Below, in pieces: positions 1 through 64,000 of a stretch of DNA of 64,000 nt. This DNA comes from an uncultured bacterium (lineage in GTDB: Bacteria; DRYD01): assembly GCA_937139605.1 (NCBI GenBank), contig CAKZQG010000037.1, positions 1 to 64,000 on the forward strand. Direction: 5' to 3'. Each line of letters opens with the position of its first letter. The first letter of the stretch is position 1. The notes under the pieces are model-generated. The model saw nothing but the letters and a program-made list of their open reading frames with translations. It had not been told where the DNA came from and did no database searches. The translations under genes were made by a program, and so were the position numbers.

Positions 1-45
1 TTATTATTTTCTTTATTATTATTTTCTTTATTATTATTTTCTTTT
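1..45. repeat. 15-bp tandem repeat, three copies
   Basis: Three head-to-tail copies of TTATTATTTTCTTTA (the last with a final T) fill 1-45 and probably continue left of the window. Read on the minus strand each copy encodes the pentapeptide KENNN inside the partial gene, so copy-number change would alter the protein in frame. Confidence 0.75.
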
Positions 46-101
46 AAGAATGAGGTATCACTTAATTTATTATTAAAGAAGCTTTTTATTTTGTTGATCA
101 T
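1..101 (-). CDS. Start of an unknown Asn/Lys/Glu-rich protein (partial)
   Basis: The first 33 codons of a minus-strand gene that runs off the left edge. The ATG lies at 101-99 and is preceded by a good Shine-Dalgarno site (AAAGGAG, complement of about 109-115) at 7-nt spacing. The peptide begins MINKIKSFFNNKLSD and then becomes a pentapeptide repeat of the form KENNN, written by a DNA tandem repeat. There is no signal peptide or recognisable domain in the visible part. It is divergent from the pilin-like gene at 278. The start is well supported; the function is unknown. Confidence 0.6.
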   Translation of the reverse strand, partial: MINKIKSFFNNKLSDTSFLKENNNKENNNKENN

Positions 102-277
102 AGAATCACTCCTTTATTTTATTCTCTCTATTTTTTATTTACACAAAAATATTTTAAATTCCTATTTTTTGATTTATTTTTTGGTAATTAAATTACATTA
201 AATTAGATTGTGTATAATTTAAGTAGTAGCAGGTTTTTTTATTCTTTTGTATAATAAAAAATAAGAGGGGTGATTAA

Positions 278-988
278 ATGAAGAAAAAAAAGGAAACTGT
301 TTTTTTTAAATTATTTTTAAAATTATTTTTTAAGTCATTTACGTTAGTTGAAATGCTTGTTGTAATAGCTATTATAATGTTGATAATAGGAGTTAGCTTT
401 ACTGCGCTTTCTAACAGACAAAACTATGAATATAAAGCTGAAGTGGATAAAATATATAAAATAATAACAGATGCTCAAGCTAATGCTACTAAATCTTCCC
501 CTATTGTTACTGTTGGTAATTCAGCTTTAAATGGAATAGGTTTTAGATTACCTACTAATATTCCCCAAGTTCCTAATAATCAAAGTTATATTGTATCTTT
601 AAGGATTACTAAAATACTTAATAACAATGCTAATTTAAATGATACATTAATTATGGAGTTTTTTGATAGATTAAATAGAAGATTAGTTATTGGTACTACA
701 AATACAGGTTTATTAATTCAGCAGGGCAATCCTTTTAATATTAGGAGTTTTTATGATCAAAATGTTTTTTTAAACTTTGATAATACCACAAATATAGGTA
801 ATTATCCTATTTCTTATATGGTATTAATAAGAAATAATAATAATCAATTTTTACCAATAATATTTAGGACAAATGGGTCGTTAGCAGCTAATAATGAACT
901 ATATGTTAGAATTAGCCACTCTTCTAATAGATTTAGAACTTATTTTATTGGAATAAGAGGAAAGGATATTAGAAAATATGTTAGATAG
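278..988 (+). CDS. Type IV pilin-like / pseudopilin protein
   Basis: A 236-residue protein with a class III (prepilin) leader: a Lys-rich N-terminus of about 20 residues, then SFTLVEM and a long hydrophobic helix (VVIAIIMLIIG). The Glu at mature position 5 is present. The residue before the cleavage-site Phe is Ser, where prepilin peptidases usually need Gly. The rest is an Asn-rich soluble domain typical in size for minor pilins or GspH-like pseudopilins. A Shine-Dalgarno site (GAGGGG) precedes the ATG. The last 11 bases overlap the start of der, so the two are probably translationally coupled. No pilus assembly genes adjoin it; another pseudopilin lies at 55153. The family call is firm, the exact role is not. 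Confidence 0.75.
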   Translation: MKKKKETVFFKLFLKLFFKSFTLVEMLVVIAIIMLIIGVSFTALSNRQNYEYKAEVDKIYKIITDAQANATKSSPIVTVGNSALNGIGFRLPTNIPQVPNNQSYIVSLRITKILNNNANLNDTLIMEFFDRLNRRLVIGTTNTGLLIQQGNPFNIRSFYDQNVFLNFDNTTNIGNYPISYMVLIRNNNNQFLPIIFRTNGSLAANNELYVRISHSSNRFRTYFIGIRGKDIRKYVR

Positions 989-2444
989 TTTATTAAAAAA
1001 TGGTTATACTGAGAAATTAAAGGTTAATAAAATTGTAGTAAGTATAATAGGGAAACCTAATGTAGGAAAATCTACTTTATTTAACTTACTCGTTAATAAA
1101 GGGATAGCTGTTACTTCAGAAACTGAAGGAACTACTCGAGATATATTAATCAAAAAAACTAAATTTAAAGAATTAGAATTTATATTTATAGATACAGGAG
1201 GATTACTTAAAAATGAAACAGATATAGATATATCTGTTAATTCAAAAATAATAGACGCTATAAAAAATAGTGATATTGTTTTATTTGTTGTTGATAACAA
1301 TTCTTATTTCAATCAATTAGAAGAAGAATTATTAAATATTTTAAGAAAATCTTTTTCAAAAAATATAAATAATAAAACAATATTGGTAATAAATAAAAGT
1401 GAATCTAAACAGGAAAATCCAGAATATTATTCATTGGGATTAAATGATGTATTAAAAATATCTTGTAAAACTAAAATGAATATCGATGAACTTAAATTTA
1501 AAATATATGAAAAATCAATAAAATTAATTGAAAATGACTTATTAAATAAAGAATCTAAGTATAGGGATTATCAGGAAGAGGGGGTAAAAATAAGTTTTGT
1601 AGGGCGGCCTAATGTTGGGAAATCTTCTTTAATTAATGCAATATTAAATGATGATAGAGTAATAGTTTCTGATATTGCGGGTACTACTAGAGATAGCATA
1701 GATATTCCTTTTAAATTTGAAGATTCTAATTTTATACTAATCGATACTCCAGGAGTTAGAAGAAAATCTAATATATCTTCTAAATTAGAAGCTTATAGTA
1801 TAACAAGATCAATTGGTACTATAAAATATTCTGATATCGTTATTTTGGTTATAGATATATCTGAAGGATTAACAAGACAAGATAAAAGATTAGCTTTTCA
1901 AATTTATAAACACCTAAAACCTGCTATTATTTTAGCTAATAAATTTGATTTACTTATTGATAATTATAGAAATAACTTTAAAAATAAAATTGATAATAAT
2001 TTTATAGAGAATTTAAAATATGAGTTAGCTGATAGTATAAGGGAGCAATTATATTTAATTAACTATGCTCCGATTTACTTTGTTAGTGCTAAAACTAAGT
2101 ATCAATTAGACAATATCTTATATGCTATTAAATCAATTAAAACTGAGTTGGAAAGAGATTTTAGTCAATATAATTTATTAGAGATTTTTCAAAATATGCT
2201 CCTTTCTGTCCCTTTACCTTATATTGTCGAATCTAAAGGTACTAAAAAACAAAAGAAAATAAAATTTAAAATATACGATGTTATTTATTATAAAGAAGAT
2301 ATTCCAACTTTTAAAGTTGTTAATAATTTTGATTTTAAAGAGATCCCAGAAAGTTTTAAAAACTACTTAAAAAATAATCTATCTAAAATTTTAAATATAA
2401 ATAATATTCCTATTAAGCTATTATTTAGCAGGAAATTAAGCTAA
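978..2444 (+). CDS. der: GTPase Der (EngA), ribosome assembly
   Basis: A 488-residue double-GTPase needed for 50S subunit maturation. Two G domains are visible: P-loop GKPNVGKST at residues 25-33 with DTGG, and a second P-loop GRPNVGKSS near residue 209 with DTPG and the NKFD specificity motif. In the first domain the NKxD motif reads NKSE. The C-terminal part matches the KH-like domain in length. The ATG overlaps the preceding pilin-like gene by 11 bp and gives about 15 more N-terminal residues than most Der proteins; I see no better start downstream. No Shine-Dalgarno is obvious, which fits coupling. Confidence 0.95.
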   Translation: MLDSLLKNGYTEKLKVNKIVVSIIGKPNVGKSTLFNLLVNKGIAVTSETEGTTRDILIKKTKFKELEFIFIDTGGLLKNETDIDISVNSKIIDAIKNSDIVLFVVDNNSYFNQLEEELLNILRKSFSKNINNKTILVINKSESKQENPEYYSLGLNDVLKISCKTKMNIDELKFKIYEKSIKLIENDLLNKESKYRDYQEEGVKISFVGRPNVGKSSLINAILNDDRVIVSDIAGTTRDSIDIPFKFEDSNFILIDTPGVRRKSNISSKLEAYSITRSIGTIKYSDIVILVIDISEGLTRQDKRLAFQIYKHLKPAIILANKFDLLIDNYRNNFKNKIDNNFIENLKYELADSIREQLYLINYAPIYFVSAKTKYQLDNILYAIKSIKTELERDFSQYNLLEIFQNMLLSVPLPYIVESKGTKKQKKIKFKIYDVIYYKEDIPTFKVVNNFDFKEIPESFKNYLKNNLSKILNINNIPIKLLFSRKLS

Positions 2445-2462
2445 AATATAAAATAAAAAAAT

Positions 2463-3863
2463 ATGAATAAAAATTCTAATGCTTTAGATTTAATACTAAA
2501 TAACTTTTGGATTAGATTAGGGATATATTTAGTTCTTATTTTAGGTTTATGGTTTTTAGCTAATATATTTGAAACTAATAAAATAATAAGAGGATTAATT
2601 GGACTTAATTTTATATTTTTAACTGCTTTACTCTTAAGTAATAATATAAAGAGTATAAATTTAAAGACAGTATTAGTAGGTTTTTTATTTCAAGTTGTTT
2701 TAGCAGTATTTTTATTGTTAACTCCTTTTGGAGTAATTTTTTTTAAAGGAGCTAACGATGCTTTCTTAGCTTTAATGGGATATGCTAAAAAAGGGATAGA
2801 GTTTTTATTTAGTAGTTTTATTACTAATAAAGTAGAAGATCCATTAGTTAATTTCACTTTTATTATTTTACCTACTATAGTCTTTTTTGGAGCATTAATA
2901 TATATGTTTTATTATTTAGGAGTTATGGAGATAGTTATAAAATTTTATGCTTGGATAATGATGAGGGTTTTAGGTACAAGTGGGGCAGAAAGTTTAGTAG
3001 CATCGGCTAAACTGTTTGTAGGTCAAACAGAAGCCCCATTAATTATAAAACCATTTTTAGCAGTTTTAACTCGTTCGGAGATATTTACTATCATGTCAGC
3101 TGGGATGGCTACTATGGCGGGGGGTGTTATGGCTGCTTATGTTGGAATGCTTAGTAGCTATATCCCTACTATTGCGGGGCATCTACTAACTGCCGTGATT
3201 TTATCTGTTACTGCTTCTGTTTATTTGTCAAAGTTGATAATTCCTGAAATAGATGATCCGGTAACAAGAGGAAATATAAAAATAAAGATAGAAAAGCCTG
3301 GGACTAATTTATTTGAATCTATAACAATAGGTGCTCGAGATGGAATGTTTTTAGCTTTCAATGTCGGCGCTATGTTATTGGCTTTTATTAGTTTAATTGC
3401 TATGCTTAATGATGTTATTTTTAATTTTACTTCTTTTTTATTTAATCATATTAGTTTTTTAAGCTCTTTTAAACCTTTCAATTTTCAACATATTTTATCG
3501 TTTGTGTGCTATCCAATAGCTTATTTATTGGGGGTTCCTAAGCATGAGGCATTTGTTGCAGCTAAGTTTATTAGCGAAAAAATAGTTATTAATGAATTTG
3601 TTGCATATAGTGATTTTGCTAAAACCTTGGCTAATAATCCATCTATCATATCTGAGCAAACTAGAATAATATTAAGTTATGCTTTAGGCGGATTTGCTAA
3701 TTTTAGTTCTATAGGTATTCAAGTAGGTGGTATTGGGGCTTTAGAACCTAAGATAAGACCAACTATAGCTCAATTGGGATTAAGGGCTTTAATTGTTGGA
3801 AATTTAGCGAACTTTTCTTCTGCTGTTATTGCTGGTATGATTACCACTCATGCTCATTTCTAA
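2463..3863 (+). CDS. Concentrative nucleoside transporter (CNT/NupC family)
   Basis: A 466-residue polytopic membrane protein predicted to import nucleosides with Na+ or H+. The CNT signature lies in the middle: GAESLVASAKLFVGQTEAP followed by TRSEIFTIMSAGMATMAGGV, with a late GGFANFSSIGIQVGG segment that matches the second conserved half. Roughly ten hydrophobic segments are visible, as expected for a CNT carrier. It starts 18 bp after der with no clear Shine-Dalgarno site. The substrate (pyrimidine or purine nucleoside) cannot be read from the sequence. Confidence 0.88.
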   Translation: MNKNSNALDLILNNFWIRLGIYLVLILGLWFLANIFETNKIIRGLIGLNFIFLTALLLSNNIKSINLKTVLVGFLFQVVLAVFLLLTPFGVIFFKGANDAFLALMGYAKKGIEFLFSSFITNKVEDPLVNFTFIILPTIVFFGALIYMFYYLGVMEIVIKFYAWIMMRVLGTSGAESLVASAKLFVGQTEAPLIIKPFLAVLTRSEIFTIMSAGMATMAGGVMAAYVGMLSSYIPTIAGHLLTAVILSVTASVYLSKLIIPEIDDPVTRGNIKIKIEKPGTNLFESITIGARDGMFLAFNVGAMLLAFISLIAMLNDVIFNFTSFLFNHISFLSSFKPFNFQHILSFVCYPIAYLLGVPKHEAFVAAKFISEKIVINEFVAYSDFAKTLANNPSIISEQTRIILSYALGGFANFSSIGIQVGGIGALEPKIRPTIAQLGLRALIVGNLANFSSAVIAGMITTHAHF

Positions 3864-3921
3864 AATTTATACTTACCTTTTATTTCTTTTAGAATAAAAA
3901 ATTTAAGGAGGTAATTAATAA

Positions 3922-5091
3922 ATGTTTAATGAAGTTTTTGTGGTGTCTATGGCTAGTACAGTATATGGTAAAATATCAGGGGCTTTATCAAAGTTAAAAG
4001 CTGCAGATTTAGCTTCTTTAGCTTTAAATAAAGCTATCGATTTAATTAATAAAGAACTATTTTCAGAAATAATAAAAAATCATAGCTTTAGTTTAATTTT
4101 GGGTAATGTTATACAAGCAGGAAATGGTCAAAATCTAGCGAGACAAGTCCTTTTTAAATCTAATTTACCTATTAATACCCCAGCGTTTGTTGTTAATCAA
4201 GTATGTATATCTCCTATTAAAGCTTTAAATTTGGCCTATTTATATATAGCTACCAACGAATACCGTATTGTTATCGCTGGTGGAGTTGAAAGTATGACTA
4301 ATGCCCCGTTTTTAGCTAAGGTAAGATTAGGTAATAAATATGGGGATTTGGTTTTAGAGGATTCTATTAATACTGATGGGTTAAGATGTGCTATTACTAA
4401 TAAATTAATGATAGAGCTTGCTGATGTTATTGCTAAGAAATATAATATAACACGTTATGAACAAGATGAATTAGCTTATAATAGCCATATAAGAGCTAAT
4501 GAGGCTTGGAAGTATCCTGAATTTACTAAGTATTTTATAAGTTATCAAAATTTAACTAAGGATGAAAATATAAGAGAAGATATTAATTTAGAGAAATTAA
4601 GTAACCTAAAGCCTGTTAATAGTGAAAGTATAACAGCTGGGAATGCTTCTGCTTTAGCTGATGGTGCTTCTATCCTTGTTTTAACTAATCAAGAAGTTAT
4701 TAAAAAATATAATCTAAAACCGTTAGCAAAAGTAATTGGTTTTTCTGAAGCTTTTGATAAACCTTCTAATTTTCCTATTGTTCCTTCTTTTTCAACTAAT
4801 ACTTTATTGAAAAAATATAATTTAAATAAAGGGGATATTGATATTTGGGAGATAAATGAGGCATTTGCTGCTGTTTTAGGTGCTAATATAAAGCTATTAG
4901 ATATAGACTATAATTATACGAATGTATTTGGGGGAGCGGTAGCTTTTGGGCATCCTATTGGAGCTACTGGTGCTAGATTAGCTATTAATTCAATAATAGC
5001 TACTAAAAAATTTAATAAAAACAAAGCAGTGATAATGGCTTGTGCAGGTAGTGGTGGCGGGTACTCTATGGCTATTGAAAATATTTTATAA
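3922..5091 (+). CDS. Thiolase, probable acetyl-CoA acetyltransferase
   Basis: A 389-residue thiolase that should condense two acetyl-CoA to acetoacetyl-CoA or cleave 3-ketoacyl-CoA. The nucleophilic cysteine sits in NQVCISPIKAL, an odd variant of the usual NxVCGSG. The NEAFA box, the catalytic His in GHPIGATGAR and the second catalytic Cys in CAGSGGGYS are all present. The length is normal. A strong AAGGAGG lies at 3904-3910. A FAD-dependent oxidoreductase follows 8 bp later, suggesting co-transcription. Biosynthetic and degradative thiolases cannot be told apart here. Confidence 0.9.
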   Translation: MFNEVFVVSMASTVYGKISGALSKLKAADLASLALNKAIDLINKELFSEIIKNHSFSLILGNVIQAGNGQNLARQVLFKSNLPINTPAFVVNQVCISPIKALNLAYLYIATNEYRIVIAGGVESMTNAPFLAKVRLGNKYGDLVLEDSINTDGLRCAITNKLMIELADVIAKKYNITRYEQDELAYNSHIRANEAWKYPEFTKYFISYQNLTKDENIREDINLEKLSNLKPVNSESITAGNASALADGASILVLTNQEVIKKYNLKPLAKVIGFSEAFDKPSNFPIVPSFSTNTLLKKYNLNKGDIDIWEINEAFAAVLGANIKLLDIDYNYTNVFGGAVAFGHPIGATGARLAINSIIATKKFNKNKAVIMACAGSGGGYSMAIENIL

Positions 5092-5099
5092 AAAATATT

Positions 5100-6551
5100 A
5101 TGCTATTTGATGTAGTTATAGTAGGGTTTGGGACTTCTGGATTTTTTTTAGCTTTTGAGTTAATTAAAGCAGGTTTTAAAGTCGCCGTTATAGAAAAAGA
5201 AAATGCTATTGGTGGAGCTTTAGTTAATTCTTTAATATTTCCTACTGCTGGATTTCATACTCTAAGCGGGAAATTGGTTATAACTGATAGTGTTAAGGAG
5301 TTTTTGGATTTTTGTATTAAAAATGGATTGTCTAAAGGACATATAAAAGATCCACTTAATTTCTCATATTCTATAACTCCTATTAATCCTATTGCTTATA
5401 ATGTTTTTTTTATTCATTATTTTTTTGATAATTTTAAAAATAATTTTGTTTTATTTAATAATTCAAGAATAGAGAATATTTACGAAAAGAATGGAATTAT
5501 ACGTTATGTTATAATAAAGTATAATAATACAAGAGTAAAGATTAAGGGGAAATTTTTTGTAGATGCTTCTGGAATTTTAGAATTATCTAATTATATTGAT
5601 ATAGGATATAGATTGGATATTGATAGTCTTCAAGCTGCTACCCTTATTTTTAAAGTAGCTAATGTAAATTTCTATAAAATCATTGATTATATTAAACAAA
5701 ATAAACAAGATTTTTATGATAAAACTGATATAAGTTTAATAGTAAATAACAGTTTTTTAAGTGTTTCGGGGTATTTTGAATTGGCTTCGAAATATTTATT
5801 TAATAAAGAATTATTTTTAAGTAGGGATAGGTTTTTATTTTTTGGAGACATTTCTAAAAACTATGTTTATGTTAATACTTCAAGGATCTTTATTAAAGAT
5901 ATAATAAATTTTATTTTAAATAATAATAATGATTTAAAAAAGAAGGGTTTTTTTAAAAAATGTAGTACTTTTATATTACCTTCAAATGAAAAAAATATTA
6001 CAATAAATGATATATTAAGAAATTATGATTTAATAGAAAGAATAGGATATTATTTAGCATTTAAGCAAGTTAATTATATTTATAGGGTTATGAAAAAATT
6101 TATAAATGGGTTTGGAAATAGTTATATAGATATGGTTGCAATTAAGTTAGGAATAAGGCAATATAAGATTTTAAAGGGTTTATATCAATTAACTATGGAA
6201 GATGTGATAAGTGCCAAAGATTTCGATGATAAGATAGCTGTAGGTACTTGGCCTATTGATATTCATATTAAAGATAAAATTGTTGAAAAAAAAGTAAATG
6301 AAAATGGATATTTTATTCCATTTAGAACTTTGATAACGAGTAATTATAGGAATTTGATATTTAATGGGAAGCATATAAGTAGTGATGACTACGCTTTTAG
6401 TAGTTTAAGAATCCAAGCTACTTGTATGAACTTAGGAAGTGTTGTTGGTAAAATATTAGTTAATTTACTTAAAAATAAAACGTTTATTTTAGATATTGAT
6501 TTCTCTTTAATAAAAAAAATATTTAAAAATACTTTTTTAACAATTTATTAA
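5100..6551 (+). CDS. FAD-dependent oxidoreductase (FAD_oxidored family)
   Basis: A 483-residue flavoprotein of unknown substrate. The N-terminus is a dinucleotide-binding fold (VVIVGFGTSGFF, then the VIEKENAIGG acidic turn and FAD contacts). The C-terminal part has a second flavin-binding-like segment (residues about 400-450, with NGKHISSDDYAFSSLR and an Asn/Leu-Gly helix), as in the FAD_oxidored group (PF12831-like). It starts 8 bp after the thiolase stop without a Shine-Dalgarno site, so the two probably form one operon. The substrate is not predictable. Confidence 0.75.
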   Translation: MLFDVVIVGFGTSGFFLAFELIKAGFKVAVIEKENAIGGALVNSLIFPTAGFHTLSGKLVITDSVKEFLDFCIKNGLSKGHIKDPLNFSYSITPINPIAYNVFFIHYFFDNFKNNFVLFNNSRIENIYEKNGIIRYVIIKYNNTRVKIKGKFFVDASGILELSNYIDIGYRLDIDSLQAATLIFKVANVNFYKIIDYIKQNKQDFYDKTDISLIVNNSFLSVSGYFELASKYLFNKELFLSRDRFLFFGDISKNYVYVNTSRIFIKDIINFILNNNNDLKKKGFFKKCSTFILPSNEKNITINDILRNYDLIERIGYYLAFKQVNYIYRVMKKFINGFGNSYIDMVAIKLGIRQYKILKGLYQLTMEDVISAKDFDDKIAVGTWPIDIHIKDKIVEKKVNENGYFIPFRTLITSNYRNLIFNGKHISSDDYAFSSLRIQATCMNLGSVVGKILVNLLKNKTFILDIDFSLIKKIFKNTFLTIY

Positions 6552-6678
6552 CATTTTTATAAATTTTATTTTATAAATTTTGTTTACTATTTTATTAGTA
6601 GATAAATAATCAATAAAATAAGGTAGGAAAAACTAAAAAAAATTATAATAATGATAAAGGGAAGGGGAATGAAGTTTT

Positions 6679-7551
6679 ATGATTAATATAGAACAATACG
6701 ATATTAATCAAGATGAAATAAAGAAGGAGATGGATAATATTCAAAAGAAGTCAAAAAAAGCAAGGGTAGCTAAAAAATTAAAAGAAAATAAAAATTCTAA
6801 AAAAGGAAAAATAGAAGAAGATAAAAAAAGTTTAGAATTAGAGAAAAGAACTAAAACCAAATTAAGTAAAAAAAATAAGAAAGAAGAGGAGGGTGTATTT
6901 TCAGGAAGTATATTTGATAGTGGCTTATTAAATCAATCTTTGGATGAACTAAAGGATATAGAACTAGTTATGTTGGCTAAAAAAGGAAATACTAAAGCTA
7001 TATCTATTTTAATTAATAAATATAAGAATTTTGTTAGATCAAGATCTAAGTCATATTTTATAGTTGGTGCTGATAAGGAAGATATAGTTCAAGAGGGATT
7101 AATTGGTTTATTTAAAGCAATAAGAGATTATAATCCTGATAAGAAAACGAGTTTTAGAGCTTTTGCTGAACTTTGTATAATGAGGCAAATTATAACTGCT
7201 ATTAAAACTGCTACTAGACAAAAACATTTACCCCTTAATTCCTATGTTTCTCTTAATAAGCCAATTTTTGAGGATAATGGGGAAAGAGTTATGGCTGATG
7301 TTATTGCAAGTACCCGAACTTGTAATCCTGAAGAAATATACGTCGCTTTAGAATTAACTAAAAGTATAAAAGAAAAAATGAAAAAATATCTAAGTGGATT
7401 AGAATCTAAAGTATTGGCAGAATACTTAAAGGGATTATCTTATTATGAAGTAGCAAAAAATATAGGAAAGCATATTAAATCAGTTGATAATGCACTTCAA
7501 CGTATTAAACGAAAAATCCAAGAAACTATTAAAGAAGCTTATGGAATTTGA
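6679..7551 (+). CDS. sigH: RNA polymerase sigma factor, SigH family, with Lys-rich N-terminal extension
   Basis: A 290-residue sigma-70 family protein. Residues from about 90 on match SigH of Bacillota closely: INKYKNFVRSRSKSYF and ADKEDIVQEGLIGLFKAI (region 2), then FRAFAELCIMRQIITAIKTA and RQKHLPLNSYVSLNKP, which are near-diagnostic for SigH. A C-terminal helix-turn-helix (LSYYEVAKNIGKHIKSVDNAL) forms region 4. The first 90 residues are a Lys/Glu-rich extension absent from usual SigH (about 210 residues). In Bacillota SigH drives stationary-phase, competence or early sporulation genes; its regulon here is unknown. A GGAAGGGG site precedes the ATG. The family call is secure. Confidence 0.9.
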   Translation: MINIEQYDINQDEIKKEMDNIQKKSKKARVAKKLKENKNSKKGKIEEDKKSLELEKRTKTKLSKKNKKEEEGVFSGSIFDSGLLNQSLDELKDIELVMLAKKGNTKAISILINKYKNFVRSRSKSYFIVGADKEDIVQEGLIGLFKAIRDYNPDKKTSFRAFAELCIMRQIITAIKTATRQKHLPLNSYVSLNKPIFEDNGERVMADVIASTRTCNPEEIYVALELTKSIKEKMKKYLSGLESKVLAEYLKGLSYYEVAKNIGKHIKSVDNALQRIKRKIQETIKEAYGI

Positions 7552-7967
7552 TTTATTATTATTTTATTTAAACTTGAATTATTTAAATAAAAAATTGATT
7601 GCTTGATTTTTATAGAAAAATAATTAATTAAAATATCTTTTTTTAAACGGGTAGTACATCTGCTGGAGAGTTTTATTTTTAAAGCTTTCTTATTGAGATG
7701 AAAAGTTTGCTATCAAATTGGGTATCTATAAATAAAAACAAGTATTTAGGAGGAGCAAGAAAGGAACAAAAAAAACGATTAAAGCAAGTAATTTATCTGG
7801 TCCTAATTTTTTTTAATATAGATATTAAAGTGTAGAGATAATATTTGAAAAGCTATTTATTTTAATTGGCAGTGGTTTACAAGGGGTATTATAGTTTTTG
7901 AAGAATTTCTTATTAAGTGTATATAATCTTTTATAAAAAATAATTAAAAAAAGTATTTTGAAATATA
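7552..7967. other. 416-bp gap without a gene
   Basis: Neither strand holds a convincing ORF. The first 40 bases contain a weak AT-only inverted repeat that may end sigH transcription. Around 7650-7690 lies a locally more GC-containing stretch (CGGGTAGTACATCTGCTGG), and at 7749-7754 an isolated AGGAGG not followed by a start codon. I found no match to SRP RNA, RNase P RNA, tmRNA, 6S RNA or a riboswitch core that I know. The 3' end carries a promoter candidate for the next gene. Confidence 0.5.
7898..7927 (+). promoter_or_regulatory. Candidate sigma-A promoter for the gene at 7968
   Basis: TTGAAG at 7898-7903, 18-bp spacer, TATAAT at 7922-7927. Transcription would start near 7934, about 34 bases before the ATG. 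Pattern match only; AT-rich DNA gives many chance TATAAT boxes. Confidence 0.4.
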
Positions 7968-9584
7968 ATGGATAGTTTTTGGAAAGAAAAAATAGATAAC
8001 TTAAATACCGCTATAGAAAATAATGATGTAGATTATTTATTAGCTAATTTTGTTTTAGATTTAGCATATTATTTTAGAACTTTTTATGATGAGAAAATTC
8101 TGCATAATGTTTTAGAAAAATTTAATTTAATAGCAAAAAATAATGTTAATCTACAGTTGTTAATATTAGAGTTAGCAATAGAAGTAGGTTTTTGTATTTT
8201 AAGTGAAGAAGAAGAGTATTATAGGGAAGTCATACGTGATAATGTTAGAAAAATTATAAATGTAAGTGCCCCTTATGGTTCTAATTTCAGAAAAGATTTT
8301 GCTAATAAATATAATTTATTAGGGGGTATATATAAGACAATAGAAGTAATAGATAAAATTAATAGGGAAGGCTTTTCTGAAAAAGAGTATAAACAAATAG
8401 AAAGTAATATAAGCAATTTATATAAATTTGATCCTGATAATTATAAAGTAGGGTTTTTAGATGCTTTATCTAAGTTAAATAGTTCTAAAACTATATTTAG
8501 AAAATCTTTAATAGATAATGTTATAAAGATAATCAGTGGTAATGTTCTAGAGAAGGCATTAGCTCAAGAGATGATAGGAGATATTAGTGAGCCTTTACAA
8601 AGTATAAGTTGGTATGATGATGCAGAAAATATTTATAAATCCTTAGGTTTATATAGAGATCTGGTTAGACTTAGCCTAAAAAAAATAGAAAAATATAAAA
8701 ATGATCCTTCTTCTAAGATATTCTCTGCTCAAACTGGAATCAGAGCTTCTAATTGGCTATTGATTTTAGATCAAAAAGAAAAAGCAAAAAAATTATTATT
8801 TGATTCTTTAAATAAGTTTTTGCAAGCTCAAGCATATATAGAACTCTTAGAAACTTTTAATTCCTTTAACATAATAGAGAATTTTCCTGAAGAAAAAAGT
8901 AAATTACTCGAGATAATACTAGAAACTTTTGAAAAAAGATTACAAATTGATCCATATAACATTAATTTATATATAGAGTGTTCTAATTGGTTAGAAAAAT
9001 TTAATGTAAAAGATAAAAAAATAGAATATTTACATAGGGCTTATGAGATGGCTAAATCTAAAGGAATTTATAATAAATTACTTGATATTGCTAATATGTT
9101 AATAGATATGGGTCCTTTAGAAGGAGATTATATTTTAAAATATGTTGAAGCTTTAAAATTAAATGGCATTGATCCTTCTAATTTTCTTATTGAAAAAATA
9201 AATGAATTACAAAAATATGGTAAAAATGACTTAATCCAGTATCTTTTTAAAACTTATTCTAATCTCATCCCTCCTGATAAAATTCAACAAATAGAAAAAG
9301 AAAATCTATTAAGTAGTATTAAAAATTTATCTTTAAAAGATAAAATTAAATTATTAAAAGATTATATAATAAAATATCCGCATGATGATGAAGTTAAAAT
9401 AATTTATCTAAATAATATAATAGATCTTCAAGGGTATTATGATGAAGCTTATAATATATTAAATGAAAATTTTGAAAATATTATTGAAAATAAAAATAAA
9501 ATTGATTCGAATTTAAAATATAAAATATATAAATTACTTTTAATAAAAGAGGATTTTGATAAAATTTTACAAATTGAATCTTAA
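7968..9584 (+). CDS. Unknown alpha-helical repeat protein
   Basis: A 538-residue soluble protein with no signal peptide or membrane segment. It looks all-helical, with TPR-like alternations (for example YKSLGLYRDLVRLSLKKIE and EKAKKLLFDSLNKFLQAQAY), so it is probably an alpha-solenoid scaffold, but no family is recognised. There is no Shine-Dalgarno site; the ATG follows an A-rich stretch. A secreted or anchored nuclease gene follows 31 bp later. A role in protein-protein contact is inference only. Confidence 0.7.
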   Translation: MDSFWKEKIDNLNTAIENNDVDYLLANFVLDLAYYFRTFYDEKILHNVLEKFNLIAKNNVNLQLLILELAIEVGFCILSEEEEYYREVIRDNVRKIINVSAPYGSNFRKDFANKYNLLGGIYKTIEVIDKINREGFSEKEYKQIESNISNLYKFDPDNYKVGFLDALSKLNSSKTIFRKSLIDNVIKIISGNVLEKALAQEMIGDISEPLQSISWYDDAENIYKSLGLYRDLVRLSLKKIEKYKNDPSSKIFSAQTGIRASNWLLILDQKEKAKKLLFDSLNKFLQAQAYIELLETFNSFNIIENFPEEKSKLLEIILETFEKRLQIDPYNINLYIECSNWLEKFNVKDKKIEYLHRAYEMAKSKGIYNKLLDIANMLIDMGPLEGDYILKYVEALKLNGIDPSNFLIEKINELQKYGKNDLIQYLFKTYSNLIPPDKIQQIEKENLLSSIKNLSLKDKIKLLKDYIIKYPHDDEVKIIYLNNIIDLQGYYDEAYNILNENFENIIENKNKIDSNLKYKIYKLLLIKEDFDKILQIES

Positions 9585-9615
9585 ATTAGTATCATAGTAA
9601 ATGAGTAATAAATGA

Positions 9616-10266
9616 ATGACAAGTAAAAAAAATATTGAATCAAAGAATAATTTTTTTGCAAGATTTTTAAATTTTATTTCTCTTTTTTTGATTCTTTTAG
9701 CTTTAATTTTATTACATAAACAAAATAAAGATTATTATTTAAATTATGTTAATTTTATTAATCAAAATGGCTTAAAAAGTTTAGATCCTAATTTTGTAAA
9801 AAATTCTTTAAATGATTTTGAAAAAGTTAAGTTTTATAAAGTTATAGATGGGGATACTATAAAAGTTATAGAATTAAATGAAAATAAAGAATATAAGGTT
9901 AGATTAATAGGGATAGATACTCCTGAAAGTACTAGAAACCCAAAATTGGAAAGGGATGTTAAAAGAACTCATAAAGATGAACAAACAATTATTTCATCAG
10001 GTTTAAAAGCTAAAGAATATACTTACAATATACTTAAAAATCAAGAGTATTTATATTTAGAGTATGATATAAATAAGTATGATAAATATGGCAGAATTTT
10101 GGCATATGTTTATCTATCTAATGGTTGTATGTTAAATTTGATATTGGTTGTAAATGGTTATGCTAAGGTTTATACAATTCCTCCGAATGTTAAATATTCT
10201 GAAATTTTTAAGAAAGCTAACGAGTTTGCTAGAAATAATCGTTTGGGTTTATATAATGAGTTTTAG
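9616..10266 (+). CDS. Staphylococcal-nuclease-like (thermonuclease) protein, membrane anchored
   Basis: A 216-residue Ca2+-dependent nuclease homologue. Residues 14-36 form one hydrophobic segment, so the enzyme is probably anchored or secreted to the outside. The SNase domain shows VIDGDTIKV, then VRLIGIDTPES with the catalytic Arg, and YDKYGRILAYVYL with the second Arg, followed by the C-terminal helix. Several ATGs cluster at 9601-9618; I chose 9616, which leads directly into the signal-anchor. It may scavenge extracellular nucleic acid, which would fit the nucleoside transporter at 2463. Confidence 0.88.
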   Translation: MTSKKNIESKNNFFARFLNFISLFLILLALILLHKQNKDYYLNYVNFINQNGLKSLDPNFVKNSLNDFEKVKFYKVIDGDTIKVIELNENKEYKVRLIGIDTPESTRNPKLERDVKRTHKDEQTIISSGLKAKEYTYNILKNQEYLYLEYDINKYDKYGRILAYVYLSNGCMLNLILVVNGYAKVYTIPPNVKYSEIFKKANEFARNNRLGLYNEF

Positions 10267-10312
10267 GAAATATACGATTTTAAAAAGCTATTAAAAGGGG
10301 TGAAAAAAGATT

Positions 10313-12412
10313 ATGAAAAAATATATCTTAAAAATAGATGATAAAGAAATAGAATTTGAGATTAATAGGGTAGCTAAGCAAGCTGCTAGTAGTGTGGTAG
10401 TAAAAAGTGGTACTTGCTGGGTTTTGTGTGCTGTAACTTTTAGTGAAAAACCCAGAACTGATGTTGATTTTACTCCTTTAACTGTAGATTATATTGAAAG
10501 GATGTATGCTATTGGTAGGATCCCTGGAGGGTTTATAAAAAAGGAAGGAAAACCTAGTGATAATGAAATCCTTAAAGCTAGATTAATAGATAGAACTATA
10601 AGGCCTTTAATAGATCACAATTTTTTTAATGATATTAATGTATATGTTAATGTCTTTTCTGCTGATATAAAAGAACGTCCTGAAATTCTAGGATTATTAG
10701 GTACTTCTTTAGCATTATTGATAAGTCCTATACCGTTTTATAAACCTGTTTCTGCTTTTAATATAACTAATGAAAATATTGATCTTGTAGTTTCTTCTAT
10801 TGAGGATAAGATAACTATGATAGAAGCTAAAGTTAATGAAATTGACGAAGAATTCGTTTTTAATTTAATTTCTCAGATTTTTCAAAAAAATAAATTAATT
10901 AATGAATTTCAATATCAAATTTATAATGAATTAAAACCTGATAAAATAGAAACTACTTCTATTGAAATACCTCCTTTATTAACTGAAATGTATCAAAAAT
11001 ATTTTAAAGAATTAAATTTAAAATTATTAAATGAAAAAGATAAAAAACAAAGAAATATCCTAATGGACGAAATAAGTTTAGAAAATTTAATTAATTTAGT
11101 TTCTACTAACGAAACTGATGAAGTTAAAAATCAGTTTAATGAGTTAATTAATAGTTCTAAAATAACAGAATTTATATTTAATGTTGTTAAGAAGAAATTT
11201 TTAAAGAAATATTTAAAAGAACAGGTTTTAAATGAAAAGAGAAGAATAGATGGAAGAGATTTAAAAGAGATAAGACCAATAGAAATAGAAGTAGGGGTTT
11301 TACCTTATCCTCATGGAAGTGCATTATTTACTAGGGGACAAACTCAAGTTTTATCAGTTGTAACTTTAGGTACTAAAACTGATCAACAAATGATAGAAGG
11401 ATTAATCCTAGAAGAAGAATTTAAAAGATATATGCATCATTATTATTTTCCACCTTTTTCTACTGGAGAAGCTAAGCCATTAAGAGCTCCAAGCAGAAGG
11501 GAAATTGGACATGGGAATTTAGCAGAAAGAGCTTTAGAATATTTAATTCCATCTGAACAAGAATTCCCATATACTATTAGGGTTGTCTCTGAAGTTTTGG
11601 AATCTAATGGTTCTACTTCTATGGCTTCTGTTTGTGGTAGTAGTTTGGCATTAATGGATGCTGGGGTACCTATTAAGAAACATGTTGCGGGAGTATCTAT
11701 TGGATTGATTACTAATGATAAAAATATAAACGATTATGTTTTGCTTACTGATATTCAAGGATTTGAAGACTTCTTTGGAGAAATGGATTTTAAAGTAGCT
11801 GGTACTTATAATGGAATCACTGCTATCCAGATGGATACTAAATTAGAAGGGTTAACTTTAGATATTGTTTATAATTCTCTAAAACAAGCTAAAGAAGGTA
11901 GGGATTTTATTTTAGAAAAAATGTATAATGTTATAAGTAAACCTAATGATTTAGCACCTCATGCTCCTAGGGTTACTATTATACAAGTAGAACCTTCTAA
12001 GATTCCTGATATAATAGGACCTCAAGGGAAGATTATTAAAAAAATTATAGAACAAACTAAAGTTAAAATAGATATAGAAGAAGATGGAAGGGTTTTGATA
12101 TATTCTTCTAGTGAAGATGATTCTATTAAAGCTAAATCTATAATAGAAGCTATTGTTAATATAAAGGAAGGAAATGTTTATTTAGGGAGAATAATAAGAT
12201 TAGAACCTTATGGGGCTTTTGTTGAAGTTGCTCCTGGTAAAATTGGATTGCTTCATGTATCTGAATTGGGTTTAGGGTTTGTTAGTGATGCTAGAACGGT
12301 TTTAAAATTAAATGATGAAATAGTTGTAAAAATATTAAAAATAGATGAAAATGGAAGATTTACTTTGACTAGAAAAGGGCTTGTTGATTCTAATATTAAA
12401 TCTCTAAAATAA
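10313..12412 (+). CDS. pnp: Polynucleotide phosphorylase
   Basis: A 699-residue exoribonuclease of normal family length that degrades RNA phosphorolytically from the 3' end. It has two RNase PH domains (N-terminal GRIPGGFIKKEGKPSD; C-terminal RRIDGRDLKEIRPI with TRGQTQVLSVVTLG and the SMASVCGSSLALMDAGVP core), a KH domain (IPDIIGPQGKIIKKI) near residue 565, and a C-terminal S1 domain (GRIIRLEPYGAFVEVAPGKIGLLH). An AAAAGGGGTG Shine-Dalgarno precedes the ATG. The usual partner rpsO is not adjacent. Confidence 0.97.
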   Translation: MKKYILKIDDKEIEFEINRVAKQAASSVVVKSGTCWVLCAVTFSEKPRTDVDFTPLTVDYIERMYAIGRIPGGFIKKEGKPSDNEILKARLIDRTIRPLIDHNFFNDINVYVNVFSADIKERPEILGLLGTSLALLISPIPFYKPVSAFNITNENIDLVVSSIEDKITMIEAKVNEIDEEFVFNLISQIFQKNKLINEFQYQIYNELKPDKIETTSIEIPPLLTEMYQKYFKELNLKLLNEKDKKQRNILMDEISLENLINLVSTNETDEVKNQFNELINSSKITEFIFNVVKKKFLKKYLKEQVLNEKRRIDGRDLKEIRPIEIEVGVLPYPHGSALFTRGQTQVLSVVTLGTKTDQQMIEGLILEEEFKRYMHHYYFPPFSTGEAKPLRAPSRREIGHGNLAERALEYLIPSEQEFPYTIRVVSEVLESNGSTSMASVCGSSLALMDAGVPIKKHVAGVSIGLITNDKNINDYVLLTDIQGFEDFFGEMDFKVAGTYNGITAIQMDTKLEGLTLDIVYNSLKQAKEGRDFILEKMYNVISKPNDLAPHAPRVTIIQVEPSKIPDIIGPQGKIIKKIIEQTKVKIDIEEDGRVLIYSSSEDDSIKAKSIIEAIVNIKEGNVYLGRIIRLEPYGAFVEVAPGKIGLLHVSELGLGFVSDARTVLKLNDEIVVKILKIDENGRFTLTRKGLVDSNIKSLK

Positions 12413-12594
12413 AGATTTTCATTAAAAATTTTAAATTAAATAAAGGAAATTTGAAATACCTGCTAAAAACTGTTAAAAAGGTATATTAAAAATTAAAGAC
12501 TCAATATCAATGCAACCAATAAAAGTAAAAAGAGCATTTAAGAGAGTTATTAAGGAAGTTTAAATTTAGGTAATATACTTGTAATTATCCTAAT

Positions 12595-12670
12595 ACCGCC
12601 TGCAGACTATAAGGCTAACGTGGCGGAATAAAAATAAGTCTGCCAAAAGTGTATAAGAATATACACTTTT
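12595..12670 (+). promoter_or_regulatory. 5'-leader pseudoknot copy 1 plus attached hairpin
   Basis: Stem 1 is CCGCC (12596-12600) with GGCGG (12622-12626). Stem 2 is GCAGACT (12602-12608) with AGTCTGC (12637-12643). Linkers are L1 1 nt, L2 13 nt and L3 AATAAAAATA (12627-12636), giving an H-type pseudoknot. One base later comes a perfect 11-bp hairpin (12645-12655 with 12660-12670, loop AGAA) followed by GTTTATT, which is terminator-like. A TATACT box at 12574-12579 could place the RNA start just upstream. It precedes the secreted TPR gene at 12688. See the family finding. Confidence 0.7.
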
Positions 12671-12687
12671 GTTTATTAGGGTTTCTG

Positions 12688-14094
12688 ATGAATTTCAATA
12701 AAAAAAACATCTTAAAAAAATATTTTCTTTATTTTGTTTTAGTTTTTTTAGTAATTAGTTTGATATTAGTTTTTGCTAATGATTCTAAAATAGATTTGTT
12801 TAATAAATATATAGAAAATAAGGATTATGCCAAAGCAGAAGAAATTATAAAAGAAATTCAAAAAGAGTCTAAATTAGATGCTTTAATAGCAAAAATGATT
12901 TTATATGCTTATTTAGATAGTAATTTAGATAACTCTAAAAAAGTTTTAAAAATTTTAAAAGAGCAATTTGTTGATAATATTTCTAATGAAAACCAAAAAA
13001 ATCTTAATTTTTCTAAAATTTTATATAATTGGGGATATATTTTGTATAATGTAAAAAAGGATATTTATCAAAGTGAAAATATTTTTAATGAAGCTTTAAA
13101 ATATAATCCTAATAATATTGATGCTATTATTTTTTTAGCAAAAATAAATTATGATAAAAATAATTTAGATAATTCTGAAAATTTATTATCTAAAGCCTAT
13201 GATTTAGCTTTATCTAAGAAATACTCTAATTTAGTTAATTTAATTTCTATTTATACGGATGTTCTTATTGAAAATAAGAGATATTCTAAGGCAAAAAATA
13301 TATTAGAAAATTACTATACTAAAGATAATAAATTACTTTTAAAATATGCCAAGGTATTAGTTTATTTAGATGAATTAGTTCAAGCTAATGAGATTATAAA
13401 AGAGTATATAAAAAAAGATAGTAATAATTTAGAAGCTTATTATATTTTAGGATTAACTTATAAAAAGAGTTATGTTAAGATTCCAGAAGCATTAGATTTT
13501 ATTAATTCTATTAATGTAGATAAAAACGATAGATATTATATTAAATTAGCACAATTTTATGAAGGAGTTAATGATGTAGATATGGCTTTAAATTATTACG
13601 ATAAAGCTTTAGCTATCAATAAAGAAAATAGAAAATATTATATTTTAGCTATTACCTATGCTATAGATATTGGGAAAACTAATAGAGCTATTAATTGGGC
13701 TTATGAATTTTATAATCAAAATCAAAATGATTTTTATGGGCCCTATTTGTTAGCCATTTGTTATGATGAAGCTAAGTTATTTGATAAAGCTAAAGAATTT
13801 TATTATAAAGCTATTGCTATTAAACCTGATACTTATGAACCTTATGTTAGGTTAAGTAGAATATTTTTAGAAGAAGAAACTGATTTTGATTCTTCTATTA
13901 AAATATTAATTCAAGGATATAATAATATTGGTGATTTATATTATAAAAATAGATTTAAAAAAGCTATAAAGGATTTAATTGATTTAGAAAAGGAATTTAA
14001 GAAGAAATATAAAGAAAAAACGGGTTTAGATATTTCAAAGCCTATAAAAAAAGAAACATTAAAAGAAGTAGAAAAAATTATTTATTCTAATTAA
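12688..14094 (+). CDS. Secreted or anchored TPR-repeat protein
   Basis: A 468-residue protein starting MNFNKKNILKKYF, with a hydrophobic segment at residues about 12-32 (LVFLVISLILVFA) that is a signal peptide or anchor, then many TPR units (for example YYDKALAINKENRKYYILA and FYYKAIAIKPDTYEPYVRL). I start it at ATG 12688. A GTG at 12649 would add 13 residues but lies inside the leader hairpin, while the ATG has a weak AGGG six bases upstream. Partner and function are unknown. The leader pseudoknot implies post-transcriptional or attenuation control. Confidence 0.8.
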   Translation: MNFNKKNILKKYFLYFVLVFLVISLILVFANDSKIDLFNKYIENKDYAKAEEIIKEIQKESKLDALIAKMILYAYLDSNLDNSKKVLKILKEQFVDNISNENQKNLNFSKILYNWGYILYNVKKDIYQSENIFNEALKYNPNNIDAIIFLAKINYDKNNLDNSENLLSKAYDLALSKKYSNLVNLISIYTDVLIENKRYSKAKNILENYYTKDNKLLLKYAKVLVYLDELVQANEIIKEYIKKDSNNLEAYYILGLTYKKSYVKIPEALDFINSINVDKNDRYYIKLAQFYEGVNDVDMALNYYDKALAINKENRKYYILAITYAIDIGKTNRAINWAYEFYNQNQNDFYGPYLLAICYDEAKLFDKAKEFYYKAIAIKPDTYEPYVRLSRIFLEEETDFDSSIKILIQGYNNIGDLYYKNRFKKAIKDLIDLEKEFKKKYKEKTGLDISKPIKKETLKEVEKIIYSN

Positions 14095-14277
14095 AAACTT
14101 TAATTAAATATTTTAACAAAAAAAAGAAATATATATCTTTTGGCCATTACTTAATTAATTCTACATATATTGAAATTAAGTTAAAGGGAAAAAATGAAAA
14201 TAGTTAAACTTTCTAAACTAATAACTAACTAAAAGCACAAGATTTTTTTTAAGACAAAATGGTATTTTAAAAAATTT

Positions 14278-14497
14278 ATGCATTGCTCATATTGTGAAAA
14301 TAAGCACATTTGGGCTCCTAAACTTTTTGAGCTTGAAGTTCTTGTATTTGGAATTTTGGAAAAGGGAAGGAAAAGTAGAAGTTGAAATAGTAAATGCTGA
14401 AACCACCCTAAAAGAAGCGATAAAAAAATTCGGGAGAGAAGTTCAATATACACTTATAAATTCAAAAGTATTACTTAGGTATCAAAAAATTGACTAA
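14278..14497 (+). pseudogene. Small frameshifted ORF with a CxxC start
   Basis: Two overlapping frames look protein-like in series. From ATG 14278 the frame reads MHCSYCENKHIWAPKLF and on to LEKGRK, stopping at 14383-14385. The +1 frame then continues KVEVEIVNAETTLKEAIKK to a stop at 14495-14497. Joined near 14360-14375, in the A/G run AAAAGGGAAGGAAAAG, they give about 72 residues with a Cys-x2-Cys. The amino-acid mix is unlike the Ile/Leu/Phe-rich noise of random frames here, and the DNA is less AT-rich than its flanks. It could be a decayed gene, a sequencing error or programmed frameshifting. No family recognised; no Shine-Dalgarno site. Confidence 0.4.
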
Positions 14498-14839
14498 AAA
14501 TAAATGTTTTCTAATTGTAGGTTTTGTATAAATGAGTTATTAGGTTTTGGAGTTATGTGAAAAAGGTTATTAAGGTATCATAGAAGGATGAGGAATAAAT
14601 TAAGCAATCACCTCTTTTTATATATGAATTGATATTTACAAAATACCAGTTTGTGTATATAATATTTTTAAAATATTTTTTGCTGATTTAATGAGCATTA
14701 AGAATAAAAATCTTTAGAAACTAATCTTTTAAATGGCTAATTTTGAAAATTACTGGGAAGCTAAAACTTAATAAGTTGGTTAGTTTGAATAATATAAGAA
14801 GGGAATTTTTAAGTAATATAGAATATTATAAATAGGTAG
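14498..14839. other. 342-bp gap before tRNA-Met
   Basis: No supported ORF on either strand. It contains one good promoter candidate (14635-14663) and an AT-only near-palindrome just after it. The segment between that promoter and the tRNA (about 170 bases) is either a tRNA precursor leader or an unrecognised small RNA; I see no known RNA motif. Confidence 0.5.
14635..14663 (+). promoter_or_regulatory. Candidate sigma-A promoter upstream of tRNA-Met
   Basis: TTTACA at 14635-14640, exactly 17 bp, TATAAT at 14658-14663. The expected start is near 14670, so the transcript would run about 170 bases before the tRNA. Confidence 0.5.
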
Positions 14840-14911
14840 CGCGGGATGGAGCAGTGGCAGCTCGTTGGGCTCATAACCCAAAGGTCGTGGGTTCGAATCC
14901 CACTCCCGCAA
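14840..14911 (+). tRNA. Initiator tRNA-fMet (CAT)
   Basis: A 72-nt cloverleaf. The acceptor 5' strand CGCGGGA pairs with TCCCGCA except for the first position, a C1-A72 mismatch that is the bacterial initiator hallmark. The anticodon loop is CTCATAA (CAT), and the anticodon stem carries the three G-C pairs (GGG/CCC) of initiators. The T-arm is GTGGG-TTCGAAT-CCCAC and the discriminator is A. The 3' CCA is not encoded. Confidence 0.97.
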
Positions 14912-15030
14912 CTCTTTTAATTTAGTTCTTATTCTTTCACAAAATTCAAGGCATAAGAGTATTCATTATTTTTTAATTATTTTTTATTATTTTGTATATA
15001 AAATTAATAAATTTAAAAATTAACAAAAAA

Positions 15031-15059
15031 TTAACATTAAAAACTGATTAAAATATAAT
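15031..15059 (+). promoter_or_regulatory. Candidate sigma-A promoter for the gene at 15130
   Basis: TTAACA at 15031-15036, 17-bp spacer, TATAAT at 15054-15059. The start would be near 15066, giving a leader of about 64 nt that ends in the Shine-Dalgarno site AAGAGGTG. Confidence 0.55.
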
Positions 15060-15129
15060 AAAAAGGGAATATTAATAATAGATAGAAATTTATATTATAA
15101 AGAAAAAGTAATAAGAGGTGAAAATAGTA

Positions 15130-16152
15130 ATGAAGAATATAAATAAAATCTTAACAATAATAATAATATTCTGTTTGGTTAGCATTAGTTTAATGAGTTT
15201 TTCATATTCTCAAGTTATAAGTGGAAAGTTTGTTAGATTTGGAGTAGATACTGTAGTAGTTAAAACAGATAGTGAAATATTAAATTTGCCCATTTCTAAA
15301 AACTTAAAAGTAGTTGATATGAATGGAAATATAATTAATGCTGCTTCATTATACGAAGGTGCTGATATAACTCTAAATTATAATAATGGGTATGTTTCTT
15401 CTATTAGTGTTGACAATTTTAGTTTAGTTAATCAAAATATTAATAACAATAAACCAGAATATCAAATACTACTTAAAAATTATCAAAATACCCCTAATTA
15501 TTCAAATAATAATTATAATATCCCCGTTAAAGTATCTTATGTTGGGTATTTGCCAGTTGATTATCAATATATTTATGGTTATAAAATAGGATCAAACGAT
15601 ATTAGTTATCCTTATTATAATTATACTCCTGTTACTAATTATGGATATGCTTCATATGAGTTAAAATTGTATAAAGATTACTTAGCATATGATAATATGA
15701 TGCTAACTAACTATCCTTCTAATAGAATATATTATGAACTAAAGTCATCGGAATTAAATAATAATGTTCCTAATTATTATTATTTAGCACAATTTCAACC
15801 AAAATACCTAGAAAATCCTAATAAAAATAATATCCCAAATAATGATTCATATTTAGCTAATTTAAATAACATGACTAATTTAAATAATAATCAAATTAAT
15901 AATTCTTCTTTAATTTATGGTAAGCTACTTACCATAGATAATAACAAAATAAATATTTATACTTATGATAATAATAATTTAGCTTTAAAAATTGATGAAA
16001 CTACAAATATTTTTGTTAAAAAAGAAGGGAAATATATATTATTAAATAATAAAACTGCATTAAATGAAGTTTTAAATAAAAATGTACAAGTATCAATAAG
16101 AAATTATAATGGCCAATTAGTCGCTGATACTATTATAATACAAAATCAATAA
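15130..16152 (+). CDS. Secreted Asn/Tyr-rich protein, unknown function
   Basis: A 340-residue protein with an N-terminal signal peptide (ILTIIIIFCLVSISLM, probable cleavage near SYS-Q). The mature part has two similar beta-rich segments flanking a Tyr/Asn/Pro-rich middle. Residues about 30-90 (GKFVRFGVDTVVVKTD) and the last 80 residues (YGKLLTIDNNKINIYTYD) resemble small DUF5666-like repeats, which is a tentative likeness. I start at ATG 15130, nine bases after AAGAGGTG; the GTG at 15118 lies inside that ribosome-binding site. Probably a surface or periplasmic protein. Confidence 0.7.
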   Translation: MKNINKILTIIIIFCLVSISLMSFSYSQVISGKFVRFGVDTVVVKTDSEILNLPISKNLKVVDMNGNIINAASLYEGADITLNYNNGYVSSISVDNFSLVNQNINNNKPEYQILLKNYQNTPNYSNNNYNIPVKVSYVGYLPVDYQYIYGYKIGSNDISYPYYNYTPVTNYGYASYELKLYKDYLAYDNMMLTNYPSNRIYYELKSSELNNNVPNYYYLAQFQPKYLENPNKNNIPNNDSYLANLNNMTNLNNNQINNSSLIYGKLLTIDNNKINIYTYDNNNLALKIDETTNIFVKKEGKYILLNNKTALNEVLNKNVQVSIRNYNGQLVADTIIIQNQ

Positions 16153-16190
16153 AAATAATAACTAAAATAAAAATATTACTAAAAATAATA

Positions 16191-16721
16191 ATGAATGATA
16201 ACCAGAATTATTTAGAGATTGTTGATAATATATTAAAAAAAATAAATCAATCTTCAATTAATCAATTTGAAATTAATAATAACGATTTCTATTTAAAAAT
16301 TAAAATTAATAAACTAAAAAATGAAAATAATTTAAGAAATACTAATTTAAAAAGTAAGCCTAAAAATAAAAATGAAATTATTGTTTCTGATAATGAAAAT
16401 AATAAGAAAAGTGATTTAGAAGATTTTAAAGAAAGAATAGAAGATGGATATAAGTTAGTTTTTTACGAAGAAAATAATGAAAAATTTGTTGATATTATTT
16501 CTACTTTAGTTGGGAAATTCTATTTTGCTAATAATAAGAATTTAAATATAACTAAGGGAGCAATAGTAAAAGCTAATACTATTTTAGGATATATAGAAAT
16601 TTTAAATATATCTTATTATATCAAGCTTGATTTTAATGCAGAAATAATTGAGGATTATACGGAAAATTTACCCTTCGTTCAGTATTCTTCTAAGCTTTTA
16701 AAATTGAAAGTATTATCTTAA
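16191..16721 (+). CDS. Biotin carboxyl carrier protein-like (AccB-like), biotinyl lysine missing
   Basis: A 176-residue protein laid out like AccB. It has an N-terminal helix and strand (IVDNILKKINQ ... FYLKIKI), a charged linker of about 50 residues, and a C-terminal lipoyl/biotinyl-type fold starting DIISTLVGKFY (AccB: SPMVGTFY) and running through KGAIVKANTILGYIEIL. Where AccB has the biotinylated EAMK, this protein has EILN (residues 136-139), so the acceptor Lys is Asn139. It cannot be biotinylated at the normal site. No acetyl-CoA carboxylase gene adjoins; the next gene, 24 bp on, is an RseP-type protease. It may be a decayed or repurposed carrier domain. There is no Shine-Dalgarno site. 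Confidence 0.7.
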   Translation: MNDNQNYLEIVDNILKKINQSSINQFEINNNDFYLKIKINKLKNENNLRNTNLKSKPKNKNEIIVSDNENNKKSDLEDFKERIEDGYKLVFYEENNEKFVDIISTLVGKFYFANNKNLNITKGAIVKANTILGYIEILNISYYIKLDFNAEIIEDYTENLPFVQYSSKLLKLKVLS

Positions 16722-16745
16722 TAATATATTTAAGGAGGAATTAAA

Positions 16746-17879
16746 ATGGAATTACTTACTAATATATTTTTTAATATTTTTTATATTTTACTAGTAGTTT
16801 TTGCTTTCTTTTTTATTATATTATTTCATGAATATGGGCATTATTTAGGATGTAAAATAACAGGAGTTAAAGTAGAAGAGTTCTCCATAGGATTAGGTAA
16901 AGAATTATGGTCTAAGGTTATAAATGGAACTAAATATAGTTTTAGATTATTACCCTTAGGGGGGTATGTTTTACCTGAAGGAGAAAATTATGATCCTAAT
17001 AATGTAAGCCCAACTAATTTCTATTCTAAACCCTTATATTCAAGGTTCTTAATTATATTTTTAGGACCTTTTTTTAATTATATATTAGCATTTTTCATAT
17101 TTTTTATACTTTTTTCATTTTTTAATCCTACAATAACTACGGAAGTTTTTATGGTAAAACCCGATACACCTGCATATTCGTATTTAAAAACTGGAGATGT
17201 AATTTTACAAGTAGATAATCTAATTTTAAATTATAAAGATGGCCAAAAGATGATTGATTATATCCATAATGCTAAAGATAAAGAAATATATGTAAAAGTA
17301 AAGAGAGGAAACGAAATAAAGGAATTTAAAATAAAAACTTTATGGGATAAAGTGAATAATTTTGCTTATATTGGATTCAACCCTAAATCAAAGGTATTTT
17401 TTGAAATAGATTTTTTAAGAGGATTTTATAAATCTATAACTACTATCTATGATGTAACCGTTAAATACTTAAATGTTATATTAAGTATATTTACAGGGCA
17501 TATTCCATTAAAGACAGTTTATGAGCAAAGTGCAGGACCTATAGGAATAACTAAAATTATGTATGATTTTGCTACTCAGGGGATATATGATTATCTTATG
17601 TTGGTTGGATTAATTAACGTAATAATAGGATTATTTAATTTATTTCCTTTTCCTGCCTTGGATGGTGGAAGATTACTTTTTATTATTATAAATTATATCT
17701 TAATTGGAATTTCCTTATTATTGAAGAAAATTGGATTATATACAAGAAATATTGTTATAACCCCTGATAAGGAAGAAATATTTCATAAAGTAGGGTTAAT
17801 TGTTTTATTAGTATTTGTAGTTTTTGTTTCTTTTAATGATGTAGGTAGGATTATAAGAGGGGAAAGCTTTATAAAGTAA
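16746..17879 (+). CDS. rseP: Site-2 intramembrane metalloprotease, RseP family
   Basis: A 377-residue M50 protease that cleaves membrane-bound regulators within the bilayer. The zinc motif HEYGH lies at residues 28-32 in the first transmembrane helix. A single PDZ-like domain follows (about 130-200, with AYSYLKTGDVILQVDN), and the second active-site motif NLFPFPALDGGRLLF is near residue 300. The C-terminal helices complete the fold. A strong AAGGAGG lies at 16731-16737. Candidate substrates nearby are not obvious; the zinc-finger protein at 42718 is a possible anti-sigma target by analogy only. tRNA-Leu follows 26 bp downstream. Confidence 0.92.
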   Translation: MELLTNIFFNIFYILLVVFAFFFIILFHEYGHYLGCKITGVKVEEFSIGLGKELWSKVINGTKYSFRLLPLGGYVLPEGENYDPNNVSPTNFYSKPLYSRFLIIFLGPFFNYILAFFIFFILFSFFNPTITTEVFMVKPDTPAYSYLKTGDVILQVDNLILNYKDGQKMIDYIHNAKDKEIYVKVKRGNEIKEFKIKTLWDKVNNFAYIGFNPKSKVFFEIDFLRGFYKSITTIYDVTVKYLNVILSIFTGHIPLKTVYEQSAGPIGITKIMYDFATQGIYDYLMLVGLINVIIGLFNLFPFPALDGGRLLFIIINYILIGISLLLKKIGLYTRNIVITPDKEEIFHKVGLIVLLVFVVFVSFNDVGRIIRGESFIK

Positions 17880-17905
17880 AATAAGTATAATAAAAGGAAG
17901 AATAA

Positions 17906-17992
17906 GCCGGAGTGGCGGAATTGGCAGACGCAGGAGACTCAAAATCTCCCGCCTTATTACAAGGCGTGCGGGTTCGAGTCCCGCCTCCGGCA
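17906..17992 (+). tRNA. tRNA-Leu (CAA)
   Basis: An 87-nt class II tRNA. Acceptor GCCGGAG pairs with CTCCGGC, the anticodon stem-loop is GGAGA-CTCAAAA-TCTCC (CAA, reading TTG), the long variable arm is CCGCCTTATTACAAGGCGT, and the T-arm is GCGGG-TTCGAGT-CCCGC. The discriminator is A. CCA is not encoded. Confidence 0.97.
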
Positions 17993-18012
17993 TCCTTAAA
18001 ATAAAATTAAAA

Positions 18013-18095
18013 TTTAGCGTTCTTAAATACCGCCTGCTGGGTTTAAAGAACGCTAAAATAATTATACAAATTAAGGCGGTATATAAATAGCCCAG
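18013..18095 (+). promoter_or_regulatory. 5'-leader pseudoknot copy 2, with an interlocked hairpin
   Basis: Stem 1 is ATACCGCC (18027-18034) with GGCGGTAT (18075-18082), 8 bp. Stem 2 is CTGGG (18037-18041) with CCCAG (18091-18095), extendable by TT/AG. L3 after the GGCGG core is TATATAAATAG. In addition, 18013-18024 pairs perfectly with 18046-18057 (12 bp), with three more pairs inside after a bulged A, placing both 5' strands of the pseudoknot in a 14-nt loop. The hairpin and pseudoknot are therefore either exclusive (a switch) or a triple-crossing fold. The gene at 18116 starts 20 bases later without a Shine-Dalgarno site. Confidence 0.7.
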
Positions 18096-18115
18096 TATAT
18101 TATATTAAATTAATT

Positions 18116-18661
18116 ATGAAGCTAAAAAAAGTTAAAATTTATCAATTAGCTACTGATATTGTTACTGATGATGCGGTTGTAATATTAAAAGATGAAGAAA
18201 ACAAAAATATTCTACCAATAGTAATAGGACATTTTGAAGCATCTAGTATCGCTATAGCTTTGGAAAAACTTAAAATAGAAAGACCAATGACGCACGATTT
18301 GATTAAAAATATCTTTGATACTTTAGAAGTAAATGTTGAAAAAATTGTTATAACAGAACTAAAAGGATCCACTTATTACGCTAAAATATACCTGAATTAT
18401 AAAGATAAAACTTATGAAATAGATGCAAGGCCTAGTGATAGTATAGCTATTGCTGTTAGAACTAACGCACCTATCTATGTTAATGAAAACTTATTGGAAA
18501 ATGTCCCAATTGTTGAATATACTGAAAAAAATAATGAAGTTAAAAGTATTTCTAATTTACCAGAAGATGAAGAAAAGCAAAGGTTTAAACAGTTCTTGGA
18601 TAAAATCAAACCTACTGATTTCCTTAAATACTTTAAAGAAGAAGGAGAAGATAAAGAGTAA
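18116..18661 (+). CDS. Bifunctional nuclease family protein (DUF151/BFN)
   Basis: A 181-residue protein with the BFN domain: VVILKDEENKNILPIVIGHF, then SIAIALEKLKIERPMTHDLI and YEIDARPSDSIAIAVRTNAP, all diagnostic blocks of this family. BFN proteins have been reported as DNases/RNases; their cellular role in bacteria is not settled. A C-terminal acidic tail (about 50 residues) is common in the family. The ATG has no Shine-Dalgarno site but directly follows leader pseudoknot copy 2. The MTA phosphorylase gene follows after 37 bp. Confidence 0.9.
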   Translation: MKLKKVKIYQLATDIVTDDAVVILKDEENKNILPIVIGHFEASSIAIALEKLKIERPMTHDLIKNIFDTLEVNVEKIVITELKGSTYYAKIYLNYKDKTYEIDARPSDSIAIAVRTNAPIYVNENLLENVPIVEYTEKNNEVKSISNLPEDEEKQRFKQFLDKIKPTDFLKYFKEEGEDKE

Positions 18662-18698
18662 TTAATTAAACAGTAATTAATAGAAAGGAGAAATTAAA

Positions 18699-19526
18699 AT
18701 GGAAAAAGCTTTTAAAGCTGATATAGGGGTAATAGGAGGTACTGGATTTTATTCATTTTTAGATTCAGTTGAAATAAGTATAGAAACACCCTATGGACCT
18801 ACTTCTGATAAAATAGCAATTGCAGAAATAGATTCTAAGAAAGTTGCTTTTATCCCTAGGCATGGTAAAGATCATAGATATCCTCCTTCTTTTGTACCTT
18901 ATAAAGCTAATATCTGGGCATTAAAAAAATTAGGAGTTAGATTTATTTTAAGCCCTTGTGCTGCAGGATCTTTACAACCTCATATAAAACCTGGTGATAT
19001 TGTTGTATTAGATCAGATATTTGATAGAACTACTAAAAGATCTAATTCATTTTATGAAGGGCCAGTTACTACTCACGTATCTTTTGCTTATCCTTACTCT
19101 GAATATCTTAGAAAAATTATAATAAAAGAAGCTCAAAGATTAGATTTATCTTTCCATCCAAAAGGCACAGTTGTTGTAATAGAAGGACCGAGATTTTCTA
19201 CAAAAGCTGAAAGTAGATATTATACTAAAATGGGATTTGAAGTTATAAATATGACTCAGATGCCTGAAGCTATTCTAGCAAGAGAATTAGAAATAGCTTT
19301 TGCTGGGATCGCTTTAATTACTGATTATGACGTGGGTTTAGAAGATGAGCCATCTATTGAACCCGTTTCTCATGAGTTAGCTGTCCAAAATTTTATTAAA
19401 AACCAAGAAAAATTAAAAAATCTCTTAATTAATGTTATTAAAAACATTGATATAAATTATCGCGATGAAGCTCATTCTTCTCTTAAAAATGCACGTTTCA
19501 CTCAAAATGTCGTTAATTTATTCTAA
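18699..19526 (+). CDS. mtnP: S-methyl-5'-thioadenosine phosphorylase
   Basis: A 275-residue purine nucleoside phosphorylase of the MTAP class, which splits methylthioadenosine into adenine and methylthioribose-1-phosphate in methionine salvage. Visible motifs are IGGTGFYSF at the start (phosphate site), PRHGKDHRYPPS, SPCAAGSLQPHIKPGD, EGPRFSTKAESR (the phosphate/ribose motif) and INMTQMPEAILARE with TDYD for base recognition. A clear GAAAGGAG site precedes the ATG. The enzyme might prefer 5'-methylthioinosine; the sequence alone does not decide. Confidence 0.93.
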   Translation: MEKAFKADIGVIGGTGFYSFLDSVEISIETPYGPTSDKIAIAEIDSKKVAFIPRHGKDHRYPPSFVPYKANIWALKKLGVRFILSPCAAGSLQPHIKPGDIVVLDQIFDRTTKRSNSFYEGPVTTHVSFAYPYSEYLRKIIIKEAQRLDLSFHPKGTVVVIEGPRFSTKAESRYYTKMGFEVINMTQMPEAILARELEIAFAGIALITDYDVGLEDEPSIEPVSHELAVQNFIKNQEKLKNLLINVIKNIDINYRDEAHSSLKNARFTQNVVNLF

Positions 19527-19558
19527 AGCTCCTTAAGTTATTATAAATTAATAAACTA

Positions 19559-20593
19559 ATGCTTTCAAGAGACGAAAAAATAGATATACTTAGAGGAATT
19601 GCTATTTTTTTTATGATTTTAGCTAATTTTAGCCCATATTTTATAGATAATCCCCCATTTGTATTCAGATTCTTATACACCTTGGCGGCTCCCATCTTTA
19701 TTTTATTATCTAATTTTATGATTACCTATAACCATTATTTTAAAAATTATAACTATTCTTACTATTTTAAAAGAGGATTATATATAATATTCTGGGCTAT
19801 ATTTATCGATAGTATCATATATAGAATCTTCCCTTTTTGTTCTTTTGATGTTTTATATCTTATCGGATTTAGTATTATTGTTAATAGCTTATTTTTTAAA
19901 TTATCTCATTTTCTTATATTTATTATTTCTAATGCTATTTTTATAATAACTCCTTTTTTACAAATTAAATATGGATATATTGATTTACCTATTGAAGCTA
20001 AGTTATTTGATTTATCTTTTTTTAAATTTGTATTAGTAAATTATTCTTTAAAGCATTTTTTAATAGATGGCTATTTCCCTATTTTCCCTTTCCTTGGAAT
20101 TGCCTTAATGGGTATTTTTTTCTTTAATTTATATTACAATAAAAGAGATATTTTTTTTAATAAGTACTTTTTTATTTTTATATTTTTCGTTTTTTTAATC
20201 TTGAGTATAAGATTATATAATATTAAAGATATTTTAATAATAAGGGATGGATATGCTGAATTATTTTATCCCCCTACTTTAGATTTTATCTACTGGAGCT
20301 TAAGCTTAATTTTTTTACTTTTTTATATTTTACTTAATTTACCCAATTCTCTTTATGCTAATGATAAGCTTTTGTCTTTTTTTAATAAATTAGGAAAACA
20401 TTCTCTATTTATTTATGTTTTCCATTTATTCTTTGCTGAATATATCTTTACTTTTATTGAAAAATATTTTAATATTTATAATACTAACTATAGCTTGTTT
20501 TTACTTATTATATTTTATATTTTGTTTTTATTAATATTAAACTATGTAATTAATTTAATTGAAAAACAAAAGACTGTTTATAATTTTAAATAA
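19559..20593 (+). CDS. Membrane acyltransferase-like protein (DUF1624/HGSNAT type)
   Basis: A 344-residue polytopic membrane protein with about nine or ten hydrophobic helices. The N-terminal block RDEKIDILRGIAIFFMILAN is the hallmark of the DUF1624 / heparan-alpha-glucosaminide N-acetyltransferase group, distant relatives of acyltransferase-3 enzymes that acetylate sugars across the membrane. A C-terminal GKHSLFIYVFH segment supports this. It lies 32 bp after mtnP without a Shine-Dalgarno site. The substrate is unknown; cell-surface glycan modification is likely by family. Confidence 0.8.
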   Translation: MLSRDEKIDILRGIAIFFMILANFSPYFIDNPPFVFRFLYTLAAPIFILLSNFMITYNHYFKNYNYSYYFKRGLYIIFWAIFIDSIIYRIFPFCSFDVLYLIGFSIIVNSLFFKLSHFLIFIISNAIFIITPFLQIKYGYIDLPIEAKLFDLSFFKFVLVNYSLKHFLIDGYFPIFPFLGIALMGIFFFNLYYNKRDIFFNKYFFIFIFFVFLILSIRLYNIKDILIIRDGYAELFYPPTLDFIYWSLSLIFLLFYILLNLPNSLYANDKLLSFFNKLGKHSLFIYVFHLFFAEYIFTFIEKYFNIYNTNYSLFLLIIFYILFLLILNYVINLIEKQKTVYNFK

Positions 20594-20734
20594 ATTAAAC
20601 TATCTTAGAAATACTAGCTTTATAATTGAAATTAATTGAGAACTAAATCTTTCTTAAATCAATTGTAAGATTTTTCTACCAAATGAGTTTATTTTTTTAG
20701 CATTCAATTAAGTAGTTTAGATTTATGATCCTTA

Positions 20735-21292
20735 TTAATTTTCTGCTTGGAGTTTTACTTCTTTTGGAGTGTTTAATTCCACAATGAATTTATATCTACC
20801 TACTTTAACTGGTTGGCCATTCATATCTACTTGATCCCAAACAGTTGGAAAGACTAACTTTTCAAATGGTTTTAATGTTATAGAATATGGATTAGGAATC
20901 TGCTTGGATTTAGGTTTATTTGTCCAAACTGTTGTATAGTACTTAGTTATCCCCAAGTTTATTGGCCTTAAAACTGTTATATATGCTATATCTGGCGAAT
21001 TAAATTTTATTTCTTTCTTTGAAGAAGTAGTATTCTTTATTACTAAATATATTGTTACTTTTTCTCCTATATCGTACTTATCTTTATCAGTATTAAAACT
21101 TATTTCTAATCCATCTAAAATTACTTTATCTTTTTTAGCAAAAACTTTTGAATTATATACGTTATTTCCGATTGATAAAATTATATATAATATAATAACA
21201 ATTACAATGAAATTTTTAAGGGCTAGTTTTTCTTTTTCTTTTTGTTTTTCTGATATTTCTGCTGCTTTATGTTTTATTTTTGGCTTTACCAT
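20735..21292 (-). CDS. Membrane-anchored BsuPI-domain protein
   Basis: A 185-residue protein with a short cytoplasmic Lys/Glu-rich tail, one membrane helix (residues about 29-45, FIVIVIILYIILSIGN) and an external beta-sandwich. The domain pattern ISFNTDKDKYDIGEKVTIYLVIKNT ... VGRYKFIVEL (written here in two pieces of one domain) is that of the intracellular proteinase inhibitor BsuPI family (PF12690), which bacteria use in many surface proteins. It lies just downstream of pgi on the same strand. Protease inhibition is not established for this member. Confidence 0.72.
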   Translation of the reverse strand: MVKPKIKHKAAEISEKQKEKEKLALKNFIVIVIILYIILSIGNNVYNSKVFAKKDKVILDGLEISFNTDKDKYDIGEKVTIYLVIKNTTSSKKEIKFNSPDIAYITVLRPINLGITKYYTTVWTNKPKSKQIPNPYSITLKPFEKLVFPTVWDQVDMNGQPVKVGRYKFIVELNTPKEVKLQAEN

Positions 21293-21327
21293 GTTTATTT
21301 ATCTTTAATTAACATTTATTAACTTTA

Positions 21328-22734
21328 TTAACCTTCTTTTAAGATACCTATAATTGGTAAGTTAAGGTTCTTAGTGGTAATAAAATCTCCTAGCGCTTGA
21401 TATATAAATAATTCATTTATTTCTTTTAGTTCAAAAGGTATTTTATCTGAATAATTAAGTATTTGTATAAATATCCCTTTTTTAGGCCCCCCTTTATATA
21501 GTTGTCCTATTGAATGTAAATACCTTGGACCTAAACTTAATATTACAGGCATTTTAAATAACTCAATTAACTCCTTTTGTAATTCCTCTTTATCATTTAT
21601 ATCATCATAATCCCCATAATACTGAATAACTATATAACTTTTATTTTCATTAAGATTCTTCTTAATAAAATCTATAACTAAATTCTTATTTAAATTTAAA
21701 CTATTGTTTATATAATAATCTTTTATGTTATAATTTGATTTATTTTTTAGAATTTGATTAGTTGTATCCTTAGATAATTTAACATCTGGTTGATTAAATG
21801 GATTAACTTTTATTAAAGAAGCTATTAATCCAGTTTGTATAAACCATAAATACATATAAGAAAATATATTTTCTATTTGTTGTAAGTCATATATTTTTAA
21901 TGTGTTTTGATTTTCAAGGTAATGATATCTAAAATCATAGATTATTGGAAGAACTCCTTTATTATTTTTGCCTGTACTTTCTGCTATTAATTGTTCTAAC
22001 CAATAGCCTACATATTTTTCCTTATCTGTATTATATTTAAAAACTATTTCAAAATAATTATTATCTATTTTAGATAATAAATTATTAAATAAATCATAAT
22101 CTATTAGATCATAAATATTATCTTTAGTTTGATTTATTATATTAGGGATATCTTTTAAATTAATATCTATTAAATAAGCTGGAGCTAATCCGAATTCTGT
22201 AAAAGCTGAGTATCTTCCTCCTATATTCTCATTAGGATTTATAACTACTAATTCTTTATAATTATTTTTTATTTCTAAATCTAAAGTTGAGTTTTTATCT
22301 GTTATAAAAATAAAGTTATCTTTGTTAAAATATTTTTTGAAAAAATATCTAAAAAGAGTGTCTGTTTCTATAGTTGTTCCTGATTTACTAGATACTATAA
22401 ATAAGTTTTTTTTGTTTTTAATACTATTTTCTATTTTATGAATATAATTTGGGTTAATTGTATCAATAACTATTAATTTGTTGTTATTTGGTAATATTTT
22501 AGAGAATGCTAAACTAGATAAACTAGAACCTCCCATCCCTAATAAAATATAATTATCAAAATCCTTATAACCTTTAAGATTATTTTCAATATTTTCTATA
22601 ACCTTTTCTATATTTAAATCTATCCAATCTATTCTGTTATCTATTTCTTCGTCTTTTATCCATATAGATGTATCTTTTTGTAATAACTTTCCTACTAACT
22701 CCTGAATTATTTCTTTATTTTTTAAATTACTCAT
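21328..22734 (-). CDS. pgi: Glucose-6-phosphate isomerase
   Basis: A 468-residue sugar isomerase linking glucose-6-P and fructose-6-P. Signatures: GMGGSSLSSLAF (N-terminal SIS fold), FIVSSKSGTTIET (phosphate loop), NIGGRYSAFTEFGLAPAYL (conserved core, with the catalytic Glu region at ENIGGRYS), LEQLIAESTGKNNKG (second sugar-binding block) and the C-terminal QLYKGGPKKG with the catalytic His nearby (LHSIGQ). The length is close to the short bacterial PGI class. Three small unknown genes lie upstream on the same strand. Confidence 0.93.
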   Translation of the reverse strand: MSNLKNKEIIQELVGKLLQKDTSIWIKDEEIDNRIDWIDLNIEKVIENIENNLKGYKDFDNYILLGMGGSSLSSLAFSKILPNNNKLIVIDTINPNYIHKIENSIKNKKNLFIVSSKSGTTIETDTLFRYFFKKYFNKDNFIFITDKNSTLDLEIKNNYKELVVINPNENIGGRYSAFTEFGLAPAYLIDINLKDIPNIINQTKDNIYDLIDYDLFNNLLSKIDNNYFEIVFKYNTDKEKYVGYWLEQLIAESTGKNNKGVLPIIYDFRYHYLENQNTLKIYDLQQIENIFSYMYLWFIQTGLIASLIKVNPFNQPDVKLSKDTTNQILKNKSNYNIKDYYINNSLNLNKNLVIDFIKKNLNENKSYIVIQYYGDYDDINDKEELQKELIELFKMPVILSLGPRYLHSIGQLYKGGPKKGIFIQILNYSDKIPFELKEINELFIYQALGDFITTKNLNLPIIGILKEG

Positions 22735-22778
22735 ACCTTTTATTGTTTGCTTATTAAATGAATTATTAATGGAGATAT

Positions 22779-23039
22779 TTACTCAGTGTTTTCTTCCTCT
22801 AGAAGTTTTTTTAGTTTATTTAGATTATCTTTTTCATAAAATAGTTTATAAAAGAAATCTATTTCAATGGGATTAATAAATATTGATAAAAAGGGTTCAG
22901 AAACTAGCACTATGCTTCCTATTATTCTTCTAAAAGGATACATTATCTCTAATAAAAATGAAGCTATATTTTGTAGTTCATATTTTTTTATTAATTCGTA
23001 TATGTATTGGATTTTTTGTTCATTTTCTAAATTATTCAT
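22779..23039 (-). CDS. Small unknown protein, 86 aa
   Basis: An 86-residue protein beginning MNNLENEQKIQYIYELIKKY, with an amphipathic middle (FLLEIMYPFRRIIGSIVLVS) and a charged tail. No domain recognised. It sits between an unknown membrane protein (upstream, 46 bp) and pgi (downstream), all on the minus strand, so it is likely part of the 22.8-26.2 kb cluster of unknowns. The hydrophobic centre may make it membrane associated. Confidence 0.55.
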   Translation of the reverse strand: MNNLENEQKIQYIYELIKKYELQNIASFLLEIMYPFRRIIGSIVLVSEPFLSIFINPIEIDFFYKLFYEKDNLNKLKKLLEEENTE

Positions 23040-23085
23040 AAATTATTATATTTTGAATTTATTAATTTATTTTTAAATTTATTTT

Positions 23086-23886
23086 CTAATTTATTTTTAT
23101 GCCTAACCATTGGTTGATTAGGAAATTAAAGATTTGGATAGCTAGGGATGCACGCGCCATTACAGTAAAACCAAAGGCTGTCCCAAACCCTATCATTAAA
23201 AATATTATCCCTATTTTTACTACATTTAATACTGGCCCTTTAAACTCTATAGCAAAATAAAAATATAGTAAAGTAGATAAAACACCTACTAACATTATTA
23301 TAGTTGAAACCCAATCTATAGATCCTGTAGTAAGGTTAAATATTGGATTTATTGTTGAATTTATTTGTTTTATTATATCTGCTATCCCTGTAGAGTATAT
23401 GTTTATACCTGCTGTAACACCTATTATAAATGCAATGGATATTCTACTAACCCATCCAATTTTGGGAAATAACTTTGCTAAAACTAATAATCCCAATATT
23501 GTTGGAATTATTATGTTTAATAATGCCCAAAAATTAGAAGTTAGTGAAGGTAATCCTAATGTTAATTTATAGTTCCCTACTATTGGTAGTATTAAATCAA
23601 AATTATAATAAGGTATTACTTGATCTTTAATTAAAGAATTGTGTAAGTAATTCATGTATAATATTCTTTCTAAACTAAGGAATATATTAGGGTGTAGATA
23701 ACTCCAATAAGTATAAACTACCCAGTATCCAGCAGAAACACCTATAAATAAATGCTCCGCAAATTTATAAAATATATTATCTTTATACAAAAAGCTGTAA
23801 ATAAATAATACTAATAACGCATATATCCATACAAAGATATCAGTAGAAATATTTATACTAATAGCTAAAACACTAACTAACATCAT
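23086..23886 (-). CDS. Unknown polytopic membrane protein
   Basis: A 266-residue protein with about seven hydrophobic segments. Distinct non-random patches include KFAEHLFIGVSAGYWVVYTY near residue 42 and a C-terminal GFGTAFGFTVMARASLAIQ, which look conserved and not low-complexity. No transporter or enzyme family is recognised. It sits in the minus-strand cluster with the 430-residue membrane protein at 23947 and the 86-residue protein at 22779; together they may form a membrane complex, which is inference from order only. Confidence 0.7.
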   Translation of the reverse strand: MMLVSVLAISINISTDIFVWIYALLVLFIYSFLYKDNIFYKFAEHLFIGVSAGYWVVYTYWSYLHPNIFLSLERILYMNYLHNSLIKDQVIPYYNFDLILPIVGNYKLTLGLPSLTSNFWALLNIIIPTILGLLVLAKLFPKIGWVSRISIAFIIGVTAGINIYSTGIADIIKQINSTINPIFNLTTGSIDWVSTIIMLVGVLSTLLYFYFAIEFKGPVLNVVKIGIIFLMIGFGTAFGFTVMARASLAIQIFNFLINQWLGIKIN

Positions 23887-23946
23887 TATTTTAATTATTC
23901 TATATTTTTGTTATTTTCCCTTTATAAGATATTTTTTATTATTTTA

Positions 23947-25239
23947 TTATTTTATTATTAATACAATAGGTGTTTGTTGATCATCATTTCCCTGAGGATT
24001 ACTTTTTAAACTATTAATTATGAATTCATTGATATCTTTGTTGGAATCTGTTTTTCCAAGAATATCAACTTTTCCTAAGTCATTTGCATCTACTATGAAT
24101 ATATCTACTGAATTTTTAAAATTTTCTAAGTTATTTTCTATTAATTTTTGTATGAGTTTGTTTTTAAAGTAAATAGCCCAGGTATCGGGATTATCGGGTG
24201 CTAAAACTACATATTTATCATAAGGTCTAATAGTTCCTCCTGCATCATCAACTGCTGCTGCTTTCCTACCAGCTACTTTATAAAACCACCCACTTTGATT
24301 TAATAATTTCCCTAATATTCCTGCTATTATTCCTATATAAAATCTTATAAATCCTATTTCTTGTATTACTTTGTTCAAAGCGTAGTTACTTGATAATGAA
24401 CTATCCTCATTAAAATAATGATTAAATAACTTGGCTAAAAAATTAGGTTCTATTGAGTAAATATTAAACGCTCTTTTTTGAATAATAGCTACTAAGCTTT
24501 CTGCTATCGATATTAAAACTTTTTTGCTCCCATTTGTTTTATCTCTTATTAACTTTAAGCCTTCTATTATTAAATTAATTAGCTCTTCATCATTATTAAA
24601 ATGTGTTATTATTGGAGTTTTTAAGCAATATATATTGAATTCTTCTTTAACAGATTTATTTATTATTTGGACTTCTTGCTTTTTAGTTAAATGATTAAAT
24701 AAATTAGCTAATTCAATTGGTAAATCTGTATAAATTTTATCAAAATCTTTTAAATTAAACTCTTTATATAAAGTTCTTAATGGTTTTAAATCATAATATA
24801 ATATATTTAAACTAAGGTAAAATTGTTTTAAATCTTCTGGTTTTAAATTATAGAAATCTTTAGATATAAATATACAATAAATTTTTTGTTCTTTATTTTT
24901 TTTTATTATAATAGTATCAAAATAAGTACTTACTGGATTGTTTATACATAATTTAAAGTAATTTAAATAAGGAGGATTAAGGTAAGGAATTATATCTAAA
25001 ATTATACTGTGAAAATTTCCACTGTTTTTTAATATAACTTCAAATCCTATAATCGCGTTGGTTGTATTATTTTCTTTTATAAAGAAAATCTTGTTTAATT
25101 TAATTTCTATGTATGAATTTTTCTTAAAAAAATATAAAAAAAGCGCTATAATAAAAGGTATAAATAAGATTAAAATAAAAAAAATGGAAACTAACAAAAA
25201 CAATTTTAGCATTGAATTATTATTGTTATATATCTGCAA
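23947..25239 (-). CDS. Unknown membrane-anchored protein, 430 aa
   Basis: One N-terminal membrane helix (residues about 11-38), then a large soluble domain. The most conserved-looking stretch is AAAVDDAGGTIRPYDKYVVL near residue 330, followed by APDNPDTWAIYFKN; this kind of Gly/Asp/Pro-rich patch stands out from the Ile/Asn-rich background and suggests a real active or binding site. A helical hydrophobic segment (FIRFYIGIIAGILGKLL) precedes it. Its start overlaps the next upstream gene by 14 bp, so the two are coupled. Function unknown. Confidence 0.7.
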   Translation of the reverse strand: MQIYNNNNSMLKLFLLVSIFFILILFIPFIIALFLYFFKKNSYIEIKLNKIFFIKENNTTNAIIGFEVILKNSGNFHSIILDIIPYLNPPYLNYFKLCINNPVSTYFDTIIIKKNKEQKIYCIFISKDFYNLKPEDLKQFYLSLNILYYDLKPLRTLYKEFNLKDFDKIYTDLPIELANLFNHLTKKQEVQIINKSVKEEFNIYCLKTPIITHFNNDEELINLIIEGLKLIRDKTNGSKKVLISIAESLVAIIQKRAFNIYSIEPNFLAKLFNHYFNEDSSLSSNYALNKVIQEIGFIRFYIGIIAGILGKLLNQSGWFYKVAGRKAAAVDDAGGTIRPYDKYVVLAPDNPDTWAIYFKNKLIQKLIENNLENFKNSVDIFIVDANDLGKVDILGKTDSNKDINEFIINSLKSNPQGNDDQQTPIVLIIK

Positions 25240-26152
25240 TTGTATTATATTCTTTATCTATGATTTTTAATTTTGGTTTTTCTGGATCTCCATAAATTAT
25301 AATTAAATTATCTGTGGTTTTTTCTATACTAATTACATCTCCCGGTAAGTTTAAAGTATTTTTTAGACTACCACTAATGGCATAAACTCTTATACTTGAG
25401 GTCTTATCACTTACTATTATATCGCTATTGTTTAAAGCATATAAAGCTAATTTTTCATCTTTAGTTAATTGTATTGTCTTTAGGTTTTGAAAATTAATTG
25501 TATATAAATTTAAAATCCCATCTGCTGTTAAAACTAAAAACTTATTTTTCTTTGTATCTATATCTATTGAAATAACAAATTTATCAAAATCTAACATTTT
25601 CTTTTTACTTATAAAATTAAACCATAAAAAACTAGATAAACTATATAAATATACAAACCTATTAGCACTTACTAAAAACTCATTATTAGAAATATATTTT
25701 AAATCTGTTGGTTTTAAGATAGTATCTTTTTTTAGATATTTTAATTTATCATTTTTTATTTCACAAATGTTAATGGTTTTATCTGTTAATAATAAGAACT
25801 TATAATAGTTTTCAGTAGGATTTAAAGTATATAGAAATAATGGATTATAGTTTATGTTATATTCTTGTTGGGGATTTAAAATAACGTTGTTAGCTATTAA
25901 AATTGAGTTATCTGATAAAAGAGCTAAGTTATCATTATCTATATAAAAAACACTTTTTATTTTTTCCGGTAAATTACTGGTTTTAATTAATTTTTTATTC
26001 TCTAAATCCCATAAAAAATATTGATTGTATCTTGATAAATAACTTAAAAATTTTTCATTATAACTTATAGTAGTATTTGCAAGTACTATTTTAAATACAA
26101 TTAATGAAAAAATTAAAAATATTATATGATATTTAATGTTTTTTTTATTCAT
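25226..26152 (-). CDS. Secreted WD40/beta-propeller-like protein
   Basis: A 308-residue protein with a signal peptide (IIFLIFSLIVFKIVLA, residues about 10-25) and repeated four-strand-like units (KIKSVFYIDNDNLALLSDNS, TDKTINICEIKNDKLKYLK, TADGILNLYTINF, DKTSSIRVYAISG) consistent with a beta-propeller. It is the first gene of the minus-strand cluster of unknowns and overlaps the next by 14 bp. tRNA-Thr lies just upstream on the same strand. The ligand is unknown. Confidence 0.65.
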   Translation of the reverse strand: MNKKNIKYHIIFLIFSLIVFKIVLANTTISYNEKFLSYLSRYNQYFLWDLENKKLIKTSNLPEKIKSVFYIDNDNLALLSDNSILIANNVILNPQQEYNINYNPLFLYTLNPTENYYKFLLLTDKTINICEIKNDKLKYLKKDTILKPTDLKYISNNEFLVSANRFVYLYSLSSFLWFNFISKKKMLDFDKFVISIDIDTKKNKFLVLTADGILNLYTINFQNLKTIQLTKDEKLALYALNNSDIIVSDKTSSIRVYAISGSLKNTLNLPGDVISIEKTTDNLIIIYGDPEKPKLKIIDKEYNTIADI

Positions 26153-26163
26153 ATGTGTTAATT

Positions 26164-26235
26164 AGCTGGGGATGGGAATTGAACCCACGACCTGCTCATT
26201 ACGAGTGAGCTGCTCTACCCCTGAGCTACCCCAGC
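26164..26235 (-). tRNA. tRNA-Thr (CGT)
   Basis: A 72-nt cloverleaf on the minus strand. Acceptor GCTGGGG pairs with CCCCAGC, the D-arm is GCTC-AGGGGTA-GAGC, the anticodon stem-loop is GCTCA-CTCGTAA-TGAGC (anticodon CGT, reading ACG), and the T-arm is GTGGG-TTCAATT-CCCAT with one G-T pair. The discriminator is T. CCA is not encoded. Confidence 0.96.
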
Positions 26236-26312
26236 ACCTATTGTTTTTTTACTTTTTATTTACAATATATCTTTTATTATTATTATATTTTTCCCTCTTT
26301 TACCCTTCATTA

Positions 26313-26343
26313 TTGCTAAGGAATTTATATAAAAGTCTATAAT
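26313..26343 (+). promoter_or_regulatory. Weak promoter candidate for the exonuclease gene
   Basis: TTGCTA at 26313-26318, 19-bp spacer, TATAAT at 26338-26343, about 70 bases before the ATG at 26412. The spacer is long, so confidence is low. Confidence 0.3.
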
Positions 26344-26411
26344 AATAATATAAAGGGATACTAAAAATAAATAATAATAAAAAAAATATGAATACAATTT
26401 AAGGGGTTAAA

Positions 26412-27002
26412 ATGTATTTAGTTTTAGATTTAGAAACTACTGGAACTGAAGTAGGATATCACGAAATAATTCAATTAGGAGCAGTTTTATTAGATCAGGA
26501 TTTTAATGAAATATCTAATTTTTTTAGTAATGTTTGTCCAGTTTATGAAAATAGATTCTCAAAAGAAGCACAAAAAGTACATTATTTATCTATGATTGAT
26601 TTAGAAAATTCCCCTGCTATTTATGAAATAATTCCTCAGTTTGAAGACTGGATACTAAAGTCTTTAAAATTAAAAAATAAAAAGGAATTAAGGAATTTAG
26701 TATTAGCTGGACAAAGTGTTTATTTTGATATAATTTTTCTACAATATGCTTATAAACAAAACCAAATCCCTTATCCATTTTCTCATAAAATCCTAGACCT
26801 AAAAATATTAGCTTTTTATTATTTTACAATCCTAAAAAATAATAATATTGATGTACCCCAAAGCTTGAGTTTAGAATCTATTGCTAATTTCTTTAATCTA
26901 AAAAGAAGTAGTAATGTACATAACGCTTTAGAAGATGCTATCTTAACTGCTAAATGTATTTCTATTATTTTAAATGAATCTAAAAAATTTAAAATAATTT
27001 AA
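26412..27002 (+). CDS. DEDDh 3'-5' exonuclease (DnaQ-like)
   Basis: A 196-residue exonuclease domain protein. Motif Exo I is LDLETTG (Asp6, Glu8). Exo II carries the Asp of GQSVYFDIIFLQ. Exo III is HNALEDAILTA with the catalytic His and Asp of the DEDDh class. This is a stand-alone domain like the epsilon proofreading subunit or PolC exonuclease module, without polymerase or GIY-YIG parts. AAGGGG lies just upstream of the ATG. It could serve proofreading or RNA/DNA trimming; context does not decide. Confidence 0.88.
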   Translation: MYLVLDLETTGTEVGYHEIIQLGAVLLDQDFNEISNFFSNVCPVYENRFSKEAQKVHYLSMIDLENSPAIYEIIPQFEDWILKSLKLKNKKELRNLVLAGQSVYFDIIFLQYAYKQNQIPYPFSHKILDLKILAFYYFTILKNNNIDVPQSLSLESIANFFNLKRSSNVHNALEDAILTAKCISIILNESKKFKII

Positions 27003-27008
27003 AAATTA

Positions 27009-27839
27009 TTAATATATGAGATTTATTTTGTTTTTTATTTTTTCTTGAAAATCAACGTTAGGAATCCCTATTAGATATATTTCGTTATTTTTATTTATCA
27101 TTTGGAGTTTGTTAGTTTTTAGTTTTTTGCTATATTCCTTATAGATTTCTTTTAAATTAGTATTAAGTATATACATTTTTTGATTACTAGAGCCTTTGTA
27201 AATTTTATTAGTTTTTTTGGTTTCTATAAATGGGCCATCTATTATCACATCTATATAATCTAATATATTTTTATATCTTTTTTTTAGATAACTCATTTTA
27301 TAGCCTGTATATAAAAGTATATCATTAAATTTCAATTTTTTTAATTCCTTTAATAGAATTAAAAGTGCTAATGGTTGATCAAAAGGCTCCCCACCACTTA
27401 TTGTTATTGAATTAGTATTATACGTTTTTGAGTATTGTTTTACTTGTTTTATTAAATCTGATATTTTTATTGTGTATTTTTTATCAAATTCCCAGGTGTG
27501 TTTTGATATACAGCCTTTACACCTTATACTACATCCTTGAAACCAGATACCGATTCTTATCCCAGGACCTAATGTTAGCACAGGGGCATATACTAAATTT
27601 ATTAATATCTCTATTTCTAATTCATTATCACTATCAACACTAGCTAAAAAATTATTGTATTTATTTACATCAAAATTACTTCTCTTATATTTAAAATCTA
27701 TAGAAAATATTTTAACATTAAAATTTGAAGCTGATTTTGTAATAGTTTCAATTGGAGGGCTTTTAAATGTTGTATCATTTTTGATTTTCTTTTCTTTTTT
27801 ATTATTTTTTTTCATATATTTTTTAGTTTTATAATTCAT
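27009..27839 (-). CDS. Radical SAM activating protein, NrdG-like
   Basis: A 276-residue radical SAM protein. The cluster motif CSIRCKGC (CxxxCxxC) is preceded by GPGIRIGIWFQG and followed by the SAM-binding ISGGEPFDQP, the pattern of anaerobic ribonucleotide reductase activase and related 4Fe-4S activases. It carries about 75 extra N-terminal residues (Lys-rich, then beta strands) not typical of NrdG (about 155-170 residues). No nrdD or other glycyl-radical enzyme lies nearby. Its start overlaps the end of murF by 11 bp. It may activate a glycyl-radical enzyme elsewhere. Confidence 0.75.
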   Translation of the reverse strand: MNYKTKKYMKKNNKKEKKIKNDTTFKSPPIETITKSASNFNVKIFSIDFKYKRSNFDVNKYNNFLASVDSDNELEIEILINLVYAPVLTLGPGIRIGIWFQGCSIRCKGCISKHTWEFDKKYTIKISDLIKQVKQYSKTYNTNSITISGGEPFDQPLALLILLKELKKLKFNDILLYTGYKMSYLKKRYKNILDYIDVIIDGPFIETKKTNKIYKGSSNQKMYILNTNLKEIYKEYSKKLKTNKLQMINKNNEIYLIGIPNVDFQEKIKNKINLIY

Positions 27840-29442
27840 TTAGTATTAGATTTACTACTTTTTCTAGCTGGATAGCTCTTGATGCTTTTATATCTATCAA
27901 AATTTTTTTATTGAAATAATTTAATTCTTTTTTTAAATTCAAAGTTATATATTCTAATAGATTATCTACATTTTCAAAATGCTTAATATAGTTATTATTA
28001 ATATTATATTTAATTTTTTTAAATTCAGAGCCTACTAAAATAGCTTCTACTTTGTTTTTATTAGTTTCTAAAATATTATAGATTTTATTAAATATAAGTT
28101 TATGATAAAATTTTGAAAACTTCCCTAACTCTAACATATCACCTATAACTAAATAAGCTTTATCAAAATAATTTATTAATTTATAAATTACATTTAAATT
28201 CTCTTTCATAGATAAAGGATTACTGTTATAACAATCATCTAATATAAATAAATTATTTTTTATTTTAAAATTAAATCTATTTTCTTCTGTAGCTTGGTTA
28301 AATAAATCATTTTCTATGAAATTAAATAAATCTAATATTAACTTTTCTTTTATTTTTTCTTTTGTTTCTAAGTTTAGATTTATTAATTTGTTAATAAAAA
28401 CTAATGCCATTAAAAAATTCCTTAAGATTCCTTTAGATAGTATAGTTTTTATTTCAAATTTTTTTAGTATTTTTCCAAATTTTAAGTAAAATGTAGTTAA
28501 AAATTTATTTTCTTGATTAATTATATTATATTTAAAAATGTAATAATTTTTGTTAGGTAGTATGATTGAATTAGTGTTTTTTATATGTTCTTTTATTTTA
28601 TACTCCTTAGGTAAAATAAAAAAGTTTTTATTATTTTTAATTAAATACTCAATTAGTTCTCCTTTAGCTTTATTAACTCCAGTAATATTCCCAACTTGTA
28701 AGATATGAGCTGGTCCTATTGAAGTTATAATCCCATAATCAATGTCTGATATATTAGCCAAGTATTCTATTTGATTAAAACCTCGCATACCCATCTCTAA
28801 TATTAAATATTGAGTATCTTTATTAATAGAAAATATTGTAAAAGGAACTCCTATTTCGTTATTAAAACTCTTTTTACTAGCAACTACTTTTTCATTAAAA
28901 AAGAACGATAACAAATTAAAAAGTAGATTTTTAGTGGTAGTTTTACCTGCAGAGCCTGTTATTCCTATTATTCTTATATCGTTATCTTGTTTTATTTTTT
29001 TTATAAAAATTCTTGAAATTAAACCTAAATACTTAACACTATTACTAACTACTATAAATGCTTTATTATAAACTTTAAATAGATTTAATATTTGCTGTTG
29101 ATTTTGTTTATAAAAATTATCTTCGATTATAACTAAATCTATATCTTTTTTTAAGATATCATTAATAAAATTATGGCTATCAAAATTTTCCCCTTTTATA
29201 CATATAAAAATTTTTATAAATTTTAAGCTACTTTTATTTAGAATATCTATTAGGTTTAAATTTTCACTAAAAACTCTCGTGTCTGTATTAATTGAATAAG
29301 GAAATAAAATATAATGATCTGTATATTTTTCTATGTTAAATTTTTCGAGAATGTTTACAAAATCATAATCTATGTCAATAAAATCACTAACTTTAAAATA
29401 AAATCGCTTTTTTAATATATTTTCAGTAATTATACTATTCAT
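27829..29442 (-). CDS. murF: UDP-MurNAc-tripeptide--D-Ala-D-Ala ligase (MurF-like Mur ligase)
   Basis: A 537-residue Mur ligase. The ATP loop is GSAGKTTTKN near residue 165, followed by SFNNEIGVPFTI, the Mg-binding EMGMRG and SIGPAHILQVG typical of MurF, and a C-terminal DDCYNSNPLSMKENL block that is diagnostic for MurF over MurC/D/E. An extra N-terminal part of about 60 residues makes it longer than the usual 450. It adds the D-Ala-D-Ala dipeptide to the peptidoglycan precursor. No other mur genes adjoin. Confidence 0.85.
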   Translation of the reverse strand: MNSIITENILKKRFYFKVSDFIDIDYDFVNILEKFNIEKYTDHYILFPYSINTDTRVFSENLNLIDILNKSSLKFIKIFICIKGENFDSHNFINDILKKDIDLVIIEDNFYKQNQQQILNLFKVYNKAFIVVSNSVKYLGLISRIFIKKIKQDNDIRIIGITGSAGKTTTKNLLFNLLSFFFNEKVVASKKSFNNEIGVPFTIFSINKDTQYLILEMGMRGFNQIEYLANISDIDYGIITSIGPAHILQVGNITGVNKAKGELIEYLIKNNKNFFILPKEYKIKEHIKNTNSIILPNKNYYIFKYNIINQENKFLTTFYLKFGKILKKFEIKTILSKGILRNFLMALVFINKLINLNLETKEKIKEKLILDLFNFIENDLFNQATEENRFNFKIKNNLFILDDCYNSNPLSMKENLNVIYKLINYFDKAYLVIGDMLELGKFSKFYHKLIFNKIYNILETNKNKVEAILVGSEFKKIKYNINNNYIKHFENVDNLLEYITLNLKKELNYFNKKILIDIKASRAIQLEKVVNLILNEL

Positions 29443-29457
29443 TATTTATACTAATTA

Positions 29458-30015
29458 TTAGTATGGGGTATAAATTTCATAAGAACAATTGTAAATTTCT
29501 TTAGTTATATCATATAAATTTAAATTTAACTGATTTAAAAACTCTTTTGTAGGAGTTATTAATATCATATTTTCCTTTATTTCAAAAACAAAGTAGGGAG
29601 CAATTAAATTAAGATGATTTATTATTGATTTTTTACATTCATTACAATTTATTTCTTTATTAAAATAAAAAAATAATTTTATATCGTTTATTTTTAAATT
29701 AGTAGCTATATTTATTAATGGAATTAGTATATAATATAAATTTTCTTTCATAATATTTTGATAAAAAATAAGGATAAGGATTTCTGAGTTATTTAAATCA
29801 ACATTATTTGGATTTTTTAAATTATAAAAGAATGCTGATTTTAGATTATTAATTGTTCTTAAGTTAATTAAAACATATTGTTTTTCTGGATTAGATAATT
29901 TCTTTTCAAAAATAACATTTAACCTGTTTATTTCAGCAAAAGATTTATAAAATAAAATATTAATAATACTAAAAACAAAAAGCATTATAAGGAATTTGAA
30001 TATTTTTATTAGCAT
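29458..30015 (-). CDS. Unknown secreted or anchored protein, 185 aa
   Basis: A 185-residue protein with an N-terminal hydrophobic segment (FLIMLFVFSIINILFY) that is a signal peptide or anchor. The mature part has one Cys-x-x-Cys (NCNECKK) and no recognised domain. It lies 15 bp upstream of murF on the same strand, so it may be co-transcribed with it. The CxxC could bind metal or be redox active; that is speculation. Confidence 0.55.
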   Translation of the reverse strand: MLIKIFKFLIMLFVFSIINILFYKSFAEINRLNVIFEKKLSNPEKQYVLINLRTINNLKSAFFYNLKNPNNVDLNNSEILILIFYQNIMKENLYYILIPLINIATNLKINDIKLFFYFNKEINCNECKKSIINHLNLIAPYFVFEIKENMILITPTKEFLNQLNLNLYDITKEIYNCSYEIYTPY

Positions 30016-30138
30016 TTGTTTAATATTTTTAATACTTTTAATTAAGATCTCTTTATACTAAGATTCTATAGTTTTTTTAGTTTATCCTTTTGTTGTAAAG
30101 AATATTGTAAATATATTTAAAAAGGGGGAGCTTAGAAA

Positions 30139-30171
30139 ATGTTAAATATTATAAAAGGATTAATTAATTGA
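30139..30171 (+). CDS. Possible 10-residue leader ORF upstream of korA
   Basis: A GGGGGAG site at 30124-30130 is placed 8 bases before an ATG that opens MLNIIKGLIN and then TGA. It ends 28 bases before the korA start, which has its own AAGGAGG. The ideal ribosome-binding site makes translation likely, but it could be chance. Confidence 0.35.
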   Translation: MLNIIKGLIN

Positions 30172-30199
30172 ATTTTATTTTACTTAAGGAGGAAATAAA

Positions 30200-31984
30200 A
30201 TGAGTGATTCTATAAAATTTTTATGGAAAATCTCAGGTGAGCAAGGAGAAGGGATAGATTCTACTGGGCATATTTTCGCTTATAACGCTTTTAAAAATGG
30301 GTTTCATATTTCATCCTATAGAAAATACTCTTCTAGAATAAAAGGAGGTAATACTACTTTTGAAGTATTATTCTCTGAAAATGAAGTTCATGCTAGGTCT
30401 AAAAATTTAAATGTTTTAATTGCTTTGGATGAAAAAGCTATCTTGATATCTAAAGAACAGATTAACAAAGATACTTTTATAATATATGATGAATCAACAA
30501 ATATTGAAGGAATTAATGATGTAGAAGCTATTAAAATACAATTACCTTTATCTAAAATAGCAAGAGAGATAACAGGGAATACTTTATCTAGAAATATGGT
30601 AGCTTTAGGAGCTAGTTTAGCTATCTTTAAAAACCTAAATTATGAGCATATTTTTAAACAAATAGAAAAAAGATTTTCTAAAAAATCTATGAATGTAGTT
30701 GAAAATAATAAAAAAGCTTTTTTAGAGGGATATAATCTTGTTAAAAATTATATAAACCAAAATAATTTAAAAGAAATAATTATACCTTCTATAAGTAATA
30801 ATAAAAGAATGAGTTTATTAACAGGGAATGAGGCATTGACTTTGGGGATGTTATATGCTGGAGTTAAATATTTTTCAGGTTATCCCATAACCCCTGCTAG
30901 TAGTATTTTAGAGATGATGATAAAAAATATAAAAGATTTTGGTGGAGTAGCTATACAAACGGAGGATGAAATTTCTGCAATTAATTCAGCTATAGGAGCA
31001 TCTATAGCAGGAGTTAGAGCAGCTACTGCTACCTCTGGACCAGGATTTAGCCTTATGGTAGAAGCTATAGGATATGCATACATGACTGAAACCCCTATCG
31101 TTATAATAGATGTACAACGTGGAGGACCATCTACTGGATTACCAACTAAAACTGAAGACTCTGATATCCTTAATGTAGTTTTTTGTGGACATGGGGATAT
31201 AGAAAAAATTGTGTTATTCCCTTCTAATCCTTATGAGATGTTTGTTTATGCTAATGTTGCATTTAATTTGGCTGAAAAATATCAGCTACCTGTTATTGTT
31301 TTATCTGATTTAAATTTAGCAGAAAATGTTTATACTACTAACTATATTAATCTTGAACAAATTGATATAAAAATTAATAGAGGAAAGTATGTTAATAATG
31401 ATACAAAAGAGCAATATTTAGCTAATTTTAATGGGGAATTAAATAGGTATTCTATAACAGATGATGGGATAAGTTATAGAATTATTCCAGGAACTGCTGG
31501 GTTTTCTTACCAGATTTCTGGTAATGAACATGATGAAGAGGGATTTATTACAGAAAATAAAGAAGTAAGACATAATATGATGCTTAAAAGAAAAAGAAAA
31601 TTACAAAATTTTAATGAATATTATGTGGATCATATAGATATCGGATTAAATCCAAAAGTTGCTTTTATAGCTTATGGTTTTAATTTCTATTATCTATTAG
31701 ATGTATTAAAAGAGCTACATAATAAAACTAATGTGCCTGTTAGATTAATAAAAGTTATAACTATATATCCTTTCCCAATAGAAAAAATAGAGAAATTAAT
31801 AGATAATATGGAAAAAGTTGTATTTTTTGAACAAAATATGTTGGGCCAATTAAGAAGATTATATTATATGTTTAATGGAACTAAAAGTTCTTTATTAATT
31901 AATAAATTCGATGGAGAACCATTTTATTTTGAAGATTTATATGAGCAAGTTTATAAACTAATTTTTACTAATGTTAAAATATAA
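30200..31984 (+). CDS. korA: 2-oxoacid:ferredoxin oxidoreductase, fused gamma-alpha subunit (KorA-like)
   Basis: A 594-residue fused gamma-alpha subunit that decarboxylates a 2-oxoacid to acyl-CoA (or the reverse) with ferredoxin. Residues 1-190 form the gamma domain (KISGEQGEGIDSTGHIF, SSRIKGGNTTFEV). From about 210 the alpha domain begins (GNEALTLGMLYAGVKYFSGY, then TEDEISAINSAIGASIAGVR and TATSGPGFSLM). The TPP-binding beta subunit (korB) is not adjacent, which is unusual. mdh and gltA downstream suggest the substrate is 2-oxoglutarate. A strong AAGGAGG precedes the ATG. Confidence 0.9.
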   Translation: MSDSIKFLWKISGEQGEGIDSTGHIFAYNAFKNGFHISSYRKYSSRIKGGNTTFEVLFSENEVHARSKNLNVLIALDEKAILISKEQINKDTFIIYDESTNIEGINDVEAIKIQLPLSKIAREITGNTLSRNMVALGASLAIFKNLNYEHIFKQIEKRFSKKSMNVVENNKKAFLEGYNLVKNYINQNNLKEIIIPSISNNKRMSLLTGNEALTLGMLYAGVKYFSGYPITPASSILEMMIKNIKDFGGVAIQTEDEISAINSAIGASIAGVRAATATSGPGFSLMVEAIGYAYMTETPIVIIDVQRGGPSTGLPTKTEDSDILNVVFCGHGDIEKIVLFPSNPYEMFVYANVAFNLAEKYQLPVIVLSDLNLAENVYTTNYINLEQIDIKINRGKYVNNDTKEQYLANFNGELNRYSITDDGISYRIIPGTAGFSYQISGNEHDEEGFITENKEVRHNMMLKRKRKLQNFNEYYVDHIDIGLNPKVAFIAYGFNFYYLLDVLKELHNKTNVPVRLIKVITIYPFPIEKIEKLIDNMEKVVFFEQNMLGQLRRLYYMFNGTKSSLLINKFDGEPFYFEDLYEQVYKLIFTNVKI

Positions 31985-33248
31985 TTATAAAATTTTTAAA
32001 AAAAAATTTAGAAATATTTTAGTAATTTATATATTTATATACATTTTTGTAATTAATTTTATTGTTTTAGCAAAAAATGATTTAAATATAAATGATATAA
32101 AAGAAAATACTAATTTTAATAATAAATTAATTTTATTAAATGATAAGATATATTATTATAAAAATCTAGAGATAAATTATAAAATTATTGATAATTTTTT
32201 GGATTTAATTAAAACTGATAATCGTTATTTTTTGTTTTTAAATTTTTATAATAATTTTTATAATTTATATTTGTTTTATCAACGGGAATTTTATTTTTGG
32301 AATTTTTTTAGAAATTTTAGTATAAAAAAAATATATTCTTTTAGCGATTTTTCTGAATATATTGGATCTTTTTATAAAGAAAACTATCTTTTTTTAATCT
32401 TTGATAAATTTATCTTTGTATTTGAATTAAATGAAAAATTTAATATTAAAAATGTTTTTAAGTATAATGTAGAAGATATTGTAAAAAGTATTTTTAAACT
32501 TAATTTTAAAAATATAGCGGTATTATATTCCTATAATAACAAGATATTGGCTAAAATAGATAATGATTATTTTATTTTTGCTGTGGATTTTTTTAATAAT
32601 AAAATTGTATTAAAATTACTTAAAAGAATCTCAGATTCTGATAAGAAAAATTTATTTATAATTAATCAGTTATTTGTGGATAATTACGATTTAGTTTTGT
32701 ATTCTTTCTTTGAAAAAATAAATGATGAATTTTATTATATTGTTCAGGATATAGATGATAATTGTTATTATAAAGTTAAGGCAGTAAATAGCTATGAATC
32801 AAATTATATTATTTTAGATAAAATCGATAAATTATTATTTATTCAGGATAATAATTCAATAGCAATAGTATATGATAAAGATAATTTTATTTTAATTGAG
32901 AATTGTGGATTCTATGTTTCAAATATTAAGTTTAAAAATGATTTTATTTTTATTACGTTAAGTAATGAAGGCTTAACTTTTTATAAATTTAATAAATTTA
33001 ATAGAGAAGTTAATCCTTTGTTTTCTATAAAAGACGTTATTTATGCTTTTAGAAATCAAAATTATATTTATTTTATTAAAAAAGAAGATTCAGATTACTA
33101 TTATTACCTTTATTTTATCAATATTAACAGTTTTATTAATTTTTTAAATAATTCAAATAATAAAGAATTAAAAGATATTAATATAAAAATTAATTTTACT
33201 AATTTAAAATTAAATTTTATTCCAGAAAAATTTTTTGTATTCAATTAA
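31971..33248 (+). CDS. Unknown secreted protein, Phe/Tyr/Asn-rich
   Basis: A 425-residue protein overlapping the end of korA by 14 bp. Residues about 13-35 (FRNILVIYIFIYIFVINFIV) act as a signal peptide or anchor. The rest is extremely rich in Asn, Phe, Tyr, Ile and Lys, with repeated strand-like units that could be a beta-propeller, but no repeat is clear enough to call. The base composition is even more AT-rich than its neighbours. Function unknown; the overlap implies co-translation with korA. Confidence 0.6.
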   Translation: MLKYNYKIFKKKFRNILVIYIFIYIFVINFIVLAKNDLNINDIKENTNFNNKLILLNDKIYYYKNLEINYKIIDNFLDLIKTDNRYFLFLNFYNNFYNLYLFYQREFYFWNFFRNFSIKKIYSFSDFSEYIGSFYKENYLFLIFDKFIFVFELNEKFNIKNVFKYNVEDIVKSIFKLNFKNIAVLYSYNNKILAKIDNDYFIFAVDFFNNKIVLKLLKRISDSDKKNLFIINQLFVDNYDLVLYSFFEKINDEFYYIVQDIDDNCYYKVKAVNSYESNYIILDKIDKLLFIQDNNSIAIVYDKDNFILIENCGFYVSNIKFKNDFIFITLSNEGLTFYKFNKFNREVNPLFSIKDVIYAFRNQNYIYFIKKEDSDYYYYLYFININSFINFLNNSNNKELKDINIKINFTNLKLNFIPEKFFVFN

Positions 33249-33297
33249 TTAAAGTTTTAATATAGGATTTACTAAAAAAATATAAAATATAATAAAT

Positions 33298-33705
33298 ATG
33301 GAGAATATTTATTTAAATGAATTAGCTAATATCTTAGATAACATAGAAAAAATACAAGAAAAATTATTAGCTAATAAAAAGGATATTGAAAATATTATAG
33401 CTTTATTAAAAGAATTTTCTTCTAATCCTATTGATAATAATTTGGATGATCCTATAATTCAAAGAGCTAAAAAAACACTACAAGAATTAATTAATGATTT
33501 ACAAAATGAATATTATAAATTAGAATCATTAACTCCTACTCCAGATTGGCAAAAATTTCATTCAATATTTCTTAATTCTTTAAAGCAACAAATTGAAGGA
33601 TATAAGGAAATATTCTTAGTTTTTATTGATGGTAATATAACTCATATAACAGTAGGAACTATTAAGGTAAAAAACGCTTTAGATATACTCCATGAAAATG
33701 TATAA
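33298..33705 (+). CDS. Small unknown helical protein, 135 aa
   Basis: A 135-residue soluble protein. Residues 1-40 and 60-80 look helical or coiled-coil (LANILDNIEKIQEKLLANKK, KKTLQELINDLQNEYYKLES). No domain recognised, no cysteine, no membrane segment. It lies between an unknown secreted protein and mdh, same strand, without a Shine-Dalgarno site. Composition and length are protein-like; the function is unknown. Confidence 0.6.
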   Translation: MENIYLNELANILDNIEKIQEKLLANKKDIENIIALLKEFSSNPIDNNLDDPIIQRAKKTLQELINDLQNEYYKLESLTPTPDWQKFHSIFLNSLKQQIEGYKEIFLVFIDGNITHITVGTIKVKNALDILHENV

Positions 33706-33747
33706 AAAATATAAAGTAAAATAAAAATTTAGCAGGAGGGATAATAA

Positions 33748-34698
33748 ATGAAGGCAAAAGTTAGTATAATTGGAGCTGGAAATGTTGGGGCTACCTTAGC
33801 TCAATTATTAGCTATTTTTGAAATATCAGATGTAGTATTATATGACATAGTTAAAGATATGCCTCAAGGTAAAGCCCTAGATATAAATCAAATGCTAAAT
33901 ATTTTTTATTCCGATTCTAAAGTCATTGGAACTAATGATTATAAAGATATAAAAAACTCAGATATTATAGTTATTACAGCAGGTTTAGCAAGAAAACCAG
34001 GGATGTCTAGAGAAGAATTACTATCTGCTAATGCTTCTATTATTAAGGAAGTATCTGAAAATATTCCTAAATATTGTGAAAATTGTATAGTTATTGTAGT
34101 TTCTAATCCTTTAGATGCTATGACTTATTTAACTTATAAAATTTTAAGTAATTATGGATTTGATAGGACCAAAGTTATGGGGATGGCAGGGGTTTTAGAT
34201 TCATCCAGATTCGTTCATTTTATTAGTGAAAAATTAAACGTATCTAAAAATAATATTAACGCTTTTGTATTAGGTAGTCATGGAGATACTATGGTACCTA
34301 GTGTTAAATATACTACTGTATCTGGAGTTAGTTTAAGAGATTTAGTGGATCTTGAAGTACAAAGTAATTTAATTGAAAGGACGAGGAAAGGTGGAGCTGA
34401 AATAGTTAGTTTATTAAAAAATTCTTCAGCTTATTATGCCCCCGCTGCAGCTACTTTCAAAATGATTAAATCAATTATATTTGATAAAAAAGAAATATTA
34501 CCTATTAGTGTATATGTTAATGGAGAATATGGATATAAAGATATAGTCATTGGATTACCTGTTGTTTTGGGAAAAAACGGCATAGAAAAAATAATAGAAT
34601 TTGATTTAGAAGAAAATGAAAAGAAAGAGCTGGATATTTCTGCTAATAAAATATCTGAACTTTGTAAGGAATTGTATAATCTAAAAGTTTTGGTTTAA
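33748..34698 (+). CDS. mdh: Malate dehydrogenase (LDH-like type)
   Basis: A 316-residue NAD-dependent enzyme interconverting malate and oxaloacetate. The Rossmann start VSIIGAGNVGATLAQ is followed by ITAGLARKPGMSREEL, where the Arg of ARKPG marks malate over lactate specificity. VSNPLDAMTYL, MAGVLDSSRF and the catalytic His of VLGSHGDTMVPS are all present. AGGAGGG precedes the ATG. It is followed by citrate synthase, making a small TCA-cycle operon downstream of korA. Confidence 0.95.
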   Translation: MKAKVSIIGAGNVGATLAQLLAIFEISDVVLYDIVKDMPQGKALDINQMLNIFYSDSKVIGTNDYKDIKNSDIIVITAGLARKPGMSREELLSANASIIKEVSENIPKYCENCIVIVVSNPLDAMTYLTYKILSNYGFDRTKVMGMAGVLDSSRFVHFISEKLNVSKNNINAFVLGSHGDTMVPSVKYTTVSGVSLRDLVDLEVQSNLIERTRKGGAEIVSLLKNSSAYYAPAAATFKMIKSIIFDKKEILPISVYVNGEYGYKDIVIGLPVVLGKNGIEKIIEFDLEENEKKELDISANKISELCKELYNLKVLV

Positions 34699-34736
34699 TT
34701 TAATTTAGTTTAACTATATAAAAAGGGGGATTTTCT

Positions 34737-36065
34737 ATGATAGTTAAAACTTCATTAAAAGAAAAAATGGAAAATATAGTTGAAAATTGGAGAAAGACTT
34801 ATAAGGAAGTAATTAGTAATTATGGAGACGTTGCTATAGATAGTATAAAAGTTAGCCAAGTTTTGGGGGGAATGAGGGATGTTCCTGCATTAGTTTGTGA
34901 AACTTCTTTTGTTGACCCTTATGAAGGGATTAAATTTAGAGGGTATAAGATAAGCGAAGTATTGGAAAAATTACCAAAACCTAAGGGAGCTAATTACCCT
35001 TATGCTTTGGGTATATGGTATTTATTATTAACGGGGGAAATCCCTAATGAAAGTGATGTTATAGAATTAGAAGAATATATAAAAACTAAGCAAAAGCTTC
35101 CACAATATGTTATAGAGATTTTAAGGAATATTCCTTCTAATACTCATCCTATGACTCAATTTTCAATTGCTATATTATCTATGCAACGAGAATCTATATT
35201 CACTAAGGAATTACATAATCTATCTAAATCTGATTATTGGAAACCTATGTTAGATGATTCTTTGAATTTGATAGTGCGTGCTCCTATTATTGCTGCTTAC
35301 ATATACAGAAGAACTTATAGGGATGATGTTTTTATTAATCCTAATAAAGATTTAGATTGGGCTGCTAATTTTGCCTATATGCTTAACCCTTATGATGATT
35401 ATATACTTAATAATGACTTTGCTGATTTAATGAGATTGTATTTAATATTACATAGTGATCATGAGGGAGGAAATGTTAGTGCTCATACTTGTTTTAATGT
35501 TTCTTCTGCTTTGTCTGATATTTATTATTCAGTAAGTGCAGGGCTAAATGGCTTGGCAGGTCCATTACACGGAAGTGCCAGTAGTGATTCATTAAAATGG
35601 ATACTTTCTATACTTTCATTTTATAATAGATTACCATCTGAAGAAGAGTTGTATAATTACGTCAATTCTTATTTAGATGCTGGTAAAATAATCCCTGGTT
35701 TTGGGCATGCTGTTTTGAAAGTTACCGACCCAAGGTACTTAGCTTTAAAAGATTTTGTTGAAAAATATCATCTTGATTCTAATATATTTAGATTAATAAA
35801 GATGTTATATAAGGTTGTACCTGAAGTTTTATCTTCAAGGGGTAAGGTAAGGGATCCTTATCCTAATGTAGATGGACATTCTGGAGCAATGCTTTATCAT
35901 TATAATATAAAGGAAACAGAGTTTTATACGGTTGTTTTTGGAGTTTCTAGGGTTTTAGGGATGACTGCTCAAGTCATTTGGGCTAGAGCTGTTAATTATC
36001 CTATTGAAAGACCTAAATCTTTAACTATTAATGATATTATTAATCTTGCAAAAAGTAAAAAATAA
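34737..36065 (+). CDS. gltA: Citrate synthase
   Basis: A 442-residue citrate synthase joining oxaloacetate and acetyl-CoA. The catalytic triad regions are visible: LAGPLHGSASSD (His), PGFGHAVLKVTDPR (His) and the late Asp of VDGHSGAMLYHY. An early SFVDPYEGIKFRGYKISEV block is typical of the long citrate synthases. AAAAGGGGG precedes the ATG, 38 bp after mdh. With mdh and the 2-oxoacid oxidoreductase it suggests oxidative or incomplete TCA flux in an anaerobe. Confidence 0.95.
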   Translation: MIVKTSLKEKMENIVENWRKTYKEVISNYGDVAIDSIKVSQVLGGMRDVPALVCETSFVDPYEGIKFRGYKISEVLEKLPKPKGANYPYALGIWYLLLTGEIPNESDVIELEEYIKTKQKLPQYVIEILRNIPSNTHPMTQFSIAILSMQRESIFTKELHNLSKSDYWKPMLDDSLNLIVRAPIIAAYIYRRTYRDDVFINPNKDLDWAANFAYMLNPYDDYILNNDFADLMRLYLILHSDHEGGNVSAHTCFNVSSALSDIYYSVSAGLNGLAGPLHGSASSDSLKWILSILSFYNRLPSEEELYNYVNSYLDAGKIIPGFGHAVLKVTDPRYLALKDFVEKYHLDSNIFRLIKMLYKVVPEVLSSRGKVRDPYPNVDGHSGAMLYHYNIKETEFYTVVFGVSRVLGMTAQVIWARAVNYPIERPKSLTINDIINLAKSKK

Positions 36066-36089
36066 AAAAAATTTCGGAGGTGAAGTTAA

Positions 36090-36395
36090 TTGACTACTGT
36101 TAATAAAAAACAAAAACGAAGATTAAAAAAAGCTAAACTATTACGAAAAGTTCTTAAAAGAACTCTAAGAAATAAAGCTATTCTTAAAAAAGTGAAAGTT
36201 TTATTTAAAAATACAAAAAAACTTATACTACAATATGCTAATAATAAAAATGAAGAATTAAAGAATACAATTAATGAGAAATTAAGGGAGCTTTATAAGG
36301 AACTTGATAAAGCGGTTTCTAAAGGAGTTATTCATAAAAATGAAAGTGCTAGAAAAAAATCCCGAATAACTACTCTATTTAATAAATTTAATTAG
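36090..36395 (+). CDS. rpsT: 30S ribosomal protein S20
   Basis: A 101-residue, strongly basic protein matching S20: KKQKRRLKKAKLLRKVLKRT at the start, then helices and a C-terminal AVSKGVIHKNESARKKSRI, the diagnostic S20 ending. The start codon is TTG at 36090, 7 bases after GGAGGTG (36076-36082); no in-frame ATG is nearby. S20 genes with TTG starts are known from E. coli, where S20 autoregulates its translation. It is slightly longer than the usual 85-90 residues. Confidence 0.92.
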   Translation: MTTVNKKQKRRLKKAKLLRKVLKRTLRNKAILKKVKVLFKNTKKLILQYANNKNEELKNTINEKLRELYKELDKAVSKGVIHKNESARKKSRITTLFNKFN

Positions 36396-36416
36396 TTTTT
36401 AAATTTAATTAACTAT

Positions 36417-36749
36417 ATGAATAGAAAAAAAAATACTAAAAAAGGTAAAGAAAATAAAAATAATAAAAAAAATAAAGCCAATGAAAAAGATAACGAAATA
36501 CTTGAAGATATATTAAAAGAATCTATAAATGATTTGGATTGGGATAAATTAGAAGGGGATATAATTGAAGGAGTTAAATGCCCCAAATGTAGAGGAATTA
36601 TTTATGAAGATATAGATATAGAAGATTTATTTCTAGAAGAGGAAAAGGAAGTCAAAGAATTTGCATGTTTGTTATGTGGTTATAGATTTTATATTGATTT
36701 AAATTATTTAAAAGCCAAAATAAATATTAATAAAGAAAAGTATAATTGA
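36417..36749 (+). CDS. Small zinc-ribbon protein
   Basis: A 110-residue protein with a Lys/Asn-rich, probably disordered N-terminus (about 28 residues), an acidic helix, and a C-terminal zinc ribbon built from CPKC (residues about 55-58) and CLLCGYRF (about 83-90). It sits 21 bp after rpsT and 4 bp before the TPR/HD-GYP gene, without a Shine-Dalgarno site. A nucleic-acid or protein-binding role is likely for such ribbons but not shown. Confidence 0.65.
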   Translation: MNRKKNTKKGKENKNNKKNKANEKDNEILEDILKESINDLDWDKLEGDIIEGVKCPKCRGIIYEDIDIEDLFLEEEKEVKEFACLLCGYRFYIDLNYLKAKININKEKYN

Positions 36750-36753
36750 TTGT

Positions 36754-39117
36754 ATGATAGATGATTTGGCTATAAAGAATAGGATTTCTATTTTAGAAAA
36801 CCAACTAAAAAACAAAAAAGATCCATTAATATTATTAGAGTTATCGTTGTTATACGATAAGATAGAACAGTTTGTTGATTCTTTTAGGAATTTTCAATTA
36901 CTTGTTGAAAGTTATCCTTTATTTATTAAGGGTAAGTTTTTTTATACTTTTTTTTTGATAAAATGGGGTAGAAAGGAAAAAGTTTTTAATTTTATAGAAG
37001 ATTATTTTATTACCAAGTTTTTTTATAATGTACCAAGGATTTATTATGTTAATGATGTTGATTTATCTAAGTTTTCTTATATACTTGATAAAGCTTTAGA
37101 AAATATGGAACTAATTTTAAAAGCTGGAACTGAACCTTACAATCTCTTACTAAAAGGTTGGATATTATATGCTAGGAATTCTGATTATAAATTTTTTTTT
37201 GAAGAATCAATTTCAAAGTATAATGATAATCAGAATATTATTTATTTATTTTCTTTGTTGAGTATAGATTCTGGGGATTATTCAAAAGCTATTGTTTTAT
37301 TAAAGAAATTAATAGAATTAAATCCAGTTTTTGATATGTCTTATTTATTATTAGGTTATATTTATTTAAGTCAAAATTTATTTAGTAATGCTATTTCTAA
37401 TTTAAAGAAAGCTACGGAGCTAAATCCGAAATCTTCTTTAGCTCATTTGTTATTAGGAAAGCACTTAATTTTAATGGATAAGTTAGAAGATGCTATCGAA
37501 GTGTTATATAAAGCAAGGGATTTAGACCCAAATAATCCTGAAATATATTATTATTTAGCTAATGCTTTTAAAAAACAATATGAATTTGATAAAGCCCTTA
37601 AATTATTAAAAAATTGCTTAGATTTTAATTATAATATAAATGAAGTTTTAAAAGAAATGGCTGAAATTTACATATATAAAGGAGATTATAAAGAAGCTCA
37701 AAGGATCTTAGAAGAAGTTTTAAATTATTCTATAATTGAAGAGCCTGAAGTATTAGAAAAATTAGCTTTAATTAATGAAAGATTAAATAATTTAGATAAT
37801 GCTATTTATTATATTGATAAAGCACTTAAAATTGAACCTGATAATATTAATTTTCTTAATTTAGCTGCTTTATTATCCTTTAAAAAAGGAGATATTGAAT
37901 ATTCTTATTCTTTGTTTAAAAAATTATTAGCTAAAGGGTATACTAATTTTGAAGTGTATTATTATTTGGGGATAATTGAGCTTAGTAGGTTTAGATTTTC
38001 TTTAGCTAAAGATTATTTTGAAAAAGCTTTAGAAATAAATCCTAATAAAAACGAAATAAAGTACTTTTTAGCTCTAATTTACGCTTTTGAAGGAAAATTA
38101 TCTAATTCTATTGATATTCTTGTTAAAGCTAGAGATTTAATTAAAGATCCTTATAAAAATAAATTATTATCCTTTAATATTGCCTCTGCTTTCTCTTTAA
38201 TTGGTAATATTTCTAAAACTGAGCAATTTCTATCAGAAGCTATTGATGATTTCATTAAATCTCTAAAGAATGTTTCTGAACAAGATGTATTATTTTATAC
38301 TACTTTGTTATTTCAAACTAAAGTTATTATAGAGACATCTAAGTTGTATAATAAGCTATTTGATACTTATAATAAACTTTCTAATTCTACATTACAAACT
38401 TTACAAGCTATTGTGGATATTATTGAATCTAAAGATATATTTACTAAAGATCATACTAAAAGAGTTATGATAATATCTACAGAAATAGCGAAGAAAATGA
38501 ATATGGATGAAGAATTTTTGAAAGCCTTAATAGCTGGAACTGTTGTTCATGATATAGGGAAAATTGGGATCCCTGATAATATTTTAAATAAACCTGGAAG
38601 ATTAACTGATGAAGAGTTTGAGATAATGAAAAAACATACGGTAATAGGATATAATATTGTAAAGCAGATGTATTTTCCTTGGCCTGATGTTAGCGATCAA
38701 AAATTACTCAAAAAATATGGGGGAGTACCTGAGTGTGTTAGATATCATCACGAAAAGTGGGATGGAACTGGATATCCTGATGGTTTAAAGGGACAAGAAA
38801 TTCCTATTTTACCAAGAATAATAGCGGTAGCAGATGTTTTTGATGCTTTAATGAGTAAAAGACAATATAAGGAAGGATTACCTGCTTATAAAAGTATTGA
38901 AATTATTGAAAAATCTAAAGAAAAACATTTTGATCCAGAGATTGTTGATGTATTCTTAGAAATTGCTGATGATTTAGTATTATTACTTTATGCTGGTGTC
39001 CCTGTTAAAGAATTATTTGAAGATAAAAGTGTACTTGATTTCTTTAAAGAACAAACTCAGGAACAACACCATGATATCGATATAAATGATTTATTTAAAA
39101 ATATTGAAAAATTCTAA
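36754..39117 (+). CDS. TPR-repeat protein with C-terminal HD-GYP domain
   Basis: A 787-residue cytoplasmic protein. Residues about 10-520 are TPR units (for example AISNLKKATELNPKSSLAHL and YFEKALEINPNKNEIKYFL). From about 545 an HD-GYP phosphodiesterase domain follows, with HD at 599-600 (VVHDIGKIGIPDNI), a HH pair, YHHEKWDGTGYP with GYP at 673-675, and IAVADVFDAL. All catalytic residues are present, so it should hydrolyse cyclic di-GMP (or a related cyclic dinucleotide). The TPR part probably selects partners. It overlaps the next gene by 32 bp. Confidence 0.9.
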   Translation: MIDDLAIKNRISILENQLKNKKDPLILLELSLLYDKIEQFVDSFRNFQLLVESYPLFIKGKFFYTFFLIKWGRKEKVFNFIEDYFITKFFYNVPRIYYVNDVDLSKFSYILDKALENMELILKAGTEPYNLLLKGWILYARNSDYKFFFEESISKYNDNQNIIYLFSLLSIDSGDYSKAIVLLKKLIELNPVFDMSYLLLGYIYLSQNLFSNAISNLKKATELNPKSSLAHLLLGKHLILMDKLEDAIEVLYKARDLDPNNPEIYYYLANAFKKQYEFDKALKLLKNCLDFNYNINEVLKEMAEIYIYKGDYKEAQRILEEVLNYSIIEEPEVLEKLALINERLNNLDNAIYYIDKALKIEPDNINFLNLAALLSFKKGDIEYSYSLFKKLLAKGYTNFEVYYYLGIIELSRFRFSLAKDYFEKALEINPNKNEIKYFLALIYAFEGKLSNSIDILVKARDLIKDPYKNKLLSFNIASAFSLIGNISKTEQFLSEAIDDFIKSLKNVSEQDVLFYTTLLFQTKVIIETSKLYNKLFDTYNKLSNSTLQTLQAIVDIIESKDIFTKDHTKRVMIISTEIAKKMNMDEEFLKALIAGTVVHDIGKIGIPDNILNKPGRLTDEEFEIMKKHTVIGYNIVKQMYFPWPDVSDQKLLKKYGGVPECVRYHHEKWDGTGYPDGLKGQEIPILPRIIAVADVFDALMSKRQYKEGLPAYKSIEIIEKSKEKHFDPEIVDVFLEIADDLVLLLYAGVPVKELFEDKSVLDFFKEQTQEQHHDIDINDLFKNIEKF

Positions 39118-39940
39118 AATATATTATATTTATTTTTTATTTATTATTGCATTTGGGTTTTATTTTTCTTCTTGTTTTATCAGTTGTAAAAAAAATAACA
39201 TTTATTATACTGTTTTTGATATTGATAAGAATTATGGATATTTAATTCCTATTTCCTTTAAAACACAAGATTATACTAAAGAGCAAATTATTAGTAATAT
39301 TGTATATAATATTTTAAAAATTAAGGTAGATAAAGTTGAAAATTATATAACTAATAAAGATAATGTTTTTAGTATTTATTTAAAATCAAAGCCTGATTTA
39401 TCTTATGATTATGATACCATTTTAGCTTATGATCAATTATATTTTTCATTTTTTTATAGCCAAATTTATGGAAATATTATTTTTTATCTTAATAATGATA
39501 AACTTGTTTTAAATGGGATAGATTTTTCTTTCCAAATCGATAAAATTAATACTAAGATTTTTAATAATGTTTTTAATTTAAAAAGAATAGATGAGGGTAA
39601 TTATTTTTTATTTAGTTTATATGATAAAACTAGAGTTATTCCTATCTTTTTACCCAATAATTATAATTTAAATATTACTTTATCTAATAATTTTAATGAT
39701 AAAGGACTTTATAGTATTAAAGATTTTTTATTTACTAATTTTAATATAAAAAACCTATATGTTCAAACTAACAATACCTTTGTAATTTACTCTGATAATG
39801 ATAAAATTGATTTAAAAAATTTCTATTTCCTATTTTTTAATTCTAACTTAGAGAAAATAATTTTTAAAGGAAAAAAGAATATAGTTCTACATAGACCTAA
39901 AAATTTCTCTTTTGTTTATTATTCTATTAACAACTTTTAA
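39086..39940 (+). CDS. Putative lipoprotein, possibly GerMN-like
   Basis: A 284-residue protein with a lipoprotein-type signal (YFLFIIAFGFYFSSC, alternative lipobox at FISC). The ATG at 39086 lies inside the end of the previous gene; a TTG at 39104 would also give a complete signal. The region from residue about 40 (YYTVFDIDKNYGYLIPISFK) to 150, with a late FYLNNDKLVLNG, loosely resembles the GerMN domain of GerM-type lipoproteins. That likeness is weak. Probably an outer-face membrane lipoprotein. Confidence 0.6.
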   Translation: MIYLKILKNSKIYYIYFLFIIAFGFYFSSCFISCKKNNIYYTVFDIDKNYGYLIPISFKTQDYTKEQIISNIVYNILKIKVDKVENYITNKDNVFSIYLKSKPDLSYDYDTILAYDQLYFSFFYSQIYGNIIFYLNNDKLVLNGIDFSFQIDKINTKIFNNVFNLKRIDEGNYFLFSLYDKTRVIPIFLPNNYNLNITLSNNFNDKGLYSIKDFLFTNFNIKNLYVQTNNTFVIYSDNDKIDLKNFYFLFFNSNLEKIIFKGKKNIVLHRPKNFSFVYYSINNF

Positions 39941-39966
39941 ATAAAAATTTTTAAATAAAAATAGCT

Positions 39967-41256
39967 ATGTTAGATTATATTTTAAATCTTGGAATTAATT
40001 CTATATTTGTTTTTATGTTAAGTTTCTTTATAGGAATTGTTTTGTATATTATTACTCTTAAAACTTATAAATATGGAATAAAAAATTTTCAAAATAAGGT
40101 AATAAAACAAGATTATGTAGTAAGTATTAGTGATTTTATTTTTATATTAATTTCTTTAATTTATTATGATAAATTATTTTTATGGATTTTTACTTTAGCT
40201 GGCTACATTATCGCTAATCTTTTTAGTATAATTTTTATAAAAAAACAGTTTAATATAAAATTTACTATTTTTGCTTTTTTCAATACTATATCTCTTTTTA
40301 TTCCTTTAATTTTATTGTCTTTTATAATTTCATTTTTATTTAGTATTAGTTCTATTGATAATATTTTAATAAATTTATTTAATATGGTAGCTGTATTATT
40401 AATTTTATTTTTGTATATTATTTTTAATAAGATTTTGACTATTTTTATGATAGAATTATTTAATTTTTTTAATAGTAATCGAAGTTTTATAGATTTACTT
40501 AAAAACTTAATAAAAAGGGTTAGTAATAATTTTATAGGGTATTTGGAGGTAGTACTTTTTTCCCAAGCTGTTTTAGCTTTTATTTTTTTTATATTTTATA
40601 TCCAAAAAAATTATTTTAATTGTCTTATTGTTTTACTAATTGTTTTTTCTATTTATTATATAGACAAGATTTTATTTGATTTATATAGTATATATGATAA
40701 AACAATTGAAATGGTATTAGATATTTTAGAAGAATATGATTTTAATACTTTGGAGCATTCTAAAAGAGTAGCTTTTATTTCTAAAGAATTAGCTAGTTAT
40801 ATTGGATTATCCCATGAAGAAGTTTATTCTATAGAGCTGGCTGCTAAATTACATGATATCGGAAAATTGGATATCCCTTCTTTTATTTTAAATAAAAAAT
40901 CTAAACTAAATAATTTTGAGTATAAGTTGATTACTTTCCATCCAATTATAAGTGCTCAAATTAGTCAAAATATTTTAAACCAAGATGATTTAGCTTTTAT
41001 TAAGTATCATCATTTATATCCTACTATTGAAAATAGGAAAATAACTTATAAAGATGTTCCTTTAGGAGCAAGAGTTATAACCATTGCTGATATTTATGAC
41101 GCTTTGAGATCTAAAAGATCTTATAAAAAAGGGTTATCTCATGAAGAAGTGATTAAAGAAATGAGTAAAGACTTATTAAAGGATGTTGTGGATCCATATT
41201 TATTTATTAAATTCCTTGATATTTATCCTAAGATAAGGCATCTTTATGAAGAATAA
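39967..41256 (+). CDS. Membrane protein with degenerate HD-GYP domain
   Basis: A 429-residue protein. Six or seven hydrophobic helices fill residues about 1-240, and a cytoplasmic HD domain follows. HSKRVAFISKEL, HD at 296-297 (KLHDIGKLDIPSFIL), the HH pair at 348-349 and VITIADIYDALRSKR are present. But the segment that should read HHExxDGxGYP is HHLYPTIENR, so the GYP motif and its Glu are missing. It may keep metal-dependent hydrolase activity on another substrate or act as a receptor. It lies downstream of the intact HD-GYP gene. Confidence 0.82.
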   Translation: MLDYILNLGINSIFVFMLSFFIGIVLYIITLKTYKYGIKNFQNKVIKQDYVVSISDFIFILISLIYYDKLFLWIFTLAGYIIANLFSIIFIKKQFNIKFTIFAFFNTISLFIPLILLSFIISFLFSISSIDNILINLFNMVAVLLILFLYIIFNKILTIFMIELFNFFNSNRSFIDLLKNLIKRVSNNFIGYLEVVLFSQAVLAFIFFIFYIQKNYFNCLIVLLIVFSIYYIDKILFDLYSIYDKTIEMVLDILEEYDFNTLEHSKRVAFISKELASYIGLSHEEVYSIELAAKLHDIGKLDIPSFILNKKSKLNNFEYKLITFHPIISAQISQNILNQDDLAFIKYHHLYPTIENRKITYKDVPLGARVITIADIYDALRSKRSYKKGLSHEEVIKEMSKDLLKDVVDPYLFIKFLDIYPKIRHLYEE

Positions 41257-41270
41257 AATATAGGGAGGGT

Positions 41271-41298
41271 AGGAGGGGAAAAAACTGTTTCCCCTCCT
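41271..41298. terminator. Bidirectional terminator hairpin
   Basis: A perfect 11-bp stem AGGAGGGGAAA (41271-41281) with TTTCCCCTCCT (41288-41298) and a 6-base loop, placed between the convergent HD-GYP-like gene and the clostripain gene. It is by far the most GC-rich hairpin in the area and should stop transcripts from both sides, although long T-runs are lacking. Confidence 0.65.
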
Positions 41299-41322
41299 TA
41301 AATCATATTCATTAATTGTTTA

Positions 41323-42546
41323 TTATGAATTAACTTTATTAAGCATTTCATCCCATAAGGTATCTTTTGCAAAAGAAGTATCTTGATAGGAGTAAGAAGG
41401 TCCTCCCCAGGTAGGCATTTCTACTGATACTCCTGTAGCATTTGGATGGGCATTAGTATGGAATTCTTTAACAACATACTCATTTAAAGCATTTAATAGC
41501 TCATTAGCAGCATTTTTTACTTCTTCACTAACATTTGAATTAGCTAATAGTTTAGCAAAATGTCCTAAATCTCTAAATGTTCCATAGAATCTTTCGGTGC
41601 TTGATATTATGGATTTAACTGTTTTGAAATCATTAGGGTTATTCATGATAGCTTGTGCTAAGGCGTTAGTTTTTTCCGCAACTAAGTTAGCTTTTTCTAA
41701 ATCAACTGCAGATAAGGTTCTTATAGAGTGAGTAAAGTTAGCTGCAGCTTTTACAATCATAGTAGCTAAATCCTTAGGTTCTACATCTACGTTTATTAAC
41801 ATCATTTGTTGTGCTACTTTTAATACATCTGATAAAGCTTTACCAAATATGCTACCATATGGCCAGCCATCTGCTCCTTCTAATTGTTCAGAAGCTACCA
41901 TATATTTTGCAAAATCTTTTAGCTCATAGCCTACTTCTGCCATTGCCATTAAGCATGCATCCCATCCTAAGATGTCTAATTTTTTACCACCAACTTCTAC
42001 TGCTTTAGCTAATGCTTTCTTTATATCGCTTAATGACATAAATTTATTATGAGTGTCATCTTCTACTGCGCCTTCCCAACCTGCTCCGTGATCACTTATT
42101 ATAACAGCAACATGATCTGCTGGGAATTTCTTCATTAGCTCTCCTATTTTAGTACCCATAAATTCGGGATCTGCTGTATTAACTTTCCCTAAATTTTCTA
42201 TAACTGGAGAATTAATTTTACCTGTTTGGGGATCAGGATATAAGTAAAATGTTTTAGCTTGTTTCCATTGTTTACCGTAGTTCCCTTGATCAGCTATACT
42301 TACCATATGGGTGTTTTGATCTGAACCTACTTTTTCTAATTCATCTAAATCATCAAATAAATAGCTATATAAATTATTATCTCCTGCACTGTATAACAAA
42401 ACTAACCATTTTTTATGTTGATTTTCTTCTGGTACGGTAACTACTTCATCTTTTATAGATATATCCTGATTTTCTGTCTTATTTTGTTGAGTTTGAGTTG
42501 AAGTTAGGTAGGTTTTTTGGGTATCTAAATTAACTTTATTTACCAT
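41323..42546 (-). CDS. Clostripain-family (C11) cysteine peptidase
   Basis: A 407-residue C11 peptidase. The catalytic dyad is His153 (VIISDHGAGWEG) and Cys198 (DILGWDACLMAM); the fold start WLVLLYSAGDNNLYSY and the SEQLEGADGWPYG block match the family. Clostripains cut after Arg or Lys and are usually exported. Here the first 45 residues are Thr/Gln-rich and hydrophilic with no signal peptide, so it may stay inside or leave by another route. AAAAGGAGG lies upstream, and a dyad covers the candidate -10 box. The codon use is less AT-biased than neighbours, as in highly expressed or acquired genes. Confidence 0.88.
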   Translation of the reverse strand: MVNKVNLDTQKTYLTSTQTQQNKTENQDISIKDEVVTVPEENQHKKWLVLLYSAGDNNLYSYLFDDLDELEKVGSDQNTHMVSIADQGNYGKQWKQAKTFYLYPDPQTGKINSPVIENLGKVNTADPEFMGTKIGELMKKFPADHVAVIISDHGAGWEGAVEDDTHNKFMSLSDIKKALAKAVEVGGKKLDILGWDACLMAMAEVGYELKDFAKYMVASEQLEGADGWPYGSIFGKALSDVLKVAQQMMLINVDVEPKDLATMIVKAAANFTHSIRTLSAVDLEKANLVAEKTNALAQAIMNNPNDFKTVKSIISSTERFYGTFRDLGHFAKLLANSNVSEEVKNAANELLNALNEYVVKEFHTNAHPNATGVSVEMPTWGGPSYSYQDTSFAKDTLWDEMLNKVNS

Positions 42547-42578
42547 ACTATTTGACCTCCTTTTAGTTTATTTTTTTG

Positions 42579-42603
42579 TTTTCAATTTTAGTATAATTGA
42601 AAA
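42579..42603 (-). promoter_or_regulatory. Operator-like dyad over the clostripain -10 box
   Basis: A perfect inverted repeat TTTTCAATT (42579-42587) / AATTGAAAA (42595-42603) with a 7-base centre. On the minus strand the centre forms TATACT (complement of 42590-42595), a good -10 box about 44 bases before the clostripain ATG. A repressor dimer site covering the promoter is the simplest reading; a hairpin is the alternative. Confidence 0.4.
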
Positions 42604-42717
42604 TAAAATATTTTTTAATTGAATTTGTTAAAAAAATGTAAAAAATAGAATTTCAATAAAGCACCAATAAAATTTATATTTTTATCGTATTAAAGTATAG
42701 AATAAGGGTAAAATAAT

Positions 42718-43236
42718 ATGGGGATTTTTATGTGGAAAATATTTTTAAAAAAGAATGTTAAGCACCTTAAACAGGAAGAATTGTATCTATTTATCTTTAA
42801 TGAATTAGAAAACCATACTAAATTAAGTGAAATACAAAATCATTTAAATAATTGTAATGAATGTAATCTTAAATATATCTATTTGAAAAAAAATATAGAA
42901 TTTTTAATAAGTAATAAAGACTTTTTTAGGAAGGAATTGTTTAGCTATAATAATACTTTGTATAGTAATTTAGTAGCTAGTAAAATAATGGGATTATTTA
43001 CTAAAAAAGGTTTGGCATTTTTTTCAATTTTTAGTTTATTATTTATTACTTTATTTTTTATAAATTATTTTAATTATCAAAAGGAATATTATTCTAAAGA
43101 AGAAGATTTAAATAAGCTGATAAGTTTATATAAAAATTTTAATTTAGTTGAAGATAATTTTAAAGGGTATGATAAAATATCTCTTGATTTTGAGGATTAT
43201 TTTTATGAATTTGAAAACATTTTTGAAATTGATTAA
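42718..43236 (+). CDS. Zinc-finger anti-sigma-like membrane protein
   Basis: A 172-residue protein with an N-terminal cytoplasmic zinc-finger of the zf-HC2 anti-sigma type (HLNNCNECNLKY, Hx3Cx2C near residues 41-48), one membrane helix (about 100-120, LAFFSIFSLLFITLFFI) and a short outer tail. Such proteins hold ECF sigma factors at the membrane, but no ECF sigma gene lies beside it. The start could also be the ATG at 42730. A periplasmic coiled-coil protein follows, so the pair may form an envelope-stress sensor; this is inference. Confidence 0.62.
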   Translation: MGIFMWKIFLKKNVKHLKQEELYLFIFNELENHTKLSEIQNHLNNCNECNLKYIYLKKNIEFLISNKDFFRKELFSYNNTLYSNLVASKIMGLFTKKGLAFFSIFSLLFITLFFINYFNYQKEYYSKEEDLNKLISLYKNFNLVEDNFKGYDKISLDFEDYFYEFENIFEID

Positions 43237-43277
43237 AATAATTTAAATAGAATTAATTTAAAGGGGGTGATGAGTTT

Positions 43278-43310
43278 ATGTTTGAAAACAAATTACTTTA
43301 CTTTTATTAG
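43278..43310 (+). CDS. Possible 10-residue ORF between the zinc-finger and coiled-coil genes
   Basis: AAAGGGGGTGA (43259-43270) stands 8-9 bases before an ATG opening MFENKLLYFY and TAG. A second overlapping ATG at 43270 opens a 15-residue frame. The strong ribosome-binding site without a long gene suggests a leader peptide or a decayed gene start. Confidence 0.3.
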   Translation: MFENKLLYFY

Positions 43311-43361
43311 GAGCTAATTATAATAAAAAAATAATTAATTTATAAAAAGGAGGGGGTTTAT

Positions 43362-44039
43362 ATGAATAAAGGTATTTTTAGTTACAGGTTTTTAATTATA
43401 AGTGTAATATTATTTATAATGTTGTCTTTAGGAGTGGTATTATATAATTATAAAAACGATAGTTCTAATAATACCAATATAAAATTTGGTTTAATTAAAG
43501 ATAGCGGTATAGTTTTTGCAGATAGCTTAGATAAAAAGCAAGATAAGGATACTGATAAAGCTAAAGAGTTAAAGAAAAAAGTAGGAGAACATATTGCTAA
43601 AAAAATAGAAAATGATCAAGACTTTTGGAATTATTTAAAAGCTAATCATCCTAATTTATATAATTCCCTTAATTTTTTAAAGTCAAAATATAAAAAATTA
43701 TATAATTATTTTTCTTTAAAAGTTTATGGAATATATAAAAGAATGAATAGAGAAGAAAATAATGTAATAAAGGATTTACTTAAAGAAAAAATTGCTATTC
43801 ATGATAAAATAGTAAAGTTAATTTCGGATTATAAAGAGAAGAGGATTCAGGAGAAAGAGTTTGAAACTAATATGAAAAATCATATTAAAGAATTACTGGA
43901 TAATGAAGAAAAAATACTAACTGAAAAATTAAATGAATTTAAAGCTAAGAAAAATCAAGTAGCTGAGGATACTTATAAAAAAATAAAAGATGAAATTGAT
44001 AAATTTGAAGAAAAAGAGCATAAAAAAGAAGATAAATAA
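43362..44039 (+). CDS. Anchored Lys/Glu-rich coiled-coil protein
   Basis: A 225-residue protein with one N-terminal membrane segment (LIISVILFIMLSLGVVLY, residues about 11-29) and a long, highly charged helical outer part (for example KDLLKEKIAIHDKIVKLIS). This layout resembles Spy/CpxP-like or other periplasmic helical stress proteins in shape only; no family is recognised. AAAAGGAGGGGG precedes the ATG, one of the strongest sites in the window. It is followed by an intrinsic terminator, so it ends the operon begun at 42718. Confidence 0.6.
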   Translation: MNKGIFSYRFLIISVILFIMLSLGVVLYNYKNDSSNNTNIKFGLIKDSGIVFADSLDKKQDKDTDKAKELKKKVGEHIAKKIENDQDFWNYLKANHPNLYNSLNFLKSKYKKLYNYFSLKVYGIYKRMNREENNVIKDLLKEKIAIHDKIVKLISDYKEKRIQEKEFETNMKNHIKELLDNEEKILTEKLNEFKAKKNQVAEDTYKKIKDEIDKFEEKEHKKEDK

Positions 44040-44067
44040 ATAATAAAGTATTTTAATGATATATTCT

Positions 44068-44138
44068 AAAGCAGTAAAGGGAATTTCATTAAAAATCATT
44101 AGAAATTTCCTTTATTGCTTTTTATTTTTTTATTTTTT
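44068..44138 (+). terminator. Rho-independent terminator
   Basis: Long imperfect stem: AAAGCAGTAAAGGGAATTTC (44068-44087) pairs with GAAATTTCCTTTATTGCTTT (44102-44121), with loop about 14 nt, then a T-rich run (TTATTTTTTTATTTTTT). It ends the 42718-44039 transcript and insulates the lipoprotein gene at 44165. Confidence 0.85.
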
Positions 44139-44164
44139 ATCTTGAAAGGAGAATAGTTTTAAAA

Positions 44165-45028
44165 ATGAAAAAAATATTTAAAATTGATGCTTTAAATTCA
44201 AAAATTATTTTTATATTTTTTATTATATGTCTTATAATTTTAAGTATTTTCTTTACAAGTTGTAATAAAAAAAGCATATATAATAATAAGCAGATTAATG
44301 TTTTAGTTAGTATTTTACCTATTAAAGGAGTTTTATATAATATTATTAAAAATGATATAAGTAAATATAAAATAGAAATTATTATAGATAATCCAATTGA
44401 TCATCATAATATTGATTTTAGTTCTAATTTAATTAATAAACTAAATTATTCTAATTATGTTTTATCTTTTAATTCTTTAGAATTAGAAAAGGAATTATCT
44501 AAGAAAATAGATAGTAATAAGTTGGTTAGTTTATATAATTCTAATTATATTTCAAATGATCCGCATGTTTGGCTCTCTTTAAAGAATTTAAAAAATATAT
44601 ACCTTAATACTTTTAATTTTTTATACAATATTGATAAAGGCAATATTAATTATTATAAAAATAATCTAAATAAAACTTTAACGATAATAGAATTATATCA
44701 CAATTATTTATCAAATAAATTGAAAAAATATGAGGGAAAATATATATTAACTTATCATAATGAATATTATTATTTTGCAAGAGATTATAATTTAAATATT
44801 ATTTCATATCAATATAATGAGACTGAACCTTCATTAAAAGAGCTTCAAAATATAGTGAGTTTAATAAAGAATGAAAAAATTGCTTTTATTCTAAGTGCCC
44901 CTTATTATGATAACTCTGTATTTAATAAATTACTGAATAAAGCTAAAAAGAATATAAAAATTATAGTTTTAAACCCATTTACTCAAAATACTTTACAAGT
45001 TTTTTGGGAGATATACTCTAATATATAA
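44165..45028 (+). CDS. Metal-binding lipoprotein, ZnuA/SBP family A-1 type
   Basis: A 287-residue solute-binding lipoprotein (lipobox FFTSC near residue 33) predicted to capture Zn2+ or Mn2+ outside the membrane. Metal-ligand segments fit the ZnuA family: PIDHHNIDF, DPHVWLSLKN and TYHNEYYYFARDYNLNI. The usual His-rich loop is absent. The matching ABC permease and ATPase are not adjacent, so the rest of the transporter must lie elsewhere. TTGAAAGGAG precedes the start. Confidence 0.8.
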   Translation: MKKIFKIDALNSKIIFIFFIICLIILSIFFTSCNKKSIYNNKQINVLVSILPIKGVLYNIIKNDISKYKIEIIIDNPIDHHNIDFSSNLINKLNYSNYVLSFNSLELEKELSKKIDSNKLVSLYNSNYISNDPHVWLSLKNLKNIYLNTFNFLYNIDKGNINYYKNNLNKTLTIIELYHNYLSNKLKKYEGKYILTYHNEYYYFARDYNLNIISYQYNETEPSLKELQNIVSLIKNEKIAFILSAPYYDNSVFNKLLNKAKKNIKIIVLNPFTQNTLQVFWEIYSNI

Positions 45029-45131
45029 CTAATATATAAGTTTAAATATTTATTTTTGTAGTTTTAAGAAGGTTAATATTTAGAAGATATAGAATAATAA
45101 TAGTAAAAGGTCTTAAGAGGTGATATGTTTA

Positions 45132-45917
45132 ATGGCTGGACATTCTAAATGGCACAATATAAAACATAAAAAAGAAAGAATGGATAAGATAAGGGGTAAG
45201 CTTTTTGGAAAGCTTAGTAGAGAAATAATGGTTGCAGCTAAAGAAGGAGGCCCTGATCCTGAAAAAAACGCAAAATTAAGACTCGCTATAAAAAAAGCTA
45301 AAAATGCAGGTTTCCCTTCTGAAAATATTGAAAGACTTTTGCTAAAAGCCCAAGGAAAACTAGAAGGAGAAGAATTACATGAATTACTATATGAAGGATA
45401 TGCTCCTTATGGAGTTGCTGTTTTATTGGAAATAATAACAGATAATAAGAACAGAACTGCCTCTGAAATACGAAAATTGTTCCAAAAATTTAATGGAAAT
45501 TTGGCGGAAAGTGGAAGTGTTTCATGGTTGTTTAAACGCAGAGGGATCTTCACTTTTACTACTGATAACCCCCAAGAACTTGAAAATAAACTAATGGAAA
45601 TACTATTAGATTACATTGAAGATATTAAATATAACCAGGAATCTGAAGGAAATAAATATGAACTAGAACTTATTACATCCATAGATAACTTTGAAGATAC
45701 TAAAGATATTTTAGATAAAAATGGTATAGCTTATAATTCTGCTGATATAACTTATATCCCAGAGAATACTGTTTATATAGATGATGTGGAAAAAGCAACT
45801 ACTTTGTTGAAATTAGCTGAAGCTTTAGAAGAACATGATGATGTTCAAAAAGCTCATTTTAATTTTGATATTCCTAATGATGTTCTACAAAAATCTTTAG
45901 AAATTATTAATAAATAA
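45132..45917 (+). CDS. yebC: YebC/PmpR-family protein
   Basis: A 261-residue protein starting MAGHSKWHNIKHKKERMD, the invariant beginning of this family, with the conserved GGPDPEKNAKLRLAIKKAK and later EGYAPYGVAVLLEIITDN. I start at ATG 45132, nine bases after AAGAGGTG; a GTG at 45120 lies in that site. Family members act as transcription regulators or, as TACO1-like factors, in translation of proline-rich stretches. It precedes tsf by 18 bp and is likely co-transcribed with it. Confidence 0.94.
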   Translation: MAGHSKWHNIKHKKERMDKIRGKLFGKLSREIMVAAKEGGPDPEKNAKLRLAIKKAKNAGFPSENIERLLLKAQGKLEGEELHELLYEGYAPYGVAVLLEIITDNKNRTASEIRKLFQKFNGNLAESGSVSWLFKRRGIFTFTTDNPQELENKLMEILLDYIEDIKYNQESEGNKYELELITSIDNFEDTKDILDKNGIAYNSADITYIPENTVYIDDVEKATTLLKLAEALEEHDDVQKAHFNFDIPNDVLQKSLEIINK

Positions 45918-45935
45918 ATAAGGAGGTAAAATGGG

Positions 45936-46808
45936 ATGGCTGTTTCAATGGATTTAATAAAACAGTTAAGAGAGGAAACGGGAGCTGGGGTAGCTGATTG
46001 TAAAAACGCTTTAATTGAAGCCAATGGAGATGTAGAAAAAGCTAAAAAAATATTATTAGCTAAAGGTGCTGCTAAAGCCGCTAAAAAACTAGATAGAACC
46101 ACTAAAGAAGGACTTATTTCTATTAAAAACGATTGTAAAAAAGCAGTTATTCTTGAATTGGGTTGTGAAACCGATTTTGTTGCTAGAAATGAAAAATTTA
46201 ATGAACTACTTAATAATTTAACTGACATTGCTTTCCAAAATGAATTTAAATCCTTAGATGAATTCCTTAGCTTTGAATATAATTCTAGAAAAATAGAAGA
46301 ATTAATTAAGGAATATATTGCAATTATAGGAGAAAATATAAAACTAACACGATATGGATTGTTAAAAGCTAACTCAAATAACCAAGTAATTTTTGATTAT
46401 TTACATTTTAACAAGAGAATTGGAGTTATTGTTTTAGTAGAATTTGAAAAAGATTTTGAAGTAAATAAGGATTTAAAAATAGAGTTTGGTTCTAAGACTG
46501 TTTTTCAAATAGCTTCCATGAAACCTGTTTACATTGATGTTAATTCTATACCTGCTAATGAAATAGAAGAACAAAAGAAGTTAGCTTATGAACAGGCTTT
46601 AAACGAAGGTAAGCCTGAACATATTGCTTTAAAAATATCTGAAGGTAAAGTAATGAAAATATTTGAAGATAGTGTATTAATGGAACAATCTTTCTTTGAA
46701 GAAAATTCTAAATTAAATAAATTTAAAGATTTTGTTAAAGAATTTTCTAATAAATTAAATGAAAAAATAAATGTTTTATCTTTCTTTCGTTATGAAATCG
46801 GAAAGTAA
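45936..46808 (+). CDS. tsf: Elongation factor Ts
   Basis: A 290-residue nucleotide exchange factor for EF-Tu. The N-terminal UBA-like block LREETGAGVADCKNALIEA and the TDFVARNEKF motif are diagnostic. AGGAGG at 45921-45926 sets the start at ATG 45936; the ATG at 45931 is out of frame. In most bacteria rpsB directly precedes tsf. Here yebC takes that place. pyrH follows, which is the usual order. Confidence 0.96.
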   Translation: MAVSMDLIKQLREETGAGVADCKNALIEANGDVEKAKKILLAKGAAKAAKKLDRTTKEGLISIKNDCKKAVILELGCETDFVARNEKFNELLNNLTDIAFQNEFKSLDEFLSFEYNSRKIEELIKEYIAIIGENIKLTRYGLLKANSNNQVIFDYLHFNKRIGVIVLVEFEKDFEVNKDLKIEFGSKTVFQIASMKPVYIDVNSIPANEIEEQKKLAYEQALNEGKPEHIALKISEGKVMKIFEDSVLMEQSFFEENSKLNKFKDFVKEFSNKLNEKINVLSFFRYEIGK

Positions 46809-46885
46809 GGGATCTTGTGAACTATATAAATTAAATTTGGATTTGCTTAATTTTTAAAAGTTTTTGAAAGAAGGAGATAGAATTA

Positions 46886-47596
46886 ATGTATAAAAGGATT
46901 TTAATAAAGTTTAGTGGAGAAATGTTAGCTGGACAAAATAAAAAAGGATTAGAGCTTAAAGTCTTAAAAAACTATGCACAAGAAATAAAAGAAGTATATG
47001 ATTTAGGAGTAAAAATAATAATAGTAGTTGGAGGCGGTAATTTCATTAGGGGTAGAGAATTAACTGATATATCTCGTGCTACGGCAGATTATATGGGGAT
47101 GTTAGCTACAGTTATTAATTCCTTAGCTTTTCAAGAAGTATTAGAAAGTATAGGAGTTCCTACAAGAGTTATGACTGCTTTGGAAATAAGATCTGTAGCA
47201 GAACCATTTATAAGAAGAAAAGCTTTAAGACATTTAGAAAAAAATAGAGTAGTTATAATAGCGGGGGGTACGGGGAATCCCTTCTTTTCTACTGATACTG
47301 CGGCAGTCTTAAGAGCTATTGAATTAGGTGCTGAAGTTATTCTTAAAGCTACCAAAGTAGATGGTGTTTATAGTCAAGATCCGGTTTCTAATCCTAACGC
47401 TATCAAATATCAAAAAATAAATTACAAAGAAGTTATGGATAAAGATTTAAAGTTTATGGATAAAACTGCTATATCATTATCAATGGAATATAATATCCCT
47501 ATAGTTGTTTTTAGTATTAAAGAATATGGAAATATCAAAAAAATAGTGATGAATAATAATATTTTTGAAGTAGCTACTATAGTTAATGGAGAATAA
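46886..47596 (+). CDS. pyrH: UMP kinase
   Basis: A 236-residue kinase making UDP from UMP. Motifs: ILIKFSGEMLAG at the start (amino-acid-kinase fold), VVGGGNFIRGRE, TADYMGMLATVINSLAF and AGGTGNPFFSTDTAAVLRA. GAAGGAGA precedes the ATG. It keeps the classic tsf-pyrH order but is followed by rpsL where frr is usual. Confidence 0.96.
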   Translation: MYKRILIKFSGEMLAGQNKKGLELKVLKNYAQEIKEVYDLGVKIIIVVGGGNFIRGRELTDISRATADYMGMLATVINSLAFQEVLESIGVPTRVMTALEIRSVAEPFIRRKALRHLEKNRVVIIAGGTGNPFFSTDTAAVLRAIELGAEVILKATKVDGVYSQDPVSNPNAIKYQKINYKEVMDKDLKFMDKTAISLSMEYNIPIVVFSIKEYGNIKKIVMNNNIFEVATIVNGE

Positions 47597-47626
47597 TTAA
47601 AAAAAATTAAAAAGGAGGTAAAATAA

Positions 47627-48052
47627 ATGCCTACTATAAACCAATTAGTAAGAAAAGGTAGAAAACAAAAGAAATCTAAAACTAAAGTACCAGCTTTACA
47701 TTATTATTATAATTCTTTAGAAGGCAGAGTTTATTGGGATGATGCGGGATCTCCTCAAAAAAGAGGGGTTTGTATTCAAGTTAAAACTGTTACTCCTAAA
47801 AAACCTAATTCTGCTTTAAGGAAGGTTACTAAAGTTAGATTAAGTAATGGGATGGAAGTTACTGCTTATATTCCTGGTGAGGGGCATAATCTTCAGGAGC
47901 ACTCTGTAGTTCTTATAAGAGGGGGAAGGGTTAAAGATTTACCGGGGATTCGTTATAAAGTAATTAGAGGAAAATTAGATGCTGCTGGTGTAGAAAAAAG
48001 AAGACAAAGCAGATCTAAATATGGTGCAAGAAAGCCTGATAAGAAAAAATAA
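47627..48052 (+). CDS. rpsL: 30S ribosomal protein S12
   Basis: A 141-residue S12 beginning [18 protein letters not shown]. It carries an insert of about 17 residues ([19 protein letters not shown]) before SPQKRGVC, at the place where Bacillota S12 has a similar insert (ALNxGYNSFKK-type). The decoding loop [12 protein letters not shown] and the [20 protein letters not shown] block are normal, with the streptomycin-site Lys. AAAAAGGAGG precedes the ATG. rpsG and fusA, normally next, are replaced by a glycosyltransferase. Confidence 0.97.
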
Positions 48053-48068
48053 AAATAATAAATAAAAA

Positions 48069-49358
48069 ATGAATAACTCAAATGATATTTTAAATAATGA
48101 TGCTAAAAATTTAGAAAAAATTAACTTAAAAGAATATGGGAACTATAATCATTTAAAAAATGATAGTAAAGAGAGTACTCTAAACATTGGTTTTTTAAGT
48201 AATGTTTTTTTTCCAGTTACTAATGGTGTAGTTCATAGCTTACATCTTTTAGCTAAAGGATTAAAATTTTTAGGTTATAATCCTTTTTTAATTACTTCTA
48301 AGCATCCCCGTTTTGATGATCACATTATTAAAAAATATAATATCAATTATGAAGTTATTACTATTCCATCTATTTATTTTAAAAAAGTAGATTATTGTAT
48401 CCCTAATCCTTTAAATATTTTTTTTATAGATAAGTTTATTGCAAATAGAAAAATAGATATTTTACAGTTAAATCATCCATTTTTAATTTATAATATATCT
48501 AAAAAAATAAAAAAAATAAATAAAAATATAAAAAAAGTCTTTGTATTTCATACACAATATGATCTTTATCATAATTATGTTAAATTTATTCCTATTGAAT
48601 TATATAATAAATTTATATGGAATCATATAAATGATGTTGTATCTAATGTGGATGTTGTTATTGTTCCTTCTAAATCTATGATAAATAAAATAAAAGATAA
48701 TATTGATAATAAATATTATCAAAAATTAGTTTATATACCTAATCCTGTTGATGTTGATATTATTAATAATATTGATTTAAAAAAAGTAGAGCATTTAAAA
48801 GATGAATTAAATCTGAAAGGAAAATTTGTTTTAGGTTTTATTGGAAGGATTGAAAAAGAAAAAAATTTAGATACTTTAATTGAATTTTTTATTAATAACT
48901 TTCAAAGCAATGAGGAAATAGTTTTGTTAATAGTTGGAGGGGGGTCTTATTTACAAGAATTAAAAAATAAATACTCTAATTTTAAGAATGTTATATTCAC
49001 TGGTAAAATTGAATTCCAAAGAATAGGAGCATATTATAAGTTATTAGATGTTTTTATTAGTTTATCATTAAGTGAGGTTAAACCTTTAGCTTATTTAGAA
49101 GCATTAACTTTAGGGGTTCCTATTATTGCTTTTAAAACCATTGGAGCTGATGACTTAATTATTAATAATTATAATGGATTCCTTATAAATCCTGATAATA
49201 ATTATCAATTAAATTTATTAAATATTATAAATAATTTAATTAGTAATAAAGAACTACTTGAGAATTTGAAATTTAATGCTATTAATAGTTCTAAAGAATA
49301 TAATTATATAAAAATTAGTAAAAGGTATGCAGATTTGTATTATGATTTATTAAAATAA
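48069..49358 (+). CDS. Glycosyltransferase, GT4 family
   Basis: A 429-residue GT-B enzyme. After about 37 hydrophilic residues comes LNIGFLSNVFFPVTNGVVHS (donor/acceptor N-terminal loop), FHTQYDLYHNYV, then the C-terminal Rossmann half with GFIGRIEKEKNLDTLIEF and the EX7E-like SLSEVKPLAYLEALTLGVPI. This pattern resembles glycolipid or mannosyl transferases that act on diacylglycerol or phosphatidylinositol. It starts 16 bp after rpsL without a Shine-Dalgarno site. Acceptor unknown; envelope glycolipid synthesis is a fair guess. Confidence 0.87.
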   Translation: MNNSNDILNNDAKNLEKINLKEYGNYNHLKNDSKESTLNIGFLSNVFFPVTNGVVHSLHLLAKGLKFLGYNPFLITSKHPRFDDHIIKKYNINYEVITIPSIYFKKVDYCIPNPLNIFFIDKFIANRKIDILQLNHPFLIYNISKKIKKINKNIKKVFVFHTQYDLYHNYVKFIPIELYNKFIWNHINDVVSNVDVVIVPSKSMINKIKDNIDNKYYQKLVYIPNPVDVDIINNIDLKKVEHLKDELNLKGKFVLGFIGRIEKEKNLDTLIEFFINNFQSNEEIVLLIVGGGSYLQELKNKYSNFKNVIFTGKIEFQRIGAYYKLLDVFISLSLSEVKPLAYLEALTLGVPIIAFKTIGADDLIINNYNGFLINPDNNYQLNLLNIINNLISNKELLENLKFNAINSSKEYNYIKISKRYADLYYDLLK

Positions 49359-49384
49359 TAAAATAATAAAATAATAAAGATTTT

Positions 49385-50605
49385 ATGAGTAGGGAAATAA
49401 CTAATTTAGATAGAGCATTAAATTCTACTAGAATAAATGGAAATCTAAATATAAGTACTAATACTATTGATTTTCCTAAAAATAAGATTTTAAATGCAAA
49501 AGTCTTACAAAAGCAAAGTAATAATCAAGTACTTTTAAAAATCGGGAATCATTCAGTTAAAGCTAACGTGCCTAATAACATTTATTTAAGACCTGGGGAT
49601 AGCTTTAGATTACAAGTAGTTGGTAAAGAAGGTGATCTGTGGAATTTTAAATTTGTATCTATTAATAGGAGCTCTGTTTTTTATAGGTTATCACCTGATA
49701 TCATAAATGCGCATCTAATTAATCTAAAATTACCTATAAATGATAATTCTTATGAGGTTGTTAAGGCTATTTTTAAGTATAATTTAGAACTAAATAAGGA
49801 AAACTACAGGATTTTATCTGCTTTTGCTAATTTAGAATCTAAATTATTTTTAGAATCTGCTGCTTTTTTAAGAGCTTTTAATCTACCTGTTAATAATATC
49901 ACTGTTAAAATAATGTATGAATTCCTTAATAATAATCAGATATTTACTAATTTAATTCTTGGGACTTTATCTTTAATTAATTCTCAAAATCTACCTCCTA
50001 ACTTATATAATGCTATCCTTAATATATTACAATCTTTTGGAAATAATATCCTTAAAGACTTAGATAATGAAAAAGGAAAAAAAATAAATGATTTAAATGA
50101 GATTATTCTCAAAAAAAATAAAGATTTATCTAATAGTATTTTTTCCTTAATTGATAATATTAAAGATAATAAATATCCATTACTTAGAAATAATTTAGAA
50201 AAAATTGGATTTATATTAAAAGGCATAGATCTAATTAATTCTAATTTTAATGAAACTAAAGTTTTATTTAATATTATTCCAGTTATAATGAATGGATATC
50301 CTACTAATGCAGAGCTAAAAATTATTTATTATTCTGATAAAGATAATCTTATAGATAAAAGTAGATATAGTTTTGAAGTTAATATAAATACTGCTAAAAT
50401 TGGAAATGTATTAATAGCTGGTAGTGTTTTAGATAATATTGTTTCTATTCATGTTAAAAAATCTATATTAGATAAAGGAGTTTTTATAGAAAATAAAGAT
50501 TTGTTAAGTAATTTATTAACTAAGATTGGATTTAAATTAGGAAATTATTTAGTAGATTATATTATTGATCCTAATATAGATGAAGGGGTTAATGTTATAA
50601 CATAA
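49385..50605 (+). CDS. Flagellar hook-length control-like protein (FliK-like)
   Basis: A 406-residue protein with an N-terminal small beta-domain (VLLKIGNHSVKANVPNNIYL and RPGDSFRLQVV), a long helical middle, and a C-terminal region (TNAELKIIYYSDKDN, then RYSFEVNINTAKIGNVLIAG and LLTKIGFKLGNYLVDY) that fits the Flg_hook/FliK C-terminal pattern of a strand-rich domain followed by a helix and strand. Divergent FliK proteins in Bacillota have this layout. No other flagellar gene adjoins; fliH is at 54107. The identification is reasonable, not certain. Confidence 0.6.
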   Translation: MSREITNLDRALNSTRINGNLNISTNTIDFPKNKILNAKVLQKQSNNQVLLKIGNHSVKANVPNNIYLRPGDSFRLQVVGKEGDLWNFKFVSINRSSVFYRLSPDIINAHLINLKLPINDNSYEVVKAIFKYNLELNKENYRILSAFANLESKLFLESAAFLRAFNLPVNNITVKIMYEFLNNNQIFTNLILGTLSLINSQNLPPNLYNAILNILQSFGNNILKDLDNEKGKKINDLNEIILKKNKDLSNSIFSLIDNIKDNKYPLLRNNLEKIGFILKGIDLINSNFNETKVLFNIIPVIMNGYPTNAELKIIYYSDKDNLIDKSRYSFEVNINTAKIGNVLIAGSVLDNIVSIHVKKSILDKGVFIENKDLLSNLLTKIGFKLGNYLVDYIIDPNIDEGVNVIT

Positions 50606-50614
50606 TTGAATAAT

Positions 50615-51064
50615 ATGGGAAATTTGGAAAATAAACAAAAAAATCATAAGGTTGTTTCTGCAGGTGGGGTAGTTTTATGGAAGCATGATAATGATATTTT
50701 TGTTTGTATAGTTAAAAGAAGAAACAAAGGAGTTTGGATTTTACCAAGAGGTAGGATTGAAGAAAATGAGGATATGGAAGAAACAGTTATAAGAGAAATT
50801 AAAGAAGAAACTGGCATTGATGCTAAAATAATTAAAAAAATTGGAGTTATTAATTATTCGTTTTATTCATCTAAGGATAAAGTTACTTATGATAAAGTTG
50901 TTCATTTTTATTTATTAAAACTAGATAAACAAGAAGATTTTGTGCCTAATCAAGAAATAGAGGAAAAAAGATGGGTACCTTTAAATCAAGTTAAAGATAT
51001 TTTATCTTACGAAGCAGAAAAAAAAATTATCGATAAAGTTATTGAATACTTTAAAAATCAATAA
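50615..51064 (+). CDS. Nudix hydrolase
   Basis: A 149-residue Nudix enzyme. The Nudix box GRIEENEDMEETVIREIKEE followed by TGI is complete (Gx5Ex7REUxEExGU), with all catalytic Glu residues. SAGGVVLWKHDN precedes it, as in Ap4A or (di)nucleoside polyphosphate hydrolases of the MutT group. I prefer the ATG at 50615; a TTG at 50606 immediately follows the previous stop and would add three residues. It may clean up nucleotide metabolites; the substrate is not readable. Confidence 0.9.
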   Translation: MGNLENKQKNHKVVSAGGVVLWKHDNDIFVCIVKRRNKGVWILPRGRIEENEDMEETVIREIKEETGIDAKIIKKIGVINYSFYSSKDKVTYDKVVHFYLLKLDKQEDFVPNQEIEEKRWVPLNQVKDILSYEAEKKIIDKVIEYFKNQ

Positions 51065-51081
51065 TAATTAAAAAAAATTAT

Positions 51082-52665
51082 ATGGATTTTATACAAATAA
51101 TTAATTCTTATCAATTTATCCCAAATAGAGAAAAAATAATTGAAAGTATAAATAAGCCTAAAGATATTTATTTTAGAGTTAATGTATTAAAAGATGATGA
51201 ACAGAAGATTTTAAACGCTTTACAAAGATACAATATATCTTTTATTAAAGTTGATTCTATTAAAGGATATTATAAATTAAATATAAATGATAAACAGTTA
51301 ATTGAGTTATCAAAGACTCCAGAGCATTTATTTGGTTTTATATATATTCAGGAGCTTAGTTCCGCTATTTCTATTGATTCTTTTTTTAAAACTATTTATA
51401 ATAATATAAAAAATAAAGATGAAGTAATAGTTGTTGATTTATGTGCTTCACCTGGAGGAAAATCCATTTTATTAGTAGATAGATTCTTGAGAAACGATAA
51501 AAATTCGCTTAAAAATTTAATTTTAATTTCAAATGACATAGGTAATAGAATAGAAAATTTACTAACAAATATAATTAGATTAGGAGTATTAAATGTTATT
51601 GTTACTAATTGTGATGCTAGGTTTTTCCCAGAATTAAATAAGAATGTTGATATAGTTATAGCTGATGTTCCTTGCTCTTCTGAATCTCATGTAGTTGATA
51701 AAATGTACTATTCTCCTTCTAAACATTCTAAATTTATTAATAGAATTACTGATATTCAAAGAGACATATTATTTAGAGCTTACTCTATCTCTAGTAATTA
51801 TATCCTTTATTCTACTTGTACTTTCAATTTGCATGAAAATGAAGAAATTGTTGATAATTTATTAATAAGAACCCAAAACGTCGATATATTAAAACCTTAT
51901 TTAGATAATAATTTATCTTTTGAAAAAGGAATTATTAAATATAATGAAGTAATTTTTAATGAAAAGTTAGAAAATTCTGTTAGGATTTATCCCTATCATT
52001 ATAATTCTGGGGGTATATTTTTTTCTATTTTAGTTAAAGGTAAAATTGATCAAAAATTAGATAATATTAGATCATTTGCTGAGTTAGTTGAACTTCAAAA
52101 TATTGACGAATTTCTTATTATTAAGAATGATTTCATATATAGCAATTATTTAGGGAATTTTGGGATCCCTTTAGAAATTATAAACGATTATATATTTTTC
52201 CAAAAATTTAAGCAATCAAAAATTGAATATTTTAAAAAAAATGAAATCCTAAAAGAAGATATTTATATAACTCTTCTTAAAAAATATTTAAAAAAACAAA
52301 AAGGGCCATTAAAAGTAGAATCTTTTGGGATTAAGGCTCTTAGATATATTAAACCTATTAGTGATTTCAAAATTACTAGCAACTTATTATCTATTTTTTC
52401 TAAGTATATAACTAAAAATTATGTATCTTTAAAATTCGATTTAAATCTATTAATAGAATTTTTACTTAGAAAAAAAATAGAATTAAGTTCTAATAATTTT
52501 TTAGATATAAATATAATAAAGGATTATCCTTATGTAGCTGTAAAATTTAATGATTTAGTTATCGGATGTGCCTTAAATTATAAAGATTATATTGTTAGTG
52601 AAATTCCTACAACTAAAGCTAATTTCCTTATTTCTGCTTTAAATAATAATTTAGTTAATAAATAA
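51082..52665 (+). CDS. RNA (cytosine-C5) methyltransferase, RsmB/RsmF (NOL1/NOP2/Sun) type
   Basis: A 527-residue SAM-dependent RNA methyltransferase. Residues about 95-260 form the catalytic domain: YIQELSSAISID, VDLCASPGGKSILLVD (SAM loop), ADVPCSSESHV (first catalytic Cys in PCS) and YSTCTFNLHENEEIV (second Cys in TC). The C-terminal 200 residues form an extra domain, as in RsmF-like enzymes that carry a PUA-type unit. It likely methylates rRNA or tRNA in the cytoplasm. It starts 17 bp after the Nudix gene without a Shine-Dalgarno site. Confidence 0.87.
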   Translation: MDFIQIINSYQFIPNREKIIESINKPKDIYFRVNVLKDDEQKILNALQRYNISFIKVDSIKGYYKLNINDKQLIELSKTPEHLFGFIYIQELSSAISIDSFFKTIYNNIKNKDEVIVVDLCASPGGKSILLVDRFLRNDKNSLKNLILISNDIGNRIENLLTNIIRLGVLNVIVTNCDARFFPELNKNVDIVIADVPCSSESHVVDKMYYSPSKHSKFINRITDIQRDILFRAYSISSNYILYSTCTFNLHENEEIVDNLLIRTQNVDILKPYLDNNLSFEKGIIKYNEVIFNEKLENSVRIYPYHYNSGGIFFSILVKGKIDQKLDNIRSFAELVELQNIDEFLIIKNDFIYSNYLGNFGIPLEIINDYIFFQKFKQSKIEYFKKNEILKEDIYITLLKKYLKKQKGPLKVESFGIKALRYIKPISDFKITSNLLSIFSKYITKNYVSLKFDLNLLIEFLLRKKIELSSNNFLDINIIKDYPYVAVKFNDLVIGCALNYKDYIVSEIPTTKANFLISALNNNLVNK

Positions 52666-52670
52666 TTTAT

Positions 52671-53366
52671 ATGAAGGTAGCATTTGTTAGCGGTAATGTT
52701 AAAGGGATAGGAAAGTATATTACGTTGAAATTACTAGAATTAGGATTTTATGTGCCTATTCATTATAATAAATCCCAAGATCTGGCTTTAGAATTTCAAA
52801 AAGAAATAAAACAAAAATATAATTTAGTAGTAGATTTATTTAAAGCTGATTTAACTGATTATAATCAATCTCAAGAACTTATTAATATTTTTATTAAAAA
52901 ATACAATAAATTAGATGTTTTAATTAATAATGTTGGAGATTATTTATATAAAAATTTATTGGAATTAAGTTATTTTGAATTTAAATATATAATAGACTCT
53001 AATTTAATGAGTGCTTTTATATTAACGCAAGGTTTTTTAGATTATATAAAAGAAAGTATAATTTTTATGGGATTTGTTGGAACTCACAATATTAGAACTA
53101 ATATTAATACTACTGCTTATAATATAGCAAAAACAGGGATATTAATCTATGCAAAATCTTTAGCAAAGTTATTAGCTTGTAAGAATATAAATGTAAATGT
53201 TATTGGCTTAGGGGTTGCTGAAAACTCTATTACCAAACCTATTAATGAAATCCCATTTAAAAGAACCGCTACATATAATGAAATTAATAACTTAGTAGAA
53301 TTTTTATTAAAAAATAAGTATATAACTGGCCAGTTAATAGAATTAGCTGGAGGCTGGCTTCTTTAA
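52671..53366 (+). CDS. Short-chain dehydrogenase/reductase (SDR) with altered active site
   Basis: A 231-residue SDR. The NAD(P) loop SGNVKGIGKYI, the NNVG motif and the catalytic Tyr/Lys (TAYNIAKTG) are present, and the C-terminus ends in TGQLIELAGGWLL like FabG. But the strand that should hold the catalytic Ser reads FMGFVG, so Ser is replaced by Gly. It starts 5 bp after the methyltransferase stop. It may be a pteridine or enoyl reductase-like variant, or a non-catalytic member. Confidence 0.82.
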   Translation: MKVAFVSGNVKGIGKYITLKLLELGFYVPIHYNKSQDLALEFQKEIKQKYNLVVDLFKADLTDYNQSQELINIFIKKYNKLDVLINNVGDYLYKNLLELSYFEFKYIIDSNLMSAFILTQGFLDYIKESIIFMGFVGTHNIRTNINTTAYNIAKTGILIYAKSLAKLLACKNINVNVIGLGVAENSITKPINEIPFKRTATYNEINNLVEFLLKNKYITGQLIELAGGWLL

Positions 53367-53375
53367 ACATCCCCT

Positions 53376-53888
53376 ATGAACTCATTACTAAAAAAAATTA
53401 TTTTTATTCTACTTTTTATTACATTGATTTTTTACATTATTTTTAGTCTTAAAAATATTACTATTAGTAATTTTTATTTAAATTATTCTCAGATTAATTA
53501 TAATACTTTTAATGCAATTTATAATAACTATAGTAATTATTTAGATGAAAATTTAAGTCTGTTAAGAAAATATTTTTATGAATCATTTATTAAAACCAAT
53601 AAAAATAACTTAAAAATAATTTATTGTCAAGTTGCTAATTACTCTATTTTAACTAAATTAGAAAAAATCAGTAAAAAAAGCAATGAATATATATATATAT
53701 TAATTTTTCCGGTTATTAGGATTAGAAAAACAGATGAATTAATAATAAAACAGGAAGCAGATAAATATATAAATCTAACAAACAGCGTTATATATTTAAT
53801 TGATAAAGAATTAAAAGAAAAGTTAGATTTAAAGTATCCTATTAAGATAATAGTCTTTGATTATAATAAATTAATAATAGAAAAATAG
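53376..53888 (+). CDS. Unknown anchored protein, 170 aa
   Basis: A 170-residue protein with one N-terminal hydrophobic segment (IIFILLFITLIFYIIFSL) and an Asn/Tyr/Ile-rich outer part that ends in strand-like segments (YIYILIFPVIRIRK, IKIIVFDYNKLIIE). No domain recognised. It is the last gene of the plus-strand run 45132-53888, 9 bp after the SDR. Probably a membrane-anchored accessory protein. Confidence 0.55.
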   Translation: MNSLLKKIIFILLFITLIFYIIFSLKNITISNFYLNYSQINYNTFNAIYNNYSNYLDENLSLLRKYFYESFIKTNKNNLKIIYCQVANYSILTKLEKISKKSNEYIYILIFPVIRIRKTDELIIKQEADKYINLTNSVIYLIDKELKEKLDLKYPIKIIVFDYNKLIIEK

Positions 53889-54106
53889 AGAATTACTGTA
53901 CTTATAGAAGTGGAGAGAGATTTTATTGGAATTTATATTTTATAATTCCTTCTATATTCTACATAGGTAGTAAAAAAACATCTACTTAGTTATTTTTAAT
54001 TGTGTAGTATTTAAGAGACTATATTTTATTTTTTTCAGAAATCTTTGAAAAATAATAGTTTTCTTGCAGCAAGATAATAAATAAATTTTAGTAGATAATA
54101 AATAAG

Positions 54107-55096
54107 TTAAATATTTTTGTGGATAATTTCTTTTAGTACTTCTAGTTTAGTGGATATTCTAGCGTCAATTTTACCGAAGTTAGTTTCTATGATACATCCA
54201 CCTTTTTCTATTCTACTATCTGGAGCTATATTTATATTATCTACATTTTCTACTAAGTTTTTGAATTTTTCTTTTGAAAGTTTTACGTATTCTATTTCAT
54301 TAGGGTTGATCCAGATGGTAATATTTTTAGCTTGTTCTATTTTGGGAAGTAGTTCTAATAGGTAGTTTGATACTAATTCAGGTTCTTCTTCTATTTTTTT
54401 ATTTATAACTTTTTCTGCAACTTTTATAGCTAACTCTACTATATCTTTTTCCATCTCTTTTACTAAGTTCTCTTTTAAGTTTAAGATATTTTGGATTTCT
54501 TTTTGGAGTTCTTGGATTTTTTGTTGATATTCTTGTTCCAATTTGTTTTTTATTTCATTATATCCTTGGGAATATCCTTGGTTATATGCTTGTTCTAAGA
54601 TCTCTTGTGCTTTTTTTTGAGCCTCGCTTATGGCTTTGTTTATTATTTCTTGTCCTTTTATATTTGCTTCTTTTATTATTTCTTCTTTAGTATTATCTAT
54701 TTCTTTTATTTTATTTTCTAATTCTGATTGTTTTTGTTTTAGTTGGTTATTAAGTTCTTGATATCTTTTTTTTTCTTCTTCTAATTCTATTTCTAACGCA
54801 CTTGTACTTACTATCTGAATATCTTGAGTAAATTCTTCTTTTTTTTCTACAAAAGGTATTACATTATTTATCTCTGATTTTTTTATAACTTTACTAAAAA
54901 CAGGGTTCTCTATTTTACTTACAGTTAAAGCTAAATCACTATAACTAATATTTTCTGATTTTATTACTTTAGAACCTATTATTTTTGTTTCTTTAACTGG
55001 ATTACCTTGATTTTCTTTTCCTTCTAATTTTTCTAATTCTTCTTGTATATTTTTTATATTTTCGTTTTGATTTTTATTCTTTTTTATTAATCCCAT
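54107..55096 (-). CDS. fliH: Flagellar assembly protein FliH
   Basis: A 329-residue protein with a disordered Lys/Glu-rich N-terminus, a long coiled coil (about 100-225) and a C-terminal globular domain ending RIEKGGCIIETNFGKIDARI, which is the clear FliH signature (also shared with V-type ATPase subunit E). The segment AYNQGYSQGYNEI resembles the Gly-rich helix repeats of FliH. FliH regulates the export ATPase FliI. No fliI, fliG or fliF adjoins, so flagellar genes are scattered in this genome. Confidence 0.85.
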   Translation of the reverse strand: MGLIKKNKNQNENIKNIQEELEKLEGKENQGNPVKETKIIGSKVIKSENISYSDLALTVSKIENPVFSKVIKKSEINNVIPFVEKKEEFTQDIQIVSTSALEIELEEEKKRYQELNNQLKQKQSELENKIKEIDNTKEEIIKEANIKGQEIINKAISEAQKKAQEILEQAYNQGYSQGYNEIKNKLEQEYQQKIQELQKEIQNILNLKENLVKEMEKDIVELAIKVAEKVINKKIEEEPELVSNYLLELLPKIEQAKNITIWINPNEIEYVKLSKEKFKNLVENVDNINIAPDSRIEKGGCIIETNFGKIDARISTKLEVLKEIIHKNI

Positions 55097-55152
55097 CCTA
55101 TTATTATTTTATAAATTCGTTAAATTTTATCCTTTAGTTAATTGTATTTTTT

Positions 55153-55743
55153 TTAATTAACTGGTATATCTATATAGTAATTTAAAGTATAGTTTTTATT
55201 TCTAAAAGTAAAGCTGGTAGTTAGTGATACCCTTATCATGTTACCTATTTTTGAAAAATTTAAATCGGCGTTATCTACTTCTTTAATAACTGGTAGATTT
55301 ATTTGTTTAGTTTCTATTTCTTCTGAAGTTTCATAGCTATTGTTTTTATTGAAATCCCAGAATACTTCTTTATTAAATTTAAATAAAACGCTTTTATTTT
55401 GATAAAACTTTGATACAGTTATATCTACTTTGTATATATCATAAGATAGTGTATTTTCTGAAATTTTTGTAGTTAAAAAACTGATTTTATTATTAGTTAA
55501 TTCCAAAATAGTATATATATCTTGATCTGGATTGGAATTTTTTGATATTTCATTAACTATCCTTACAAGTGCTAATTTACAATCATTTGAAATAGTATAT
55601 TTTTTTGAAATTACTTTTAAATATTTATTTATTTCAATGGTTGATAATGAAATTAATAATAAAACAATTAAGGCTAAAAATGATGCTACTAATAATTCTA
55701 CTAAAGTAAAGGCAAGTTTTTTTTTATTATTTATATTTATCAT
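55153..55743 (-). CDS. Pseudopilin-like protein (type IV prepilin leader)
   Basis: A 196-residue protein with a short basic leader, AFTLVELLVAS and a hydrophobic helix (FLALIVLLLISLSTIEI). Glu5 is present. The residue before the cleavage-site Phe is Ala, tolerated by some prepilin peptidases, where Gly is canonical. The soluble domain is beta-rich (DITVSKFYQNKSVLFKFN) and resembles ComGF or GspJ-type minor pseudopilins in size. It starts 1 bp after the Bcp gene. Together with the gene at 278 it suggests a competence, pilus or secretion machine encoded in pieces. Confidence 0.75.
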   Translation of the reverse strand: MININNKKKLAFTLVELLVASFLALIVLLLISLSTIEINKYLKVISKKYTISNDCKLALVRIVNEISKNSNPDQDIYTILELTNNKISFLTTKISENTLSYDIYKVDITVSKFYQNKSVLFKFNKEVFWDFNKNNSYETSEEIETKQINLPVIKEVDNADLNFSKIGNMIRVSLTTSFTFRNKNYTLNYYIDIPVN

Positions 55744-55744
55744 T

Positions 55745-56203
55745 TTATTTAGATAGATTAGTTTGTAGAATAAAATCTTTTAAAAAATTAAGAACTTCAT
55801 AAGGATTAGTAGAAGCATTAACTTTTCTATATATTTTAATTACTTTTCCATTGGGATCTAATACTATGGTATCTCTTGAGAAAGTTAATTTCCCTTCTAC
55901 TTCAAAAATTGTAGCAAGTTTTTTATCTTTATCTGATACTAAATGGATATTTAAATTATATTTTTGTGCGAATTTTTTATGAGATTCTATACTATCTCTA
56001 CTAACTCCTATTATTTGTACATTTAATTTCTCAAACTCTTCTTTTAAATTGCTAAAATTTATTCCTTGTTTTGTACATCCTGGCGTATCGTCTTTGGGAT
56101 AAAAATATAAAACAGTATATTTTTTATTATCACCTATTGTAATTTTATTCCCATTATGATCTATTAAATCTATTTTAGGAATTATATCTCCTTCTTTTAT
56201 CAT
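55745..56203 (-). CDS. bcp: Thiol peroxidase, Bcp/PrxQ family (1-Cys form)
   Basis: A 152-residue peroxiredoxin that reduces peroxides using a thiol. The peroxidatic Cys43 is in DDTPGCTKQGINF, with the FYPKDDTPGCT signature, and FSRDTIVLDPNGKVI is conserved. Most Bcp proteins have a resolving Cys five residues on; here that position is not Cys and no other Cys exists, so it must be a 1-Cys enzyme. GGAGGTGG precedes the ATG. Supports oxidative-stress defence in an anaerobe. Confidence 0.92.
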   Translation of the reverse strand: MIKEGDIIPKIDLIDHNGNKITIGDNKKYTVLYFYPKDDTPGCTKQGINFSNLKEEFEKLNVQIIGVSRDSIESHKKFAQKYNLNIHLVSDKDKKLATIFEVEGKLTFSRDTIVLDPNGKVIKIYRKVNASTNPYEVLNFLKDFILQTNLSK

Positions 56204-56205
56204 AA

Positions 56206-56871
56206 TTACTCCACCTCCTGATTAATAGTATATTCTTTTTTGAAATTTAGATTACTAAAATATGGATTACTATATGTTAAAATTAATTTAATATATTTCA
56301 GTTTTCTATTTTTTGAAATTTTTACTGAAATAGAGTTAGGAGAAGTATAATATATATACAACTTTTTATTATCATCACTTTTAGCTTCTATATTCACAAA
56401 TTCACTCAAATTATAATAAAACAATATATAAATAATATTATGATCTTTAAATTCAAAAGTATTAATTCTAAATATTTTAGGAAATTCATAAGTATAATCT
56501 CTAAAAGGTTTGATATCTATTGCATAAACAATATTATTTACTGCTTTTAAATAGTAATAGTTATTTACTATATTTTGTATATTAATCAAATTTTGATATA
56601 ACTCATTAGTTATATAAAATCTTTCATTGGTTGATAAAAGTATAAAAGGCTTAGAAATAATGGTAGGTTTTGAGATATATTTTATAATCCCTTCTCTATA
56701 TTTTATATTTTGATTAATGTTTTCTTTATTATTCTCTTGAGTATCTTGCGATTTTATAGCATTTAAAAATAGAATTACAATCAAAAACTTTATAATAAAA
56801 AATTTAAAAAAATTCAGATTTATTTTTTTATTAAGAATTTTATTAACTTTGGGTTTTATAGATTTCTTCAT
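56206..56871 (-). CDS. Unknown secreted protein, 221 aa
   Basis: A 221-residue protein with a long basic N-terminus and a signal segment (FFIIKFLIVILFLNAI, about 24-40) before an Asn/Lys/Tyr-rich outer part with beta-strand-like segments. No domain recognised. Its start overlaps the preceding gene (56843) by 29 bp and it ends 2 bp before bcp, so all are probably in one transcript with the pseudopilin. A role in the envelope is inferred from the signal only. Confidence 0.55.
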   Translation of the reverse strand: MKKSIKPKVNKILNKKINLNFFKFFIIKFLIVILFLNAIKSQDTQENNKENINQNIKYREGIIKYISKPTIISKPFILLSTNERFYITNELYQNLINIQNIVNNYYYLKAVNNIVYAIDIKPFRDYTYEFPKIFRINTFEFKDHNIIYILFYYNLSEFVNIEAKSDDNKKLYIYYTSPNSISVKISKNRKLKYIKLILTYSNPYFSNLNFKKEYTINQEVE

Positions 56872-57313
56872 TTCTATTTACTAATTCATTAAAATTTAGT
56901 AATAATATACTTACTCCAGATATAATTAGATCTAATTGATTAATAATTTCATTTATTTTTTGCTTTTGTATTTTTAGTAAATTTTGTTTATAATTGTATC
57001 CAATTTTTGAGTAATTTAAATTTAATATATCCTGGATATTATTTAAAATTGTTAATAAATTATTGATAATTGTGTAAAATAAATTTATATTTTCAAAATA
57101 AATTTCGTCAATATTATTTTTAAATACAAAAGTGCCTTGGTAATAAATATTTAAATAATCTGTTATTGGCTTTAGAAGTTCATTATAATTTTCAATTAAA
57201 TTTTCAATATTATTATTAACTTCCTTTATATTAGATATATTTATATCTTCTAAATTAATTAAATCATATAATGAGTTTCTTAATTTTTCAAAAGATTTTA
57301 AAAAAGAATCCAT
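56843..57313 (-). CDS. Unknown helical protein, 156 aa
   Basis: A 156-residue, all-helical protein, rich in Asn, Ile and Leu (for example NNIENLIENYNELLKPITDY, IQKQKINEIINQLDLIISG). No Cys, no signal, no recognised domain. The length and helical layout resemble flagellar chaperones or export cofactors (FliS/FlgN-like) only in general form; FliH lies 2 kb away. It overlaps the next gene by 29 bp, which implies translational coupling. Confidence 0.5.
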   Translation of the reverse strand: MDSFLKSFEKLRNSLYDLINLEDINISNIKEVNNNIENLIENYNELLKPITDYLNIYYQGTFVFKNNIDEIYFENINLFYTIINNLLTILNNIQDILNLNYSKIGYNYKQNLLKIQKQKINEIINQLDLIISGVSILLLNFNELVNRNEEIYKTQS

Positions 57314-57346
57314 TTATTTTGATTTTAAATTTTTTAATCTTTTATT

Positions 57347-58642
57347 TTAGTTTTGGATTATAGAGATAGTTTTATAAGCTTGAGAATAATAGTTTAGATT
57401 ATAGAAATTATATATTCTAAGGAGTTCATTATATTTAGAGTTTCTTTCACTTCTTGCTGGTGCACCACTTTTTATAAAATAAGAATTATTAACTGCTATA
57501 TGTGATATGGTATTGTCTTCAGTTTCTCCCGATCTATGAGATATAATTGTTTTATATCCATTAGCATTAGCTAAGGAGATTGCTTTTATAGTTTCACTTA
57601 AAGTTCCTATTTGGTTTAATTTAATTAAAACAGCATTAGCTATGTTATTATTTATTCCTTTTTCTATTCTTTCTATATTTGTTACGAATAAATCGTCCCC
57701 TACTATTAGGATTTTGCTTTTATATTTATTAGTAAATTCCTTCCAAGAATCCCAATCATTTTCATCAAACGGATCTTCTATTGAAAATATTGGATAATTT
57801 AAAATTAGTTTTTCATAAATATTCATTAATTCTTTATAATCTACAGGATTTTTTGAGTAGATATATTTATTATTTTTAAAGAATGAACTAGCTGCTACAT
57901 CTAAAGAAATAAAGAAATCTTTACCAGCTTTGTATCCTGTTTTTTCTATAGCGGTTATTATGAATTCACAAGCTTTAAAAGGAGAATCTATTTTGGGAGC
58001 AAAACCTCCTTCGTCTCCTACACTTGTACTTAAACCATTTTCTTTTAATATTTTCTTTAAAGTATTATAAACTTCACTACTTGCTTTTATAGCATTTGAA
58101 AAATTATCAAATCCTAAGGGAACTATCATAAACTCTTGGAAATCTAAGTCATTATCTGCATGTACTCCACCATTTATAATATTCATCATTGGAACTGGTA
58201 AATAATAATCATAACTTTTAGTCCAGAAGGATAAATACTTAAAAAAGGGTATGTCATAGGATTTAGCTACTGCTTTAGCTATGGCTACTGATACTCCTAA
58301 AATAGCATTTGCTCCTAAATTAGATTTATTTTTACTTCCATCTAATTCTATTAATTTCCTATCTACTTCAAATATATCATCTACATATGTATTGAAAAGA
58401 TGATCTAAAATAAATGATACATTTTTAATAGCTTTACTAACTCCTTTACCATGAAAATCTTTTTCATTATCTCTTAGTTCTAAAGCTTCGAATTCTCCAG
58501 TAGATGCTCCTGAAGGTACAATAAAGCTATCAATATATATGTTCCCTTTTCTTTGAACGTATGCAAAAACTTCTAATGTAGGATTTGATCTGCTATCTAG
58601 TACCCATATAGCTTTTAAATCTTTTAAAACTGGTCTAAACAT
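57347..58642 (-). CDS. eno: Enolase
   Basis: A 431-residue glycolytic enzyme converting 2-phosphoglycerate to phosphoenolpyruvate. Signatures: WVLDSRSNPTLEV, PSGASTGEFEALELRD, INGGVHADNDLDFQEFMIVP, SVGDEGGFAPKI, the catalytic Lys in LIKLNQIGTLSETI and SHRSGETEDN. The length is normal. It lies between a sigma factor gene and two unknown genes, all on the minus strand. A short AGGTGA site precedes the start. Confidence 0.97.
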   Translation of the reverse strand: MFRPVLKDLKAIWVLDSRSNPTLEVFAYVQRKGNIYIDSFIVPSGASTGEFEALELRDNEKDFHGKGVSKAIKNVSFILDHLFNTYVDDIFEVDRKLIELDGSKNKSNLGANAILGVSVAIAKAVAKSYDIPFFKYLSFWTKSYDYYLPVPMMNIINGGVHADNDLDFQEFMIVPLGFDNFSNAIKASSEVYNTLKKILKENGLSTSVGDEGGFAPKIDSPFKACEFIITAIEKTGYKAGKDFFISLDVAASSFFKNNKYIYSKNPVDYKELMNIYEKLILNYPIFSIEDPFDENDWDSWKEFTNKYKSKILIVGDDLFVTNIERIEKGINNNIANAVLIKLNQIGTLSETIKAISLANANGYKTIISHRSGETEDNTISHIAVNNSYFIKSGAPARSERNSKYNELLRIYNFYNLNYYSQAYKTISIIQN

Positions 58643-58667
58643 TAATTATCACCTACCATTTTTTTTA

Positions 58668-59798
58668 TTATTTATTAAATAATTCAATGATATCTTTTGG
58701 AATATGTTTTTTCAACTTAGCTAAGGATTTATTTATTAGTTGTCTTATTCTTTCTTTGGAAAGTTTTTTACCATAAACTGTAAAATATAATTCACTTAAT
58801 TCATTTAAATTAAGTGGTCTTTTATCAAGGATTCCAAATGAAGAAACTATTAATAATTTTTCTTCATCTTCTAAATAAGTATTAATATATTCTAATATTT
58901 TAGATTTTAGAAATGATTTATTATATAAATTTTCGGGGCCTTCTTCTACTTTATTTTCTATATAATCCTCTACTGTCCTGCCACTATCACTATACTTTAC
59001 ATCTTGTAGAGATATCTCTATTTTATAATTACTTAATTTTAATATTTTAGAATATTTGGTAACTAATTCTTTTATTTTAGCTTTGTATCTTTTCTTAAAT
59101 ATCTGATCATTTGGAGTGATATTTTCCTCTTGTAATAATTCTTTGGTTATAGAATCTTTGTAAAGGTATTCTATTGCTTCTTCTAAAGATATTTTTCTAT
59201 TATATTTATTTTCTAAATAATTTATAGTTTTTACTATTTTTTGATGTTCTGCGTATATAGATAGTGGGACTTTTAATGGATTATCGTGGTTATAATTAGT
59301 TTTAAATAATGAATGATAGATCCAATAAGTTGCATATGTAGAGAATCTGACATTATAGCTTAAATCGAATCTTTCTATAGCTTCTAAAGCAGCTGCTATA
59401 CCTTCTGATATATACTCTGAATATTCTAAATTTTTCCCAATTAAACTTTTATATATTTTTATTATAAATGGAAAAATAATGGATATTAATAATATTTTGG
59501 CTTGAAAATTTCCTTCTTTGGCATCTTTTATTATTTCTTGCTCTAGTTCTAAAGGTATATTTTTAAAGCGTTGATAATTATCTATTAACCAATTATAGCT
59601 ACTAAATGAACCTATTTTTAATTTTTTATATATTTCTTCTTTTGTTGTTATTAGATTTTTAGAATCTGTATTTATATTAAAAATATCTTCTTCTTTATTT
59701 ATATCTTCTAATAATTTTACTAATGGATCTTTTTTTAATTTTTTTGAAGATTTATTTTTTAAATCTTTAATTTCTTTAGTTTTATTATTTTTATCCAT
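58668..59798 (-). CDS. Sigma-70 family RNA polymerase sigma factor (RpoD-like, divergent)
   Basis: A 376-residue sigma factor. After about 70 charged residues, region 2 appears (YISEGIAAALEAIERFDLSY, VRFSTYATYWIYHSLFKTN), then region 3 (VPLSIYAEHQKIVKTINYLE, containing a RpoD-like linker) and region 4 (LEDEEKLLIVSSFGILDKRP, then LSKERIRQLINKSLAKLKK). It lacks region 1.1, and the region-4 start RxxxVlxxRfG is altered. This suggests an alternative (group 2 or 3) sigma or a strongly diverged primary sigma. Genes controlled are unknown. Confidence 0.85.
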   Translation of the reverse strand: MDKNNKTKEIKDLKNKSSKKLKKDPLVKLLEDINKEEDIFNINTDSKNLITTKEEIYKKLKIGSFSSYNWLIDNYQRFKNIPLELEQEIIKDAKEGNFQAKILLISIIFPFIIKIYKSLIGKNLEYSEYISEGIAAALEAIERFDLSYNVRFSTYATYWIYHSLFKTNYNHDNPLKVPLSIYAEHQKIVKTINYLENKYNRKISLEEAIEYLYKDSITKELLQEENITPNDQIFKKRYKAKIKELVTKYSKILKLSNYKIEISLQDVKYSDSGRTVEDYIENKVEEGPENLYNKSFLKSKILEYINTYLEDEEKLLIVSSFGILDKRPLNLNELSELYFTVYGKKLSKERIRQLINKSLAKLKKHIPKDIIELFNK

Positions 59799-59863
59799 AT
59801 TCCTATTTTATTATTTATTCCTTTTGATTTAAAAACCTTCTATTAATTTTAAAGATACTTATT

Positions 59864-61183
59864 TTAAAAATTTAGCAATTCTTCTATATTTTTTATTATT
59901 AAATTTATTTGATCTAACGAAAATTCCTTTTGCTTTCCATTTTTTAAATCTTTTACTTGAAATACATTTTTTTCTATTTCATAATCTCCTATAAATATGA
60001 TATAATTTATATCCATGGCATTTGCTTTTTTTAAAGCAGATTTTAAACTACTTTCTATACTAAAATAAAATGAATATCTTTCTTTTAAGTTATTTATATA
60101 ATTATTAACATTCTGGAAAATATTTAATAAGTATTTAAATATATTGATATTTTGATTATTATGTATTATAGTGAATAAAATTTTAACAGGACTAAGGAGC
60201 TTTGTTATATTAGAATTGTAATTATTAATAAAAATAGTTAATCTTTCTAATCCTCCGGCAAAACCACAACCTGCTATGTTATAACTACTATCTATAAAAT
60301 TAGCTAAATAATCATATCTACCTCCCCCAGCTAAATCTATTATATTATTATCTAATATCGCTTTAACTTCAAAAACTGTTCTATTATAATAATCTAAACC
60401 TCTTACTAAATAATTATCTAAAATAAAATCTATGTTATTCATTGTTAATAAGTTTAATAAATTATCAAAATGATTTTTACATTCTAAACATAAGTAATCA
60501 ATAGATTTAGGAGCATTTATAGAGATATTTTTACAAGTAAGGTTTTTACAATCTAAAATCCTTAGTACATTAATATCTAATCTTTTTTGACAATCTTGAC
60601 ATAAATCGTTTTTATAATTAATAAAGTATTCATATAATTTTTTCTTATAGGTTGGTCTACATAGATTGCAACCTATTGAGTTAATATGTATTTTAAATTC
60701 TATATTTTTGATATTAAATTTATTAAAAATATAATTATAAAGGTTTTGAGTTAAGAAAATTATTTCAAAATCAGCTAAAAATGATAAGTTCCCTAAGTAT
60801 TCTATACCGAATTGAGTAGCTTGCCTATATCTTCCTAGTTGTGGTCTTTCATACCTAAATATTGGCCCTATATAATAAAATTTAAGGTAATTATTGTTAT
60901 ATAACTTGTTTTGAATAACGGCTCTTACAACTGATGCAGTTAATTCAGGTCTTAAAACTAAGTCCCTCCCTTTTTTATCTTTGAATTCATACATTTCTTT
61001 TAATACTATATCACTACTTTCTCCAACACTCCTTTTAAAAAGCTCTATTTTCTCAAATATTGGAGTTTCTATTAAATTATATCCAAAAACTTTAAGATAT
61101 TCTGAAATTGTATATATTATTTTTTCACGTAAAATGCTTTCAAAAGGAATAAAATCGTTAGTACCTCTTGGTCTTTCTATCAT
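59864..61183 (-). CDS. hisS: Histidyl-tRNA synthetase
   Basis: A 439-residue class II synthetase charging tRNA-His. Motif 1 region begins RPRGTNDFIP, motif 2 is RYERPQLGRYRQATQFGIEYLG, quoted here in parts RYERPQLGRYRQ and FGIEYLG, and the HisA motif is LVRGLDYYNRTVFEV. A Cys-rich insert (CNLC, CQDC, DCKNLTC, CLEC) marks the Zn-binding variant found in many anaerobes. The C-terminal anticodon domain follows. The expected order is normal; no aspS neighbour. Confidence 0.96.
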   Translation of the reverse strand: MIERPRGTNDFIPFESILREKIIYTISEYLKVFGYNLIETPIFEKIELFKRSVGESSDIVLKEMYEFKDKKGRDLVLRPELTASVVRAVIQNKLYNNNYLKFYYIGPIFRYERPQLGRYRQATQFGIEYLGNLSFLADFEIIFLTQNLYNYIFNKFNIKNIEFKIHINSIGCNLCRPTYKKKLYEYFINYKNDLCQDCQKRLDINVLRILDCKNLTCKNISINAPKSIDYLCLECKNHFDNLLNLLTMNNIDFILDNYLVRGLDYYNRTVFEVKAILDNNIIDLAGGGRYDYLANFIDSSYNIAGCGFAGGLERLTIFINNYNSNITKLLSPVKILFTIIHNNQNINIFKYLLNIFQNVNNYINNLKERYSFYFSIESSLKSALKKANAMDINYIIFIGDYEIEKNVFQVKDLKNGKQKEFSLDQINLIIKNIEELLNF

Positions 61184-61207
61184 ATCTATAATTCTTTAGT
61201 ATAGTTT

Positions 61208-62530
61208 TTAATTATTTAATAATATTCCTTCTAATCCCCATAGATAACTATTAGTTATTTTTACTTTAACAAATTGACCTATTAAATCTTTATCGGTTTT
61301 ATCAAATATAACTATTTTATTAGTTTCTGTTCTTCCTTCAAGTTTGTTAGGATTTTTATCACTAGGACCTTCTACTAAGATTTCCACTACTTTATTTATG
61401 TATTCCTTATTTTTTTGGATTGTTATTTCATTTTGTACTGATATTAATTCATATAGTCTTTTTAATCTTTCTTTTAGTGGGAGTTGTGGGTAAGTTGCAG
61501 CTTTAGTACCTTCTCTTTCACTATAAGCAAACATAAATGCTTGATCAAATTTCACTTCTTTTACTACTTTTAAGGTGTCTTGAAATTGCTCATCTGTTTC
61601 GTAAGGGAAACCTACAATTATATCAGTAGATAAAGCGATATTTGGACATAGTTCCCTGAATTTATAAACTACTTCTAAAAATTGGGAAACTGTATATCTT
61701 CTTGCCATTTTCCTTAAAATCTCATCATTCCCACTTTGTAGGGGTAGATGTACATGTTTTGCTATTTTATCAATTGAACAGATAGTTTTTATTTGTTTAT
61801 CATTAAAGTTAGTGGGGTAAGGGGAGGTAAATCTTATCCATTTTATACCATCTATTAAGGATACATCATAAAGTAGATCAGCAAAATCATAAGAGTTTTT
61901 AAGATCTATTCCGTAAGCATTAACAGTTTGGCCTAATAATATTATTTCTACGTAATTTTTTAAAGCCAATTCTTTTATTTCTTTAATGATTTCGTCTTTA
62001 GGTCTTGATTGCATTTTGCCTCTTGTAAATGGCACTATACAAAAAGTACAATAATAATCACAACCAAACATAATAGGCACATATGCTGAGAATTTAGATA
62101 ATCTTCTTGGAGGGATATCGGGTTCAGTTCTCCCTGTAAAATCTACATCTACTATTTTCTTATTTTTGTTATATTTAAGTTCTTGTAGAATCGTAGGTAA
62201 TTGAGATATCCTATGAGTTCCTAAGACTATATCTACATGCTCTATGTTTGAGATTTTTAAATAATCCTTTTGAGCTAGGCAACCAGTTATGATTACTATC
62301 ATATCCTTTTTTTCATTTTTAATTTTTTTGAGAGCTCCTAAGCGACCATAGAATTTATCTTCTGCATTTTTTCTTACTGCGCAAGTATTAAAAATAACGA
62401 TATCAGCATCCGCTTCGTTATCTACACTATTTGCTCCAAATTTCTCTAGTATTCCTGCTATTAATTCGCTATCATATTCATTAGCTTGGCATCCATAAGT
62501 TTTTATAAAATATTTATACCCATTTAACAT
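61208..62530 (-). CDS. miaB: tRNA-2-methylthio-N6-dimethylallyladenosine synthase MiaB
   Basis: A 440-residue radical SAM methylthiotransferase. The N-terminal UPF0004 domain has three cluster Cys (YGCQANEYDSE, NTCAVRKNAEDK, GCLAQKDY). The radical SAM motif is CDYYCTFC followed by IVPFTRGKMQSRP, and a TRAM domain ends the protein. This is the MiaB subclass (ms2i6A in tRNA), not RimO or MtaB, judged from GCQANEYDS and TFCIVPFTRG. The ATG lies 24 bp upstream of hisS on the minus strand. Confidence 0.94.
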   Translation of the reverse strand: MLNGYKYFIKTYGCQANEYDSELIAGILEKFGANSVDNEADADIVIFNTCAVRKNAEDKFYGRLGALKKIKNEKKDMIVIITGCLAQKDYLKISNIEHVDIVLGTHRISQLPTILQELKYNKNKKIVDVDFTGRTEPDIPPRRLSKFSAYVPIMFGCDYYCTFCIVPFTRGKMQSRPKDEIIKEIKELALKNYVEIILLGQTVNAYGIDLKNSYDFADLLYDVSLIDGIKWIRFTSPYPTNFNDKQIKTICSIDKIAKHVHLPLQSGNDEILRKMARRYTVSQFLEVVYKFRELCPNIALSTDIIVGFPYETDEQFQDTLKVVKEVKFDQAFMFAYSEREGTKAATYPQLPLKERLKRLYELISVQNEITIQKNKEYINKVVEILVEGPSDKNPNKLEGRTETNKIVIFDKTDKDLIGQFVKVKITNSYLWGLEGILLNN

Positions 62531-62666
62531 AATTCTAACTCACCTGTGTTTTAGTTTTAGTTTTTATATACAATAAATTTACTTCTATTATTTATTATTC
62601 TATAAATTTAATTGTTAAACCTTTAGTTTTTTGATAGGAAATTACTAAAGAGGAGGTATTTAGATT

Positions 62667-62702
62667 TTGTTTAATTCTATAAAAAGGGGGAAAAATATAT
62701 GA
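62667..62702 (+). CDS. Possible 11-residue coupled leader ORF
   Basis: GAGGAGGT (62650-62657) precedes a TTG that opens an 11-codon frame (MFNSIKRGKNI) whose TGA overlaps the ATG of the next gene (62699), a layout for translational coupling. The next gene has its own AAGGGGG. Could be chance. Confidence 0.25.
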   Translation: MFNSIKRGKNI

Positions 62703-63145
62703 ATTTAAAAGAAGAAATAGAAATAAATGCTAATCAAGATACGGTTTTTCAAGTTATGTTGGATTTAGAAAGGTTCCCGGAATTTATGGAAGATGTAAAA
62801 AGAATAACTATTTTGGAAAAAGACGGGAATAGAAGAGTAAGTGAATGGGAAGCTGAAATAGATGGACTCGTTTTTAAATGGCAAGAAGAAGATATCTATT
62901 ATCCTCAAGATTATAAATTAACTTATAAATTAATTAAGGGAGATTTAGATAAATTTGAAGGTTATTGGGAGATAATTAGATTATCTGATAATAAATCTAA
63001 GTTAGTGTTATTTTTGGATTTTGATTTAAATATTCCTACATTAAAGAGTTTGATAATGCCTACTATAAAGTTCAAAGTAAAAAAGAATCTAGCATTAATG
63101 TTAAGAGCTATAAAGTCAAGAGCAGAAAGTTTAACTTTAGCTTGA
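62699..63145 (+). CDS. SRPBCC-superfamily (polyketide cyclase / COQ10-like) protein
   Basis: A 148-residue single-domain START-like fold. EEIEINANQDTVFQVMLDLE (start helix and strand), FPEFMEDVKRITILEKDGNR and a final amphipathic helix fit the SRPBCC/COQ10 group, which binds hydrophobic ligands such as quinones or lipids. A strong AAAAAGGGGG precedes the ATG. It is divergent from miaB and upstream of the atpH leader. The ligand is unknown. Confidence 0.8.
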   Translation: MNLKEEIEINANQDTVFQVMLDLERFPEFMEDVKRITILEKDGNRRVSEWEAEIDGLVFKWQEEDIYYPQDYKLTYKLIKGDLDKFEGYWEIIRLSDNKSKLVLFLDFDLNIPTLKSLIMPTIKFKVKKNLALMLRAIKSRAESLTLA

Positions 63146-63178
63146 TTTTTTTATAATAAGAAAATTTCATAAAATAAA

Positions 63179-63262
63179 TACCGCCAACAGGGGGATGATT
63201 ACAAAAATAAAAGGCGGAATATAAATACCCCTGTTCAAAGTGTAGATTTTTTATACGCTTTG
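63179..63262 (+). promoter_or_regulatory. 5'-leader pseudoknot copy 3 plus attached hairpin
   Basis: Stem 1 is CCGCC (63181-63185) with GGCGG (63213-63217). Stem 2 is ACAGGGG (63187-63193, extendable to AACAGGGG) with CCCCTGT (63228-63234, or to 63235). L1 is 0-1 nt, L3 is AATATAAATA (63218-63227). Directly after stem 2 comes a hairpin CAAAGTGTA (63236-63244) / TACGCTTTG (63254-63262) with one G-T pair. A TATAAT at 63152-63157 with TTTAAC 16 bp before it may be the promoter. It precedes atpH by 14 nt. Confidence 0.75.
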
Positions 63263-63276
63263 ATTTATAAACTATT

Positions 63277-63864
63277 ATGTTAGCTCTAGCTAATAGATAC
63301 GCGGATTCTTTGTTTGAAATAGCTTCTAAATATAAATTAGAAGAAACTATATTAAAAGAATTAGAAACTTTTTTTAATTTAATAAATAAAGATAAAGAAA
63401 TTAATGAAATATGGCATTCTAAGAGTTTAACTACTTTTGAAAAATCTAAAATGCTATTAGATTTATTACCTTTTAATTCTATTACTAAAGAATTCTTAAA
63501 ACTATTAGCTTCTAAAAAACGAGAAAAATTACTACATCTTATTATTTATTATTATAAAAAAAATTATGAGGTTAAATATGGAATATTTGAGGCTGATTTG
63601 GTACTAGCTAAACAAACTGATAACTTAGTTATAAATGAATTATTAAGAAGTATTGAAAAAAACATAAATAAAAAAGTAGTTATAAATGATATAAAAATAG
63701 ATCCTGAGATTATGGGAGGATTTATTTTGATAAGTGATGATACTATTTTGGATTATTCTATAAAAAATAGTTTCCAAAAGTTAATAAAAGAAATAAATAT
63801 TAATATAGAGAAGTTTTTAGTTAAATCAAATTTATTTAATCAAATTAATTATAATTTAAATTAA
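63277..63864 (+). CDS. atpH: ATP synthase F1 subunit delta
   Basis: A 195-residue OSCP/delta subunit. LALANRYADSLFEIA at the start and, near the end, DPEIMGGFILISDDTILDYS are the two diagnostic blocks. The ATG has no Shine-Dalgarno site and follows the hairpin of leader copy 3. In nearly all bacteria atpA follows atpH; here rplQ follows instead, and atpF is not upstream, so the ATP synthase operon is broken up. Confidence 0.92.
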   Translation: MLALANRYADSLFEIASKYKLEETILKELETFFNLINKDKEINEIWHSKSLTTFEKSKMLLDLLPFNSITKEFLKLLASKKREKLLHLIIYYYKKNYEVKYGIFEADLVLAKQTDNLVINELLRSIEKNINKKVVINDIKIDPEIMGGFILISDDTILDYSIKNSFQKLIKEININIEKFLVKSNLFNQINYNLN

Positions 63865-63881
63865 TAAATTTATAAATATAT

Positions 63882-63919
63882 TTCCGCTTATTCTGGGAGC
63901 GGAATATAAATTTCCAGAA
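63882..63919 (+). promoter_or_regulatory. 5'-leader pseudoknot copy 4 (most compact)
   Basis: Stem 1 is TTCCGCT (63882-63888) with AGCGGAA (63898-63904). Stem 2 is TTCTGG (63891-63896) with CCAGAA (63914-63919). L1 is TA (2 nt), L2 is G (1 nt), and L3 is TATAAATTT, which after the AGCGG core reads AATATAAATTT. This is a textbook H-type pseudoknot. It ends 24 bases before the rplQ start and its AAGGAG site. A TATAAT at 63850-63855 lies just upstream. Confidence 0.75.
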
Positions 63920-63942
63920 GAAAACTAATATTAAGGAGCTAT

Positions 63943-64000
63943 ATGAGACACAGAAGAAGGTATAAAAAATTAAGGAGATATAGCGAGCATAGATTATCTA
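63943..64000 (+). CDS. rplQ: 50S ribosomal protein L17 (start only)
   Basis: ATG at 63943 after AAGGAG (63933-63938) opens MRHRRRYKKLRRYSEHRLS, matching the L17 start (MRHR..., then SSHR-type helix; here SEHR). The frame is cut by the window end after 19 codons. It follows leader pseudoknot copy 4. The short length limits certainty; L17 is by far the best match. Confidence 0.72.
   Translation, partial: MRHRRRYKKLRRYSEHRLS

Follow-up and report, generated by a model that had tools for sequence, protein, structure and literature searches.

A family of compact H-type pseudoknots lies in the leaders of genes in the window (the whole 64,000-nucleotide stretch of DNA analysed, from an uncultured bacterium) and in related genomes. 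The RNA family itself is secure. That it is a leader family with real covariation in stem 2, and neither a known riboswitch nor a known ribozyme, is strongly supported, and it has no counterpart in Rfam 15. The absence of this knot from Rfam, its near-fixed distance to the AUG and its occurrence in a lineage apparently devoid of ribosomal protein S1 may together point to a new route by which ribosomes find start codons.

Architecture of the leader pseudoknot

The element comprises an invariant stem 1 (CCGC/GCGG), an invariant A/U loop L3 and a freely covarying stem 2, with a third helix (P0) or a hairpin after stem 2 as optional additions. Beyond its core, stem 1 has a fifth pair that is C-G, U-A or U-G; L3 spans 9-11 nt with the pattern WAUANAAAU(A), and L2 ranges from 0 to 48 nt. 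A(-4) is invariant along with stem 1 and L3, the sequence of stem 2 being free. From the invariant A residues, minor-groove triplexes between L3 and stem 1 are predicted and plausible. A longer stem 1, with its flanking bases paired, was not supported, as positions -1/+1 do not covary.

An earlier note had described four copies (12595-12643, 18027-18095, 63181-63235 and 63882-63919) sharing the stem 1 core, an AT-rich L3 and a stem 2 that differs yet pairs each time, and had proposed a candidate new leader RNA family. All four are present where it placed them and possess these features (Table 1), and the proposal is borne out by more copies than were claimed, by stem-2 covariation and by the lack of a match in Rfam 15. 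The fixed spacing it reported holds for L3 but not for L2. The copies do lie in leaders, as it stated, but the gene after the 12595 copy most likely starts at ATG 12688 and not at GTG 12649, since positions 12644-12671 form a hairpin. The extra hairpin is found in copies 12595 and 63181 and the extra helix P0 in copy 18027, while the rplQ leader (copy 4) has a Shine-Dalgarno (SD) sequence, AAGGAG.

Table 1. Parts of the four pseudoknot copies in the window
Feature	Sequence	Position	Strand	Remark
Copy 1 (class A) stem 1, 5' arm	CCGCC	12596..12600	+	
Copy 1 stem 2, 5' arm	GCAGACT	12602..12608	+	
Copy 1 stem 1, 3' arm	GGCGG	12622..12626	+	
Copy 1 L3	AATAAAAATA	12627..12636	+	
Copy 1 stem 2, 3' arm	AGTCTGC	12637..12643	+	
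Copy 1 hairpin	CAAAAGTGTATA/TATACACTTTTG	12644..12671	+	abuts stem 2; 16 nt left to ATG 12688
TPR-repeat protein gene		12688..14094	+	likely true start ATG 12688
Copy 2 P0, 5' arm	TTTAGCGTTCTT	18013..18024	+	partner 18046-18057
Copy 2 stem 1, 5' arm	CCGCC	18030..18034	+	
Copy 2 stem 2, 5' arm	CTGGG	18037..18041	+	
Copy 2 P0, 3' arm	AAGAACGCTAAA	18046..18057	+	
Copy 2 stem 1, 3' arm	GGCGG	18075..18079	+	
Copy 2 L3	TATATAAATAG	18080..18090	+	
Copy 2 stem 2, 3' arm	CCCAG	18091..18095	+	20 nt upstream of BFN-domain gene ATG 18116
Copy 3 stem 1, 5' arm	CCGCC	63181..63185	+	
Copy 3 stem 2, 5' arm	AACAGGGG	63186..63193	+	
Copy 3 stem 1, 3' arm	GGCGG	63213..63217	+	
Copy 3 L3	AATATAAATA	63218..63227	+	
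Copy 3 stem 2, 3' arm	CCCCTGTT	63228..63235	+	
Copy 3 hairpin	CAAAGTGTA/TACGCTTTG	63236..63262	+	14 nt left to atpH ATG 63277
Copy 4 stem 1, 5' arm	CCGCT	63884..63888	+	
Copy 4 stem 2, 5' arm	TTCTGGG	63891..63897	+	
Copy 4 stem 1, 3' arm	AGCGG	63898..63902	+	
Copy 4 L3	AATATAAAT	63903..63911	+	
Copy 4 stem 2, 3' arm	TCCAGAA	63913..63919	+	23 nt upstream of rplQ ATG 63943

Stem-2 pairing, distribution and known families

The covariance-model search of genome and relatives that the earlier note had suggested was made with a model (R1) of stem 1 only, and recovered further copies: 37 at about E<=0.01 in the window's own 1.88-Mb genome (G000) and between 11 and 25 per genome in five relatives, all of one family (f1). 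No pseudoknot copies were found by covariance-model search in an order-mate, G006. The R1 seed includes the four window copies, and the model is therefore not independent of them; the stem-2 test is. Stem 2, of which R1 holds no information, pairs well (score of at least 12) in 111 of 119 copies; exchanging 3' arms among the copies lowers this to 21.0±3.8 (maximum 35). The excess holds genome by genome, for example 20/21 in G000 versus 4.9±1.7 swapped. A second model, R2, which pairs stem 2 and has L2 trimmed, missed forms with a long L2 and was left out of the distribution counts.

Outside the family, single copies with an extra helix occur in a second phylum, upstream of argG, pdhA and acsB, and on a phage contig of 172 kb, again upstream of a gene. 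Among 13 viral pattern matches one (L246) is real and the other 12 have no stem 2; a second viral scan found L246 alone. Matches in four further genomes (G008, G178, G202 and G243) were judged to be chance, lacking stem 2 or leader context. Directly upstream of the phage copy lies a TnpB-like ORF, to which Pfam assigns no family. A link of this copy to omega-RNA/TnpB was set aside, its leader layout being the same as in copies with no such neighbour.

The phage copy, and 16 near-identical promoter-plus-leader cassettes in G000 (class A, to which copy 12595 belongs), could suggest dispersed mobile or repetitive DNA with no RNA function. As a reading of the family this is highly improbable: in six genomes stem 2 covaries from one copy to the next, the AUG distance is held, and the other copies share no sequence over the preceding 60 nt except A(-4). 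Mobile DNA describes class A only and is contradicted for class B. Over 119 copies, those 60 nt likewise contain no -10/-35 conserved at a fixed distance, as a promoter or DNA-level element would have; a promoter-like block is confined to the class A cassettes.

At gathering score, an Rfam 15 scan of the whole window returned three tRNAs only, and permissive scans (E<=10) of copy 12595 and the G147 copy returned only unrelated families scoring far below gathering. Neither preQ1-I nor SAM-II, which had been said not to fit, matched in the window at the former threshold or in the two copies at the latter. Both are H-type pseudoknots with an A-rich L3 crossing stem 1, a likeness that, with the single copies before the metabolic genes argG, acsB and pdhA in the second phylum, would suit a riboswitch that senses a general metabolite or ion in a pocket formed by L3 and stem 1. 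However, those riboswitches have conserved ligand pockets and serve single-pathway genes, whereas stem 2 of the element is unconstrained in sequence and the genes after it are unrelated core genes sharing no pathway. Nor does stem 2 complement an SD; a terminator was not seen and every Rfam riboswitch model is silent, so that a riboswitch is improbable.

Leaders of ribosomal protein mRNAs, namely rpsO/S15 and the alpha operon/S4, also place a pseudoknot beside the start codon, and in the present genomes the element is found before the genes for S15 and S4. Those pseudoknots are autogenous and confined to one operon each, whereas the element precedes dozens of unrelated genes, among them recA, acpP, asnS-like, GAPDH, ppdK, ispH and others.

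Start-codon context

The last helix of the element ends about 14-18 nt before the AUG, within an overall range of about 9-24 nt. In 84 non-class-A leaders with short gaps, stem 2 and AUG are 15.7±4.4 nt apart, a figure that uses predicted start codons and is biased toward short gaps, each gene being taken from its first long ATG ORF. Of the leaders with longer gaps, 24/29 have a hairpin that begins 0-3 nt beyond stem 2 (shuffled 1.9±1.2, maximum 6), and in these 13.4±1.8 nt remain before the AUG. Such hairpins are at chance in the element-free genes of the window (17/54 versus 15.7±3.1).

The genes served are mostly core ones, including those for S2, S4, S15, L5, L17, L31, L32, RRF, trigger factor, RecA, ACP and ATP synthase. 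Copies often lie inside operons: in 78/136 cases the element starts within 60 nt of a codirectional upstream ORF, which excludes a role confined to 5' ends or promoters. The class A copies and the G409 copy lie just after promoter-like sequences. These placements, and a stable fold upstream of mostly core genes, would suit an mRNA stabiliser or processing element that stops exonucleases or marks a cleavage site, leaving downstream cistrons on stable mRNAs. Such a role requires neither a near-constant AUG distance nor distance-preserving hairpin insertions, and most copies are operon-internal; we consider it unlikely.

Strong SD sequences in G000 precede 5/37 element genes versus 20/54 other window genes (Fisher p=0.017), although a rank test on the difference gives p=0.22, short of significance. 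A good SD is retained by some element genes, such as rplQ and about 33% of those in genus g2. U precedes the AUG at -1 in 18/20 class-B genes versus 25/54 (p=0.0006).

The gene for S1, rpsA, was undetected in all six f1 genomes, an absence that is strong but not final because these are drafts 71-90% complete. S1 domains occur there only in ORFs of about 700 aa, which in the window is PNPase, and about 580 aa. The order-mate without pseudoknots has a four-domain S1. S1 loss is one event of one clade, seen in these drafts. Among three outgroup genomes that contain one copy each, two have S1, and its loss is therefore not required for the element.

A candidate role in translation initiation

Taken together, the near-constant AUG distance, the operon-internal sites, the weak SD and the absence of rpsA place translation initiation first. 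We hold a cis-acting, structure-led translation-start element to have slightly better than an even chance of being correct, judging from sequence. L3 would line the minor groove of stem 1, giving a stable knob, and acceptance of any paired stem 2 would imply recognition by shape plus stem 1 and L3. The knob may dock at, or abut, the 30S subunit on its mRNA exit side, with the AUG placed near the P site, which would compensate for weak SD pairing and missing S1. Acting inside operons and near promoters alike, it would provide certain genes, most of them core ones, with an initiation site of their own. The broader proposal is that a bacterial lineage, having lost S1, came to use a modular pseudoknot, either newly evolved or expanded from a rare mobile form, to recruit and position the 30S subunit on selected mRNAs; this natural bacterial, structure-led ribosome-entry element would be shared with a phage and a second phylum, and the proposal is conceivable, at somewhat less than even chances.

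In the main rival reading, the element is the target of a global RNA-binding regulator. A repressor or activator, perhaps ribosomal or lineage-specific, would bind stem 1 and L3 and control initiation in trans, with stem 2 merely holding the fold. An invariant stem 1, L3 and A(-4) beside a free stem 2 resemble a protein-recognition surface, the location near the AUG fits translational control, many targets fit a global regulator, and rare single copies occur in other lineages. The fixed AUG distance does not discriminate, since a repressor site would need one too. Against this reading, the targets span unrelated core functions, no candidate protein emerged, and a regulator site alone leaves the weak SD, the U(-1) enrichment and the S1 absence unexplained. 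The earlier note had guessed at an mRNA-stabilising or global regulatory element; its second half survives as this rival, rather unlikely yet weightier than the stabiliser.

For structure-led initiation, a precedent is the standby site of E. coli tisB mRNA, where neither 30S binding nor initiation takes place without a 5' pseudoknot, whose stem 2 was shown by compensatory mutation (PMC7708055). Both are leader pseudoknots with stem 2 under pairing selection (here 111/119 against 21±4 swapped). In tisB, however, it belongs to one gene, is separated from a sequestered RBS by about 100 nt and works through S1 (PMC7708055). The family described here is dispersed, lies about 13-18 nt before the AUG and occurs in six f1 genomes that have no detectable rpsA. 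The dicistrovirus IGR IRES is likewise a multi-pseudoknot RNA placing the ribosome at an internal start, but it is viral, larger and evolved for eukaryotic ribosomes (PMC9458429). In E. coli the IRES pseudoknots are dispensable, activity deriving from S1 plus an SD-like element (PMC9458429), which counts against structure-led initiation here.

How bacterial ribosomes choose start codons without SD or S1 is a long-standing question. A fold recurring at a controlled AUG distance, in dozens of variants per genome, and an order-mate that keeps S1 and has no pseudoknots make it directly testable. If the translation-start reading is true, bacterial genes would have a structure-led initiation signal, expression engineering would gain a small modular part, and Rfam a new class; under the rival readings too, it would be an undescribed RNA element on the scale of a regulon.

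Fold and extent of the family

All four pseudoknot leaders that the earlier note had claimed for the window were found (table), and they share one order: CCGC-Y, L1, the 5′ arm of stem 2, L2, R-GCGG, WAUANAAAU(A) and the 3′ arm of stem 2. A pattern search of the window's own genome (G000) returned tens of additional copies. Searching this genome and its relatives with a covariance model, as the note had proposed, extended the family further: the model (R1), trained on 21 copies with base pairing given for stem 1 only, matched 37 copies in G000 at about E≤0.01 (E-values rough) and 20, 25, 21, 11 and 22 in five relatives of the same family (G001 to G005, respectively).

R1 carries no stem 2 information; stem 2 was tested by counting scores of at least 12 in real copies and after exchanging 3′ arms among copies. 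The covariation claimed for stem 2 held, as 111 of 119 copies outside the class A cassettes described below reached this score, against 21.0±3.8 (maximum 35/119) with swapped arms. Every genome passed separately, which answers possible inflation by near-identical G003/G005 orthologues. A 47-row alignment has two-sided changes at all six stem 2 pairs and 98.6% paired cells, but its rows were selected for pairing, so the 119-copy exchange is the clean test. In these 119 copies, stem 1 is CCGC/GCGG in 117, A(-4) is conserved at 94%, L3 positions 2, 3, 4, 6, 7, 8 and 9 at 89-100%, and no promoter-like motif was found at a fixed distance. A few leaders (L112 in G004, cutA-like gene; L001 in G000, atpB) keep stem 1 and L3 without a good stem 2 and are possibly decaying copies.

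A third helix, P0, which pairs the 5′ flank with L2, is common among copies whose L2 is long (mean score 15.9 in 16 copies, 8.2±1.3 swapped). The helix order P0-S1-S2-P0′-S1′-S2′, where S1 and S2 denote the stems, is a threefold interleaved knot. Carriers include window copy 18027, its G001 orthologue, a phage copy and all three copies from a second phylum. In the BFN-gene leader, a tRNA gene, leucine-type by sequence, lies about 20 nt upstream of P0, which makes cotranscription of the tRNA with the mRNA probable.

Coordinates of features in the window and on phage contig L246
Feature	Sequence	Position
Pseudoknot copy (class A)	window	12595
Pseudoknot copy (with P0)	window	18027
Pseudoknot copy	window	63181
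Pseudoknot copy	window	63882
Class A cassette	window	12480-12690
tRNA gene and BFN-gene leader	window	17906-18116
TnpB-like ORF	L246	2444-3823

Genomic setting and distance to the start codon

Downstream genes were named through NCBIfam or Pfam; several matches score under the curated cut-off, owing to the divergence of the lineage or to scans limited to the first 150 residues. These genes include those for ribosomal proteins (rplQ, rpsD, rpsB, rpsO, rplE, rpmE, rpmF), frr, tig, recA, acpP, asnS-like, jag, atpB, atpH, GAPDH, ppdK, ispH, BFN and a TPR protein. A codirectional ORF lies within 60 nt upstream of the copy start in 78 of 136 cases, many of these copies starting no more than 5 nt from its stop codon.

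Class A comprises 16 near-identical promoter-plus-leader cassettes in G000, at the window locus and at L006, L008, L009, L011, L016, L018, L019, L020, L026, L027, L030, L033, L035 and L036. They are laid out as TTGTGCTTGG..TATAATTAG..pseudoknot..hairpin..TTTTGTTAA and stop just before the start codons of unrelated genes. Class A looks like a recently dispersed mobile leader.

Elsewhere, stem 2 lies 15.7±4.4 nt from the predicted AUG in 84 leaders and 35.7±6.7 nt from it in 29 others. In 24 of these 29, against 1.9±1.2 after shuffling, a hairpin begins 0-3 nt past stem 2, and in the long-gap leaders its end lies 13.4±1.8 nt from the AUG. The hairpin score, like the Shine-Dalgarno (SD) and U(-1) statistics below, was examined after the data had been seen, and its values and theirs are uncorrected for multiple testing. 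Hairpin sequences vary from gene to gene, and element-free window genes had no excess of hairpins at the equivalent distance. What stays constant is the spacing between the last helix and the start codon, which is the strongest functional clue. A trans-acting protein that binds the element, which we consider rather improbable, stays the main rival to a structure-led translation start signal because it likewise would require a fixed place near the AUG.

Copies outside the family

R1 found zero copies in an order-mate (G006) and, over 386 genomes spanning the domain, a single strong outside match, in the second-phylum genome G147; as the searches reached no more than some hundreds of distinct genomes, outside copies of rarer kinds are undercounted. 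The G147 copy precedes argG, that of G399 an acetyl-CoA synthase gene, and that of G409 a PDH E1-alpha gene, which has a sigma-70-like promoter close upstream. Phage contig L246 (172 kb) has one copy only. An ORF there, read from its sequence as TnpB-like, ends 56 nt before the pseudoknot, with thyX upstream; a Pfam scan of this ORF gave no match.

Translation initiation and ribosomal protein S1

A strong SD precedes 5/37 element genes of G000 versus 20/54 other window genes (p=0.017; one window, one genome); a rank test of the difference was not significant (p=0.22), and in genus g2 a third of element genes have a strong SD. U(-1) stands before the AUG in 18/20 G000 genes with copies outside class A (class B), versus 25/54 other window genes. 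UAUG occurs in 34/38 class-B genes of G000 and G001 together, against the same 25/54.

TIGR00717 found no rpsA in the drafts G000 to G005 (completeness 88.5, 87, 90, 83, 71 and 79%), where it matched just a lone S1 domain within a roughly 700-aa ORF, identified in the window as PNPase; Pfam S1 added solely a single roughly 580-aa ORF in three of these genomes. By our arithmetic, missing rpsA six times through incompleteness alone has a probability of order 1e-5 if gaps are independent. G006 has a four-domain S1 of 375 aa; a whole bacterial family has no detectable S1 gene while its order-mate has one. Multi-domain S1 is present in G147 and G399, and none was found in G409. The link between S1 and the pseudoknot is one evolutionary contrast.

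We favor, with moderate confidence, reading the element as a structure-led translation start signal. The sequences themselves show the fold (through covariation), its position and spacing, the weak SD in G000 and the correlation with S1. In Escherichia coli, binding of 30S and S1 to tisB mRNA requires a leader pseudoknot (PMC7708055), while IGR IRES activity needs S1 and not the IRES pseudoknots (PMC9458429). The lineage here presents the reverse situation, with knots kept and S1 apparently gone. The element would dock on the 30S, with L3 possibly making triplexes, and may thereby compensate for S1.
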